64,000 nt of DNA from Sphaerolaimus hirsutus (Eukaryota > Nematoda > Chromadorea > Monhysterida > Sphaerolaimidae), in NCBI GenBank assembly GCA_964036195.1, contig OZ038460.1:3661504-3725503 (forward strand), read 5' to 3'. The position numbers and the translations under genes were made by a program. Of this stretch, positions 1 to 64,000 are shown piece after piece (the stretch's first letter is position 1; each line of letters opens with the position of its first letter). A model generated the notes under the pieces. The model had not been told where the DNA came from, ran no database searches, and saw only the letters and a program-made list of their open reading frames with translations.

Positions 1-168
1 ACTATCGCTTCGCGGCACAAAGTTTTCAGACGCACGGCTGGAAGGTTTTGGGGGTGATACATACTGAGGTTGGAGGGATTAGAAGTGACGTTGGAGGGGG
101 GGGGGTTAGACTTAGATATAGACTAATAGTTTACCGTTTCATGTAGAGATAAATTGTTGAATATCGAC

Positions 169-883
169 TAGGGATGGCAAGCGCTTTTTTTCAAGCGCTT
201 TTTTTTAAAAAAACGCCGCTTTTTTTAAAAAAAAAGCGCAAGGGTCCCAGCGCTTTTTTTAAAAAAAGAGCGCTGGCAAAAAAATTTGTACTCATGCACT
301 AGGTATTTTGCAATTTTTTTGCGCGCAAGCGCATAATTTCACATGCAAATTGCCATTGGTGGTTGTTTTCATTGGTTTTGTAGCATTTTAGTGACATTGC
401 TTCTATTCCTGCATGGTATCATGTAATAATACGTTGAGGAGATATGTCAGTGTAGTAAATAATATCCAGCCAATGTGCTCCCACTTTTCTACACTGCGAA
501 ACATCACTGTCATGTATTAGCCATCTTTTATAGCCAGATTGAGGCACTATTCCATGCCTAACTTCACTTGCAGTCAAGAAACATTCAAAAACGGTGATAT
601 ACATAATTAGTCGACATAAAATTGGATTTTTTTTGGCAGAAATCAGCACTTATAATGATATCAGATGATTACATAGCCATTATATGGTTATATATCATCA
701 CAAGTACTGCCACTTGTCTGATATACCTGTATATATTGACTCAGGACTATATTTGGGAGCTTTTTAGGTAACGTCTTGACAATTTTTGAAAAAAAGCGAA
801 AAAAGCGCGTTTTTTTAAAAAAAAGCGCTTTTTTTTAAAAAAAAGCGGGGCCGTTAAAAAAAAGCGCTTTTTTTCCATCCCTA
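169..883. mobile_element. hAT-like MITE, AAAAAAGCG-word family
   Basis: The ends are TAGGGATGG and CCATCCCTA, and the element is flanked on both sides by the same 8 bp, ATATCGAC (161-168 and 884-891). Near each end it is built from runs of A or T joined by GCG or CGC. The centre is unique sequence shared with the copies at 46020-46713, 50365-51710 and 63083-63783. It has no coding capacity. An 8-bp duplication with TAGGG-type ends fits hAT, but no transposase is present to confirm it. Confidence 0.85.
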
Positions 884-1048
884 ATATCGACAGTGAAAAA
901 TATGAAATATCGACGACCATATTGTGTTCTTTTCGCGTGCGACACCGACCAGAAATGCACCACGAATATCGAAAAGCCAGCCCTCAAAACACCGCAAAAC
1001 ATCCATCAATAATCACTATCAAATAGAAGATCACTCAAATAAACTCAC

Positions 1049-4000
1049 GACTTTTATACGGTGTCAGTGCTCTAATAGCTTTAGTTTCACCAAAAATGTC
1101 AAAAACTGCATACAACTGCGGCCCAGTTTCACTAGGAGGGATGTGCGCCCGAATAGATACTGTGGGAAGATCGTTCACAGCTATCCACACTGTGAAACGG
1201 CCGTTGGAAGGTGAGTCGACGCAGTCCAAGCTGAAAACATGATGAATAATATAAATTAATAAAATAATTAATAACAAAATTTCCAATATAAACGGAAATA
1301 CGGAAAGGATTCCGCCCGAAAATGCGGAAAATTTCCGGAAAAGAACCTCCGTCAAACGCTCCAGCAATTTTTTCAGTTACTATCAGTATCGTCTGAACCC
1401 TGTCCACCAAATCAGTAAAATTTTGATGAAATTTCGGGATTTTGTGGTCCCGATCCCAGGGGTATCTTGAATTTTGACTCTCCGAGTGGTTGGATAGATA
1501 GCAAATCGCTCCTCCGGAGGGATAGATAGCTGAAAAATTTTCTGGGGGGGTTGGTGGTTCGATATATAGGCTTTTTCGGGGCATAGAATGAAGAAAAGGG
1601 AGAAAAATCGCTAAAAGTAGGTGTAAAATAGCTCAAAATGGGTATACAAGAGCATATAGTACTCAAAATAGCTGAAAATAGGCAGTTAGACGCATCACCA
1701 GTGATTTTGGAGGTGAAAATCTATATATAGGTATGAAAAATAGCGATTTTGAGTGAAAATTGGGGTATAATTTCGGAAAAATCGCTCCAGATATGTAGAT
1801 AGCTGGGCGATTTGGGGGGGGGGGGGTTTAGAGGGTAGTAGCCCAAAATTTTGCCTCCGGGATAGATAGATAGCTGGGCGGTTTGGGGGGGGGGGGTAAC
1901 CCCCCCCCCATTCGAGACCTCTGCCCGATCCCGATCCCGAAACCTCAATCCCGATCCCGAAATTTGAAAAAGCCAATCCCGATTCCGATCCCGAGATTTT
2001 GAAAATCCCAATCCCGATCCCGAAAAAAATGCCCCAATCCCGATCCCGGAAATAATCATCGACACAAAAGGTGCCAGAAATGACACTTTTAAAAGACCAT
2101 TTTGTATGCAGTTTGCAAAAAATTTGCGCGCGAGCGCGCATTTCCCCACCTTCCTCTATATCTCTGTTGCGTGGGCATGGACACCATTACAAATGGACTC
2201 AATACAGTCCACGTGCATATATTGTAAAAAGTGGGTGAATGACACTGCCAGGCAGCCCATTGCGCAGTGTCTAAATGAGTCTATAGCATTGTTTTGGATG
2301 CCAATTTAATCCAACGTTTTGGCATCCATTGTTTTTGGTATTTTGGGGTGAAATATCAGGAAAAATCCCTGAAAACCAATTTTTTAGGCCTTAATCCCGA
2401 TCCCGAAAAACGCCAATCCCGATCCCGAAAGGTCAATCCCGATCCCGATATCTCAAAAACCAATCCCAATCCCGAAATGCCACTCCCGATCCCGATCCCG
2501 ACATCTCAAAAAACCAATCCCGATCCCCAAAAGTCAATCCCGTTTCAACTGGACCCCCACGTGTACAAATTCATTCAATTCCAAAAACACCCTAATCCAA
2601 ACTAACGTATAATATACAGAAACAGTGCAGCCGACTGCGCCAACTGGAATCTCTTCTGCAGCGAAACTTCTGAGATGATTGCAATCTTGCCGCGCGGAAA
2701 CGCCCCCTGATAATGTCACAGAAGTCATCCACGCGCGGCCGCCCTGGAAAACATGGCAAAATGGTATTGGTTTTGAAATTGGGTGAATGCAGGTAGATTT
2801 AGAATGTGGAGCAAATTCGATGAATCGAAATGATTATAAACATATTACACTGTTAAATGTAAAGTGTCCAATAAAAAAAACGACTTTGAAAAAAGTTTTT
2901 CAGAAACATCATAGTTTTGGGTTTGAAGCAGTAACGTGAGGGTAATTTATCAGTGAAAACATTGTCATAATATAGGTCGGTTGTCATACATGTAATCGAA
3001 TGAACCACGAAACCAGGGGGCAATCGCGAACCCTGTACCGGGTAAACTACATGTAAAATGTCAAGTAAATAAAAAAAAAAGAATTTTCTGATTGAAAGAA
3101 AAACGCTGATTGACATCTTCCGTGACATTTTGAAAGTTTGTATGACATTTTGCATGACATTTGACAACCTTCTATGACATTTGACACTTTACTTTACACC
3201 ATACAGTGTGCGACACTGCCACCTGACAAATCCAACTCACACTGGTCAAATCGGGAATCGGGTGCGCGGGCAGCGGTGGACTAGCGTTCGGGTCCAAATT
3301 TGTTAATCCCGCCCTCAAAGAACCACTCCATCCAGGTTCAACTGCTTCTACTTCCACCGTAAAAACTTCGGCCGGATTTAGCGACTGTTCGCTGAAAACC
3401 AGACCGGAAAAACTGCGCTGCCGAACCGCAACTAATCCACTGTCGATTAAACTGACATTGCGACCGGTGTAGCTGCGCAACAAAATAGAATTGATTACAG
3501 GGCTTTAAGAAAGAAAAAGGGCCAAGGACCAATTTCGGAACTGACCAGTAAGTTATCAATAGTGACAAGTAAAAGTTCAAGTAGAGTGAAAAGGCGTTGT
3601 TCTATTGATTCTAGTCGCACGTTAAACTGATAGGTGTCAAGTAGGGATGGCCAGCGTTTTTTTTTTTAAACGCCGCTTTTTTTAATAAAAAAAGCGCTGG
3701 CAAAAAATTTTGTACTCATGCACTAGGTATTTTGCTATTTTTTGTGCGTAAGCGCGAAATTTCAGATGCAAATAGCCACTAGTGGCTGTTTTCATTAGTT
3801 TTGTGGCATTTTTAGTGTCATTCCTGCATGCAATCATGTAATAATAAGTTGTGATATGTTAGTGTAGTATAGAATATTCAGCCAATGTGCTCTCTGAACA
3901 CTTACTAAAAAAGCCTCAGCCATACAAATTCTTTTAGAAACCATTTTTAAAGCCATGTTCAATCCTCAAAAAGAAATGTTAAAATTTGGACCAGTGCCAA

Positions 4001-4167
4001 AACCACTCCCACCTGTGAAACCGGAAACTAGGCGTAGGCGCGCAAGCGACGCGTCTCACGGGAGACTCGGGCTGGCCGGGCAGCGACGTGCTCGACTGCG
4101 ACAAGTCCGTCGTGCTGCCCGAGCTGCTCGCCGTCGAGCCGGTGCGCCCGTTGGCCGCGCGAGACAT
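1049..4167 (-). CDS. NEURL1-like: Neuralized-like NHR-domain protein (N-terminal part)
   Basis: Four phase-consistent exons: 4167-4013 (ATG, 51 codons plus 2 nt), 3472-3223, 2743-2607 and 1230-1049, with the last donor GTGAGT. The product has a Ser/Thr-rich leader of about 50 residues. A full Neuralized homology repeat follows: FHSYTGRNVSL at its start, GLVFSEQ and WSGSLRAGLT in the middle, and GPQLYAVFDIFGETKAIRAL at the end. Neuralized proteins are E3 ubiquitin ligases or adaptors that promote Notch-ligand endocytosis. The RING and any second NHR would lie left of the window. The start is the first ATG after an in-frame TGA. Its introns contain a TAGGGATGG MITE remnant and a GTGGCAGT element whose edge is the donor of intron 2. 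COA3 starts 593 bp away, divergently. Exon 3 is the least certain. Confidence 0.82.
1480..2560. repeat. GATAGATAG/G-run and CCCGAT-word repeats
   Basis: From about 1480 to 1910 there are copies of a CTCCGGAGGGATAGATAGCTG-like unit with long G runs, also seen at 60600-60910 and 54790-54870. From about 1918 to 2560 the sequence is dominated by repeated CCCGATCCCGA words, related to the element at 54154-54733. It lies between NHR exons 3 and 4. I see no coding potential, and I could not fix the element ends. Confidence 0.6.
3017..3222 (-). mobile_element. GTGGCAGT-type introner-family element in the Neuralized-like intron
   Basis: Read on the minus strand it starts GTGGCAGTGTCGC directly after exonic CAG (plus 3223-3225) and ends GCGATTGCCCC followed by CTG. 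The inside repeats GTCAAATGTCATG-like words in inverted order. The host gene's splice donor is its first two bases. The acceptor actually used (2743/2744) lies further on, so the element makes only part of the intron. Confidence 0.65.
3641..3905. mobile_element. Truncated TAGGGATGG MITE
   Basis: It begins TAGGGATGGCCAGCG and has the same internal sequence as the first half of 169-883, including the CACTAGGTATTTTGC stretch. It stops near 3900 without a matching right end. It lies in the first intron of the Neuralized-like gene. Confidence 0.6.
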
Positions 4168-4759
4168 TGAAGAAGTTTTCAATTTGTGGACTTTTTGGGG
4201 GGGTCAGAATGTGGTCTGTTAGACATTTGAACAATTTTTGCACAGTACCGGAGAGCATTGGATTGTGTGAGTGCGCAACTTTAATATATCGAATAAGACC
4301 AATTCATGAGGATTATAGCCTTGACATGAAACGCTTCCATCGAATTATCCAGGTGAAATAGCTCAGTTTGTTGGTTACATTGTGAATAAGACATTTTTTA
4401 AAGGTGCTGCCGGAACGCCCACATTTCGAGGTTATTTCGATCGAAATCTGTTGCTTTGTCAAAGCGCACACACGAAAACCGAAGATTCTGCATAGGCGCC
4501 TGTGTATTCACAGCAATTTTTCAGGTTGTGTTATTCGGTGTCTCATTAAAACATGTCTTCCGCGATTTTTATTTCACCATTGGGGGTAAGTTTCTTCAGA
4601 TTATGAAAAACGATATTATAAAATGCGACCGATTTCCCACACACTGCCACCAAATCCAGTCACTTTTTATCGACACAAAAGGTGGAGCTGAACTCCCAAC
4701 TTCCCACTGTCAAAAAATTCAAAATCTCGTCAATTTCGCCCAACCCAGTCCCAAACAAA

Positions 4760-5662
4760 ATGTTCCAAACGCTTCTACGGTTGAAAGAGGCGCCCGCAGT
4801 GTTCAGACCGGGCGAGGGGGTGAACACAAATGAATTGCCAGCCAGTATGAAACGTTTTGTGAGGGATGTCGATCGAAGCAGCATGCAACATGCGTTGAGG
4901 GTTTGTTTTTGAGTGTATATTTTTCTTGAGTTGTGATTGATGGCTTATAGTAAGAATGGCCAATGAATGAATTTGGGATAAAATGGCTCTCTTCATCTGT
5001 GTGAAAGAGGATTTGTGGTAGTGTAGGATAGAGAAATTTGATTTGTCTGACTCTGAAATGCATCTAAATAGTGCAGGTTCCAATTCCGCAAGTTGAGAAG
5101 TGAAAAAAACATGAAGTGAAATAAAGTGAAAAAAAGTGAAATATTAAGTGGCAAGTAAAAAGTTAAATGTCAAGTGACAAGCATTCGGTTACAACGTTTT
5201 TGACCGTTTACTTGCTATTTCACTCATCACTCATAAACTTACTATTCACTTTACCTTTTCACTTGAACATAAACTTTCAACTTTTTACATGATTTTTCAC
5301 TCTCACTTTAATCTTTAATCACTCTCAATTCACTATAAATTTTCAATATCTCACTTTAAAATGTTTACCACTACTAAATATAATGGCTCTCCACTCGCCG
5401 AATCGACCCCATGCTGATTAACTCACCGACCCCCAATACCCCACCCCACCCCCAAACCCCCCAATAACCCACCCCACCCCCAAACCCCCCAAAATAACCC
5501 CCCCAGGTGCGCCGCCGCACCCGGTCCTCCCTATTTGCCGGCGTTCTACTCGCGGGCGTGGTAGTTTCCATCTACATGTACACGCTGACCGCCGTCAGCC
5601 AGGAGACCTTCCTGGACGACAGGGAAGAAATGCAGCCGCCTGCCAAGAGACAAGTCAAGTGA
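4760..5662 (+). CDS. COA3: Cytochrome c oxidase assembly factor 3 (COA3/CCDC56)
   Basis: Two exons, 4760-4900 (47 codons, from the first ATG) and 5507-5662 (stop TGA), make a 98-residue protein, close to the usual 90-110. Exon 2 carries one transmembrane segment (about residues 54-70). The family signature follows it, with YMYTLTAVSQETFLDD matching the Y-x-Y-T...Q-E-x-F-L-D-D pattern of animal COA3. COA3 is a mitochondrial inner-membrane protein that stabilises newly made COX1 during complex IV assembly. The intron contains an AAGTGAAAAG-word inverted repeat, and its acceptor is preceded by a run of C. The Neuralized-like gene is divergent 593 bp upstream. The reading frame stays open upstream of the ATG but has no earlier ATG. 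Confidence 0.85.
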
Positions 5663-7261
5663 TTGGGGGGGGGGTTTGGTGCTGCGCGCGGTAGTGCACT
5701 GTTAGAGGTTTGGGGAACTCGTGATTGCTTTTGAAACATTTGAGCTGACTGGAATGACGAGTTTGTCAACTACTGTTGACAACGATAAAAAATCATTTGT
5801 TCTGGTAAACTCGAATGTGTTAGAAGCTGATTTGTGAGTTTCCCAAATTTCTACTGTGGGTGGCTACATTGGGGCCGGATTCAATTCGGAGGTAAGGCAC
5901 AGGGGTGTAAATTAAATACATTTTTCAAATCATTTGATTATTTCGCCAGATTAACCCCCTTTTTGGCTACACTTAGTGCAATGCACCTTACGTTCCAATT
6001 GAATTTGGATCCTGGGGTAGATTGTGGCTTTATTATTTGACTCGTGCGATGTGTAGAGTTATCCGGTGCGGTTCCTTGGTGAGAGATTAGTGATCGATAG
6101 TAAATATTTTAGAATGCGAAAACATTTTTAATGTGTTGTTGATCTTCCTGCTCAACTTATTGCTGGTTATGAAAGCCGAATAGTCGTTATTTTTTGTGTA
6201 TACATTTTAATACGCATATTTACATAGCGGTTTTGTGTAAATTTCTATTGAAGCTCGAATTGTATTTATCTATTCCTCAATGTTGCCATTCACAAAACAT
6301 GATAAATAAAATAATATGTTTTTGCGTTTTTGTAAACAATAGCTTTTTATCTACAAGTGAATAAATATTTAGTTCCTTGTTTGACTTTCACAAGTATTTA
6401 CGAACATGTAAATGTAAATGCGAGCATTCAGTCAGCCAGACATCATGCAAAAGCAATGCATGACCGCAGCGCCGTGTACAGCAAAACATCCTGGGAAAAC
6501 GAGTAGCCCCCCCCCCCACGCAAACAAATGAAGCATTTTGCGGCTTAAATACGTTGTTGCAGTGCAGCTGTGTACAGATAAATGCAAAACATTGGTTGGG
6601 GAAAAAAAAATTTAACAAGCATTCATTTGCTGTATAATATTTGATTGTAGGCATTCCTTCTACTGACCTGCCTTGCATTCTGTTCGTGTGTGTCGATGTA
6701 CTGTTCATTGGCTTTAATTTACTTGTACTCGATTCCCACAATATACAGTATTCCGTTCTCACGGTAAGCATATAGTCAGCCGACTGTATGAAATTATCTA
6801 CCATCACTTATTTGAATGAGTGACCAAAAAATCTGCCATAACTTACCTGAATGAGTGACCAAAAACTAAATATTTTTCCACCATGGTGCATTGGTTGCAC
6901 TATGGGATACTTTAGCTCCAAACCTTTCACGCGGCTTAATTCATCAAATTACGGTAGCATTCGGTATGAAGCCAGCTCAGCTGCATGCATGGCAAGTTTA
7001 TTTTACCTACACTTTTATACAGGCAAAATAACACTGCATCACACTATTTATTTCATCGGAAAAGCGGCGCGGCAGCAAAAGCTGGCGCCATGCTTTTGCG
7101 CATCGCACACGCTCCATGTGAAGTTTACGCCGCCGAGCTGTTTTATTATGCACGTGAAGCTAGACATTTGACCGCGCTAAAGTTTAAAGTCGGAATGATA
7201 TGGCTATTAAATGACAATTTGTGATTGTGGAATTTTTTGGTGAATTTGATCAAAATCCAAC
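5663..7261. other. Intergenic stretch between COA3 and the zinc-finger/Ig gene
   Basis: This A+T-rich stretch holds the presumed COA3 3' UTR and the promoter side of the next gene. I found no exon with plausible splice sites and family similarity. A homopolymer run of C (about 6508-6518) and short direct repeats of TTACCTGAATGAGTGACCA (6809-6858) are visible. Confidence 0.5.
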
Positions 7262-10200
7262 ATGAGCTCGTCGGCTGATTACGAGGAGCCGCTGGACGTG
7301 CTCGCCACTGATTTGGAGTTCAAGCATCAGTTCTGGAAGATGCTTAGGTAAATGGTGCCACTCTCGTACTCTGTAAAATGCCATGCTAAGTGTCAAAATT
7401 CGTGTCAAGTCACAAACTTCGTTTTTTTATTATTTTACGGGCACTTGACATGACGTTGGCGCTGCATGACGTTTGAAATTTTACATGGTCTGGGAATGCC
7501 CGCTGGTCGTTCAATTTACGGATATCTGGCGATTTTGTTAAAACTTATGCTTCATTGAATTTGAACTGATCCCATTTTGGGCGCCATTCCGTCGATAACC
7601 GGTGCCATTCACTATTGCAAATACCGCGACTCGATAATTGGCAAGTTCAAAAAAGTGCCAAACTTTGAGCAATTCTGCAAGTGATCAGTAAATTTGTAAA
7701 CGAAAATATCTGTCGTCGTCTACGTAGAAGTTTATTTTTCGCTTTACGTACAAACTGACTAGATTCTCTGAATTGGAAACTGGGTCGGAAAATTTTACCG
7801 AACATTCCCATGTAGTGATGTAAAAGCGCCATGGCGCTGGCGCTGGCGCTAGCGCAAATGCAAAAAGCGCCATGGCGCTTTATACATCACTATTCTCATG
7901 GCACTCGATTTATAAATACCCTACTTACAATCCACCAACCCAGGCACCTAGAATCCAGTTTCTCCACCCGTCGACGCAATGTCACCTCAATCTCAACGAT
8001 GCGCAATTTCAACCCGTCCAAGGTGTGCCCCTTGTGCTGCTCCAGCATGGGCTTGCTGTTCAACAGGCCCAACAAATGTACTGTGTGCGATCGTATGGTG
8101 TGCCAAAAGTGTCTGGTTTTGTTGGATCGGGAAGAGGGGGTTGTTAAGAGAAATTCGGTGGATATGTGCAGTTTGTGCGCTCAGCATAGGTGAGTTTGCG
8201 GGGGCTAGGGGTCGATTCCTAAAGTGGACGAGTAATGATAAATTTGGTGACTTATAAATAATGTTTTGAGTGATACGCGGTGAATTAAGTGACGGAAAAT
8301 TTGTGAATGACAAGTAAGTTAGTTGAAGAATATACGCGTGACTTTTGAGTTTACTTATCACATGACTTTATGTTTTACTTGTCAAGTATACTTCATTCTG
8401 AATAGCACGTAAAAATACCATTGCCACTTGTCTACGCAAGTCCAACACCTTGAAAAACTCCGACAAAATTTTTTAAAATGTCATGTAAAATGACCGATAA
8501 AGTACTGTGTGGGTACTGCCATTAGGAAGTTTACATGTAAAATTGTTTTGCCACACTGCAGGAAGTTGTGCCGCATGCGGCGTGAATGGCAACACCTGTG
8601 TCCTTATCCTGAGACAACTTATGGCCATCGAAGGATCACTTTAGAACCAAGTATTATAACTAAACTCGACGGACATTATAGAAGTCAATGGTCTAAGGAA
8701 TTTTCGTACAACTGCGTATATTCGTAGTTGGCACACGTCCAAGTTACTGTTTGCGAGAATGTTACCAAATATGAAAGACGCATGATTTCCGTCAGCGTCA
8801 ACAAAAATGACTGCGGAATGCGATTAAGCGACCGCAATTGGTTGCTAATGGCAGCCCACACACGAGTTGACACTTGTGTTGACTTAATTGCATTCCGCGG
8901 TCATTATCGTTGACGCGAACGGAAATCATGCGTTTTTTACTTCGTTCATATAAAACGCAACAGTAACTTGGACGCAACAGTAAGTTCATACGTAATTTTT
9001 CGAATGAATTTGTCGGGACTGCGACGGTAAGATCTTACCTAAGACCTAACAATCCGACGTTCTATAACGAGTTGTCTATCAAATTCACATCATTCTCGCA
9101 TAAAAAGTCGGATTGAATCAAATGTATCATGAACCGAATGGAATTCGTTTATTCAAGTTCGAATTAAAAAACACACGTCATTGGTAACGAAGGGCCGAAT
9201 CACTGATTCGTTTCATGTCCGCCGAGTTTAGTGAATATATTGTTGAAAAAGTGTCAGGAGAAGTTATTTTTGTGGCACAATTTTGAGGAGAAAACTATTT
9301 GCGGTACATACGGTTTTTCATCTGATTTTTCGTCAGATGTGAAGCCGGATGTGAATTTGCGAAGCCGTACACGTCATACACGTTTCACAGATAAATATTT
9401 ACCGTATTTCCTCGAAATACCCCCCTCGAAATACCCCTGTCTCGAAATACCCCCCTAATTGAATGTAAAGGGAACATACATGACTAAAGCTGCGGTTTGT
9501 GATCCGGGCAATGCAGAACAGACGTTAAAAAGAACCACTGTGTTACGTTAGAACCTTTTTATACCATCTACATACTTATGTAAGTGTATAGACTCTATTA
9601 CATGGTGTTTATTGGTGTATTTTTCGATGTCTGCGTACGTTACAAACGACAAATTTGTAGCGAGATTTCAAAAAATTTCTGGCGAAATAATAAGCCCCCC
9701 CCCCTCGAAATACACCCCCTCGTTTAACCCCCCCCCTCAAAATTCTCACTCACCAACAATCACCCCCGGGGGGTATTTCGAGGAAATGCGGTACACAGTT
9801 TCATTTACACGGAGAATTTGTTCATCGGGAGACCAGACTTATTCAATAATTAGACTCTCCACTATGTATCTTTTTTTTACCAAAAAATTCACAATCACCA
9901 AAAAATCCCCCCCCCCCAGCCTCCACATGTACCTGGGAAACCCGCTGCGCACTGGAACGCGCAGTTCTAGCCGCAGTGCCCGCACAAAGCCGCCCCCAAG
10001 GCAGCAGAACGCAGGACCCCAAAGTGAGGCGTACTGAAATCAGGCAGAACTTTGAGATGACCTGTGCGGCAGACATCTCGTTCGTTAGACATCAACATAG
10101 GTCGAAGCACGGTCAGCTTGAGGATGTGAATAGTGAGTTGTAGTGATGAAAAAGTTTACCTTTGGCGCTAAAACGCTCTGGCGCCATTGGCGCTTGGCGT

Positions 10201-13200
10201 CCTGGTCCAGAAAAGCGCCATGACGCTTTTCCATCACTAGTAAGTTGATACTGTTATGTTTCAATGGCTGCTGAGTTGCCAGTGGTGATTTCACGAGATC
10301 ACCACTTTACAGGTGTAATTCAGAGACTTACTGAGAACATCAGACATTATTCTATGGTCTACAATGGATCCAACAATGTGGATGTGTCAAGTGAAATGGA
10401 TGAACAATTAGAGCGATGTTTAAATGATACAAAACAGAAAATAAGTGCCCTGTGCAACCATGGTGTAGCGGTTTGATCAACTTTTCTTTTTTAAATAAAA
10501 ATAATGTACAAAATACATTGTGCAAATTGCAAACAGGCTGATGACTTTGCAATGAGCGGCAGCCAGCCACCGAGTTGGCCAGAGTCATTTGAAAAGCTCC
10601 TGGCATCAGTCTTCATTCGGAAGGTATGGCCTTGTGTCTAGTGGTGGAGCATTTTGAATAACATCTGACACTTTGCATTTAGCACTTACCTAACAGCCTT
10701 TTTGCATTTATTTATGATAATTCTCGAAAATAATTACTGTGTCGGGTGCATTTCGGCAGTTTTCAGCATACCTAGTTGTTAAAACGTATTTACGTTTACT
10801 CGAAAAATACGCGTAAACGCGTACTGCGTATAATAAATACATTTACGTTGCCTCACGGGGACCGAAAATGTAATTTTTCCAGATAGAAAGTGACAAAAAT
10901 AGAAAAAAATTACTAAGAAGGAGAGAAAACACATTTTTGATGTATTCCAGAGTGAACATCGAAAAGGATACTAATTTTTACATTATTTTTGTGAGAGTAA
11001 ATATCCACTTTTAACTTTTTCTGTGAATGGAATACCCATTTTTATGTATTCCCTGGAAAAAATACTCGTTTTTACGTTTTCTCTGAAAAAAAGTCTTTTA
11101 CGCACGTTTTACGCTGTGTAAAAGTATTTTAAAAATATTTCACGTTTTCTGTACTCACCTGTGAGTAAAAAATTAATACTTTACGTTTACGTTTACTTTC
11201 AAAAAAGTTCAGTACTTGTAACAACTCTGGTTTCCAGCTTGAAACAAAAAAGAATATTGATTTGGTTTTCGTCTTGAACCTAGAGCCCTGGAAGCGGTCC
11301 TTACATGTAAACTGTCATGTCAAGTGTTAAATGTCATGCAAAATGTCATAGTATTTTACCTGGCATGTTTTTATCACTTCTAAAAACCGTACTCACCCAA
11401 ACAACGAACCCCCAACCCAACCACAGACACTAACCCAGTGCAGCCGCATACGCCGTCGCACATCTCACACCACAACAGTCACCCCTCCACATTCGCACCG
11501 CCTCAGCAACCAGTCTGATCTGTCGCTGTCCAGCGTCCAGTTGCCCGCGGGCAACAATGTCGCCGACGACACCATGTCATCGGCGATGGAAGACAGGTGC
11601 CAGTCCCAGACCCTGTAAAAGACCCTGTAAGGTGCAAAAGATAATGCTAAGTGTCATGTGTTATCTAAAAACCCTGTAAAGTGTCAAATCTCATGTGCTG
11701 TAAAAAACCTGTAACGTGTCAGATGTCATGTAAAGACCCTGTAAAGTGTCATGTGTATCCAAATCTTATTCTATTTTATAAGCATAAGATTTGGATACAA
11801 GACAATATGATTCAGGTACAGCTGACACATTTCATGGTCTTTAACGTGCCACATGATATTTTTCAGGTTTTTTTACATGACACATGACATTTTACAGTGT
11901 CTTTTACGCTTTATAAGGTTTTTTTTATAGGGTCTTGGACTAGCACCAGGTCGCCTGGTTTGGCGGCGGCGGAGAATTGGCTGCTGATAAGGCCAAGGAG
12001 TCCCCAGCCTGAGGGCAGTGAGATTAGTGGAGGGAGCACTAGGCAGTCGCTTGTGGTGCCCAATGCTAGTGCGAGGTCAGTGGATATAATTGTGCAAGGC
12101 CTGTCCCGCACCCTGTAAATTGTCGGGTGAAATGTAGCGGAATCCAATTGAGTCAACACATGTGTCAACTCGTGTGTGGGCCGCCATTAGCGACCAATTG
12201 CGGTCGCTTAATCGCATTCCACAGCGATTTTGGTGACGCGGACGGAAATCCTGTGTCTTTCAAAGTCAGTAACATTCTCGCAAAACTTGGACGTGTGCCA
12301 ACTACGAATATACGCAGTTGTACGACGATCCCTTAGACCATTGACTTCCATAATTTCCGTTGAGTTTTTTTTCAATAATAAAAACGTCCCAAGTGTTTTG
12401 TAAAATGTTAGATACTTGGGCGCAAAAATGACTCTGGACATTATTCCAGTGATTATGGTAACAAAAACACCCCCCCCCCCCGGACAGGCATCGATTCACA
12501 CCGGCGGGCAGCGTGCGGTCGCAGCGCTCAGCGCGCGTCCCAATGGCAACTGCGCGATCGCTAATCAAGGGAGCCAACAACGAAAGCGTGCCAAAAGCGC
12601 ACGAGATAAATGAAACGGGCGGCGTGCACCAGAAAGATGTAGGTGCGCGAAAAACGAGCGGCACACTTTCGGATGCATTCAGGTAAACTCCGGTGAATTA
12701 ATGAAGGGCGCAGTTCACTTTGGCAGAGTGCCAATGATAACAATGTGGCTTCTATAAGATATAGAAGAAATTCGTTGCAATTAGAATATTTTCGGACACG
12801 TTTTAGCAGTAATGAATGCTTTCAGTGCACGCAAGGGTATTCGTTGGCACACTGCCAGTGCCAACATAGATAAGACAAATCACTACAGTGAATTCAAACA
12901 TTCACATATGCCTTCACCTGCCCACAGCGACACGGCCACGGACGCGCTGCACACGAGCAGACTGAGCAGCAGCCCCGACGTGGATTACACCAACACCAGG
13001 TGCCACTCACAGACCCTGTAAAATGCGCTGGAAAGTGTTAAATGTCATGTAAAATGCCCTGGAAAACGTCGAATGTCATGTAAAATGTCCTGCAAAATGG
13101 AAAAAAAGTTTTTCATTTTCCATGGCATTTTACATGACTTTTGACATTTTACATGACACTTGACACTTATGTACATAGCATTTTACAGGGTCTAGGAGTG

Positions 13201-15747
13201 CTCCAGTTTGGACACGGACGACGGCCCTCCGGTGATAGTGCTGAGTCCCGGTGATCTGAGTACCAGGGCTGGGCAGCTTGCCAAGTTTACTTGCCATTTG
13301 AGGGCTGGCGCTTGGCCCGTCGGTGGGTGGACTTTTTGAGTGTGGCGATAATGTCTTTGAAAGTGAAAGGCGCCATCATTTTTTGGATTTTAATTCTATG
13401 GCAACGTGAGATTTAGAATACGTGTACCTAAATATTCTCATAGTGTAGTTATGCAAAAGCGCCACGGCGCTTGACGCTAGCACAATAAACAAAAAGCGTC
13501 GTGACGCTTTTGGCACCAACATGGTCTGGCGCCATTGGCTTATGATGAACTATGATGCAACTGATATCAAAATTAAAGCGCCGTGACGTTTTCGGTGCTT
13601 GGCGCCAAAAGACCGGCACTTTTTACGTCACTAGCATAGTGCCAAATGACAAAGCTGTGATGCTGTGTCTCAGTTCAAAATTATTTTAAAACACCCCACA
13701 CCGCAGCTATATCATGGCACATTAAGCGGCGATTACACTCACAAGATTCCGAATTGATTTCAAGCAACGACGACCCCAGATTCATGGTGACCTGCGGCAG
13801 CAGACAGCTAATAATTTTTGACACTGTGCCAGAAGACACTGGGGAAATTGTTGCCACTGCGAGTAATCATTGTGGCAGCGTCACTGCTAGCACTATGCTC
13901 AGTGTGGCTGGTAAGTTGGGGGAAATGGGTTTACAGGTGCCAATTTTGCGGGTGGAGAAGTAAAACAACCAATTTTGAAGGACTAGCCTTTTGAAGTGGA
14001 AAGTAAAAAGTTAACTTTTATTTTACTTTCACTTATAAATTTAGTTATTGTTTAACTTTTTACGTCTCACTTCAAAATTCCTCGTCAACTCTCCACTTGC
14101 GGAATTGACCGGTTATCGGATTTTGTGGTCGTCTCGCATTTCGTAAAGTGTCGAATTGTCTGTAAAATTAGTTTACAGATTTGTCAGTGTCATGCAAAGT
14201 GTAAAAACTTCAGTCACGCAATCTTTTTAAAGTTGAATTGACATTTTACCCGACAGGGATGTGCCAAACCTGTCAAAAATCACAACCCTCTCAAACATCC
14301 ACAACCAACCCCCCCCCCCCCACCCCCAGACAGAGACTTCATCGGCGAAGCCCCACTATTCACCAGACCCCTGCCATCCACAGTCGACTGCAGCGCGGAT
14401 CAACAACGATTGGTGTTGAGGTGCCGCGCGGCCGGCTACCCCACTCCCAGGGTCATTTTTCTCTTTAATAGCGCCGCCCAAGGACGGGGAAAGGGTGAGC
14501 ATGGTGAAGCTGAGCTGCATGAAGGTGCCCAGCTGATTGACACGGATGGTGATCCGAAGGGACCCATTGCAGGTGGGTTGCGATAGTGGACGTAGGCTCT
14601 CTAGACATGTAAACCCGCTCGAGATGTAGCTGTATAAGCGGTGATGTTGGAAAATAAGAAACAATTTTATACGAAATGGGCCATACACACGCTGTAGTGA
14701 ACCAACGGCACATACGTTTTGAATACTTTCAGTTCACCAGAATGATGAATCCGTCAACTACTGCTGATAAAATAATTCATTTTGGCTAACTTAAACGTGT
14801 TTCAAATACCTAGATAGTTTTGGAAATTTTGGTTGTCAACTAGTGTGCGTATAAATAAAATAAACCCAAATACAAAATGCGGTACGCCGACATCCAGACG
14901 CCGACATGTTGGAAACTGATCTAGCGGGTTTACATGTCCACAGGTGCAGGGTCGGTATTTATTTAAAACCACCACTGTGTGCGAATACGGCCGTACACTG
15001 CCGCTAGATGATGTTGCAAAAATCCTCCGTTAGATTTGATTCAGTGTCAAACAGAGACCCATTTACGCAACCCCCCCCCCCGCAGACTGGTCCTCCTGGT
15101 CGGGTCGTTGGAAAATCTCCATCCCCTGCCCGCACCCCAGCGCCCACTCGGGCACGTACACGGCGCTGGCGGTCAACAGAATCGGCGCCATCACGTCCCA
15201 GTGCCTGGTGCACGTGAACAAGCCCGACACTGTGCCCAGGTGGGTCAGATTTTTGAATGGGGGGGGGGGGTGACTGGGAGGGGCGGGTGGTGACTTCGAT
15301 GATTAAGTGACAAGTTTGTTAATTGAGCAAGTTAACTGTCACTTTGTTTTTTTTTCGAATTACCACACGACATCGATTTAAAGTTGTGTGGGGTGAGGGT
15401 TATGTCTCAGATGTCACGAAAAAGGTGAAAAGTCATGTAAAATACCTTGTAATATGACAAACGAAGTTTTACACGAAGTTTGTAACTTTGCATGACATTT
15501 GCGATTTTACAGGCTCTTTTTGAGTGCCCCGGGTCATTCAACTGATATTTTGTGTATTCTACGTTCACCTACAAAGTCACATCCATATCACTGATTGAGG
15601 TGGACCGCCACCCGACTTATCCGCAACTTTACTCACTTTTCTTGTCACTTGTCAACTTTCTGAAGTGTCCCCAGATCGTACAAAGAGGCGGGTGGGGTTG
15701 AGAATGGCAAGGAAATGTATGAAAGGAATGAGACAATAGAGGAGTGA
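7262..15747 (+). CDS. Rab-effector-type zinc finger protein with two C-terminal Ig domains
   Basis: Thirteen phase-consistent exons give 604 aa: 7262-7347, 7944-8189, 8562-8597, 9920-10030, 11444-11596, 11950-12075, 12488-12682, 12928-12999, 13207-13322, 13707-13910, 14330-14572, 15086-15239, 15675-15747. Residues about 45-110 form an FYVE-like zinc finger with cysteine pairs CPLC, CTVC, CQKC and CSLC, like rabphilin/Slp Rab-binding modules. Residues about 125-330 are Ser/Arg/Pro-rich and probably disordered. Two I-set-like Ig domains follow, with FTCHL...ISWHI...DTGEIVATASN and LRCRA...SGTYTALAVN. There is no signal peptide or membrane span, so it is probably cytoplasmic, as with muscle or cytoskeletal Ig proteins. 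Exons 3 and 4 and their donors are the weakest joins. If those were wrong, the zinc finger and the Ig part could be two genes. Introns 5 and 8 are entire introner elements. Confidence 0.75.
7813..7892. mobile_element. GGCGCC-word hAT-like MITE (80 bp)
   Basis: TAGTGATGTAAAAGCGCC at the left and its inverted copy ending ACATCACTA at the right enclose repeats of GGCGCTGGCG. Flanks are TTCCCATG and TTCTCATG, an 8-bp duplication with one mismatch. It lies in intron 1 of the zinc-finger/Ig gene, just upstream of exon 2. Confidence 0.75.
8640..9000. mobile_element. Inverted-repeat element, copy 1 (ACGTCCAAGTTACTG family)
   Basis: The sequence around AATTTTCGTACAACTGCGTA, GGCACACGTCCAAG and GCGACCGCAATTGG returns in reverse complement at 12127-12370. 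Within this copy, GACGCATGATTTCCGTC-like sequence appears in both orientations, so it is partly palindromic. There is no ORF of note. It lies in intron 3 of the zinc-finger/Ig gene. Confidence 0.6.
9408..9796. mobile_element. CCGTATTTCCTCGAAATACCCC element, intact copy
   Basis: The left end is ACCGTATTTCCTCGAAATACC and the right end is its inverse, GGTATTTCGAGGAAATGCGGT. The interior matches 25961-26188 plus 27346-27487, which is the same family interrupted by another element. Long runs of C lie just inside the right end. Related fragments are at 18505-18600, 26650-26985 and 28600-28740. Confidence 0.7.
10141..10239. mobile_element. GGCGCC-word hAT-like MITE (99 bp)
   Basis: TAGTGATGAAAAAG at the left and CTTTTCCATCACTA at the right. 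Flanks GTGAGTTG and GTAAGTTG are an 8-bp duplication with one mismatch. The inside repeats TGGCGC words. It lies in intron 4 of the zinc-finger/Ig gene. Confidence 0.75.
10770..11222. repeat. Low-complexity ACGTTTAC-word block
   Basis: About 450 bp made mostly of variations on ACGTATTTACGTTTACTC and GAAAAAATAC. It starts near TAGTTGTTAAAACG and ends near TTGTAACAACT, which look like short inverted ends. I saw no clear flanking duplication. It resembles the word-based MITEs of the window but I cannot place it in a superfamily. Confidence 0.5.
11597..11949 (+). mobile_element. Introner A: an entire intron formed by a GTGCCAGTCC element
   Basis: The exon ends ...GACAG; the intron begins GTGCCAGTCCCAGACCCTG and ends CAGGGTCTTGGACTAGCACCAG, followed at once by the next exon. 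The inverted ends pair over about 20 bp. CAG occurs on both sides (11594-11596 and 11947-11949), as a 3-bp target duplication would. The interior repeats TGTCATGTAAA-like words in both orientations. Reading phase (2 nt carried) is kept across it. Confidence 0.85.
12127..12370. mobile_element. Inverted-repeat element, copy 2 (ACGTCCAAGTTACTG family)
   Basis: Reverse-oriented relative of 8640-9000, sharing GAGTCAACACATGTGTCAAC, GGTCGCTTAATCGCATTCC and ACTTGGACGTGTGCC. It lies in intron 6 of the zinc-finger/Ig gene. Confidence 0.6.
13000..13206 (+). mobile_element. Introner B: an entire 207-bp intron
   Basis: Exon ...AACACCAG, then GTGCCACTCACAGACCCTG ... CAGGGTCTAGGAGTGCTCCAG, then the next exon. 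CAG is present at both borders (12997-12999 and 13204-13206). The middle is a near-perfect hairpin of TGTCATGTAAAATG words. The same gene carries introner A two exons earlier. Confidence 0.85.
13446..13633. mobile_element. GGCGCC-word hAT-like MITE (188 bp)
   Basis: TAGTTATGCAAAAGCGCC at the left, TTTTTACGTCACTA at the right, with flanks TCATAGTG and GCATAGTG (7 of 8 match). It lies in the intron that splits the first Ig domain. Confidence 0.7.
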
Positions 15748-16899
15748 TTGTGGTTGTAATTGTTTTAATCAAAGATTTTTAGGGTTGTGATTGACTTTAT
15801 CGATGACCAGTACACTTTATTATACGGCCTACTTATTGATTGTAGTGGGTATTTTTAAGGTCAATTTTCAATACTGTACTTAACTTGTAGACAGTCGATA
15901 AGATGTTTCTAACTTTATTTTTTTAGTAATTTAAATATAATAGCGAAATGAACACGACCATCATCGAAAAAATGTCACGACAGCATGAAAAAATAGGAAA
16001 AATGCGGACATCTCCAACTGAAGCTCAATGTATCATTGCAACACGCAGTATAACAGTAATACAGTAGTTAGGTACATATTTATATTGAACAACGAAGTAA
16101 ACACTGCAATATACACGCATGCTTAAAGACTGGTGGCAGTCCCAAGCCCTGTAAAGAGTGAAGTAAAGTGTCAAATGTAAATCAAATGCAAAGTCAAATG
16201 TCAATTGTCATGCAAAGTGTCAAATGTAAAGTCAAGTGTCAAATGCAAAGTTAACAGTTTATTGTAATGCAAAGTGTCACATAAGATTTGGATACAAAAA
16301 AGATTGAGATACACAATTGACACTTTACTTTACATTTGACACTTTGCATGACAATCGACATTTGACTTTGCATTTGACAGTTTAATCTAAACTTTACAAG
16401 TCTTTGGATTGCCTCCTGGTGGCAAACAGAGAGCTGCACATACACGTTTTAGCATATAAATACGAACATGAGTTATATGCGAGTGCACAAAATCACACTA
16501 AGTAGGGGCGATCGCAATGCTCGTCAACAATATATAGCCCCCTCAAAAGATTCGTATCGATTCGAAATTGAATTGCACAAAAAACACCCTACCTACCTGG
16601 CTCTCTATGCAATACTGTACATAAAATTATTTACACAAAAATACCGATGAGCGTAGACCAATTAGCCACTCAATGTGAGCATGCCATTTTATTCAGTCGG
16701 TCACACTGAATTACAGATTTTGATTGCTGGATATGAGTATTCAATAAAAAATTGATCGAGCTCGTTGTCAACTAAATTTCATCAACTTAATTAATCAAAT
16801 TAAATTCAACCACCTATGTAAATACTGATTTATGTATGTAATGCATCAAAGTACGCCAAAAAGTCCCTCCAACCCCTCCCCACTTTATTTTCCAAACCC
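15748..16899. other. Convergent intergenic region between the Ig gene and trehalase
   Basis: Both neighbouring genes end here, from opposite strands. It holds their presumed 3' UTRs and one introner-family element (16133-16415). I found no other coding exon. Confidence 0.6.
16133..16415. mobile_element. Intergenic copy of the introner family
   Basis: Starts GTGGCAGTCCCAAGCCCTG and ends GTCTTTGGATTGCCTC, with CTG duplicated at both borders (16130-16132 and 16416-16418). It is a full-length insertion outside any gene, which shows the family is a transposon and not just intron sequence. Confidence 0.75.
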
Positions 16900-19800
16900 C
16901 TACATCCACCCCAACACCAGCACCGGTGCCATGACGCTCATCACCAACGTGAGCGCGGTGCACGCGCGCGCCACCTGCGCCCCATCGGACAGGCTCACCA
17001 CCTCGCCGTACTTGTCCAGCAGGTCGAGAATGACGCCGTTAGTCCAGCCGAAACCGGTCTGCGTGGATTTGAGGGGGGGGGGGGGTTATTGTGATTGGTG
17101 TTTTGGTTGAAGTGGGCGGAGTCGGTGGAGGGAAGATCAAATTGCGAAATCAAATCAAAATAGTGATCAAAATAAGAAATGTGTTTTGATGAGTAGGTCG
17201 CGTTGATGATCATGCATCAAATTCACAGATACTGATAGCGATTGATCAGAGGAATAAAAAAGATTTTTTTGGTTTCTCGTTTGCATAATAATACATTGTA
17301 GATTCCATTGTAAAACGTGTTGTCAGTGGACTCTATTTGCCATTTTTCAACAGCTGCATACAATACAGCCACTCTTGGGAATCACTATGGTAAAGTCCTT
17401 CCATCACTAGGAATTTTAGCATGAAACATTGGCAGATTTTAACAAAATTAGACAAATTTAACAAAACTAAATATCCCACCTGCACTTCATACTCCCCGCC
17501 GCTGCCAGCCGCCTGTTCATCACTGGTAGCCATAGAAACATTATACTTCTCAAACATGGCGTGCGTGTGTATATAGGCCCTGTAGCTGGCACGGAGCCAA
17601 TTTTCCGCCAAATCGTGTGCCAGCTGCATCATGTCGGGCATGCCCGTGTACCTGAACCCCTCGATGACCATGTGCACCATGGGCGGCCAGGCGTTTTCCT
17701 TGTCCCATTGTTGCGCTGAGTGCATTATGAGTGAGGTGGGGAGACCGCGTTTGAAGTCTAGGGCGCCTACTTTCTGCGTGTGGGGGAATTTGGAATGGTG
17801 TTTTTTGTGATAAATGTATTTGAAAGCTGTGAACACTGTGCCAAATGATCTACAATGTGTTTATACCGGCTGAGCAGATTTCAATATTGAAAATGAAATT
17901 CAAAGTGCTGTATGAAAATACATTGAAATACAGCATGTCAAGTTATACGAGGCGTCAGAAAAAAGACAAGAAAATTACCATCCCTTCGATTATCATCACA
18001 CTGACTTGTCACAAGTTATCTTAACACCTATCACCTCTAGGGTTGTTTTTCATCAGATTTAAAAAAATATCAAAATATCAAATCAGATTTAAAAAAAAGT
18101 TTTAAAGAGGTTCTTAAAAATATTTTAAAAAACCTAACCCCCACCAACCTTCAAATACCGATGCACCGATCTGGGCATATCATCATCATCATCGTAGCAC
18201 CTCGCAAACAGCGGCAGCGCGTTGCTAACATAGTACACGTTAACATGCTGCTCACTTTTCAGATCGTAGTCATACCACACGCCGTCGGTGGTGTTCCAAT
18301 GGAGGCGGGTCATTTCCGCCTTGGCTTGTTGAAAGCGCTTCTGGAACATGAGCACCTTGGACCAGTTACCTGGGGGGGTTATTTGGGGGTGGGATGTTGT
18401 GTGGTGATTGAGTGTGGAGTGAAATGTGAGGTGGAAGTAATTTTCTTAGACTTTTTATACTGTAAATACTGTACTTTATTTATGTTCTTATACTGTACTG
18501 TAATACTGTATTTCTTCGAAATACCCCCAGGGGTTTATTTTTTAAGAATGCAAATTTTGAGTGGGGTTAATCGGGGGGGGGGGGGTATTTCGAGGAGGGA
18601 TTGTCTCTACCAACAATAGTTTTCAACAGAAATACCGCGAACTCATAAATCGGCGTTGAAGAACGTTAGTTTAATGGAATGAGTTATTTTCCACCTCATT
18701 AACAATATTTAGTTGATTGAAACCTCATCCTGCTAAACTAAAATGCATGAAAAGCTGATTTGTGAGTTTTCAAAAATTCAGTTGAAAACCAGTGTGCGAA
18801 GAGACGATCCACTACCCCCAAAAAACCTCGCAGCACTCAAACCAAAATTAAACCCAGAAAATTCACACCAAACCACCCAAACAGACCCGTAATCTCATAC
18901 ATGCTGGCGAGCATGCGCGCGTTCATGCACATGAACGCGTTCAAATCGACGGGCACGATGTGCCACGTGCGGATGGAACGGATGTTGTGCGCCCCCTCGC
19001 CGGACTGGTTGAACCAGCGCGTGCTGGACATTTTTGAATGGGTTACGGTAGTTGGGATTTCAATGTGAATGGGGTGAATGTGGGTTAAGGGATGTTTTTG
19101 TTGCAGATTTGGACCCTTTCATGGCGGATTTAGATGATGATAGATGGATGGAGACCTTCTGGAGGGGATGGATAGGTGAACAAATTTTTTTGGTGATCGG
19201 GGGACTTGGGTTAGCACTAGGGATGGTAAAAAAGCCGTTTACTTGTCATTACTTCTACTGAAAACATTTTGGAAAAAATTGCCTCGAATTTGATAGATAG
19301 CTACGAAATAACTGGATAAAGTTTTGACTTTTGGCCTCAAAATAATTCAGACTTTTCTGTTTGAAATAGGTAAATAAACATTTTCAATATGGGTAAAAAT
19401 ACCAGTCCTTCAACATCAATACTAAACCCCAAACTCAAATTTCAAATCCAAAGATTAACCTAAAATCCCAGCCAGTCTCCGCAGCGCTGGCAATATCCGA
19501 CCATACGCGTTCCCTTTCTTCACGCGTGTTCACACCGTGAACTAGTTCCATATCTTCACGATATGACTCCGGTCTGAGTGAGGGATAGATATAAAAAGGG
19601 GGTTATTATTGTGTTGATTATGTTGATTATGTTGATAGATTGGTGTTTGAAAAGTGAATTGAGAGGGTGCGATAGAGATTGGCGATGGCAAGTAGAAAGT
19701 AGAAAATGTTTTTGAATTTTCGATTTTTTTTGATGTTTTGTCTTTTTATTCCACCGCCAGAAAAATACTTAAACTTAAAAATTTTCTAGAAAAATTCAAA

Positions 19801-22800
19801 AATTTGAAATTCGAAGATTTTTTTGCAATTTTTCCCCGTTATTTTGGTCGAGAATGCATGAAAACGCAAGAATCTGTTTTAGAATCACAATTCAAAGCTC
19901 ACCATAATTCGGAGAAAAAAAACATTAAACACTTTTCCCAGAGTTTGCCATCGTGACATTTTGGCACCCAATCAGAAACACAGGCAGAGTAGAATGGGTA
20001 CCCTATACCGATGAAAAAGCCAGAACATAGGCGCCATTGCAATTTTCTATTCACGGCACGGAAAGTGCCAAGCGCGAATGGCGCCAACGCGCTGTTCAAA
20101 AATAGAGCATTTTTCACGCTGCCAATCACACTGCAATGCCGCAAAAACCTCTTCAACCCCCCCCCCAAAAAAAAACAACAACAACAACACAAACAAACAA
20201 CAAACAAAACAAACACAAACAAACAAACAACAACACAAAAACAAAACAAAAAACCCCACCTAGGCATCTTCATACTGGCCTTATACTGATAATAATCGAA
20301 CAAAACCTTGCCATCCTCCACATAGCTAGTAGCTCTATGCAGCAGCCAAAAAGTATACTCCTTCTCCAGCATGGGGAGCACCTCGGATAGGAAGTCGGTG
20401 TCGCCGGTGGCCACGTAGTAGTCGTAGGCCATCAGGGTTAATAGAGGGGGGTGGCTTCGCAGGAGGTAGTAGACTCGGCCCCCGTTTGGTACGAAACCGT
20501 GGCTGGGTGGTTGGGGGGGGGGTGTGATAGTACTTTTCGGGGGGGGGGGGTATTGCACTTGCACATATTCATTCAACGCTGAGTATTATACGTTGACGCG
20601 GGGTTTTTTTATGCATACTAGTTGACAGCCGCTCAGTTGTCACCTGAAAAATCTGTTTTCCAGACGTTCACTTAACACGTCCGCAGTTTTTTATCCGTTG
20701 ACATTGGTCGACGGGGCCGAGAAAACTATTCATTACGGCCCATTTAGACACTTTTAAAATGTATTTTTCGGTTGACGGATGAGCGACTGTCAACTAGCAA
20801 GTGTAGCACTATTACAATGGCAGTACAAAATGTCAACACGTAGCGCGGTCCCTCAGCGTACGGCCAGACCACGGTGAATGTACGCCATCCCGTCTGATCT
20901 GGCAAGTCAAGCACCTTCGGGCCGGGTTAGTACTTGGATCGGAGACGGCCTGGGAACCCCCGGTGCTGTACGCTCTTTTTGCACTTTTTTGTTCGTTCAC
21001 GGTGAATTTATCCCGGCAAAGTGGTGGATGAATTTGTTTCTCACTAAAAATTTGTGAACAGATAATAGTACCAGCGCACTAGAAAAATTCACACATTTCT
21101 TCCTCCCATTCTACTCGTAGCATGTTTAAAACAAAAAATCCCGCGATCACGAATTTTATTTTGCCACCTAATCAATCCAGGAACACCTGGATTCCGTGCA
21201 ACCCATTTTGCCATTACACCGTCGTTTTTAAACTAATACATGTCATCTCAACCAAAACAAGTTTCAATCACTTTCCACCCAAATATGAGGAAACTTACTT
21301 TTCAACCATGTATGCCAAATTTCGTATCATGCCTTTTGCCGTGTCGAACATTTCGGAGAATAACAGGCCCTTCAATATCCAATACGAGTCCCTGTAAAAA
21401 TGGGAAAACACTTTTTACTTGAAAAGTTACATTTCAAGTGTTTGCGATGGAGCAACGTTGGTGTCCAGATCAAAAATCTATTGTGTATGAGTTGACAAAC
21501 TTTTTTATAACTGCTATTTATGTATATGTAGTTGTTGATTTCACTCAATTTCATCATGTTTTTTTTGGAATTACGAAGTTAAATAAAGTACTAAAACCTG
21601 TGCAAAAGAAATCCGATTTTACTTTTTTCTTTACTCTCCGCATTTTGCTCTGTGGTTTTGATAACCGTAATATTTGAGCGACGTAATGATAAAATATTTG
21701 CAGAGACTTCAGAGTTCCCACCGCCCTTCAAACATTGATGTTTCATCGGTCTGACGAAAACAAATGGTTCAAAACAATAAAACCTGTCCAAATGTGAATA
21801 ATGTAAATATTATACTGTGATACAGTTTACTATCAATCATTACAAGAACAAACACTGATAAATTGCATGTTTTGGCATGAAGTGAAGCAGTTATCAGAAT
21901 ATAAATCTTTATACACACATGACGTAATCCGATTTAAGCAAGATTATGCGTTTCTCCCATAATCTACGTGCGAAATGCCCTTTATAATACGAAATTTCTG
22001 CGACTTTCAATCGCATTTCTAATGTGTTCTTTTTAACAACAGTATCTAACCCACTGACAATTTATACCTGCTAACATTTACAATGCCAAAAAACGTGAAA
22101 ACGTGAAAAACCCCCGTAAAACATTAGTAACCACCCCAAAAACAAACGTTCATAAAAATGCCCACGTACCAGTAATAAAACTCTCTGAACCTGCCGCCCG
22201 GTATAATAAACGGATGCGGAACGTAAAGCAGCGAGTAGAGTTTTTGATTATTGCCAACTTCCTCACGTACCTGCGAAATGTCACGTAAATTTTTACACAT
22301 TTGATGTCATAAATAGTTGATATGTGTCTCAACTAGGGATGGAAACACGTTTTTAAAACGCCGTTTAAAAACAACATTTTAAAAAGGTTTTTTTTCTAAA
22401 CGTTCAAAATATGGTTCATGAATATGGATATGAAATTGCAGACTGGCACGCAAAAAATGCAGATTACATAGTAAATCAGCACTGAAAGCATTGTGCTGCC
22501 ATAACTACAGTCTCGATACTTGCGTTTTTTTAAAGCGTTGTTTTTATAATACTGGTCAACTCCAGCAAACACTGGTTTGAAATGAAATTGGGCCGATTGA
22601 TGTATACAGATACGACCTATTGCGTATAGACTAGGGATGGCTGTTTTTTTATAGTTAAAAAGATGTTAAAAAAGACACTTGTCAAAGTTTTTAGTACTTA
22701 TTCACCTAGGGATGGCCGAAAAAGATTTTTTTCAACGACCCGATTTTTAAAAAAATAGTTTTTTTTACAGGTGACGGTTGAGCGACTGTCAACTATTTAG

Positions 22801-25271
22801 CACTAGTGTGTAGCGAAGTGTAGCACTATTAGAATGGCAGTACAAAATGTTAACACGTAGCACAGTTCCCAGCGTACGGCCAGACCACGGTGAATGTACG
22901 CCATCCCGTCTGATCTGGCAAGTCAAGCACCTTCGGGCCGGGTTAGTACTTGGATCGGAGACGGCCTGGGAACCCCCGGTGCTGTACGCTCTTTTTGCAC
23001 TTTTTTGTTTTCACAAGAAAATTCAATTTTACGTTACAAGTGCCATCTGCCTATATCTAACCAGTGCACTTTTTTCGTTCTTGGTGTTGGTTTCTCACTT
23101 AAAAATTTATGAACAAAATACTATTATTTCATGACTAATCAATCTTTTTTTGCACTTTTTGTGTCACGAGAAAATTTCGTCTACCAATCTACCTCATGCT
23201 ATCAAAAATTCTATCTTGCCACCTAATAGAGCTACGCGTGACAACTTATGGCCAAAATTTCGTGATAAACCAGCTTTGGAAACATTTGAGTTTACCGGAA
23301 AGAGGTTTCCTTTCACCAGTTGACGGATTTCAAAATTGATCCCTTCTAGTAAACTCAAGTCAGTTATTTTATCAGTTTCCGAAATTCCAGCCGTCAACTA
23401 AATGAATTGAAATCAAGCTCACCCGTCTGCACAAATCGCGCCATATTCTGTGCAAATGCAGGGCCCATCGGCGTAAATGGAAATCTTGTATTTTGAGAAA
23501 GTTGTGGGGGAAAGGCGACCAGTCCTCGGGATAACACTCAACTAGTTCGGTGCCTGCAAATTGATTTTCTGTTATTGAGTTGACTGAAATCTACATACAA
23601 AGTTTTAGTGTATTGATGCTTGATACAAACTAGGTATGGGATAATTTGAAGCATAATTTATCATTGCATTTATCAAAATATGGTAAAATTCAGTGTAAAG
23701 CATGCGCTAAAGCTCTTCACTACAATAAGTAGTGGCAGAAGATTTCTTTTCTATAGTACCAGTGATTGCATTAATCACTGCATTAAAAATACCATACCAC
23801 GTGGTTTATGAGGTTCAAAATTTTTTTTTTGGTTTTCCATTTATTACCCACGCACACACTGGTACAAATTGGCACTTGCGACATCAAAAATGACCATAAA
23901 AATAACATCAAAAAAATCTGACCACCCAATGTGCGGCAGCACTTTTTAGAAGTTTTTAGGCAGCAAGTTCAGAACAGACTTTCAAAATATGAGTGCTTAC
24001 ATTGTTTGAGAACTGAAAACTACAAACAATCGATTTGCAAAAGTCACGTGGTGCTCATTTTGATGATTTTTGTGTGAAATATTCAGAATGCTTACGATCA
24101 CAACTTGTAACTTGACAGGGACTTGGAACTTTGCCCAGAACTCGTCACTTGACAGAGTGAAATTGACAAAAAAATACCTGGAGGGTGGAAATGGTCCTTG
24201 ACAAACTGCATTAAAACGTCGCGGTTTTCTACTTTGTCCCCCATATCGTAGAAATCCTTCAGGGTGCTCACTGAAAGGGAAAAAACGAGATTGTGGAAAG
24301 GTTTTTTATGTATTGGTTTTGAATGATGTGAACATTATGAACGTGCAGATTTTTGTATTAGCCATAGACACGCTACTGAAATTGAAATTTGACGTTGACA
24401 ACTAAAATTTCCTAGTTGACATTGTTGAAACACTAGTTGACATTTTTATACAATTTTTACTGCGTCGTATTTGCGAACGTTAGAATTATTTTCCCTGATG
24501 GTTTTTCCAAAATGCTGATTAAAAGTCTTCTCTTAATCGAAATCGGGGGCAATCCCAAACCCTGTAAAGTGTATAGTCAAGTGTCAAATATCATGTTAAA
24601 TGTCAATCAAAACAAAAAAACAAATTTTATCACTGAAATTGAAACATGTTGCATGACAATTGACAAATTTGCATAAAATTTGTTATGACATTTGACACCC
24701 GATTTGACACTTCACAAGGTTTGGGAAAACAGCTGAACGACCGCATGTCTAACGCTCACGTTCTCTAGTAAACACGGTTCACGTGAATTACACGTGAAAA
24801 CAAATTGCATAAACATGTGATAAACTAATCCGCATTGCATATGCGATTAGTGAAAACGATAAGTAACGATGGCAAAACAAAAATGCGCAAATGTGTCCCG
24901 GGAAGAGCTTTGGGGGGCCGCAAAAATAAAGAGGTATTGAAAATTGTCTAGAAAAACAACACGAAAATGCAACAACCCAGTGGAATAAATTCGATGTATT
25001 CCAGAAATTCTAAAACTAAGTTTTGACATGTCGTCTTAGCCTTTTGTTAAATAGAAAGTTTTCCATCGTTAATGACAATTTATGATTTCAGCGACAGCAC
25101 CATCACACGCATAAACGAGAAAATAAAAACTAGGTACCTTTCAAACTCGTAATTAATTTTTTTGACACACCTGGATCAATCTTAAGCGCCATATCCACGA
25201 AGTACTTCGAATCATTGAACAAATTCGCCCGCTGAACGGCGTGCAAAATCGGCCCATCGCAGTAGATCTGG
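16900..25271 (-). CDS. TREH: Trehalase (glycoside hydrolase family 37)
   Basis: Eleven phase-consistent exons: 25271-25171, 24270-24178, 23553-23423, 22270-22170, 21391-21299, 20502-20260, 19573-19460, 19023-18887, 18369-18149, 17773-17480, 17058-16900 (stop TAG), about 561 residues. It splits trehalose into two glucose molecules. Both GH37 signatures are present: PGGRFREFYYWDSYW, rebuilt across an intron, and QQWDKENAWPP. The general acid Asp of TGWDFS and the catalytic Glu of GGEYEVQTGFGWTNG are kept, each next to an intron. The C-terminus is a hydrophobic tail of about 20 residues, as in GPI-anchored animal trehalases, so it probably acts on the cell surface. The first exon here begins mid-codon at SQIYCDG, so the signal-peptide exon is missing; I could not find it between 25272 and 30621. 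Two 5S rRNA genes lie antisense in its introns. Confidence 0.93.
20856..20974 (+). rRNA. 5S rRNA: 5S ribosomal RNA, copy 1
   Basis: 119 nt starting GCGTACGGCCAGACCACGG and ending GGTGCTGTACGCT, followed by TTTTT, a Pol III stop. The internal control region is intact (AGTCAAGCACC and GGTTAGTACTTGGATCGGAG). The 5' and 3' ends pair, as expected for helix I. It lies antisense in the trehalase intron 20503-21298. Confidence 0.92.
22872..22990 (+). rRNA. 5S rRNA: 5S ribosomal RNA, copy 2
   Basis: I see no difference from copy 1 over 119 nt, with a T run after it. Its 150-bp downstream flank is shared with copy 4 and about 90 bp of upstream flank with copies 1 and 3. It lies antisense in the trehalase intron 22271-23422. 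Confidence 0.92.
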
Positions 25272-25960
25272 CTGCATGTTGAAGAAAATCTTGCACCAAA
25301 GGACGCGAAAAAAAACAATCAGGGCTCCCTAGGGGTGGGGGTGCTTGCGGGGGTTCAATAAGGGATCAAAAGGGATCGACTTTTCGGGATCGGGATTGGT
25401 TTTATACATTTTCTGTCTTTAGAGGGGGGTTAATAAATTCATAGTGTCCATTTTGAGGGGGTATTTCAAGGAAATACGGTATTTAAATATTTATGTAGCT
25501 AGAGGTTTGGGGATTGGGCAACCGCCACAGGAACAACATCAGACAGAATTATTCGGATAACAAAAAAAACCTGTTGGGCAATAAATGCTAAAAAGCAACC
25601 TCAAAAATAAAAAATCCAGCCCACCTAAGTAATGTGATGACGTAATAAATCATCGTTAGTATGCTTGTAGGGAATGGGCATCATTCATAGGAATTTCAAA
25701 GTCATGTGCATTGTGTCTCTCCAGTAAATGCGAGCTGTAAATTAATTTAGTAGCAATCTGCAAATGGATTTGACCATGTGTTAAGGGAATGTAATTTGCA
25801 TGAATTTTAATGCAATTAATGTAAGCAATTTTAGGTGAAAGCCATTTTTTATGTGAGCCAGCTGGAAAAAAAACATTGTAAATACAGTTCACGTCAAAAC
25901 GATGATATTCATGCATTTTACATAGGACAAGATATCGAACGTTTCTATTTCAATAGAATG

Positions 25961-27487
25961 TACCGTATTTACTCGAAATACCCCCCCCTCAAAATAGCCA
26001 CCATGAATTAATTGCCCCCCCTCGAAATACCCCCCAAATTGAGTGTACAGAAAACTTACATGACAAAACTGCGGTTTTATGATGTGGGTAATGCAAAACA
26101 CACGTTGAAAACAATGAATTATTACGTTAGAACAGTATTATATAAACTCTTACATATAGCGGTTATTGTTGCATTTTTCTACATCTGCAACGATGGGTAA
26201 GTTCTCAAAAAAAAAACACTTTCTGTGTTTTGAGTTTTTCAAAAATGAATACCTGTGTTTTGAGTTTTTTTCTCGAAAAAAACTTGAGTAACTCTGTTTT
26301 TATTTATGTGTTTTTTGTAAAAACTCGATTTTTTGAGTTTTTTACTAAAAAACTCGAGTTTTTTTCCAAAAAAATTGAGTTTTCCCCCCAAAAATTTCAA
26401 TTTACAGCATTTTGATCTGGAAACAGTGGTTTTCTTATAAAATATTGGTTTTACACATGTTTTAACCCCACATAACATCTGTATTCATCCAAGTGTCAAA
26501 AAGTCCATAAAAATGTCCACAATGAGGACATCAACATCACGACACCAGCAACAAAATGCCCAGAAACGACAATTTACGCAGTACTCCAAAATTCTTCAAC
26601 GGATGTGCACTGTATGGAAGACTACGGAATTGATTTGAACTACAACTACCATTTACCTCGAAATACCCCCATGGGGGTTTAGTATTTCATCAGAAAGTTT
26701 TTTAAGGATCATCGAAAATAGTAGGCATTTACGTAACCAAAACAGGTTATAAATGCGTACAAACAGGATATATTTGAAATAAACATGTAGATAGCTACAC
26801 AACCTAGTACAGTCTATGTGTAGCTGCGATGCAAATTAGCAGTAATAAATACATCATGTACATTGGATACATGATGTACATCATCCCAGAGGGGGGGTAT
26901 TTCGAGGGGGGGGCTTTTTATTTCACCAGTCCATTTTGAGGGGGGTTAATTCAAGGGTGGTTAATTCAAGGTAATAAGGTATACTTAAATGTCAAAACTT
27001 AAATTGTCAAATCCACCATGAGATGTGCATGCCATCTTGAATTTCTTTTTTGTACCATTATAAAAGATGAATACATTATGTACATATTTACATACTATAC
27101 ATGCTTATCTTATCTTGTTTAGTTTAACTGAATAAATGTGCATTCAACCGCTTCGCTGAAAAAAACAAAAACTCAAAAAAACTTTTCTGTGTTTCCGTGT
27201 TTCTGTGTTTCTGTGTTCTCCAAAAAAAAACTCATTTGAGTTTCGAGTTTTTCAAAATTTATGAGTTTCCGTGTTTCTGTGTAAAACAAAAACACAGAAA
27301 CTCAATGAGTTTCTGTGTTCAATTTCTGTGTTTTTTCCATCGTTGCATCTGCGTTCGTTACAGACGACAATTTAGTAGTGGAATTTCAAAAAAATTCTGG
27401 CGAAATAATAAGCCCCCCCCCGTTTACCCCCCTCAGAATTCTCACTCTGAAATAATACCCCCGGGGGTATTTCGAGGAAATACGGTA
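25961..27487. mobile_element. CCGTATTTACTCGAAATACCCC element split by a nested insertion
   Basis: The outer element starts TACCGTATTTACTCGAAATAC and ends GGTATTTCGAGGAAATACGGTA. It matches the intact copy at 9408-9796 on both sides of the insertion. The insertion occupies 26189-27345. Confidence 0.7.
26189..27345. mobile_element. TGAGTTTTT-word element nested in 25961-27487
   Basis: AACGATGG at the left and CCATCGTT at the right, with CATCTGC duplicated in the flanks (26182-26188 and 27346-27352; 8 bp if one mismatch is allowed). Both ends are reiterations of TGAGTTTTT, CTCGAGTTTTT and TTTCTGTGTT. A secondary CGAAATACCCC-related fragment lies inside (about 26650-26985). The empty site is seen in the 9408-9796 copy, which confirms the insertion. 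Confidence 0.7.
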
Positions 27488-29587
27488 GTCACAAGTTGTT
27501 CAAAAATGGAGACTGAAAAATAGGTATTATAATATTGTCCGCGCCCTAATACGTTTCCATGACACAATATGTATTGTCCTTTTCACGTAAATATCATTTT
27601 ATTGATCTGGTTTTCAAAAAATATCTCATGTTACAAAATACAGACAATGTTTGGGTGGAAATAAAAATCACGTGGTTTAAATTTAAGACTTGTCTTCACC
27701 CAAAATAAATACGAGTTAAAATTAGAGACGAGTCATGTGACTGCTGAACTAAATCTAGCGTATTTCCTGAATATTTTTCCAAAGAGGGAAATATGCATTT
27801 ATGTCTGCTGCCTACTCAAGAAACACAGTATGTGAATAAATGAATATGTATAGGTAGATATACATAAATACATTAGTGTCAGAAATTTCTGAGACGCCAT
27901 AAAAAGTAGGTGCCAAACACCAATTGCGCCATTCGAAATGGCACCTTGGAAGGAAATGAAGGCGAGTGCCAAAATGTTCTTTGAAAAATTTATCCCTGTG
28001 ACAACAGAGAAAAGGCGCCAGCGCCATGGCGCCTTACTATCACCAGTATCACCGTAATGTATTTGGTACTCAACTGTTCAGTTCAGAAAACACTCCAATT
28101 GTTACTTTCATTTCTGGAAATTTAAAGCAGCCTAATAACTTTCCATTTCTGCAGTGCGAAACTGCACGAAAAAATTCTCTCTCGTGAAAATAGGCAGTGA
28201 ACTAGTGAAAAAGCACAAATGACAATCTTTTTGAACTTTTTAAAATTTTCGGACAGAAACAAACAAAAAATAAAAAGTTTGCCAGTCAGCTGACATGGCT
28301 GCCAAAAGACATTGGCATAAGGGAGTAAAACGGATTAGCGGCGAAATAATAGGGTGGGTAAGTGCTACGCCCGAATGCAGACGACGCATTAGCGTTGGGA
28401 TTTTATTTCATGTACATTATTTAAGAAACTTTACCTAGGTTAAAATGTGTGTTGATAAAAATAGTATATCTTTTTTTATAGAAAATATATAGCATTTCCA
28501 TCCGGTGGCAGCAAATTATACATCATGTAAACATTGCATACATGATGAACGTTATTCCAGACTGGGGTATTGCGAGGCTGGTTTATGTTTTCCTCACCTC
28601 GAAAAGAGCATTTCGGGGGGTATTTCGAGGAGGGTAATTGAACGGGGGTTTATTCTAGGGGTAATTCAACCGGGGGGTATTTTGAGGAGGGTCATTCTAG
28701 GTGGTAATCCAAGCGGGGGGGAGGGGGATATTTTGGCGGTGCACTAGTACGCACAAATGCCCATTACGCACATTTTAGTGTTTTTTCACTTGACACTTTT
28801 TCAAGTGATTTTCAGATATGAGTGAAGTGAAAAAAAGTTGCGCAATGACATTAGTGAACTTTTTTCACTTCACTCATATCTGAAAATCACTCTAAAAATT
28901 GTCAAGTGAAAAAACGGTGAAAAATGGCTATAATGGCTATTTTTGATGGTAATGGGCATTTGTGCGTAATAGGCCTGCCCCGGGTATGGCGGTAGGAAAT
29001 ACGGTAGTTCCATTTTTAAGCTTATTTGTGCTTGCAAACGTAGTGGAAAATCCACAACAGATTTTGTTCAGAAGTAATAAAAACAAAAATAGGTCATAGC
29101 TTTTTCACAGCTTCCGCGCAAAAAAAATTCAAATTGAAAAATTGGAATTCAAAATAAACTTTCGACCGCTAGTAAATAATAAAAGCGCCCGGAATCGGTT
29201 CGAGTGACAACAGCCAAAAGTGAGAAAAAGTGTGCCGTGTTGTCTAAACACAGGTGATAAATAATTATGATGCATTTCAGTGTAAAAAACATTGATAACA
29301 TATTTAAATACATGACATAGGTGTCACCATGGGAAAACTATTCGACAGACAGAAATGACTATAAAAAACAAGTAATAAAGGTAAACAAATAAACAACAAT
29401 AAATTTAACTGAGAATAGAGAAATAACACGTTCGCAATATCATTGAAACGTATTATCCTGAACAAAAGGAAATTAGACAAAATTGGGCAAATAATTAATT
29501 ACCGATCGCCGTCCGTGCGGAAGCAATTTTTCACACTGAAAAATACACTTTTCAAATCTAGGTTTTGCTAACTGGAGCACGCATACA
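27488..29587. other. Non-coding interval with several repeat fragments
   Basis: No exon recognised. It contains a GGCGCC-rich block (about 27890-28045), a GGGGGTATTTCGAGG fragment (about 28610-28745), and an inverted repeat with arms of roughly 80 bp (28751-28973, loop near 28845). The rest is A+T-rich. The missing first exon of trehalase could be here or in 25272-25960, but I cannot see it. Confidence 0.5.
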
Positions 29588-30009
29588 CAGGGCCGTATCC
29601 AGGGGGGGGGGGCGGGGGGGGCTGCAGCCCCCCCCCTTCCCGGGGTGAGACCAGAAAATGCCACTTTTTCAACGTCAGCGTAAAATATTTTTGCGCGCCA
29701 GCGCGCATTTTTCACCACACTGATGTTTTATCAGCAGATGTGCTCCCTGTGGCCGAAATCCTTATAAATATACTCAATTGTGTGCTGTTTGCTGTATTTG
29801 TATGTATATTTACATACATATACAGCGTTCCATGGCGCCGACGCCAACGCCAATGGCGCCATGGCGTTGCACCTACTAGTGGCGCCAGCGCCATGGCGCC
29901 ATTCCGCCACACTGTACGTTCAATTTTAGGGGGGAGGGGCTGAGTCCCCCCGCTCGACGGCCTCCGTAAACAAGCAGCCCCCCGCTCAAAAATCCTGGAT
30001 ACGTCCCTG
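29588..30009. mobile_element. hAT-like element with CAGGGACGTATCCAGG ends
   Basis: Left end CAGGGCCGTATCCAGGGGG, right end CCTGGATACGTCCCTG, flanked by a perfect 8-bp duplication CGCATACA (29580-29587 and 30010-30017). G and C runs lie inside both ends, and GGCGCC words fill part of the middle. This end sequence is typical of non-autonomous hAT elements in many invertebrates. The same ends bound the 4.56 kb element at 38949. Confidence 0.85.
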
Positions 30010-30621
30010 CGCATACACCTACTTGTCTAGACTGGAAGTGAAAAATTGAAAATTGCCTCTACTCTGGAAGTCGAGAGCTACTGTAATAGACATTGATAAA
30101 AAATTGCAGTCATTTGAGGTAGGTGTTCCAAAATAAAGTGAACACTCACACTGCGCAAATGAGTGGGTAAAAAAACAGATTCAAGAAATTCCATGCATTT
30201 TTATCACAATCAGTGACTTCATTCAAAATTGACAATAATCTCATTCAGTACGAAAACAACCAACAACAGCGTCACTTTTACCGTATAATTTTGAATAAAC
30301 CCCCAGATGATGTTTAGCCGGAGAAATTATTTAAGGATAGAGCTATCACAGAGATTTCCTTATTATCAATAAATTGTGAAGATCAGGTGAGACAGTAAAC
30401 AGATTAAATTTGATGAAAAAAACAGGTTTGAAAAACACAGTGCACTAATTTCTGCACCCGCACTTACCTCCGTCCGATTACGGGCGGGGGAGTTGTCCAA
30501 ACGGGGTCATTTTGTCTACTCATTTCAATGGGGAATTACTACACAAGTGAGGGGCTTATTCGAGTGGGTGTATTCGAGGGTTGAGGTTCAAAAGTATACG
30601 GTAAATAAAACCAGCGAAATT

Positions 30622-33600
30622 TCACCCGCTACACGAAGCATTGACAATCATATCAATCTGACCCACGAGCGAGTGCATCCGTTTCTGACACTGCAGCTCC
30701 GTGTCGACATTGCGGGAAAATTCGTTCAATTGTGAAATGAACCTGTCGTCCAACAGTTCGGACAGGTCGCCGCTGTACAACTCTGCGATTTGGCACGATG
30801 CCAATTAGAGTGTAAGTGAAAAATAGCGTGCTGCGCCAATTATAAAAATAGAGTAAAATGCACTGTAGACGGGGGCAAGGATATATTCAGTGTGGCCCAT
30901 TTACATATTTGTAAAATGTATTTTTCGGTTGACGGATGAGCGACTGTCAACTAGCAAGTGTAGCAGCATTACAATGGCAGTAAAAAATGTCAACACATAA
31001 CAGAATGCCCCAGCGTACGGCCAGACCACGGTGAATGTACGCCATCCCGTCTGATCTGGCAAGTCAAGCACCTTCGGGCCGGGTTAGTACTTGGATCGGA
31101 GACGGCCTGGGAACCCCCGGTGCTGTACGCTCTTTTTGCACTTTTTTCGTTCACTAGACAAAACTTTGGAATCCACAGGAGAGAAATTATACTTATTGGC
31201 AAACTTTCTTTTCTTGAAATTTTGATTTTATTAATGCCATTCAATGTGTCCTTCAGAAAAACTTGGGGCATGCATTCCGCCGAGTATCACTATACGCAAA
31301 TATTTCTGTCTGTTATTATAAAAACACAAGTAAGTTGGAGTGCAAAGCAGGCGAAACTTACATTCTACGAAAAAGGCACCCCATACTTAAAAGCCAAAAA
31401 AACCCCACCCCATCCCATAACCAACCTACAACCACCTCAGCCACGCGCCTTAAAAGGGGCCCACACCCAGGCCTCATCAAATTCTTCCTACACGCAAACA
31501 CCAAAGGCGCCAGGGTGCGGCCAGTGCGCCCCGCGATCGCAGTGCGTAGGGCGCCGCGCCTGTCCAACTCGCGCAGCACGGCCAACACGGGGCTGGAGGA
31601 GTGCGCGTGCTGCGTGGTGTGGGTGCGGTGTGGGTGCGAATGGGATTTGGCTTGTGGGAGTGGGAATGGATTTATTGGGTTGGCTATTTGTGGGGCTGTT
31701 TAAAGGGGCTGTTTTGCCTTTTTGTGGGGATGAGGGGCTGTTTAAATTTGTGGGGATGAGGGGCTGTTTAAATATTAGTTTTGCCGGATTTGAGAGGATT
31801 TTATAATGGACTGCTTTTATTTTTTTGTCTGCCGTATCTAGAATAATGAAGTTCCGCCCCACTGGATCATTTTTTCGACACAGAAAAAATGACGTATTAC
31901 TAACTATCAAGACGTGGGTGAGCGCTTCCGAGTGCTTGTACGCTCGCAAAAGACGGTCGTGTTTCATCAGCTGTGGCCGAACTTCAAGTGGCACTTCAAT
32001 TTCATTCTGCGAATAAAAAAGTGCGCAAAAAGTGATTAGGTATACCACGCACGCGAGTACATATTGAAAATAAACATAAAACCCGTGCCTTGATACTCTG
32101 CGTACATTAGTATTTACGTATTTACTGGCAACGTGCCAGCAATAACTGATAAATACAACACTGGAAAAAATTCAAAGAATAACTACTAATTCGAAGAATA
32201 ACTACTGTCAAAGCATGTCGCAGTTACATTTGAACCGCAACTGAATTTTTCACGATTTTATGGACAGAATCACGCGTGTGAGCAATTGTTGGCATTTTGC
32301 CAATACGAAATCAAGTATCAGTATCAAGTCACTTCAAAACGCACCTCAAATCTGCCCAATCTTTTCAACTTGAACGTGGCCTTCCTGTGCTTGCTGGACA
32401 TCTTGGCTAGGACGGCGCGCTCCTGCAACACGTGCTGCTCGGGCATGCGTTGGCTGATTGCCAATAAGCCGCCGCCTGCCATGCCCACCGCTAGAAACTC
32501 GTCGTTGTTCTGCGGTTCAGGTGGGTGGGATGATATAAATAGTGAATACTGTATTTACTCGAATAATCCCCCTGTTAGACTAGCGAGGAAAATAATCCCC
32601 CTTGAATAGCCCCGCCCCCCCCCCCCCCTCAAAAAAGTTTGAAGAAAAAATAATTCCCCCAGGAATTATTCGAGTAAATACGTATACGGTATATTTGCAG
32701 TAATCTTTTATTTCAGGTTAACCCGTGTGAGACTTTCAGCTATTTACACACTCATTTAACTGGCGCCATCCACATACCCGCTAAAATATCTAACGATAAC
32801 ATTTCCAGCATTAAGTTGAATCCCATGTACCACAAACAGACCGATAAATCCAAAGTGAGTATAGGCGCAGCACATTCCAGCGAGTGCACCTCGGCCATAG
32901 TTGTAACGTCCACTATCTTGATGTGTCTGCGGTCAAATACAAGTTTGCAAACAAACAAAATGATTTTAGTTCTAATTCTATTATGTTATATTGAAATTAT
33001 GGACTTACCGACTTTTAGTAATCAGTGACGACAATGGACTTAGCGACTTTCTTACAATGTTTATCGACTTCTTACAATGGACTTATCGACTTTGCCTCGA
33101 TACATCATGGAGTTATCGATTTCTTGCAAGAAATTTTTTAAATTTATTCCCAATTGAATCAAGGGTCAAAATGTGACACTTAAAGAAGTGGCAAGTGACA
33201 TTGAAAAAATTGGAAAATCATGATAAATGTGCGACGCCAATTGTAGGAGGGATCGACTTCTAGAAGTAGACACCTCAATTATATTCTTAACCAATAAAAT
33301 AAAATACAATAAAGTAGACACCTCAACAATCTATAAAATACAAACCTGTCCAAACTGGCCGTGCACAATCTGCTACGTTTTGACGCCCACGCCAGCGCGG
33401 TCACAGTTTTATGGTGCAGTTCTAATGTTGCTAAGGGCTGTGAATTGCCAGCGTCTTTGCTCAGAGTGGACACGTCCCAGATTTTGACAATATTTCCACC
33501 TGTAAGGGGTGTGATAGTTTGTTTTTGTGATTTTTCTGCTGATTTTCATCCTAGCTAGAAGACTATTTTCGAAGTGTAATGTGTATGTGATGTGTGAATC

Positions 33601-36600
33601 TGTAGTTATATACCCGCTATAAGCCATTTTTCACTCAGTTTGAGCAATTTTATCGCTTTTTTCCTTTATCTACACCAGAAAAAAGCATACAAAAACATAA
33701 CATTCAACCCTCAAAATATTTTCAGTAGTGTATCCTGACTTGCGAGGAATTTATTATCTATCTCAACGCCCAAGAAGGTCCAAACCTACAAAACCTTTCT
33801 GTGACAACGTTTTTGATTCTATTTTCACTTACCAGCGGTGGCAATCATTCTGGCAGCGGGATAAGCGAGCACAGATTCTATAGGAAATCCGTGATCTGCC
33901 GCCGCGACGCACGCCTCATTTTGGGCTAATCGACAGTCCCAAATTTTCATGTGATGATCGTAGGAGCCTTCATTAAAATTGAAAATTGGTCCGAATTTTG
34001 TGTTGATGTGGCCAACACACTTCACTAGTTTAAAGCGAAAATTTTTGGGATTATGAAAAATTTAAAAATTGATTTGGAAAATGATAAAAAGAAACTGAAA
34101 AATATATTTGAATTCACCATAAATAATTATTTCAGACGACGGTAGTTTACAGACTTCTTATTCAAACGCGTCCAAATTTATCGATTTCCGAAATTTCGGC
34201 GTCAACTAAAATCAAAGTATCAATAAAAAAAACATCGCAGCGCCGGCGACACCAACCAGAAATGACAACATTTTCATCTGCATCAGACACATCCAAAGCC
34301 CTGACAAAATCGCTGTGCGCCATTGAATTGTCGGCGCCGGTATCAAAAAGGCATTCTTCCCTGCCAACGTGCCACCTTTTGACAATTTTGTCATCTCCGC
34401 ACGAGAAAACTGTGGGGCCATTGGCGGAAAATTTCACTTTTCGCACGGTGCCAGTGTGCGCCTTGTTGAATTGACGCAGGGCTGATCTGTATTTGGGAGG
34501 AATTTGTGAAGTGTTGTTTTAAAAATCTGATCTGCGATTCGGGAACTGGCGCTGAGTAGACTAGTTGAAGGCAGCCGTCAACTCATTCTGGTGTCAATTC
34601 AGATTTTAGTTGCAGGGTCACAGGACAATGTTCGAATGGACACGCTGAAATAATGAAAAATGAATTTTTCTGGCGTGTCCATTTGAATTGTCCATCGTTC
34701 TGTGAATTGTCAAGGACCAGTTGATATCAGACGCGTAAACGCAAATAACGGTACAAAATGGATACACGAAACCAGTCCCTCAGCGTACGGCCAGACCACG
34801 GTGAATGTACGCCATCCCGTCTGATCTGGCAAGTCAAGCACCTTCGGGCCGGGTTAGTACTTGGATCGGAGACGGCCTGGGAACCCCCGGTGCTGTACGC
34901 TCTTTTTGCACTTTTTTGTTTTCACAAGAAAATTCAATTTTTCGTTACAAGTGCCATCTGCCTATACCTAACCAGCGCACTTTTAGTTCTTGGAGTTGGT
35001 TTCTCACTTAAAAATTTATGAACAAATAACACTATTATTTCATAACTAATCAATCTTAATTTTAGACCATTAAGGACCATTTCACACACCATAGGCCCCA
35101 CACACGCTAGTTGACATCGACACCAAATGTCAACTGGTGGCGATCCTGATTCAAAGCTTGCTGACGAGTGGACGAACGACGTTCAAACACGTTTAAAATT
35201 CAATCTTTGAATTAGGAACGGAACCAGTTGACATTTGGTGTTGATGTCAACTAGCGTGTGTGGGCCCATAAAAGCAAAAAGGATTTTCAGGATCATTCAA
35301 GACCCACTTTGTAGCCACCCCAAAAACCCAGCCAACACAGACCCACCTAGCATGCTGATTAGCATGATACAGCCTCAGCGCACCCTCCTCACCCCCCACA
35401 GCCACCAGGGCCCCATCTCGTCTGTAGTCAACGCACGTGGCCGCCTGCTTGAAACGGGTTAGCCTATGCACTAGGTTGCCCGTTGTCGCTGAGTAGAAGG
35501 CTACCTGGAGGGTGGGTGGAGGGTGGGTAGAGGGTTTGAGGTTGAGTGAGGTTGGGACGGGGAGCGTTGATGTGGGTGTTTGAGGGTTTTTTTGGATATT
35601 TTTTATTGAATATTTGTTTACAATATTTGATAGCATTTATTTTAGACTTAATGAGGTCAATATTCCTTTTTCAGATTTGAGAACGGCTGAATTGACAGGC
35701 TCTGGATTTTACATCCTGGTAGATGGTCGCAGAAATGGATGTCACAGACAAAAGGCACAGTACACAGCCAAGTTCCGCTGCCGCAACATTTCGCCATCCA
35801 CAAAATGGATATGGTACACAGCCCCAAAGGCGACCCAACTTTCCAAAAAAGCATTTTTCACTTCCCTAATGCAAGTTAGCGAGCAGTCAGTTTTTGTCAG
35901 GATTGTGCTATTTAATTGGAGAAAACCGGCACACAGACCCATGAAAAATTGATTACAGTTAAACCGCACTGAACAACAATCGCGCTTAGACATTTACTCC
36001 TTCAATTAACAAAAGTATCGAAAAATTAAAACAGGATGATTTCAGGCAATAATAACGATAGCCCGCAAACAATGCTTCTATTTCAGGAATTAGGCGAGTA
36101 AAAATGTCGTAAAAATAAATCAAAATACCACCTTAATTCCACAAAACACAGGTCCCGACTTAGTAGACTACATAAGCGATCAGGAAACAATTCCAAGCAT
36201 TGTCAAGTGACAAGTCAAGTGTCAAAAGTCATAAAAAGCTACAATTTACAAGTCAAGTGTCAACTAAAAATGCAATTTCAGTTACATTTTTAGTTACCAG
36301 TTACCATGCAACTTGTAACCTTTGTCAACTCAAGGCACTTCTCTTGTCACTTGACAATGTCTGAAATTGGCGCCAGGTAACAATGGACGAGCCAACTACG
36401 GGTTACATGGGCGTGAAACACCTGCTCAACTGCTTGCTACTGGGCCAAGAATTCATACCCGTGCCGCTGTTGGAAACGGCCAGCTCATACTTCACGTGAG
36501 CCAACACTATTGGATTTTTAGACACGTGGGCCAGTCCCGCACTAGGTAAAATGTCGTGTAAAATTAGAGGAAAAAGCAAAAAAAAATAAGCGGGAAGTAC

Positions 36601-39600
36601 ATTTGACATGACATTTCACCAAATAGGTATCGCCAAATATAACCTAACGTCAAATAACAACCCCTCTCCAAGGTGACTCTACTAAAAAAAAATTAATCTT
36701 AAAAATCCCACTTCACCCCCCCCCCCCTCCCCAGCCCCTGGAGCACGTTCGTAGCGGCGACGCCCAAGGGCTCCGTGTGCACGGGGGAGGCGACCACGCG
36801 GCAACTGCGCCCCTTGGGCCACCTGGCGCTGCTGATCGACACCGCCAGTCCCGCTTTCATTGCGAAAACGGCGCAGAATTGGCCCGTTGCCACGCTGGGA
36901 AAGCCCAGGACTGTCGGCTTGCACTACACGTGGGTTTGAGGTTTGAAGCGTGTGGGGTTGGGCTTGCAGACATGAGTTGACGATGCCTCAATTGACGAAC
37001 TGTTACTTTCCGGAAATTATTCCGGAAAATGCTAACTGTCTTACACCCACCAATTACCAATTAAAGCACTGTCGCAATTAGGGTTGACGGGAAAAGTCAG
37101 ATATAAAAAAATCAGATTTTATAAATGGCTCAAAACTTGGGAATGAGCAAGAATAGAATCTTATCTGATATGTAGAATATAAATTATTTACGTATATGAA
37201 GCGACACATCATTTCTAGAAAAATAATTTTTTTCTCCACCTTTTAATTCAATCAAAAATGTTAAAAAAATCCATTGTCACCCCATCTCACCCCCCTCCCC
37301 CAGCATACGTCGTCACGTACCCTGGCGCACCTCAGCCAGCGAGTCCACGCCCAAACTCGCGGTGCCGCGCCGGCGCGCCAGCACGATGGCCTCCCGCTTC
37401 TCGTTGGGCAAGTGGAAAGCCCGACTGCACATGCCCGACATCAACCCGGAAACGGGCAGGCCCGACAGCGTGCGGGCGGGCAGTGTTTTGAGGAGGCAGC
37501 AAATGACCACTGAGGAGAGGGAAAGGGAGGCTAGGATGTGGTGGGTTCAGGGGTGGGGTGAAGGGGGGGTTGATGTTTGTTTGGAAGGAGTGAGCCTACA
37601 GTGACATTGGCCCGCTTGGCAGCGTGCCAGATTTTTGGTGGGATATTCTGCTTGTAACATTTGGTATTGAATTCCTTTAAACATATAAGTTTGCAGTGCA
37701 ATAAATTACAACGGACACGGCTTTACACAGGGACGCGATGGTGAATGAGCCAGAAAATATCGGCGGCGGCGACAGATACGTTCAGTTGACTGTCGAGGGC
37801 GGGCTAATTATCACACAGGTAAAAACAGGGACGCATCCAGTATTTTGAGAAGTGTCAAGAATTTGGAAAAACTACTGCTGAATGTCAAGCGTCAACTGAT
37901 TATTTACAAAGATTTACAACAGTTACACGAATATGTGTTTTCTGTTGACAATCGACATTTAATTTGCAGCGTCTCATGTTGTTTTTTTACCCAGTCCTGG
38001 CTCCTTGCCAAAATTGTGAATTGTCCCTCAGCAGTTCCTAATCTATTCACAATTCTGCACAGATAGCAGATATCGCCCCTGGGGAATGCGTAGTGGACAA
38101 TGGCTTAGTTGCCGCCGTGAGCCGACTGCACAAATTCGCCAATCTCACGCAGGCTGAGATGGCGAGTGAAGAGTTTCTACAGGTAGTCAAGTGCGCGCGG
38201 AACTTTGGTCATTTGCAAATGTAACCACCAGTTGACAGAAATGTGTGTCAACTGGTCTATGTCAACTCAGATTTCGGCTTCACATGTCGCAGAGCGATCT
38301 TTCCAATGCACTTGCCGTAATATTTATATTTCAACATCACCGCATGTGCATTTGGAGATCGCTCTGCGATACGTGAAGCCGAAATCTGAGTTGACAGACC
38401 AGTTGACACATGTGTGTCAACTAGTGTGCAGTCGCAAATAAACACAAACGAACACAGGCGATCGGGCCCCAATTATGGGACACCATTGGGAGAAACCAAG
38501 CCGACGCAGTACAAGCGGCGCGGCAAAAACTCGTAGCCCAGCTGGAAAAGGAACAATTGGACAGCGCGAAAAAACTCGACGATTCTGGAGAATATGAAAG
38601 TATCGATGGTACGTAAAATTTACAGGGTGCGGCAATTCAGACGCCCCCTCTAGATTTCGAATAACTTGTCATTGGGTCGTCGGATTCACGTCAAATTTTA
38701 GGTCAACATTAACAACTAAATAGGAAAGGATCGCTGAAAATATGGCTGCGATAGCTCCACTCGTTCACAAGTTATTCATGCAAACGCGTAATTGTCACTT
38801 TTCCACCACGGTGTGATATCGTTCAAACGGGATTGAGTTTTCGGGACAGGGATCGGATTGTTTTTTCAGTTTTTTTCTTCTGACTTTCTCTTCCCAGCGG
38901 CACGCCTAAATGCGTGCACGCCCGCCACCAATTCGCTATGCCCATAAGCAGGGACGTATCCAGGATTTTTGAGCGGGGGGGCTGCTTGTTTACGGAGCCC
39001 GGCGAGCGGGGGGGGGGGGGCTCAGCCCCCCCCCTAAAATTTTTGCCCATGTAGTGACGAAATAGCGCCATGGCGCTGGCGCCATTCGTAGGCGCCACGC
39101 CATGGCGTAATTGGCGCTGGCGCCAGTGCCTGAAACCACTGTATATGTATGTAAACTAGCAGGATTCTCTCCGACCTTCGGTCGGGTTTTGTGGTTCTCT
39201 ACAATTAATACCATTGGAGAAAATATGATACTTTAGTTAAGTTTGCCCACATGCTAGGCATGTGTTTTGAAATGCAGTATGTAATGTACCAACAATAACA
39301 AGACCAATACCAAAGATGCAATGTTTTGGAATGGATTTTTGTAAACTTGGTTGGTAAAATGTAAAACTGTTAACTGTAAAATGGTTGGGCATGAAACTCG
39401 GTAGTAAAATGTGGACAGTTTGCGATTTGGTATGATGGTGTGCAGTGTGCATTCTGTGTGGTATAGGTTTTGTGTTATGATAGTGTGGTTTTTGCAAGGT
39501 GTCAAACTTTGTTGTAATCTTCAATTGGTTACATTTGTGCTTTGCTGTTCTTTTTGTGTTTGTAAATCCTTGTGGTATTAATTGTAGAGAACCACAAAAC

Positions 39601-42600
39601 CCAACTGAAGGTTGGAGAGAATCCTGCTATAGGTACCCACTACTCAGAGGCTTGCAAAAATTGACACCCCAATGGGGACCCCCCTCCAAATGGCACCCCC
39701 CGGGGAACCCCCCAAAAGTGGCACCCCCTGGGAACCGCCCAAAAATGAGACCCCCTAGGGCCCCACAAATATGGCACCCCCTGAGGACCACCGAAAAATG
39801 GCACCCCTTAGGGACCCCCCAAAAATGGCACCCCCTTGGGACCCCCCAAAATAGACCCCCCTGGGGACCCCCCAAACATGGCACCCCCTAGAAACCCCCA
39901 CAAAAATGGCACCCCCTGGGGACCCACCCAAAGTTGGCTCCCCCTGGGGACTCTCCAAAAATGGCACCCCCTGAGGACCACCCCAAAATGGCACCCCCTT
40001 AGGACCCCCCTGCAAAAAAAAATATAGCACCCCCCTGAGGACCACCAAAAAATGGCACCCCTGGGGACCACCCAAAAAATGGCACCCTATGTGGACCCCC
40101 TTGAAATGGCACCCCCATATGTACCTCCAGAAAATGGCACCCCCTGGAGACCCCCCAAAAATGGCACCCCATGGGGACCCCCTCTAAATCCTGTAAACAC
40201 AGCCCCTAGTTTGGAAACTCCTGTAAACTCAGCCCCTAATTTGGAAACTCCTATAAACTCAGCCCCTAACTTGCAAACTCTCGTAAACTCAGCCCCTAAC
40301 TTGCAAACTCCCATAAACTCAGCCACTTATTTGTAAGCTCCCATAAACTCAGCCTCTGATTTGAAAACTCCCATAAACTCAGCCCCCAATTTTGGAAACT
40401 CCTGTAAACTCAACCCATAATTTGGAAACTGCTGTAAACTCAGCCCTAATTTGGATACTCCAATAAACTCAGCCCCTAATTTAGAAACTCCCATAAACTC
40501 AGCCCCTAATTTGGAAACTCCCTTAAAATCAGCCCCTAATTTGGAAACTCCCATAAACTCAGCCCCTAATTTGGAAACTCCCGTAAACTCATTTTCAGGT
40601 TTATGGTAATGTAGTGTGAAAATGGTATGAATATTTCAAAAAATCACTATCATCAATCCACAAATGCATCAATTCACAATTTTCAATTTTTTAGCCCCAA
40701 GGGTTAGACTTAAAAGGTTATGGTAATGTAGAGTAGAAATGGAGTGCACATCTCAAATCACTGCAATAAAAAACCCACAAACGCATCATTTCACAAATTG
40801 AAAGTTTTTGTGCCCAGGGGTTCATTATCAGGGTTTTAGTAATGTGGTGTCAAAATGGAGTGCATATTTGAAATCGCTACAATCAGAAATTCACAAACAC
40901 ATCATTTTATGATTTGAAAATTTTTGGCCCTGGGGGTTCATTTTCAGGGTTATGGTAATGTAGTGTCAAAATGAAGTGCATATTTCAAATCAAGGCAATC
41001 AAAAAGCCACAAATGCATCATTTCACAATTTCTAATTTATTAGCCCCATGGGTTCAATTTAAGGCTTACAGTAATGTAGAGTTGCAATTGAGTCATTTCA
41101 AATCAGTGCAATAAGAAACCTGCAAAATGCATCATTTTACAAATAGAAATTTTTGGGTCTAGGGGTTCAATTTCAGAGTTTTAGTAATGTAGTGTCAAAA
41201 TGGAGTGCATATTTGAAATCGCTACAATCAGAAACCCACAAATGCATCATTTTATGATTTGAAAGTTTTTGGCTTAGGGGGTTCATTTTTATGGTTATGG
41301 TAATGTAGTGTCAAAATGAAGTGCATATTTCAAATGAGTGCAATCAGAAACCTGAAAATGAATGATTTCACAAATTGAAAGTTTTTGGCTCCAGAGGTTC
41401 ATTTTCAGGGTTATGGTTATGTAGTTTTCAGGGTTATGTAGTGTCAAAATGGATTGCATATTTCAAATCAGTGCAATTAGAAACCCACATCGAATCATTT
41501 CACAATTTCTAATTTTTTAAGCCCTGGGCATATTTGAAATAGCTACACTCTGAAACCCACAAATCCATCATTTTATGGTTTGAAAGTTTTTGGCCCAGGG
41601 GGTTCATTTTTAGGGTTATGGTAATGTAGTGTCAAAATGAAGTGCATATTTCAAATGAGTGCTATCAGAAACCCGAAAATGCATCATTTCTCAAATTGAA
41701 AGTATTTGGCCCCATGGGTTCATTTTTAGGGTTATGGTAATGTAGTGTCAAAATGGAGTGCATATATCAAATTGGTGCAATCATAGACCCAAATTTGAAA
41801 TCAGTGCAATCAGAAACCCAAAAATGAATGATTTCACAAATTGAAAGTTTTTGGCTCCAGAGGTTCATTTTCAGGGTTATGGTTATGTAGTTTTCAGGGT
41901 TATGTAGTGTCAAAACGGAGTGCATATTTCAAATCAGTGCAATTAGAAACCCACATTGAATCATTTCACAATTTCTAATTTTTTAAGCCCTGGGCATATT
42001 TGAAATCACTACACTCAGAAACTCACAAATCCATCATTTTATGATTTGAAAGTTTTTGGCCCAGGGGGTTCATTTTAGGGTTATGGTAATGTAGTGTCAA
42101 AATGATGTGCATATTTCAGATGAGTGCAATCAGAAACCCGAAAATGCATCATTTCTCAAATTGAAAGTATTTAACCCCATGGGTCCATTTTGAGGGTTAT
42201 GGTAATGTAGTGTCAAAATGGAGTGCATATATCAAATCAGTGCAATCAGAAACCCAAATTTGAAATCAGTGCAATCAGAAACCCAAAAATGCATCATTTC
42301 ACAAAATGAAATTTTTTGGCCCCAGTGGTTCATTTTCAGGGTTATGGTAATGTAGTGTCAAAATGAAGTGCATATTTCAAATGAGTGCAATCAGAAACCT
42401 GAAAATGCATCATTTCTCAAATTGAAAGTATTTGGCCCCATGGGTTCATTTTTCGGGTTATGGTAATGTAGTGTCAATGGAGTGCATATATCAAATCAGT
42501 GCAATCAGAAACCTAAATTTGAAATCAGTGCAACCAGAAACCCAAAAATGCATCATTTCACAAATTGAAAGTTTTTGGCCCCAGTGGTTCATTTTCAGGG

Positions 42601-45600
42601 TTATGGTAATGTAGTGTCAAAATGGAGTGCATTATATATCAAATCAGTGCAATTAGAAACCCACAATGCATCATTTCACAATTTGAAAATTTTGGCCCCA
42701 TTTTGGGTTCAATTTCAGGGTTATCGTAATGTACTGTCAGAATGGAGTGCATATTTCAAATCATTGTAATCAGTAACCCACAAATGCATTATATCACAAT
42801 TTATATTTTTTAGCCCCGGGGGCCTCACTTAAGGATTATGGTAATGTTATTGTTAACTCCCATAAACTCAGCTCCTAATTTGGCAAACACCCATCAACTC
42901 AACTCCCATAAACTCAGCCTCTAATTTTTAAACTTGTGTCAACAGCCCCTTATCTTTAAACTTCTGTCAACTCAACCCTAATTTATCAACACCCATCAAC
43001 TCAACCCTGAATTGTAAACTCAGCCCCTAAAAACTCAAGTCAACCCCCTATACATGTGCAATTGCATTCTTGGGAAGCAACTTTGCCATCTACTAACCCT
43101 GTTTGTCAAGATTGTGGATCGTGTTTGTAAAGGGCATTTGTACTAATAAATAGTGACTGCATTGTGTGCAAAAACACACACAAATCGGGCACAATGAGGC
43201 CTGTGATTGTGCCTCCTATCTTTTGCATTGAAGCATCCTTAGCGTGCAGTTCTCTCGAAATTGTATAGGTGGAGATATACGTACATATACGCCGACGGGC
43301 ACATTTTTGACAGAAATTTTAGGGATTTGTGCCTAAGGGGACCGATCCACTGATAAATATACATTTGCGGGGGTGAATGCGCGCTTGCGCGCAAAATTTT
43401 TACACAAAACGTGAACAATGTATAGGAGAAGTGTCATTTCCTGCGATTTTTTTGGTCTCACAAGGGGGGGGGGGCTGCAGCCCCCCGCCCCCCCCCCTGG
43501 ATACGTCCTTGCCCATAAGGAAATCGGCGGGCGCTTGCGTAATTGGTCGTAAAGCGAGTTGGTGGAAAAGTGACAATTACGCGTTTGCATGAATAACTTG
43601 TGAACGAGTGGAGCTATCGCAGCCACATTTTCAGGGCTCCTTTCCTATTTAGTTATTAATGTTGACCTGAAATTTGACGTAAATCTGACCACCCAGTGAC
43701 AAGTTATTCGAAATCTAGAGTGGGCGTCTAAATTGCCGCACCCTGTATATACGCATATTTGGATTCAATCCAGATTAAAATTGCACATTTTTAATTGCAT
43801 CGTTGCAGGTTCAAGTGACTTCGACGCAAATATCAACAACAATTTTCCACGGGGCTGGGAAGATATGCAGCGCGCCACCAAATCATCAATGCGGCTCAAA
43901 TTTTCTCCGCGCAGAGTTCTCCAAGTATGACAATGGCGCTTCAAACACTAATTGACGTCGAGTGTCAACTGGTGTCGATGTCAACTCAATTTCAGTTGAC
44001 GGGTCGCAGAACGATGTTCAAATGAACATGCCGCAATGTTTATTTTTCAGCATTGCGGTATGTGCATCTGCGACCCGTCAACTAAAATCTGGATTAACAT
44101 CGAAACCAGTTAACCGATGTTAATGTCGCTGTAAAAGCATCAATTAATCATTTTTTTAGTAACAAAAACCCTATCCCCCAAAAACTTAAACCAAACACAG
44201 GCGCTGCACCAAACGGATCCCTACCAGCGGCAACTGGAAAAATGCGGGAGACTTTTCATAGTGAACAAGGTTCTCTGGGCGAACAAAGTAACCATTACGG
44301 TTCACGAAGGCGGTCGCGAAGCCAGCAGGAAATTTGAGAAAATTGTTTGTACTATTTTGACTAATTGTCCCTTTATTATCACTCATCAATTAAATTTTGT
44401 CACTTTTAACCGTCACTTGACACTTGACACTTTTTGTCACTTGACAAGCTGAGGTAGCGCTCCCCGGACCCATACACCTATAGCCAGGCCCTAAATCAAA
44501 CCCACACTAAACCCAAAAACGACTACATGCAGCCCCTGGGCGTGCGCTTCGCCGAGTACGCGGTGCCGATGAGCGGCGAACTGGCGGGCCACATGACGTA
44601 CCCGCTGCACATGTGGGCGGGCAGCGACATGCTCATGAGCCGCATCACCTTCGAGCCGCACCAAGTCAGCGTCAACTGGGTGCACAAGCTGCTCAAGGCC
44701 ACTGCTGGTGGGTTTATAAGTGGGGGGAAGCGGGTGATTCCTGGGGACAGTGCCAGACTGTGCAAAATGTCAAATTCCATGTAAAATGAACTGTAAAATG
44801 TCATGTAAAATAGCCTGTAAGATGTCAAATGTCATCCAAGTGTCAAGAATAAGAGACATGTAAAATGCCTTGGTAAAATTGCAAACATGACATTTTTCAT
44901 TACATTTAACAGGGGTTTTTACATTTTACAGTGTCGTTTTCATGACTTTTGACGTTTTACATGGAAATTGACATTTTACAGGGTCTGGGACTGGCCACAG
45001 AAATCACCTAATTAACCAGTCGTAATGCCACAAATCGGGCAGTTACGGTAGTGGTCAAACACGTCAAATCACCCACTTAAAAACCCGGATCGCAGAAACC
45101 CGCGACACGGACGCGCCGCCGCCCAAAGTGTCGCTGCACACGCATCCAGTGGTGTCGCGGCGGCCGCCGATAACCAGGCGGGACAGCGACCTGTGGATCG
45201 TGGGCGACCCGCAGCCGGTCCCAGAGCATGTAAAATGCCATGTGAAATGTCAAGTGTCATGCAAAGTGTCAAAAGTCATGTAAAATGCCCTGCAAAATGG
45301 CAACCGAGTTGCCATTTTGCAGGGCATTTTACATGACTTTTGACACTTTGCATGACATTTTACAGGCCATTTGACAGGCTCTGGGACCGCCCCCAGTTTC
45401 GATCCCAGTCGCAGCGCGGCGACCCGCCGCTGCAGCAACTTCATACATCGACACCAAAGCAGCGCCGCCGCCTGCCCAGTGAGCCCGTTCCGTGGGGCAG
45501 AAAACTACCAGGACCCAGACTGAAGGGCACCCACGCCAGGTGAATGTTGAAGGGTAATGGGCATTTAAATTTGAGAAAAGGGTATTTTTATGTTTAAAAA

Positions 45601-47559
45601 TCAGCAAATTACACTTGCAGAGCTGTGCGAGAGATGCGAATCGAGGCTGATAAAAGGAACATGTTGGTATTTTGAATGATCTTATCGGATTGGAATATAT
45701 TTTGGATTATTATGTTCAGCATTATGTTCCAAATATTAATTATAGTTATCTCTCAAAAATAAAGAAAATATAAAAAAATTTATTTTTATTTAAAAAAAAT
45801 TATTTTTATTTATTTATTCATTTTTATTTAAAAAAATATCTCAATATTTTTTGGAATGCCATTCACGTTACAAAAGCACCGACATTAAAAATACCCACAT
45901 TAACACCAACAACGCATGCAGGGGGATCCCGGGAGGCGCGCTCAGTCCCATTGGTAAAAGGCGCGGTTCAAAATTGCACTGAAACACAGAGACCAAACAA
46001 TGATCACACATGGCCAGACTAGGGTTGGAAAAAAAAAACGTTTTTTTAACTCGATGTTTTTTTTAAAAAAAAACGTTGTTTTTTTAAAAAAAAACGTTTT
46101 TTTTAAATAAAAAACGTTTTTTTTAAAAGCTCCCAGATATGACCTTGTGTCAACATATATAGGTATATCAGACAGTTGCAATACTCTGTGATGTTATATA
46201 TGACCATATAATGGCTGTTGAGGCATGGGATAGCATTATAAGTGGTGATTTGTGTCAAAAATATCCATTTTTTGTTGACATATCGTTCGTATATCGCCTT
46301 ATAGTCGAATGTTCGTGACTTCAGGTAAAGTTTCGCACGGAATAGTGATGAAACAAGGTTAAAAAAGGAGGTTGTTACTTTGGGAGTGATGCTACACACT
46401 GTGGAGGTACACGGAAGCACATTACCTCAATATTATATAACTACAACGGCTTATTAACCCATGGTAGCACATAGAAATGGATACTTTGATACTAAAAATG
46501 CCACAAAACCAATGAAAACAACCACCAATGTCAATTTGTGTGTGAAATTGCGCGCTTGCGCGCAAAAATTTTGCAAAATACCTAGTGCTTAGTACTAAAA
46601 ATTTCGGTCGATGTTTTTTTTTAAAAAAAAACATTTCGGACGTCATGTTTTTTTTTTTTTTAAACGTTTTTTTTTAATAAAAAACGTTTAAAAAAAAACA
46701 TCGGCCAACCCTAGGCCAGACAGATTTCACTACTAGTTGATAAGTGATCGCACGATATGAAAAAAATTCTCACGTACCCAGCCCAACTAAATATAAAATG
46801 GCAACGCAGCTATTTAAATGCAGAAAATCTAAAGCAAAGAGTAAACCAGGGGCGAAATCACAAATTGACAAGCGACAAGCAGAAAAACGTCAGGGATCCG
46901 TAGAGTTGTAGTGGTAAATCAAGTCATAAGTAAATACATCTTCATACCATAATACTTGTCACTCAACGTATAGCACATACCGTATTTCTTCTAATAAAAC
47001 GGCATACCTACAATAGAACGGCACCTACAATAGCACGGTGGATAAAAAAGTTTACGAAAAAAATACAACGGCGCCGTTCTATTACAAGAAAAACGATAAG
47101 CTACGACTTCCAGAAAAAACACGACGCAAAAAACAACTGACCCTAGTAGAAGATGCGGCAGCGACTTGGTAGGGCGCGTCGGGCGAAATAGCCACGCTGG
47201 TCACGTTCGACGGCTCGCCGATGGTGGCCACCGTCTGCGGGCACATAATATTTATTCTAGCTGAAGGCAGAGAAAAAAGTGAAACGTGAAGTGAAATATG
47301 TGATAAAGATGGCAAAATTACGCTGTTCAAACACTTGCCACTCGTTTGTTCACTCCCACTTCTAAATAAACTACTAGTAGACTTTTATTTTTTATTTTAT
47401 CTTCCACCCGCAGTAGATCCCCCACTACTCCCAATTTCCCACAAAAACCCCAGGAGCAAAGCGAACCTGCATTCGGTCCCAGTAGGCATTATCTGCAGTC
47501 ACAACCCGCTGCGACTGCTGGGGCACCCGCAACTTTTTGTACCCATGCGCTGGCTCCAT
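30622..47559 (-). CDS. UTP15: UTP15, small-subunit processome WD40 protein (complete)
   Basis: Eleven exons in phase: 47559-47467 (ATG), 47234-47142, 35504-35347, 34486-34257, 33967-33833, 33499-33346, 32926-32842, 32509-32345, 32006-31905, 31609-31426, 30782-30622 (TGA), 519 residues; human UTP15 is 518. WD repeats run from about residue 40 to 300, for example CGDDKIVKRWHV, GSYDHHMKIWD and GNIVKIWDVS. The C-terminal UTP15 domain contains KHSEALTHVL and LDRRGALRTAIAGR and ends ELLDDRFISQ...QIDMIVNAS. UTP15 belongs to the nucleolar t-UTP/UtpA complex for Pol I transcription and 18S rRNA processing. Intron 2 (35505-47141, 11.6 kb) contains a complete opposite-strand gene. Two antisense 5S genes lie in other introns. 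The Nudix gene ends 487 bp upstream on the same strand. Confidence 0.95.
31013..31131 (+). rRNA. 5S rRNA: 5S ribosomal RNA, copy 3
   Basis: Same 119-nt sequence and T-run terminator as copy 1. The upstream flank, including TTGACGGATGAGCGACTGTC, is nearly identical to copy 1; the downstream flank is different. It lies antisense in the last UTP15 intron (30783-31425). Confidence 0.92.
32546..32700. repeat. CTCGAATAATCCCCC inverted-end element
   Basis: TACTGTATTTACTCGAATAATCCCCC at the left is answered by AATTATTCGAGTAAATACG at the right, with a C run between. It is a sister of the CTCGAAATACCCC family. It sits in the UTP15 intron 32510-32841. Confidence 0.55.
34783..34901 (+). rRNA. 5S rRNA: 5S ribosomal RNA, copy 4
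   Basis: Same 119 nt, T run after it. Its downstream flank (about 150 bp) is almost identical to copy 2, while its upstream flank differs from all others. It lies antisense in the UTP15 intron 34487-35346. Confidence 0.92.
35094..35266. mobile_element. MITE with long inverted ends (ACACACGCTAGTTGACAT family)
   Basis: The left arm GGCCCCACACACGCTAGTTG and following bases to CAACTGGT are mirrored at the right with few changes over about 45 bp. ATA flanks both sides. It lies in a UTP15 intron. Related GTTGACGGGTCGCA elements are at 43962-44113 and elsewhere. Confidence 0.65.
35723..45675 (+). CDS. Unrecognised 601-residue protein, nested in UTP15 intron 2
   Basis: Fourteen exons, every junction in phase: 35723-35813 (ATG, least certain), 36152-36201, 36377-36495, 36735-36929, 37304-37540, 37731-37818, 38063-38182, 38458-38608, 43809-43924, 44201-44344, 44533-44707, 45096-45217, 45397-45539, 45621-45675 (TGA). 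I do not recognise the family. The N-terminal third is hydrophobic-rich, with TTGYMGVKHLLNCLLLGQEF and LGHLALLIDTASPAF. A basic stretch and a charged helix (LVAQLEKEQLDSAKKLDDSG) follow. A conserved-looking beta-rich block is at about residues 390-500 (LFIVNKVLWANKVTITVHEG, PLGVRFAEY). The tail is Arg/Pro-rich. I see no signal peptide; the hydrophobic stretches seem too short for sure membrane spans. Intron 8 (38609-43808) holds giant nested transposons, and intron 12 is a whole introner. Exon GC content is high at third positions, as in the neighbouring genes. Confidence 0.78.
39655..40190. repeat. Minisatellite, about 30-bp GGGGACCCCCCAAAAATGGCACCCCCT unit
   Basis: About 18 imperfect copies of a roughly 30-bp unit. 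Both strands read open as artificial proline- or glycine-rich peptides because the unit is divisible by three in most copies; these are not genes. It forms the first array in the large hAT-like element. Confidence 0.85.
40190..40600. repeat. Minisatellite, about 30-bp AAACTCAGCCCCTAATTTGG unit
   Basis: About 13 copies of a 30-bp unit (AAACTCCCATAAACTCAGCCCCTAATTTGG-like), directly following the previous array. A second, more decayed array of the same unit is at 42850-43060, on the far side of the 120-bp satellite. Confidence 0.85.
40600..42850. repeat. Satellite array, about 120-bp unit
   Basis: Roughly 18-19 diverged copies of a unit containing GGTTATGGTAATGTAGTGTC, GAGTGCATATTTCAAATCAG, CAATCAGAAACCCACAAATG, CATCATTTCACAAATTG and a GGCCCCAGGGGTTCATTTTC end. 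Some copies carry internal duplications (for example 41800-41910), and higher-order repeats of two or three units recur around 41650-42250. No ORF. Confidence 0.85.
42850..43060. repeat. Second AAACTCAGCCCCTAATTT array
   Basis: Seven or so decayed copies of the same 30-bp family as 40190-40600, placed after the 120-bp satellite, so the satellite sits inside the 30-bp array. Confidence 0.7.
43962..44113. mobile_element. Hairpin MITE, GTTGACGGGTCGCAGA family
   Basis: AGTTGACGGGTCGCAGAACG at the left arm is matched by GCGACCCGTCAACTAAAATC at the right arm, with an inner CATGCCGCAATG/CATTGCGGTATG pair. Outer GTGTCAACTGGTGTCGATGTC sequence suggests longer ends. Related pieces are at 34570-34720, 59040-59120 and 62545-62740. 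It lies in an intron of the nested gene. Confidence 0.6.
44751..44997. mobile_element. Introner-family element inside an existing intron
   Basis: TGCCAGACTGTGCAAAATG at the left and TTTTACAGGGTCTGGGACTGGCCA at the right, with CAG at both borders (44748-44750 and 44998-45000). Here the element does not supply the splice sites; the host intron is 44708-45095. Confidence 0.7.
45218..45396 (+). mobile_element. Introner C: an entire 179-bp intron of the nested gene
   Basis: Exon ...CCGCAGCCG, intron GTCCCAGAGCATG ... CTCTGGGACCGCCCCCAG, next exon. Inverted ends CGGTCCCAGAGC/GCTCTGGGACCG. CAG occurs at 45212-45214 and 45394-45396. The middle is a near-perfect hairpin of AAATGTCATGCAAAGTG words. 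Phase 0 is kept. Confidence 0.82.
45676..47141. other. Remainder of UTP15 intron 2 downstream of the nested gene
   Basis: It holds the presumed 3' UTR of the nested gene, an A/T-rich tract (45760-45850), the hAT-like MITE 46020-46713 and a short TTCTAATAAAACGGC/GCCGTTCTATTAC inverted pair (46985-47085). No exon seen. Confidence 0.6.
46020..46713. mobile_element. hAT-like MITE, AAAAACG-word family
   Basis: TAGGGTTGG and CCAACCCTA ends, with perfect 8-bp flanks GGCCAGAC (46012-46019 and 46714-46721). Both end regions are AAAAAAAACGTTTTTTT words. The centre matches 63083-63783 in opposite orientation and, less closely, 169-883. Confidence 0.88.
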
Positions 47560-48045
47560 GCCAGCAATGGAAGTAAGGTCGCCTAATCAGGGTTTATGGT
47601 AGTTTAAGTGGTAGCGTGGCCGGTGGTTTAGATGGATAAAATAGACATTTATATCGTTAATAATGCCAGAACAGTGTGGATCGGATTGAAGCTAGCAATC
47701 GTGATTGAGGCGATAATAAAGTGTAAAATTCAAAATAATTGATTTATTTGTGTCGTTGTCAACTAACGGGAAAGTGAGATGCATAGAACCGAATAAATCA
47801 CAGCTTGTTGAATCACAATGTTTGACTAGCCATACTATCTAACGCTCCTAAATCTAGAACTCCGCTCAAACAAATTGTCTAAGAATTTTGTCGAAAAATG
47901 GGGGGTAATTCGAGGTAAAATTAAGAAGTGTATCACTACACAACAGCGATGTAACAAACGTACCTAGATTGTATATGTAAAATAAAACTCTATATGATAC
48001 ACCAATAAAAATATACATCAAATGTGATCTAAAAGCCATTAATTG

Positions 48046-49790
48046 TCATAGACGAGCTTTTGGCTTAGGGCGCTCTTTAAAATACTCATCTCTAAAATGC
48101 AAAGCCATTCCATATTCCAGCAACTGTTTAGCGACATCCTGAGGTGATCCCTGATTTAATTTCAACCATGTTTTTGGATTGTCAGCGTAGAAAAACTGTG
48201 GCAAGTCAAATTCGGGAATTTTGTCGTAAACTATCATCGCGAGTATGATGCATATGAACGCAGTTAAACCGAATACTGTGATGTTGTCGCCGGAAGAAAT
48301 TTCCACCTGAAAATATTTTAGGTGTTTGGGACAATTAAAGGACCCTCATAAATTATATGAATGGAGTGAGGTTTAAAAAATACAAACAGATATTTAACAA
48401 TCGTTTACCTATTTTCAACACTTTTCCAATTTTTGGCACACTTTCAAAAAAGGTCTAACAAGCCATTTCCCCAAACTGTATTTCCCACAATCCACAGCTC
48501 AAAATTTCAATCATCAACTCACATCAAATGCTGGTGCCCGGCCTGAGCCTTTTCAGAAAGAAAATATTTCAGCGGCACATAAAATGCTCTGGCGACTTCA
48601 TTTTCATCACAGCGCAAATGCAAATCCTCACAGGAAACTGCAGCTACCGTGTACAAAGCGAATTTGTGCCTGTGATAAAAAAGCAACATTATTACAGCCA
48701 CTGAAACGACAAGATATAGAAAAAGGTGACCTTACGCTCTATCCAGAACTCAAGATATTAACGTTCAATGTAGAGGGAAAGTTATTCACTCGACACCGAA
48801 ATTATTGAAAGAAATACAAAATATCGACATAGAAAAGCTCCAGCCATCCAGCTCAAATGAATAGGGTTACCCCTTTCTACGGATAGCTAATTCTTTCAAC
48901 CGGCCTTATTCAAAAGTCAGGCTTTTTAACAATCAGAGCTTTTTTTAATCCTTGTAATCTTCAAAAATCTTGTATCGACTCGACCAGTACTTTCACAAAA
49001 CTTTACGCCGTTGGGGCTCGCGATTTCACAAACAAAAACAACAATTCACCTCGTGACGAAAGGCAAAGTGACGCCCAACACGTGCACCGAGTTCGTGTCC
49101 AGCGCCACCTCCTCCACGGCCTCCCTGAGCGCCGTCAGTGAAGGTCGGTCATTGTCCACTTTTAAATCCCTGGCGCCGCCCGCAAAAGCCACTTCGGATG
49201 CGTGCAGACGTAAGTGACCAGCCCTCTCTGTTAGCAGCACTTGCCACGAGTCTGAGATTGTAGTCTGGATTTTACAGACTGTACTTTAGTGCACAGTAGG
49301 CTTGGGACGATCTTTCTGAAACTCGATATCGATATAGACTATCGATATCGATATTACACGGGAAAAAATGCCGACATTGATGTTTTGCAAAATCTTCGAT
49401 ATCGACATTCGATATGAAAAATAGTCGATAATCGATATTTTTCAAAATTTTCTATATCGATCTTTGATAAATCGCCCCAACCCTAGTGGACAAAAAATGA
49501 AATACTATCGTTACTATTTTTCAAAGCGACACCTAAGCTGAAAAGACCATGACTGTAAAGGAACCACACCCACCACAAAAATACACTATAAACAAACTTT
49601 TTCCATCAACTTTCATCCATCGCAACAGCGCCAGTACAGCGGCTGGCCGAAGGTCTCTCCGAGAGTCTGCTAGTCTGAAGGTATCCCTTTCTTTTGATTT
49701 GTTTATCCCAGCCCTGGCTAAACGATCTTCTATTAGGGCGCAGCTGGGTTCATTTCCCGTTTCGGGGCAGTTTGCTTTGTCCGCGCACAT
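48046..49790 (-). CDS. NUDT7/8-like coenzyme A diphosphatase, probably frameshifted
   Basis: Exons 49790-49598 (ATG), 49251-49050, 48669-48523 and 48306-48046 (TGA). The CoA-type Nudix signature is clear: LRLHASEVAFAGGARD followed by LTALREAVEEVAL, a good fit to GX5EX7REUXEEXGU with the LLTxRxxHLRxHxGEVAFPGG lead-in of CoA hydrolases. The family cleaves CoA and acyl-CoA in mitochondria or peroxisomes. The last exon has one hydrophobic segment and GLTAFICI, as in NUDT8. The first three exons join in phase, but exon 3 ends two bases into a codon while exon 4 needs phase 0. The text HQHL...GATGTGAGT is one base short of the expected H-F-D before a perfect GTGAGT donor. Either a real one-base deletion, a sequence error or a missed micro-exon explains it. 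I see no peroxisomal SKL end; the C-terminus is ARL. Confidence 0.8.
49290..49487. mobile_element. ATCGATATCGAT-word MITE
   Basis: It starts TAGGCTTGGGACGATC and ends GATAAATCGCCCCAACCCTA. The interior is reiterated ATCGATATCGATATT. Flanks GTGCACAG and GTGGACAA match at 6 of 8 positions. It lies in the first Nudix intron. The ends resemble the TAGGGTTGG families. Confidence 0.55.
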
Positions 49791-50149
49791 TGCGGCGCCC
49801 GGATTATCTTTTTGCGAAATCAATGACAATTGGATACGACATAACGTGTGTGAATTTTCGAATTTCGGATTGCCGTGAGTTATTCTCGCCTAAAATGTTC
49901 CTCAAAGTCAACGAAACACTATGGTGCATACCTGGAACTTAACTTTATTGACGGATTGACAGTAATTGAAGTTTCCACACAATCCCTTTTATCTTCATAA
50001 AATCTCTTGCGTAAAATATCCTAATCTTAATCCAATCCTAATCCCAGTCGCCCAACACACCGTAAACGCACGTTCACACACACCCAAAACCCCCCCAAAC
50101 CCAGGTATCCAATCCATTACGGGGGCATGTCTCCCCTCCCGACCGGCCG

Positions 50150-53100
50150 ATGTTCTACTCGAGGCGCGTACTCGCTTTTGGCTGCGGCGCGGCGCGGCAG
50201 GTGTCGCCCCAGTGCAGGAACGTCTCGATTTGTCGCGCAGCAGGTTAGATGTGTCGCCGCGGGTGCTGGCGGCGGTGGTGATGCGGCCGGACTGCAGCTG
50301 CAGCAGCAGGTGGGTTGTGGTTGAGTGTGTTTTGCGTGGCTTTCAGGATTTGGCAAGGTGCCAATACGAATGGCCGGTGTTTTTTTAAACCGTTTTTAAA
50401 AAAAACGTTTTTTTAAATGAACAGGCATCGAAACCGTTTTTTTTTAACGGCAGCCAAAATTTTAAGTACTTAGCACTAGGTATTTTGCTATTTTTTCGCA
50501 ATTTCACATGCCCATTACTAGGATTGGCACTTGATTTTTTTAAACTGATTTTTTTTTTAAATCTGATTAAAAAAAAATCAAAGGTTGGAAACAGATTTTA
50601 ATTTTAAAAAATCAAAAGGCAAAATTTCTGGTAGACTTGCACTAGGTATTTTGCATTTTTTTTGCGCGCAAGCGCGCAATTTCTCATACATATTACCATT
50701 TGTGGTGTTTTCATGGGTTTTGGGGGATTTTTTATGTAAAATCTTCCATTTATTCATGTTACCATGTAATAATAAGCCGTGATATGCTAGTGTAGTATAT
50801 AATATCAAACCAATGTGCTCCCACATACTTCTACAGTGTGTAACATCACTGTCAATGTATTCGCCTTCTCTTACAACCTTATTTAAGCACTATTCCATGC
50901 TGAACTTCACTTGAAGTCACGAACATTCGACAAAAGGCGATATACATAATAAGTTGACGTAAAATGGATATTTTTGAAAGAAATCGCTACTTATAATAGC
51001 TATTCCATGACTCCACAGTCATAATATGACCACAATAGACATAACAATACATTGCCTGACACTTAACATACATATATTTTTTTCTCTATACCCCCATTTT
51101 GGGCGATAAAAAAACAACTGATTTTAATTTTAAAAAATCAAATTTTTTTAATTGATTTTTTTTTAAATCAAGGCGTTTAAAAAAAATAGATTTTTTTCCA
51201 ACCCTACATTACCATTGGTTGTTGTTTTCATTGGTTTTGAGGCATTTTTAGTGTGAAACCTTCCATTTGTTCATACTATTGTGCCATAATAAGCTGTGAT
51301 ATGTTAGTGTAGTATATAATATCAAGCCAATGTGCCTTCCATATAGCTGTACAGTGTGATACATCACTGCCAACGTATTTGCTTGTTCTTATAACCTTAT
51401 TTAACCACTTTTCCATGCCCAACTTCACTTGAAGTCACAAACATTCGACAAAAGGCGATATACATAAGAAGTCGACATAAAACATATATTTTTGACATAA
51501 ATCACCACTTATAATGCTATCCCATGGCTCCACAGCCATTCTGTGGCTATATATAACATCACAAAGTACTGTCAGTTGTCTAATGTACCTGTATATGTTG
51601 ACCCATAACCATATCTGCGAGCTTTTGAAAAAAACCCTTTTTATTTAAAAAAAACGTTTTTTTTATAAAAAAACAGGGTCGTTGGAAAACAACGTTTTTT
51701 TCCATCCCTAGGTGCCAATTTTGACATTACTTTGTCCGCGGTTTACCGCGGTCAGTTCCACATTGTGAAAAATACAACTACATTCTCCATGTGCCTGTGT
51801 CTTTTACTATAGTCCTCTATTGACTGTACAATTTACAGTGTAATCTACTGTAGCCAATTTAAACAAAGAAACCAAATAGTTTTCATCACATGACACTTCC
51901 CACTGAATTTAGCGCAAAATTGCCAATGTGACGTTTTTCATCAGAATACGGTTACAAAGCGTGTGTACCCCTCACTTTACAAACCACAAACCCCATCACC
52001 CCCCAAAACCACCCCCTTACCCCCCACAGCGTTACACAACCCTCTCGGGGGTGTCCATGCCCTCGCACGCGTCCACAGTGGTCATTGGCGGAGGCGTGGT
52101 GGGCGCCAGCATAGCTTACCACCTGGCCCGCGCCGGCATGCAAGATGTTGTGTTGCTGGAGAGTCATCAGATCGCTACTTTGGGTAGCACTTCTCATGGA
52201 GTGAGTTTGGGGTTGGGGGGTGTTTTGGGTGAATGGGTGGATAGGTTTATGTGGGGATTTTGTGGGTGGATAAGTGAAATAAAGTTTGGTGGAAATTGAG
52301 AGTTTCCTATTTCAGTTTTTGTTTTTATTGGGGATATATAAAAATTGCAAGTATTTTCATTTGTGGATCTATTTCCGCTGATAATTTCACTTGTCACTTG
52401 ATTATCACTTACGGAATTGTTTTTTTCCGGATTTAATATATTTTAGCTTTATATAACATTTGGTTTTCAGCGGCTGGTAAGCAGCGGGTAAGAATTGATG
52501 TTTTGCGATCGTTTTGTACTGGTCCAAAATCGCGCGTTGTCTTGTCTCACGAAGTAGCTTTAATGTCAAAAAAACCCTAGTGTTCTGTCCACCGTTTATG
52601 CATAAATTTACAGACCGGAACCGTTTCCGCTGCAACACCGGTGCACAGAGTCAAACCGATGTTAGCCTATTCAGTCGAGCTTTATTCCAGATTGGAGGAA
52701 GAGACTAACGAAGTTTGTTGGGGGTCTTTTTTGGTTTGATTTTTGTGGTTTGGTGCGAGAATTTTTTTATGTTTTTTTCTTCCGTCCCGTGTACAGTATT
52801 TCCCGTTTTATTTACTTTCCCACCATACTACTGGCGGCAGTCCCGCGCACTGTTAAGTGTTAAGTCAAATGTTATACAAATTTATCAAAGGTCATGCAAA
52901 ATTTCAAAAACGCAGAAATAATATTTTTGACTTAATTGACATTTTACACTTTACTCCACACTTTCCTTCACCCCTAGAAACTCAACTACGTGCCGTGCGG
53001 CACGCTGCGTCTGGCCACGTCGGACACCCGCGTGCGAGACTTCAAGCGGTACACTTCGCGCGACTACTACGTACAGGGTGACTCATGTCGCACCGTGCTT

Positions 53101-56100
53101 TTGGACAGGGACCAGGTGGCCCAGATGTGCCCCCTGCTCAAGATGGACTCGGTTGGGGGGGGGGGGGGGGGTTGATCGTGGTTTTTTTTGGCGCGGGCAA
53201 AAAATGGCGCCAAAGCGCCATTCAAAATGATGGCGCCAGAGAAAATGGCGTCATGGCGCTGGCGCCCTTTGGCGCCATTCCACCACTAATAAGCAGTAAA
53301 AAGTTGTAATCGGCATCGATCCTTGCATTATTTAAAAAACTCATTGAGTAAACTCCGGCCATCCCTACTTTCCACTTACCACTTACCTTGTCACTTTAAC
53401 AACTTCACTTTTACCTCCCCCACACCCAAACAGGTACACGGCGGCCTCTACACGGAAGGGGATGGTTACGTGGACCCAGTGGGTTTGACGCGCGCGCTGA
53501 TACACGGCGCGACCGCTTTCGGCGCCCAAGTGATCGAGACTTGTGAAGCGCGCAAAGTCGACCAGACGTCAACTGGCACTTGGACAGTTGACACGGATTT
53601 TGGACAGATTGCTTGTAAACACGTGGTGAATGCCGCTGGTTTGTGGGTTGTGGAATTTGGGATTGTGCGACTACTGGTGCCAGTCTCCAGACCCTGTAAA
53701 AGACGCTGTAAGACCAATAAAGGAAAAGTATCCAAATATTTTTCTTTGGTATCCTAATCTTATTCTATAGTATCCTAATCCTATTCTATACTATGTAAAT
53801 CTCATTCTATAGTATTCAAAAAAATTGTATTCAAATCTTACGTTAACGTACATAAGGTTACAGTGTCTTTTATATTTTACAAGGTCTTGGACTGCCCCCA
53901 GGTTGTCAATGAGCGTGCGCAGCACCAATCGTTACGCTGGATATTTTTACGTGCTTTTTATTTGCGAGATTTAATTTCCCGGCAGGCTCTCATTGTGCAG
54001 CCAGATCGATAAAAATATAAGCGTCCGAAATAATATTTAGTTGCTCGACTACAATGCGTTCTTTCATTGGCAGCTTGTCTCCTTTTTTCGGGCATCGTAA
54101 ATGCAACTCCGTACACGAATCGGGCTACCCGACAAAAACATCTAGGGTAGATGTAGGGTTCAAACGGGATTGACTTTTCGGGATCGGGATCGGGATTCAC
54201 TTTTTGAGATTTCGGGATCGGGATCGGGATTGGGGTTTCGGGATCGGGATCGGGATTGGTTTTTTGAGATTTCGGGATCGGGATCGGGATCGGGATTGGC
54301 CGGGATTGGGGTCACGGGATCGGGATCGGGATTGAGATATGCATTTTTCCGGGATCGGGATTGGGTTCTAGGAATAGAGATTTTGGCCATTTTTTATGGC
54401 ATTCACAGTTGTTCATAAAGGTCTCAAAACACTGTTGGATGCCAGAAAAGTGGCATAAAATTGACGCTGGGGGTTTGCATCCACTTTTTTGCATGCAAAA
54501 ACGTCATTATTTCACTTCTTATAATTTCCACTAATTTTTCCGGGATCGGGATCCCGGACTTGGGAGTTTCTCGGGATCGGGATCGGGATTTGAAAATTTT
54601 CGGGATCGGGATCGGGATTGGTATTTTTGAGATTTCGGGATCGGGATTGGGGTTTCGGGATCGGGATCGGGACTGGTAAATCCCGGAATTTCACGGGATC
54701 CGGGATCGGGATCGGGATCCCGTTTGAACCCTAGGTAGATGCATCTCACCCGAGATGCAAGGGTCGTCTGGATTTGCACCCACGCGTGGGATCTGTTGCA
54801 TAGCAAATCGCTCATCCGGAGAGAGAAATAGCTGGAAAAATTTGTAGGGGTAACCCCCCCCCCCTTTGGAGACCCCCTCACATCTGCAAACTTTTACCGT
54901 CCACAGGCGTGTGGATGAACGACGTCGCCAGACTGTCCGGAATCACCCTGCCCGCCGTGCACGTGGAACATCAATTCGCGAGTATCGTGAAAGTCGCCGA
55001 GTTGCAGGACACGCCCATTCCCTGCGTCATCGATCACGAGGCGCCCTTTTATATCAGACAAAATGGGTGAGTTTTGGATGTGGAGCTACTAGGGATGGGA
55101 AAGGGGCGTTTTTCAACGGCCCGGTTTTTTAAAAGAAAAGTGGTTAGAAAAAGCGCCTTGAATGTCCTTGCTTTGTGTATTGCTTGCATTTTTGTGTAAT
55201 CCCGGGGGCAGATCCAACTAGAACGTATTGTGCCCGCAATTCCGGCCCTTAATCCCATATCAGACACTTTACTCTGCCATACGTTCCAATTGGATCTGCC
55301 CCCTTGTGCCAGTTCCAAGCCCTGTAAAGTGTCAAATGTCATGAAAAATGTCATGGAAATCTGTTAATTGTTATGCAATGTTTAGTACTAAATTTTTTTC
55401 GTTCTGATTCGATTGACATTTGACAGTTGACTAGTGATGGAAAAGCGCCAGAAATTTGGCGTCAAGGGCCAAAAGCGCCAAGCGCCAATGGTGCCAGAAC
55501 AAAATAGCGCCAGCGCCAGCAGTTTTGTTCCCGGCGCCACACAAAAATAGCGCCAAGCGCCATGTCTTTTTTCCAAACCCCAGCGCCGGAGCAAAATGGC
55601 GCCAAGCGCCATGGCGCATTCTGCTTTGCCGCTAGCGCCAGGCGCCAGCGCCATGGCCCTTTTCCATAACTACACTTGACTCAACATTTCAGAGGGCTTG
55701 GGACTGCCCTCGGTCACTGGAAATTCCCCAACACCCTCGATCACAATCCGCAGGCGTAACCTGATTTTCGGCGCTTTCGAGCGTGACCGAGCCGTGGCGT
55801 TGCGTGCGGATTGGCGCAAAGAAACTCCCCGCGACGTGACCATCCCGGCCGCCTTCGAGCGGATCGGCACCCAATTCGAGAAGGCCACCGAGCTGTTTCC
55901 CTGTATTGAAGGGAGACCGGTCGATGCCAGGGCGGGGGTGTTTATGATTACACCCGATGGGTTTCCGTTGTTGGGTCCTTATCAGGGATTGAAGAATTAT
56001 TGGGTCGCCGGAGCGTTTTTGTGGGTTCTGGTTTGGATTTTGCATTTATTTTTGGGTGTGATTTCACAGTTTGATTTTGTTGTTTGTGGATTGATTTTGT

Positions 56101-57008
56101 TGTTTATGAAAAGATTTGTGTTGGGCTTGAAAATTGGTTCTCGAGTAACTTATAAAAGTAATCATTTTTTCTCAAATAATGGTTTTCACAAATTAGGTCG
56201 GTGAAAAGTCGATTTTTTTAAACTACCCATATTTTCACAACTAAATATCATAAAAATCAACCACATTCTCAACAAACATTCACATTCCCAGAAAGAAAAT
56301 CCCAACACCAAACAAATTCTCTCACAAAAACCTCAGCGACGGGATCGCGATGGCTGGCGGCGCGGGCCGCTTCCTGGCCGACTGGATCGTCGGCGGCGAG
56401 CCTCCCTTCGAGTCGTTCGACTCCGATGCGAATAGGTTCCGCGGGTGGACAGACTACAACTTCACTAAGCAGAGAGCTAGCGAGTCTTATAGGTGGGATG
56501 GGTGGGGTTTGTTTTGGGGATCGAATGGAATTCCGATCTCGAATCCCGGGAATTTTACGGGATTTAGCGGTCTCGATCGTGAGATCCGGATCCCGATCCG
56601 GAAAACTTCCCGAAAAACCATCCTGATCTCGTACGATCCCGACACCGACACCGATCCGTCAAATTCAAAATACCGATCCTGATCCCGATAAGTCAACTCC
56701 GTTTGAACCCTAGGTTCATTTAAGCGTCTGTGTTTTTGACTGGTTATTTTTGTTGTCATTTTACTGGGTCTAGTAGTGTTCCCAGATCCCATTTGTATTT
56801 ATTTGTCCATTCCCCTCCCCGTTTCCTATCTTTCAGCTACGTGTACAACTGGTCGCTGCCGCCGGCTTCGAGACAAGGGGGCAGGCCCACGCGCAGAGTG
56901 GGCGGGGCTTATCCCGCGCTCAAAAAGAACGGCGCCAGAATGACGTTTAGATCGGGTTTGTTGTTTTGTGTTTGTTTATATATATATATATACATATATA
57001 TATATAAA

Positions 57009-57049
<41 letters not shown>

Positions 57050-57585
57050 ATGGTTGTTTAAAATAATATTTGTCGATTTATTTTCAATTAATTAAAAATA
57101 TTAATTGAGTATGAATTCACTCAAATAAATTGGATCAGATTTTACACACGGTCACTTCAAAATTCAATTGACAACTGACACCATCAACTGACAATTAATG
57201 TGTGGGCTGCCATTCCTTCATTCAAACTTTTTCCTTTTAAATACCCCAAAGTATTGAATAACAAAAAGTCCATTTTGACACACCTTCACATAAAAATCCA
57301 ATCGACAACTGCCACCATCAACTGACAATAAGCGCGTTCAGTTCACCACCACACAAACCTCCACTCAACCTTATCCCTCAAAATACCCCCCACCCCTCAG
57401 GTTGGGAAACCCCTGCATTTTTCGCCGTGGACGATGAGCCAGAGGCTTCCGCAATCGCCAGGGAATACGTCATGGTGACGAACAAGTGCGGCTTGGTGGA
57501 CTTGTCCTACAAGGGCAAGATCGAGCTGTCGGGCAGGGATTGCAAAGTGTTCTTGGATTACGTGCTCGCGTCCCACCCGCCTGAG
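50150..57585 (+). CDS. DMGDH: Dimethylglycine dehydrogenase, mitochondrial (N-terminal 523 residues)
   Basis: Eleven exons in phase: 50150-50200, 52030-52200, 52471-52487, 52649-52712, 52978-53151, 53434-53638, 54907-55066, 55754-56020, 56337-56492, 56837-56955, 57401-57585. Exon 1 encodes a 17-residue Arg-rich leader without acidic residues, a likely mitochondrial presequence. The FAD-binding motif [20 protein letters not shown] follows, then GSTSHG, whose His aligns with the covalent FAD site of [42 protein letters not shown] and the start of the aminomethyltransferase-like domain come next ([19 protein letters not shown]). It removes a methyl group from dimethylglycine in choline breakdown, passing electrons to ETF and one carbon to folate. 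About 330 C-terminal residues are missing; the next intron runs past the receptor gene or out of the window. Sarcosine dehydrogenase is a less likely alternative. Confidence 0.88.
50365..51710. mobile_element. hAT-like MITE with a second one nested inside
   Basis: TACGAATGG at the left and CCATCCCTA at the right, with perfect 8-bp flanks GGTGCCAA (50357-50364 and 51711-51718). A second element, 50519-51206 (TAGGATTGG ... CCAACCCTA, TTTAAATCAGATT words), is inserted near the left part with CATTAC on both sides. Both interiors share the TAGTATATAATATCAA-type middle. It lies in DMGDH intron 1. Confidence 0.85.
53677..53898. mobile_element. Introner-family element inside DMGDH intron 6
   Basis: GTGCCAGTCTCCAGACCCTG at the left and ACAAGGTCTTGGACTGCCCC at the right, bordered by CTG and CAG. 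It starts 39 bp inside the host intron, so it is a secondary insertion and not the origin of the intron. Confidence 0.65.
54154..54733. mobile_element. CGGGAT-word hAT-like MITE
   Basis: TAGGGTTCAAACGGGATTGAC at the left and its inverse ending GTTTGAACCCTA at the right. Perfect 8-bp flanks GGTAGATG (54146-54153 and 54734-54741). Most of the inside is repeated TCGGGATCGGGATT. Decayed relatives are at 1918-2560, about 25370-25400 and 56530-56715. Confidence 0.85.
55432..55672. mobile_element. GGCGCC-word hAT-like MITE (241 bp)
   Basis: TAGTGATGGAAAAGCGCC at the left and TTTTCCATAACTA at the right, flanks CAGTTGAC and CACTTGAC (7 of 8 match). It sits inside an older introner-family copy (about 55308-55715: GTGCCAGTTCCAAGCCCTG ... 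AGAGGGCTTGGGACTGCCC) in DMGDH intron 7. Confidence 0.75.
56979..57048. repeat. TA/CATA microsatellite
   Basis: About 70 bp of TATATATA with a few C, G and A interruptions, in DMGDH intron 10 right after exon 10. Confidence 0.9.
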
Positions 57586-58224
57586 GTGGGTTTGGGGGGT
57601 TGGGTTTGGTTACTCTTTGAGGTCACTTTTTTCGACACGCTTTTAGTTGACGCGGCGTCAATTTGAATATGGCGGTTGTCAATTCAATTTTCTTGGTTAA
57701 AAGTGTCAAAATGAACTATCAATCAGTTTTTTCATTAATTTTATAATCCAGATCAGAAAGTTCATTGGAATGAATTCACATTTTAGAATTCACATTTTGA
57801 CACAATTTGAATAAAATTATACAATTTATGTCAATTTAAGGCGCCGCGCCAACCAGTGTGTGTAAGGCCTTTTGTGTTAGTGTTTCTTGAGTGGCGCGCA
57901 AATTCGCTTGGATGGGGGTCAACTAATTTATATTTTTGCGATGAAATGCCGATTTTCATTTTGCACAGCGTTTTTTGAAGTAACGGGCGGTGTAAGCTCT
58001 TTTTCCGTTTCGTGTGCAAAAAGTAAGAGTTCGACAAACGTTTGTGCCCTGGAAAAGAAAAATCGGTCGGTACCATATACGTTGCACGTTCACGTGATTC
58101 TTCAAGGGAACGCATGTGGGTTTGCACGCACGGATGTATTTACATAAATTTTCAATGTTATCTAAATTTTAATTTTCAATATTTATCAAATTATGCCCAC
58201 GAACTTCATTTAAGCAAACATAGC

Positions 58225-61200
58225 TTACCACGGTTCACTGAATAATTCCTCTATACACAATCGCTTAATCAGTAGAAATACGGCAAAAATCACATTTCCA
58301 ACGGGAGTAATTTCAACGCAAATGAACCACAACAAAGCAGTACAAATTGCGACCACAAATGCTATTAAAAAACCGCGCATATCCGTAAGTTTCACTGGTC
58401 GATAAGATGTGTTTGTAGCGTGTTTCTCACAAACAACGGGGCCGCGCCTACGTTCAAATGGGTATGTGAGAAGAATTTTAGCTCATTTATTAGTTTCCCA
58501 AAATTTTTCCAATTTCGGTGTTGGAATGACATCACTTTTCAATTATGATTTTTGATAGCCATTTTTCACTGCAAAATGTTCTAACTTTTATATGATATTC
58601 GAAAAGACTGTTCAATGTTGGATATTAGATTGTTTTACAAAAGTTCCGTTATCGATGTTCGATCAAAAATGCTGCTATTTTCGATACGATTCGATATATT
58701 TACCATTGCAATTTACCCTACTCAAAATCTCGCAAATTTTTTAAAAATTAACGTAACCTGTTTTCAAAGAAATATTTGCCTAATACCGGCATAAGTTTTC
58801 GTCTCGCATTATCAATTGCCCTGTTAAGGGCTTCCATTCCATGAAAATCCTTTCTACAAATGAACGACTGTGGGAGTTTAGTAATTCTGATTGGATAGTA
58901 CGCGTGCATATCGCACAGTCGTTCGATGAAATATATATCACGGGCGATTTTTCTGGCACTCGACATTTCGATATAGTCCCCTGCAAATTTGGATGCATAT
59001 TTTTGGCATGTTTTTCACAACGGCGGCACGCATTTTAGTTGACAAGGGGTGTCTGTCAACTGGTTTCAACCGTTCACTCAGATTTTAGTTGACGGGTCGC
59101 AAAGTTAATGCAAATGCTCATGCAGCAAAAATGAAGATAGATATTTCGGTATGAACATAAAAACTCGGTTCTGCGAGCCCCCAACAATTGCCTGAATTGA
59201 CAAGTTGAGAAGTTAAAAAACAATTGAGAAGTGATAAGAAAAAATTTAAGAGATAAATGAAATGAAAAGTAAAAATTTGATAGAAACGTAAATTTAGAAG
59301 TGAGAAGTAAAATGAAAAGCAAAAAGTGAAATTAGATCATAACTATAAATTCATAACAAATTAACGTTTTACTTTTCGTGTCACTTCTCACATCTAATTT
59401 TTTGTTTCATTTTAATTTTTACCCTCCATTTAACTTATCTTTTAAATTTTGACTTCTCACTTTTTAATTGTATTTTTTCAACATATCAACTTGCTCAATT
59501 AGCTACAGTTGACGGTGTCAACTGGTATGCCGTAGCGCCAATTTTGCAAACTCATTTCAAGATCGACCTTTTTCTAGCAGCTCCAATCGTTCATCATAGG
59601 TAGCAAACACAATAGGAGTTTTTTCAAGGGCTGCTCTCAATTTAGCAAAGTCACTTCCATTTGAGTTTCGTATTGTTGTTACAGAAAACGAGTTGTTTCT
59701 ATCAGTTGTCATCAACCTGCGCGTGGTGTTACATTTTTTTCTTTTTTTTTCAAATTTGGTATGTGGGGTTCAAAATGGGGACTTCCGTTCCAAAAGTTCA
59801 CAAGCGCCAAATCCAGAAAAATCGAGTTAAGCGTGGATTTGACCTCCACGTATATTTTTTCACATTTTAGAAAAAAATCAGCATTATAGTCCATTTCGTT
59901 CCTGAGATACAGTGGTACCGTTTTTCAGAAAAATCACAATTTTCACATCGAAAGTGCACATATCTATCTCAGATCCCCTATGAAAAACAGAACTTTCATT
60001 TCGTAAGTGCACATATCCATCTCGGACCACCGGAGTTTCATTTCATAAGTGCACATATCCAAAAAATAGTTTCATTTCCAAAAGTGCACGCGTGCTCCGG
60101 ATCGCTCGCGAAGAGCCGACCGGATTTCCCCTACAAAAATAAGTTACATTTCCAAATGTGCATACGTGAATTTTCAAATCTATTTTGCACTATATATCGA
60201 AAATGTGTGTATATATAGAGCTGAAAATTTAGGTCGAGGTACATGAGCTTTCGAATGGCAGACTCAGTTTTGCTCCAAAATGCATAGTTTAGCATTTATT
60301 TCACTTTGAATTGCAAATATTCAGATTTACTCCCTATTTTGGGTGTTTTCCAAAATATGACATAACTCCCAAAATATTTGCCGGCCGACAAAATTTGTGG
60401 AATAGAAAAATGTAGACAAATGTTCAATGTATCTGAATAGTGCGGGGCAAGCTTTGTCGCCCAAACATGGCGCTGCCGGGCCAGCGCCAAACTTTAAAAT
60501 GCGATTTTGAAAAATCGAAAAATATGGATATGTGAACTTTTAGAATGAAAGTCCCCAAATGTGACTGGTTTCTGGATCGGGACTAGGGCAGGGGTCTCCA
60601 AGATTTTGGCCTTCGCGGGGGCTGGATGGATAGCAAATCACTCCTCCGGAGGGATAGATAGCTGAAAAATTTTCTGGGGGGGGCACAATATATATGCTTT
60701 TTCAAGGTTCAGAAGGCAGAAAGGGGAAAAAATCGCTAATAATCAGTAGTAGCCAAAAGTAGGTTTAAAATGGCTGAAAATAGGTATATAACCATGCATA
60801 TAGATCGGGATCGGGACCAAATTTGCCTCGGGATAGATAGATAGCTGAGCGGCCTCCGGGATAGATAGATAGCTAGCCGATTTGGGGGGGGGGGCAGCGC
60901 GACCCCTGACCTGCGCGTGGTGTTACGATTTATTTTTTATATTTTTTATATTCGGATCTGGGGTTCAAATGGGAGTGGTTTCTGCATCAGGATGCGGGAC
61001 TGGAGCCAGTCTCGCACCCTGTAAAGTGTAAAATATCACGCAACTTTTTTAATTCATTTTAAAGTGCGATGATAAAAAGGTAATTATTTCGGTCATTTTA
61101 CACGAGATTTGACATTTTTATATGATTTTTTTTGCATTTTGCTATGGTATGGTGCACTTGGCCCATGGCATTTCCGGCGCCCATGTCCATTTTTGAAATG

Positions 61201-62988
61201 GCGCCATTTTTTGAGACAATTTTCCACGACTACCGACTCTATTCCCCATCACTACTGATGAGTTTATTTCCATCCACATCTCAATTAGTTCATATTCCTG
61301 ATAAACTCACTTGTAGCCATCACTCTCTATCGCATGAGCTAACTGCTCAATATTTGTCGCCAGCTCAGTGTGCAGATGCGGCTGCAGTAGTATACTCACA
61401 TAGATTTTCTGATAAAGCATAGAAATGGAAAATGCAGTGAATCTGCCCATAAATAGGGCACACCTCATTGACTTTGTTTGATTCTTCCCCACTGTGGTGT
61501 AACCAAAATGTGGCCTGTATTTTGGGTATCTTGGTGCTGATGATCTTGGCCAAACTTGCCTGGATTTGTGATAAAATTTCAATTTGAATTTGTGACTTAT
61601 TTTTTTTGCAGATAGGGGAAGGGTTACCTGAATATATCCCACATTGGCAATATACCATACTGCACAGAGTATATTAAAGTTGTTGTCGCGGCCACAGCGA
61701 AGGCCAATGTCAAACAAACCAGCCATAGTGAATCTGATAAAACCGACTGCCATCAAATTTTTACCATTTTCTGGCAAACAAAAATCGCTATCTTACCTGA
61801 GAAAGTTCCAAATGGCGCCCACAAATTTATCCAAAAGTGATCTGGGTCCAGTTCCGCAAATTGAGAAGTGAGAAGTAAAATGGCAAATGCTTAGTGAAAT
61901 GAGAAGTGAGAAGTGCATTGATGATGAAATTTATCAAAAGCGGAGGGAAATTACTTTTTTACTTCGCTTTTGCCAATTTACTTGCCATTTCACTTCGCTT
62001 TTGCCAATTTACTTGCCATTTCACTTCGCTTTTGCCAATTTACTTGCCATTTCACTTCGGTTTTGCCAATTTACTTGCCATTTCACTTCGCTTTTGCCAA
62101 TTTTCTTCTCAATTCAATTCTCACTTCTCATTTCACTTCGCATTTGCCATTTTACTTCTCACTTCTTAATTTGCAGAACTGGCACCTGGTTTTTTGTGCA
62201 GAAATCCATAAGAAGCTTCATCGATTGGATTGGCTTGGGCATATTTTTCACTCCTTTCATGTGTATGTGTATAAAATTTACACAAACAGTCCACGGAAGA
62301 TTCATTTGCTGGCAAGTTTGGATCAATGTAGTCCAGATTAGAATGATTTCGACTGCAATTTACACAAAGACCGTTTTTTGGATGTTTTGTTTTTGTGTGA
62401 CTTGGGTATGATTGATTCTATGTAAACTCTTTTCAGGGTTTTTTTGCGGCATTTGTGTAAAGTGCTTGCCTGGTAATACGAATTGGTTCGAATTTGATTT
62501 CTCCTGCAAGTAAGAATGATTTTAATTCATTTCCGCTAATGGCGTCAACTCGGTGTCAACTGATTTCCATGTCAATTCAGAGTTTAGTTGACGGGTCGCA
62601 GGACAATTTTTAAGTGCACACGCGGCAATGTCAAAAATGGATTAATATTGGTAAGTGTATTTGAACATGAACACGAAACCAGTCGAAACCATGAACTATG
62701 TCGGCCCAGTAGACACCGATGTCATTGTCAACTAAAAGTGTGTGGGACTTTTAGACCGGTGCGTGCATCGGCCTGGCACTCAAAAAAAATTTTTGTAAAA
62801 AAATATCAACTGCCAATTACAAAACAACTTAATTCTTTACCTCTAGATAGATCCTGTATGATGCTGGCAACTTCTTTCTCAACGCCTGGATATGGGCAGC
62901 GTAAATTTGGCTTCATTTGCCATTCACACTTGTGTCTTAGTGGCCACACTGCCAACCGAATAATTGTGGTGTTCGGATCCGCTTTCAT
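58225..62988 (-). CDS. Ionotropic glutamate-type receptor without amino-terminal domain
   Basis: Nine exons in phase: 62988-62841 (first ATG), 62503-62470, 62352-62186, 61841-61797, 61733-61628, 61559-61311, 59698-59568, 58980-58758, 58447-58225 (TAA), 441 residues. S1 of the ligand-binding domain contains PGVEKEVASIIQDL. FWINLWAPFGTFSDSLWL leads into the first membrane segment. A pore/M3 region (FMGRFTAFSISMLYQKIYVS) and TELATNIEQLAHAI open S2, which continues with VFATYDERLELLEKG and FICRKDFHGMEALNRAIDNA. The last membrane segment is DMRGFLIAFVVAICTALLWF. The SYTANLAAF gating motif is not recognisable, as in divergent ionotropic receptors. No signal peptide follows the chosen ATG; the frame stays open upstream, so a leader exon may lie beyond 63000. 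Intron 62353-62469 uses GC..AG. The intron 61842-62185 is an introner. Confidence 0.82.
59170..59500. repeat. AAGTAAAAAGTG-word inverted repeat
   Basis: The left half is a series of GAGAAGTAAAAAG-like words and the right half the reverse complement, a hairpin with arms of about 140 bp. The same word family makes introner D (61842-62185). It lies in the intron 58981-59567 of the receptor gene. Confidence 0.55.
60590..60910. repeat. GATAGATAG/G-run repeat copy
   Basis: Contains CTCCGGAGGGATAGATAGC, GGGATAGATAGATAGCT and G runs, the same family as 1480-1910. It ends near GACCCCTGACC. It lies in the large receptor-gene intron 59699-61310. Confidence 0.6.
61842..62185 (-). mobile_element. Introner D: a second family forming an entire receptor intron
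   Basis: On the minus strand, exon ...AAACCAG, then GTGCCAGTTCTGCAAATTAAG ... TTTGCGGAACTGGACCCAG, then the next exon. CAG is present at both borders (plus 62186-62188 and 61842-61844). The ends match the GTGCCAGTYC ends of introners A and B, but the interior is AAGTGAGAAGTAAAATGGC words and a 38-bp tandem repeat (TTTTGCCAATTTACTTGCC), so it is a separate family. Phase 1 is kept. Confidence 0.85.
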
Positions 62989-63082
62989 GCTGTTTACTTT
63001 TTGCACTTTTTTGCAAAATGCGGTGCGCTTAGCTTTTTTTGCCTGCGGGTTGCGTCTGCTTTTGGGGGATAGTAGTAGTGAT
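62989..63082. other. Region upstream of the receptor start
   Basis: The receptor reading frame stays open here back to a possible acceptor (minus-strand CCCGCAG at about 63045). I cannot decide whether this is 5' UTR or coding. Confidence 0.4.
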
Positions 63083-63783
63083 TAGGGTTGGCCGATGTTT
63101 TTTTTAAAACGTTTTTTATAATAAAAAAAACGTTTTTTTTATAAAAAAACATGACGTCCGAAATGTTTTTTTTTTTTAAAACATCAGCCGAAATTTTTAG
63201 TACTAAGCACTAGGTATTTTGCAAAATTTTTGCGCGCAAGTGCGCAATTTCACACACAAATTGACATTGGTGGTTGTTTTCATTGGTTTTGTGGCATTTT
63301 TAGTATCAAAGTATCCATTTATATGTGCTACCATGGGTTAATAAGCCGTCATATGTTGCTGTAGTATATAATATTCAAGTAATGTGCTTCCATGTACCTC
63401 CACAGTGTGTAACTTCACTCCCAAAGTAACAACCTCCTATTATAACCTTGTTTCATCACTATTCCATGCCAAACTTTACCTGAAGTCACGAACATTCGAC
63501 TATAAGGCGATATACGAACGATATGTTGACGAAAAATGGATATTTTTGACACAAATCACCACTTATAATGCTATCCCATGGCTCCACAGACATTATATGG
63601 TCATATATAACATCACAGAGTTTTGCCACTGTCTGATATACCTATATATGTTGACACAAGGTCATATCTGGGAGCTTTTAAAAAAAAACGTTTTTTATTT
63701 AAAAAACCCGTTGTTTTTTTTAAAAAAACGTTGTTGTTTTTTAAAAACATCGAGTTAAAAAAAACGTTTTTTTTCCAACCCTA
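63083..63783. mobile_element. hAT-like MITE, AAAAACG-word family
   Basis: TAGGGTTGG and CCAACCCTA ends, flanks GTAGTGAT and GTAGTAAT (7 of 8 match). The interior is a close inverted copy of 46020-46713. Confidence 0.85.
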
Positions 63784-64000
63784 GTAGTAATTGAATATTA
63801 CTAAATCACTATGTCACTCAATCCAGAAAAAAAATGTAGGATGTCATGTATTTATCAACAGAAAAACCCACGAGAAAAATGACACCGTATTTGCTGTAGT
63901 TTGTGACTTTTCGCAGTGTTTGGTGTTTGGTGAGGCAATTATCTTTCAGAAATCTATTGAATAGAAATGAAAAACATTAGTAAATTCATTTTTTGCCAGT

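Follow-up and report, generated by a model that had tools for sequence, protein, structure and literature searches.

A MITE family with a CWG target site, and three introns that it probably made

The introners of Micromonas and Aureococcus, described by Huff et al. in 2016, are reportedly intron-generating DNA transposons of algae. In the passages that we draw on, Gozashti et al. (2022, PMC9860276) find introners in 175 of 3,325 genomes, with TSDs in 49 of 130 families and TIRs in 72 of 177; some introners bring their 5' site and depend on the insertion site for the 3' one, most leave the mRNA length unchanged, and earlier families carry repeats of 3-9 bp. The passages used for Amoebophrya (PMC7789003) describe introner elements with inverted repeats and with direct repeats of 3-5 nt at the exon-intron edges, and a hairpin is proposed there to join the exon ends. 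The NuwaI group of PIF/Harbinger (PHIS) has, in the passages of PMC4482050 considered here, 5'-CWG-3' duplications, 16 animal genomes as hosts, and TIRs of 12-61 bp. Those passages make no link between NuwaI and introns, and the words 'Harbinger' and 'CAG' are absent from the main text of PMC9860276. In one open-access library, we found no paper joining CWG-type Harbinger families and introners.

The subject of this study is a family of inverted-repeat elements, family A, that recurs in the window, the whole stretch of 64,000 nucleotides that was analysed. The Micromonas and Aureococcus introners are DNA transposons that make introns, as is proposed here, but their hosts are algae. The introners of PMC9860276 are likewise transposable elements in exons that become introns, and here there are three probable cases only; the examples of its Fig. 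2 with stated TSDs have duplications of 4 or 8 bp in protists, whereas family A has a 3-bp CWG target in an animal-like genome. Amoebophrya, a dinoflagellate parasite, has many non-canonical splice sites (PMC7789003), whereas the junctions that we infer are GT-AG. Intron-making by TIR transposons is already known, and what looks like a new combination is the CWG target, the proto-splice context and the animal host. The sequence CAG|GT is a proto-splice site, and two old questions meet in it: where new introns come from, and why introns sit at (C/A)AG|GT. If the mechanism proposed below is true, a transposon with CAG|GT in its target and an insertion that supplies both splice sites and is neutral for the protein would answer both questions at once, and a CWG-type Harbinger family with an animal host would extend the known introners to a further lineage and a further class of transposon.

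With at most one mismatch, the motif GTGSCAGTCC occurs 15 times in the window against 4.1 expected, a count reached in 0 of 100 shuffles of the window: the recurring ends of this type reported in an earlier note on this DNA are confirmed. A weight matrix covering the outermost 24 bases, built from 17 hand-picked seeds and refined in four rounds on its own hits with flanks excluded, finds 39 ends that score more than 14 bits, whereas 30 simulated sequences have 0.8 such ends on average; trained on family A itself, it enumerates ends and is no independent test. Six of these 39 ends were removed as internal or low-complexity, including one (11723) that is also flanked by CAG, and one end was shifted by a single base, from 53678 to 53677, which changes its flank from TGG to CTG. 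The scan also moves three starts of the earlier note, 44751, about 55308 and 61005, to 44744, 55306 and 61003. Family A is a TIR MITE with ends GNGSCAGTCCCARACCCTGTAAA, represented in the window by 11 two-ended copies, single ends and a sister type (Table 1).

Table 1. Family A copies, single ends and the sister type, in coordinates of the window.
Feature	Position	Strand	Setting and flanks
Copy 11597-11946 (350 nt) with right CAG, probable whole intron	11597..11949	+	target GACAG|GT
Copy 13000-13203 (204 nt) with right CAG, probable whole intron	13000..13206	+	weak acceptor
Copy (to 45393) with right CAG, probable whole intron	45212..45396	+	strongest hairpin
Copy	3017..3222	-	end is the exact 5' splice donor (TGTCAG|GTGGCAG), Neuralized-domain gene
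Copy	7355..7502	.	begins 7 nt inside the intron (donor 7348) that follows the first FYVE-gene exon
Copy	16133..16415	.	CTG/CTG; outside coding models
Copy	24546..24733	.	flanks degraded; a probable trehalase exon on either side
Copy	36184..36373	.	CAG/CAG; starts GA; 9 nt from the ATG of the ORF at 36383
Copy	44744..44997	.	inside intron; CTG/CAG
Copy	53677..53898	.	inside 1268-nt DMGDH intron; CTG/CAG
Copy	55306..55710	.	inside 687-nt DMGDH intron; internal GGCGCC-rich repeat
Single left end	12097..12120	+	inside intron
Single left end	52834..52857	+	CTG flank; inside DMGDH intron
Single right end	56759..56782	.	CAG flank; inside DMGDH intron
Single left end	61003..61026	.	CTG flank
Sister type	61845..62185	.	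ends GGTCCAGTTCCGCAAATTGAGAAG / GTGCCAGTTCTGCAAATTAAGAAG, other inner TIR; CTG/CTG

The TIRs pair with 18 to 26 matches in their terminal 30 nt in 12 of 14 intervals, and the remaining two, 5077 and 13931, have badly set ends with 16 and 20 matches; among the two-ended copies, the least certain ends are the left one of 45212 and the right one of 24546. In 23 curated ends, G is found at base 1 in 20, at base 2 in 9 and at base 3 in 21, the other bases at position 2 being T (8), A (4) and C (2). The element had been said to start with GT, which is right for 8 of the 23 ends and wrong for the rest; GT occupies bases 7-8 in 13 of them. The interiors of the copies consist of short degenerate repeats.

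Directly outside the ends retained in a scan based on the TIR only, CAG or CTG is present in 19 of 33 cases (P 8e-22), as the earlier note had it, and exactly at the edge: at the other offsets from -4 to +4, CWG is found at 0 to 2 of the 33 ends. Hand curation yields 27 ends, 23 of them with CWG. Eight copies have CWG on both sides, with identical triplets in five (11597, 13000, 16133, 36184 and 61845); in the other three (3017, 44744 and 53677) the middle base is not the same, about as expected from independent sides. An outward extension of the TIR would need inverted triplets in all copies, that is, CAG left and CTG right or the reverse; three of the eight pairs are of this kind and five are direct, and we did not retain this explanation. 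The pairs alone prove neither duplication nor TIR extension. The dinucleotide AC precedes CWG, which reads CWG|GT on the other strand, in 8 of the 23 CWG ends; among CWG sites in general the figure is 5.7% (P 2.7e-5). This AC/GT context is lopsided: 6 of 11 ends on the right have it, and 2 of 12 on the left.

Family A is a genuine family of MITEs that target CWG. The label PIF/Harbinger, suggested in the earlier note, rests on target site and TIR shape. By its CWG target, family A would fit in the NuwaI group, as a putative member. According to the passages of PMC4482050, NuwaI TIRs usually start with GGG, whereas family A starts with GNG. Autonomous NuwaI members encode a DDE transposase and a Myb/SANT protein. 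Neither a transposase nor a Myb ORF was seen among the ORFs of the window that were scanned, 10 chosen as genes and 10 further ones, out of 561 ORFs of at least 50 codons. Searches for exact end patterns, two in viral_contigs and one in genome_contigs, gave 0 matches in these collections, which include no related eukaryote genome.

The gene content of the window is eukaryotic and animal-like, as judged from Pfam and PDB matches. It includes a dimethylglycine dehydrogenase, DMGDH (PDB match with E 1e-99; Pfam DAO, GCV_T and FAO_M), with 8 homology-supported introns, and further domains or proteins of the types FYVE_2, Ig, Neuralized, COA3, WD40 and, less certainly, trehalase. Gene models combine reading frame and homology. 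For the gene with the 45212 copy, its three parts have no Pfam match and the only PDB match is non-significant (E 0.22); consequently, there is no ortholog with which to place its introns.

Three copies, 11597, 13000 and 45212, are probably whole introns, judging from the reading frames around them. When 11597 and 13000 are removed from a gene with FYVE and Ig domains, 8 exons join in a single open frame, 411 codons long; 18 and 20 stops interrupt the other two frames. This model uses donor 12103; with the better donor 12076, the frame is still open, over 402 codons. In the second gene, open frames likewise meet once the 45212 copy is taken out. The coding frame after removal has 0 stops for all three copies, an agreement that chance alone would give in about one case in three per copy, and the unspliced reading meets stops in all three. 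The other two frame shifts both stop for 11597 and 45212; for 13000, one of the two does, and the second shift is also open across the 44-nt downstream exon. In gene sense, all three copies have CAG on their right, as the insertion model requires, whereas the other CWG-flanked copies mix CAG and CTG. In the earlier note, a transposon that targets CAG and starts with GT would install itself as a removable intron. The arithmetic of this, in which CAG | GT...element | CAG restores the exon, works for 11597 and 13000, and on the right side only for 45212, whose left end has no GT start and whose donor is uncertain: it could be 45218, within the left TIR, or the exonic 45200.

Splice-site scores give a less uniform picture. 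For each copy, every in-frame GT-AG pair in its surroundings was scored with matrices derived from only 20 other introns. The element junction is first of 46 pairs for 11597, eighth of 10 for 13000, and 38th of 52 for 45212, where donor 45200 or acceptor 45414 scores higher. Of the three probable element-made introns, one, 11597, is thus firmly predicted by splice score; for 13000 and 45212, the status of intron is better supported than the exact ends. A fourth junction, at donor 12103 within the single end at 12097, was considered and dropped: it ranks 7 of 12, and the in-frame donor 12076 ranks 1. The count of at least four entire introns in the earlier note is reduced to three probable ones, with none in DMGDH.

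Three CWG-flanked ends, those of 11597, 13000 and 3222, lie exactly at CAG-preceded donors. Compared with CWG targeting alone, the coincidence has P about 6e-5, given 7 modelled CAG-preceded donors and 1,715 CWG sites, and P 0.0005 to 0.003 if trehalase and UTP15-like minus-strand genes raise the number of donors to 14-28. There is some circularity in this test, since two of these donors were placed from the reading frame with the element in view. A link between GT ends and donor positions (3/3 versus 5/20, one-sided P 0.03) was set aside, since donors must be GT.

The other copies fill no intron of their own. The one at 3017-3222 ends at a donor of the Neuralized-domain gene, in an intron (2744-3222, 479 nt) whose remaining part is not element. 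Homology to the human NHR domain (2e63) extends just past the 3222 junction, and the joined frame is open. The empty site would read TGTCAG^GTTTCG, and it is more likely that this copy inserted at, and replaced, an existing donor. Seven of the 11 two-ended copies are found elsewhere: five inside longer introns (7355, 24546, 44744, 53677 and 55306) and two outside coding models (16133 and 36184). The exons around 24546, when joined, give a weak Trehalase match, below the cut-off (E 0.029), and none when scanned apart. The 36184 copy was considered as a 5'-UTR intron, and rejected on account of its GA start. DMGDH has four family pieces in four of its eight introns, none of which fills an intron. 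The intron-maker claim of the earlier note is partly supported; against its strong form stand these seven copies, the share of about one third of ends that begin with GT, and splice scores in which the element junction is the best in one of three cases.

We consider it probable, with some room for doubt, that MITE insertion at a sense CAG made the introns 11597, 13000 and 45212, and that the family spread by means of a PIF/Harbinger-type transposase. Family A would then be a non-autonomous TIR DNA transposon, probably moved by such a transposase, which would cut with a 3-base stagger at CWG and favour the context CWG|GT. Insertion in an exon at a sense CAG would leave this triplet duplicated on both sides: the left CAG would close the exon, the TIR would offer a GT donor, either at its first base, as some copies could, or at base 7, and the right CAG would provide the 3' AG, so that splicing would take out the element and one CAG, and keep the frame. 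The inverted-repeat build would present similar ends in both orientations, hairpin folding may bring donor and acceptor together, and the remaining copies would have landed in existing introns or away from coding sequence. The family, its TIRs, the enrichment of CWG and the continuity of the frames are observed; the type of transposase, the splicing and the origin in exons are inferred. A broader conjecture, possible and rather more doubtful, is that the preferred CWG|GT target of a NuwaI-like Harbinger MITE family in an animal coincides with the proto-splice site (C/A)AG|GT, that many of the ends offer GT, and that insertion at a sense CAG therefore gives an intron that is ready for splicing and neutral for the frame, whichever way the element lies; transposase chemistry would then explain gained introns at proto-splice sites.

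The same data could arise if family A consisted of ordinary CWG-targeting MITEs lying in pre-existing introns, none of which they created: the three whole-intron copies would mark old introns with their native sequence displaced or lost, or the true splice sites would be just outside the elements. The seven copies that lie in other introns or beyond the coding models agree with this, as do, for 13000 and 45212, the higher-scoring in-frame junctions within the element or beyond it, and the 3017 copy, at a donor whose empty site was already donor-like. However, the upstream frame of 11597 goes 20 nt into the element before meeting a stop, at codon 63, and the downstream frame opens inside it, at 11888: with frames reaching into the element from both sides, a native intron would have had little space. 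That three copies are flush, with a sense CAG on the right and a restored frame in each, also speaks against old introns, and we regard this explanation as unlikely.

Still less probable is a preference of the element for existing CAG|GT donors as look-alikes of its target, by which the coincidence with donors would be one of target choice and no intron would be created. The CWG|GT context at the ends and the copy at the donor of the Neuralized gene would be expected from such a preference, but the right edge of 11597, 13000 and 45212 is a likely acceptor as well, with no native intron left, and modelled CAG-preceded donors make up 7 of the CWG sites counted above. That there is no transposon family at all, and that the copies merely share a simple repeat, with TGTCAAATG / CATTTTACA units and a CAG or CTG nearby by chance, seems hardly credible: the repetitive interiors would be accounted for, but CWG is concentrated exactly at the TIR edge, offset 0, so that the offset test is strongly adverse, the arms are paired and inverted, and all 11 two-ended copies fold better than shuffled sequence, with z from -1.8 to -19.5.

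The hairpins are stronger in the three whole-intron copies than in the other eight (one-sided exact P 0.012 per nt and 0.024 on z), the extreme value of z being that of 45212. A fair alternative is that this excess reflects age. The 16133 copy, which is no intron, also has a strong hairpin (z -17.2).

In the family A copy at 44744, one of the terminal-inverted-repeat MITEs, which lies inside an intron, the inverted match extends past the flanking CWG trinucleotides into 44733-44743 and 44998-45008 (GGTGATTCCTG ... CAGAAATCACC), and in this the copy differs from the others. The window also holds the repeats and genes collected in the following table.

Other features of the window
Feature	Positions	Remarks
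Separate repeat pair	8652-8898; 12137-12377	mutually inverted; 89-91% complementary
Short-motif GATCCC/GGGATC arrays	1921-2540; 54170-54720	
Stretch (5.1 kb) between 191-nt inverted repeats	38618-43750	
Long repeat with TTTTTTAAAAAACG ends, two copies	46023-46698; 63099-63781	opposite orientations
Pieces related to the long repeat	183-765; 3658-3850; 50390-51705	
Dispersed 5S rRNA genes (four)	20856-20974; 22872-22990; 31013-31131; 34783-34901	all on one strand

The second member of the separate pair shares an intron with the single left end of family A at 12097. Another intron, of 5.2 kb (38609-43808), is almost entirely occupied by the 5.1-kb stretch, which contains tandem arrays with units of 30 nt and 116 nt; its bounding repeats are 94% complementary, and their edges resemble TA followed by CAGGGTGCGGCAATT, a form that we take to be Tc1/mariner-like. 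The arms of the long repeat are 90% and 95% complementary. The 5S rRNA genes, each of 119 nt and identical in sequence throughout, lie inside or adjoin the genes for a weakly assigned trehalase and a WD40/UTP15-like protein.
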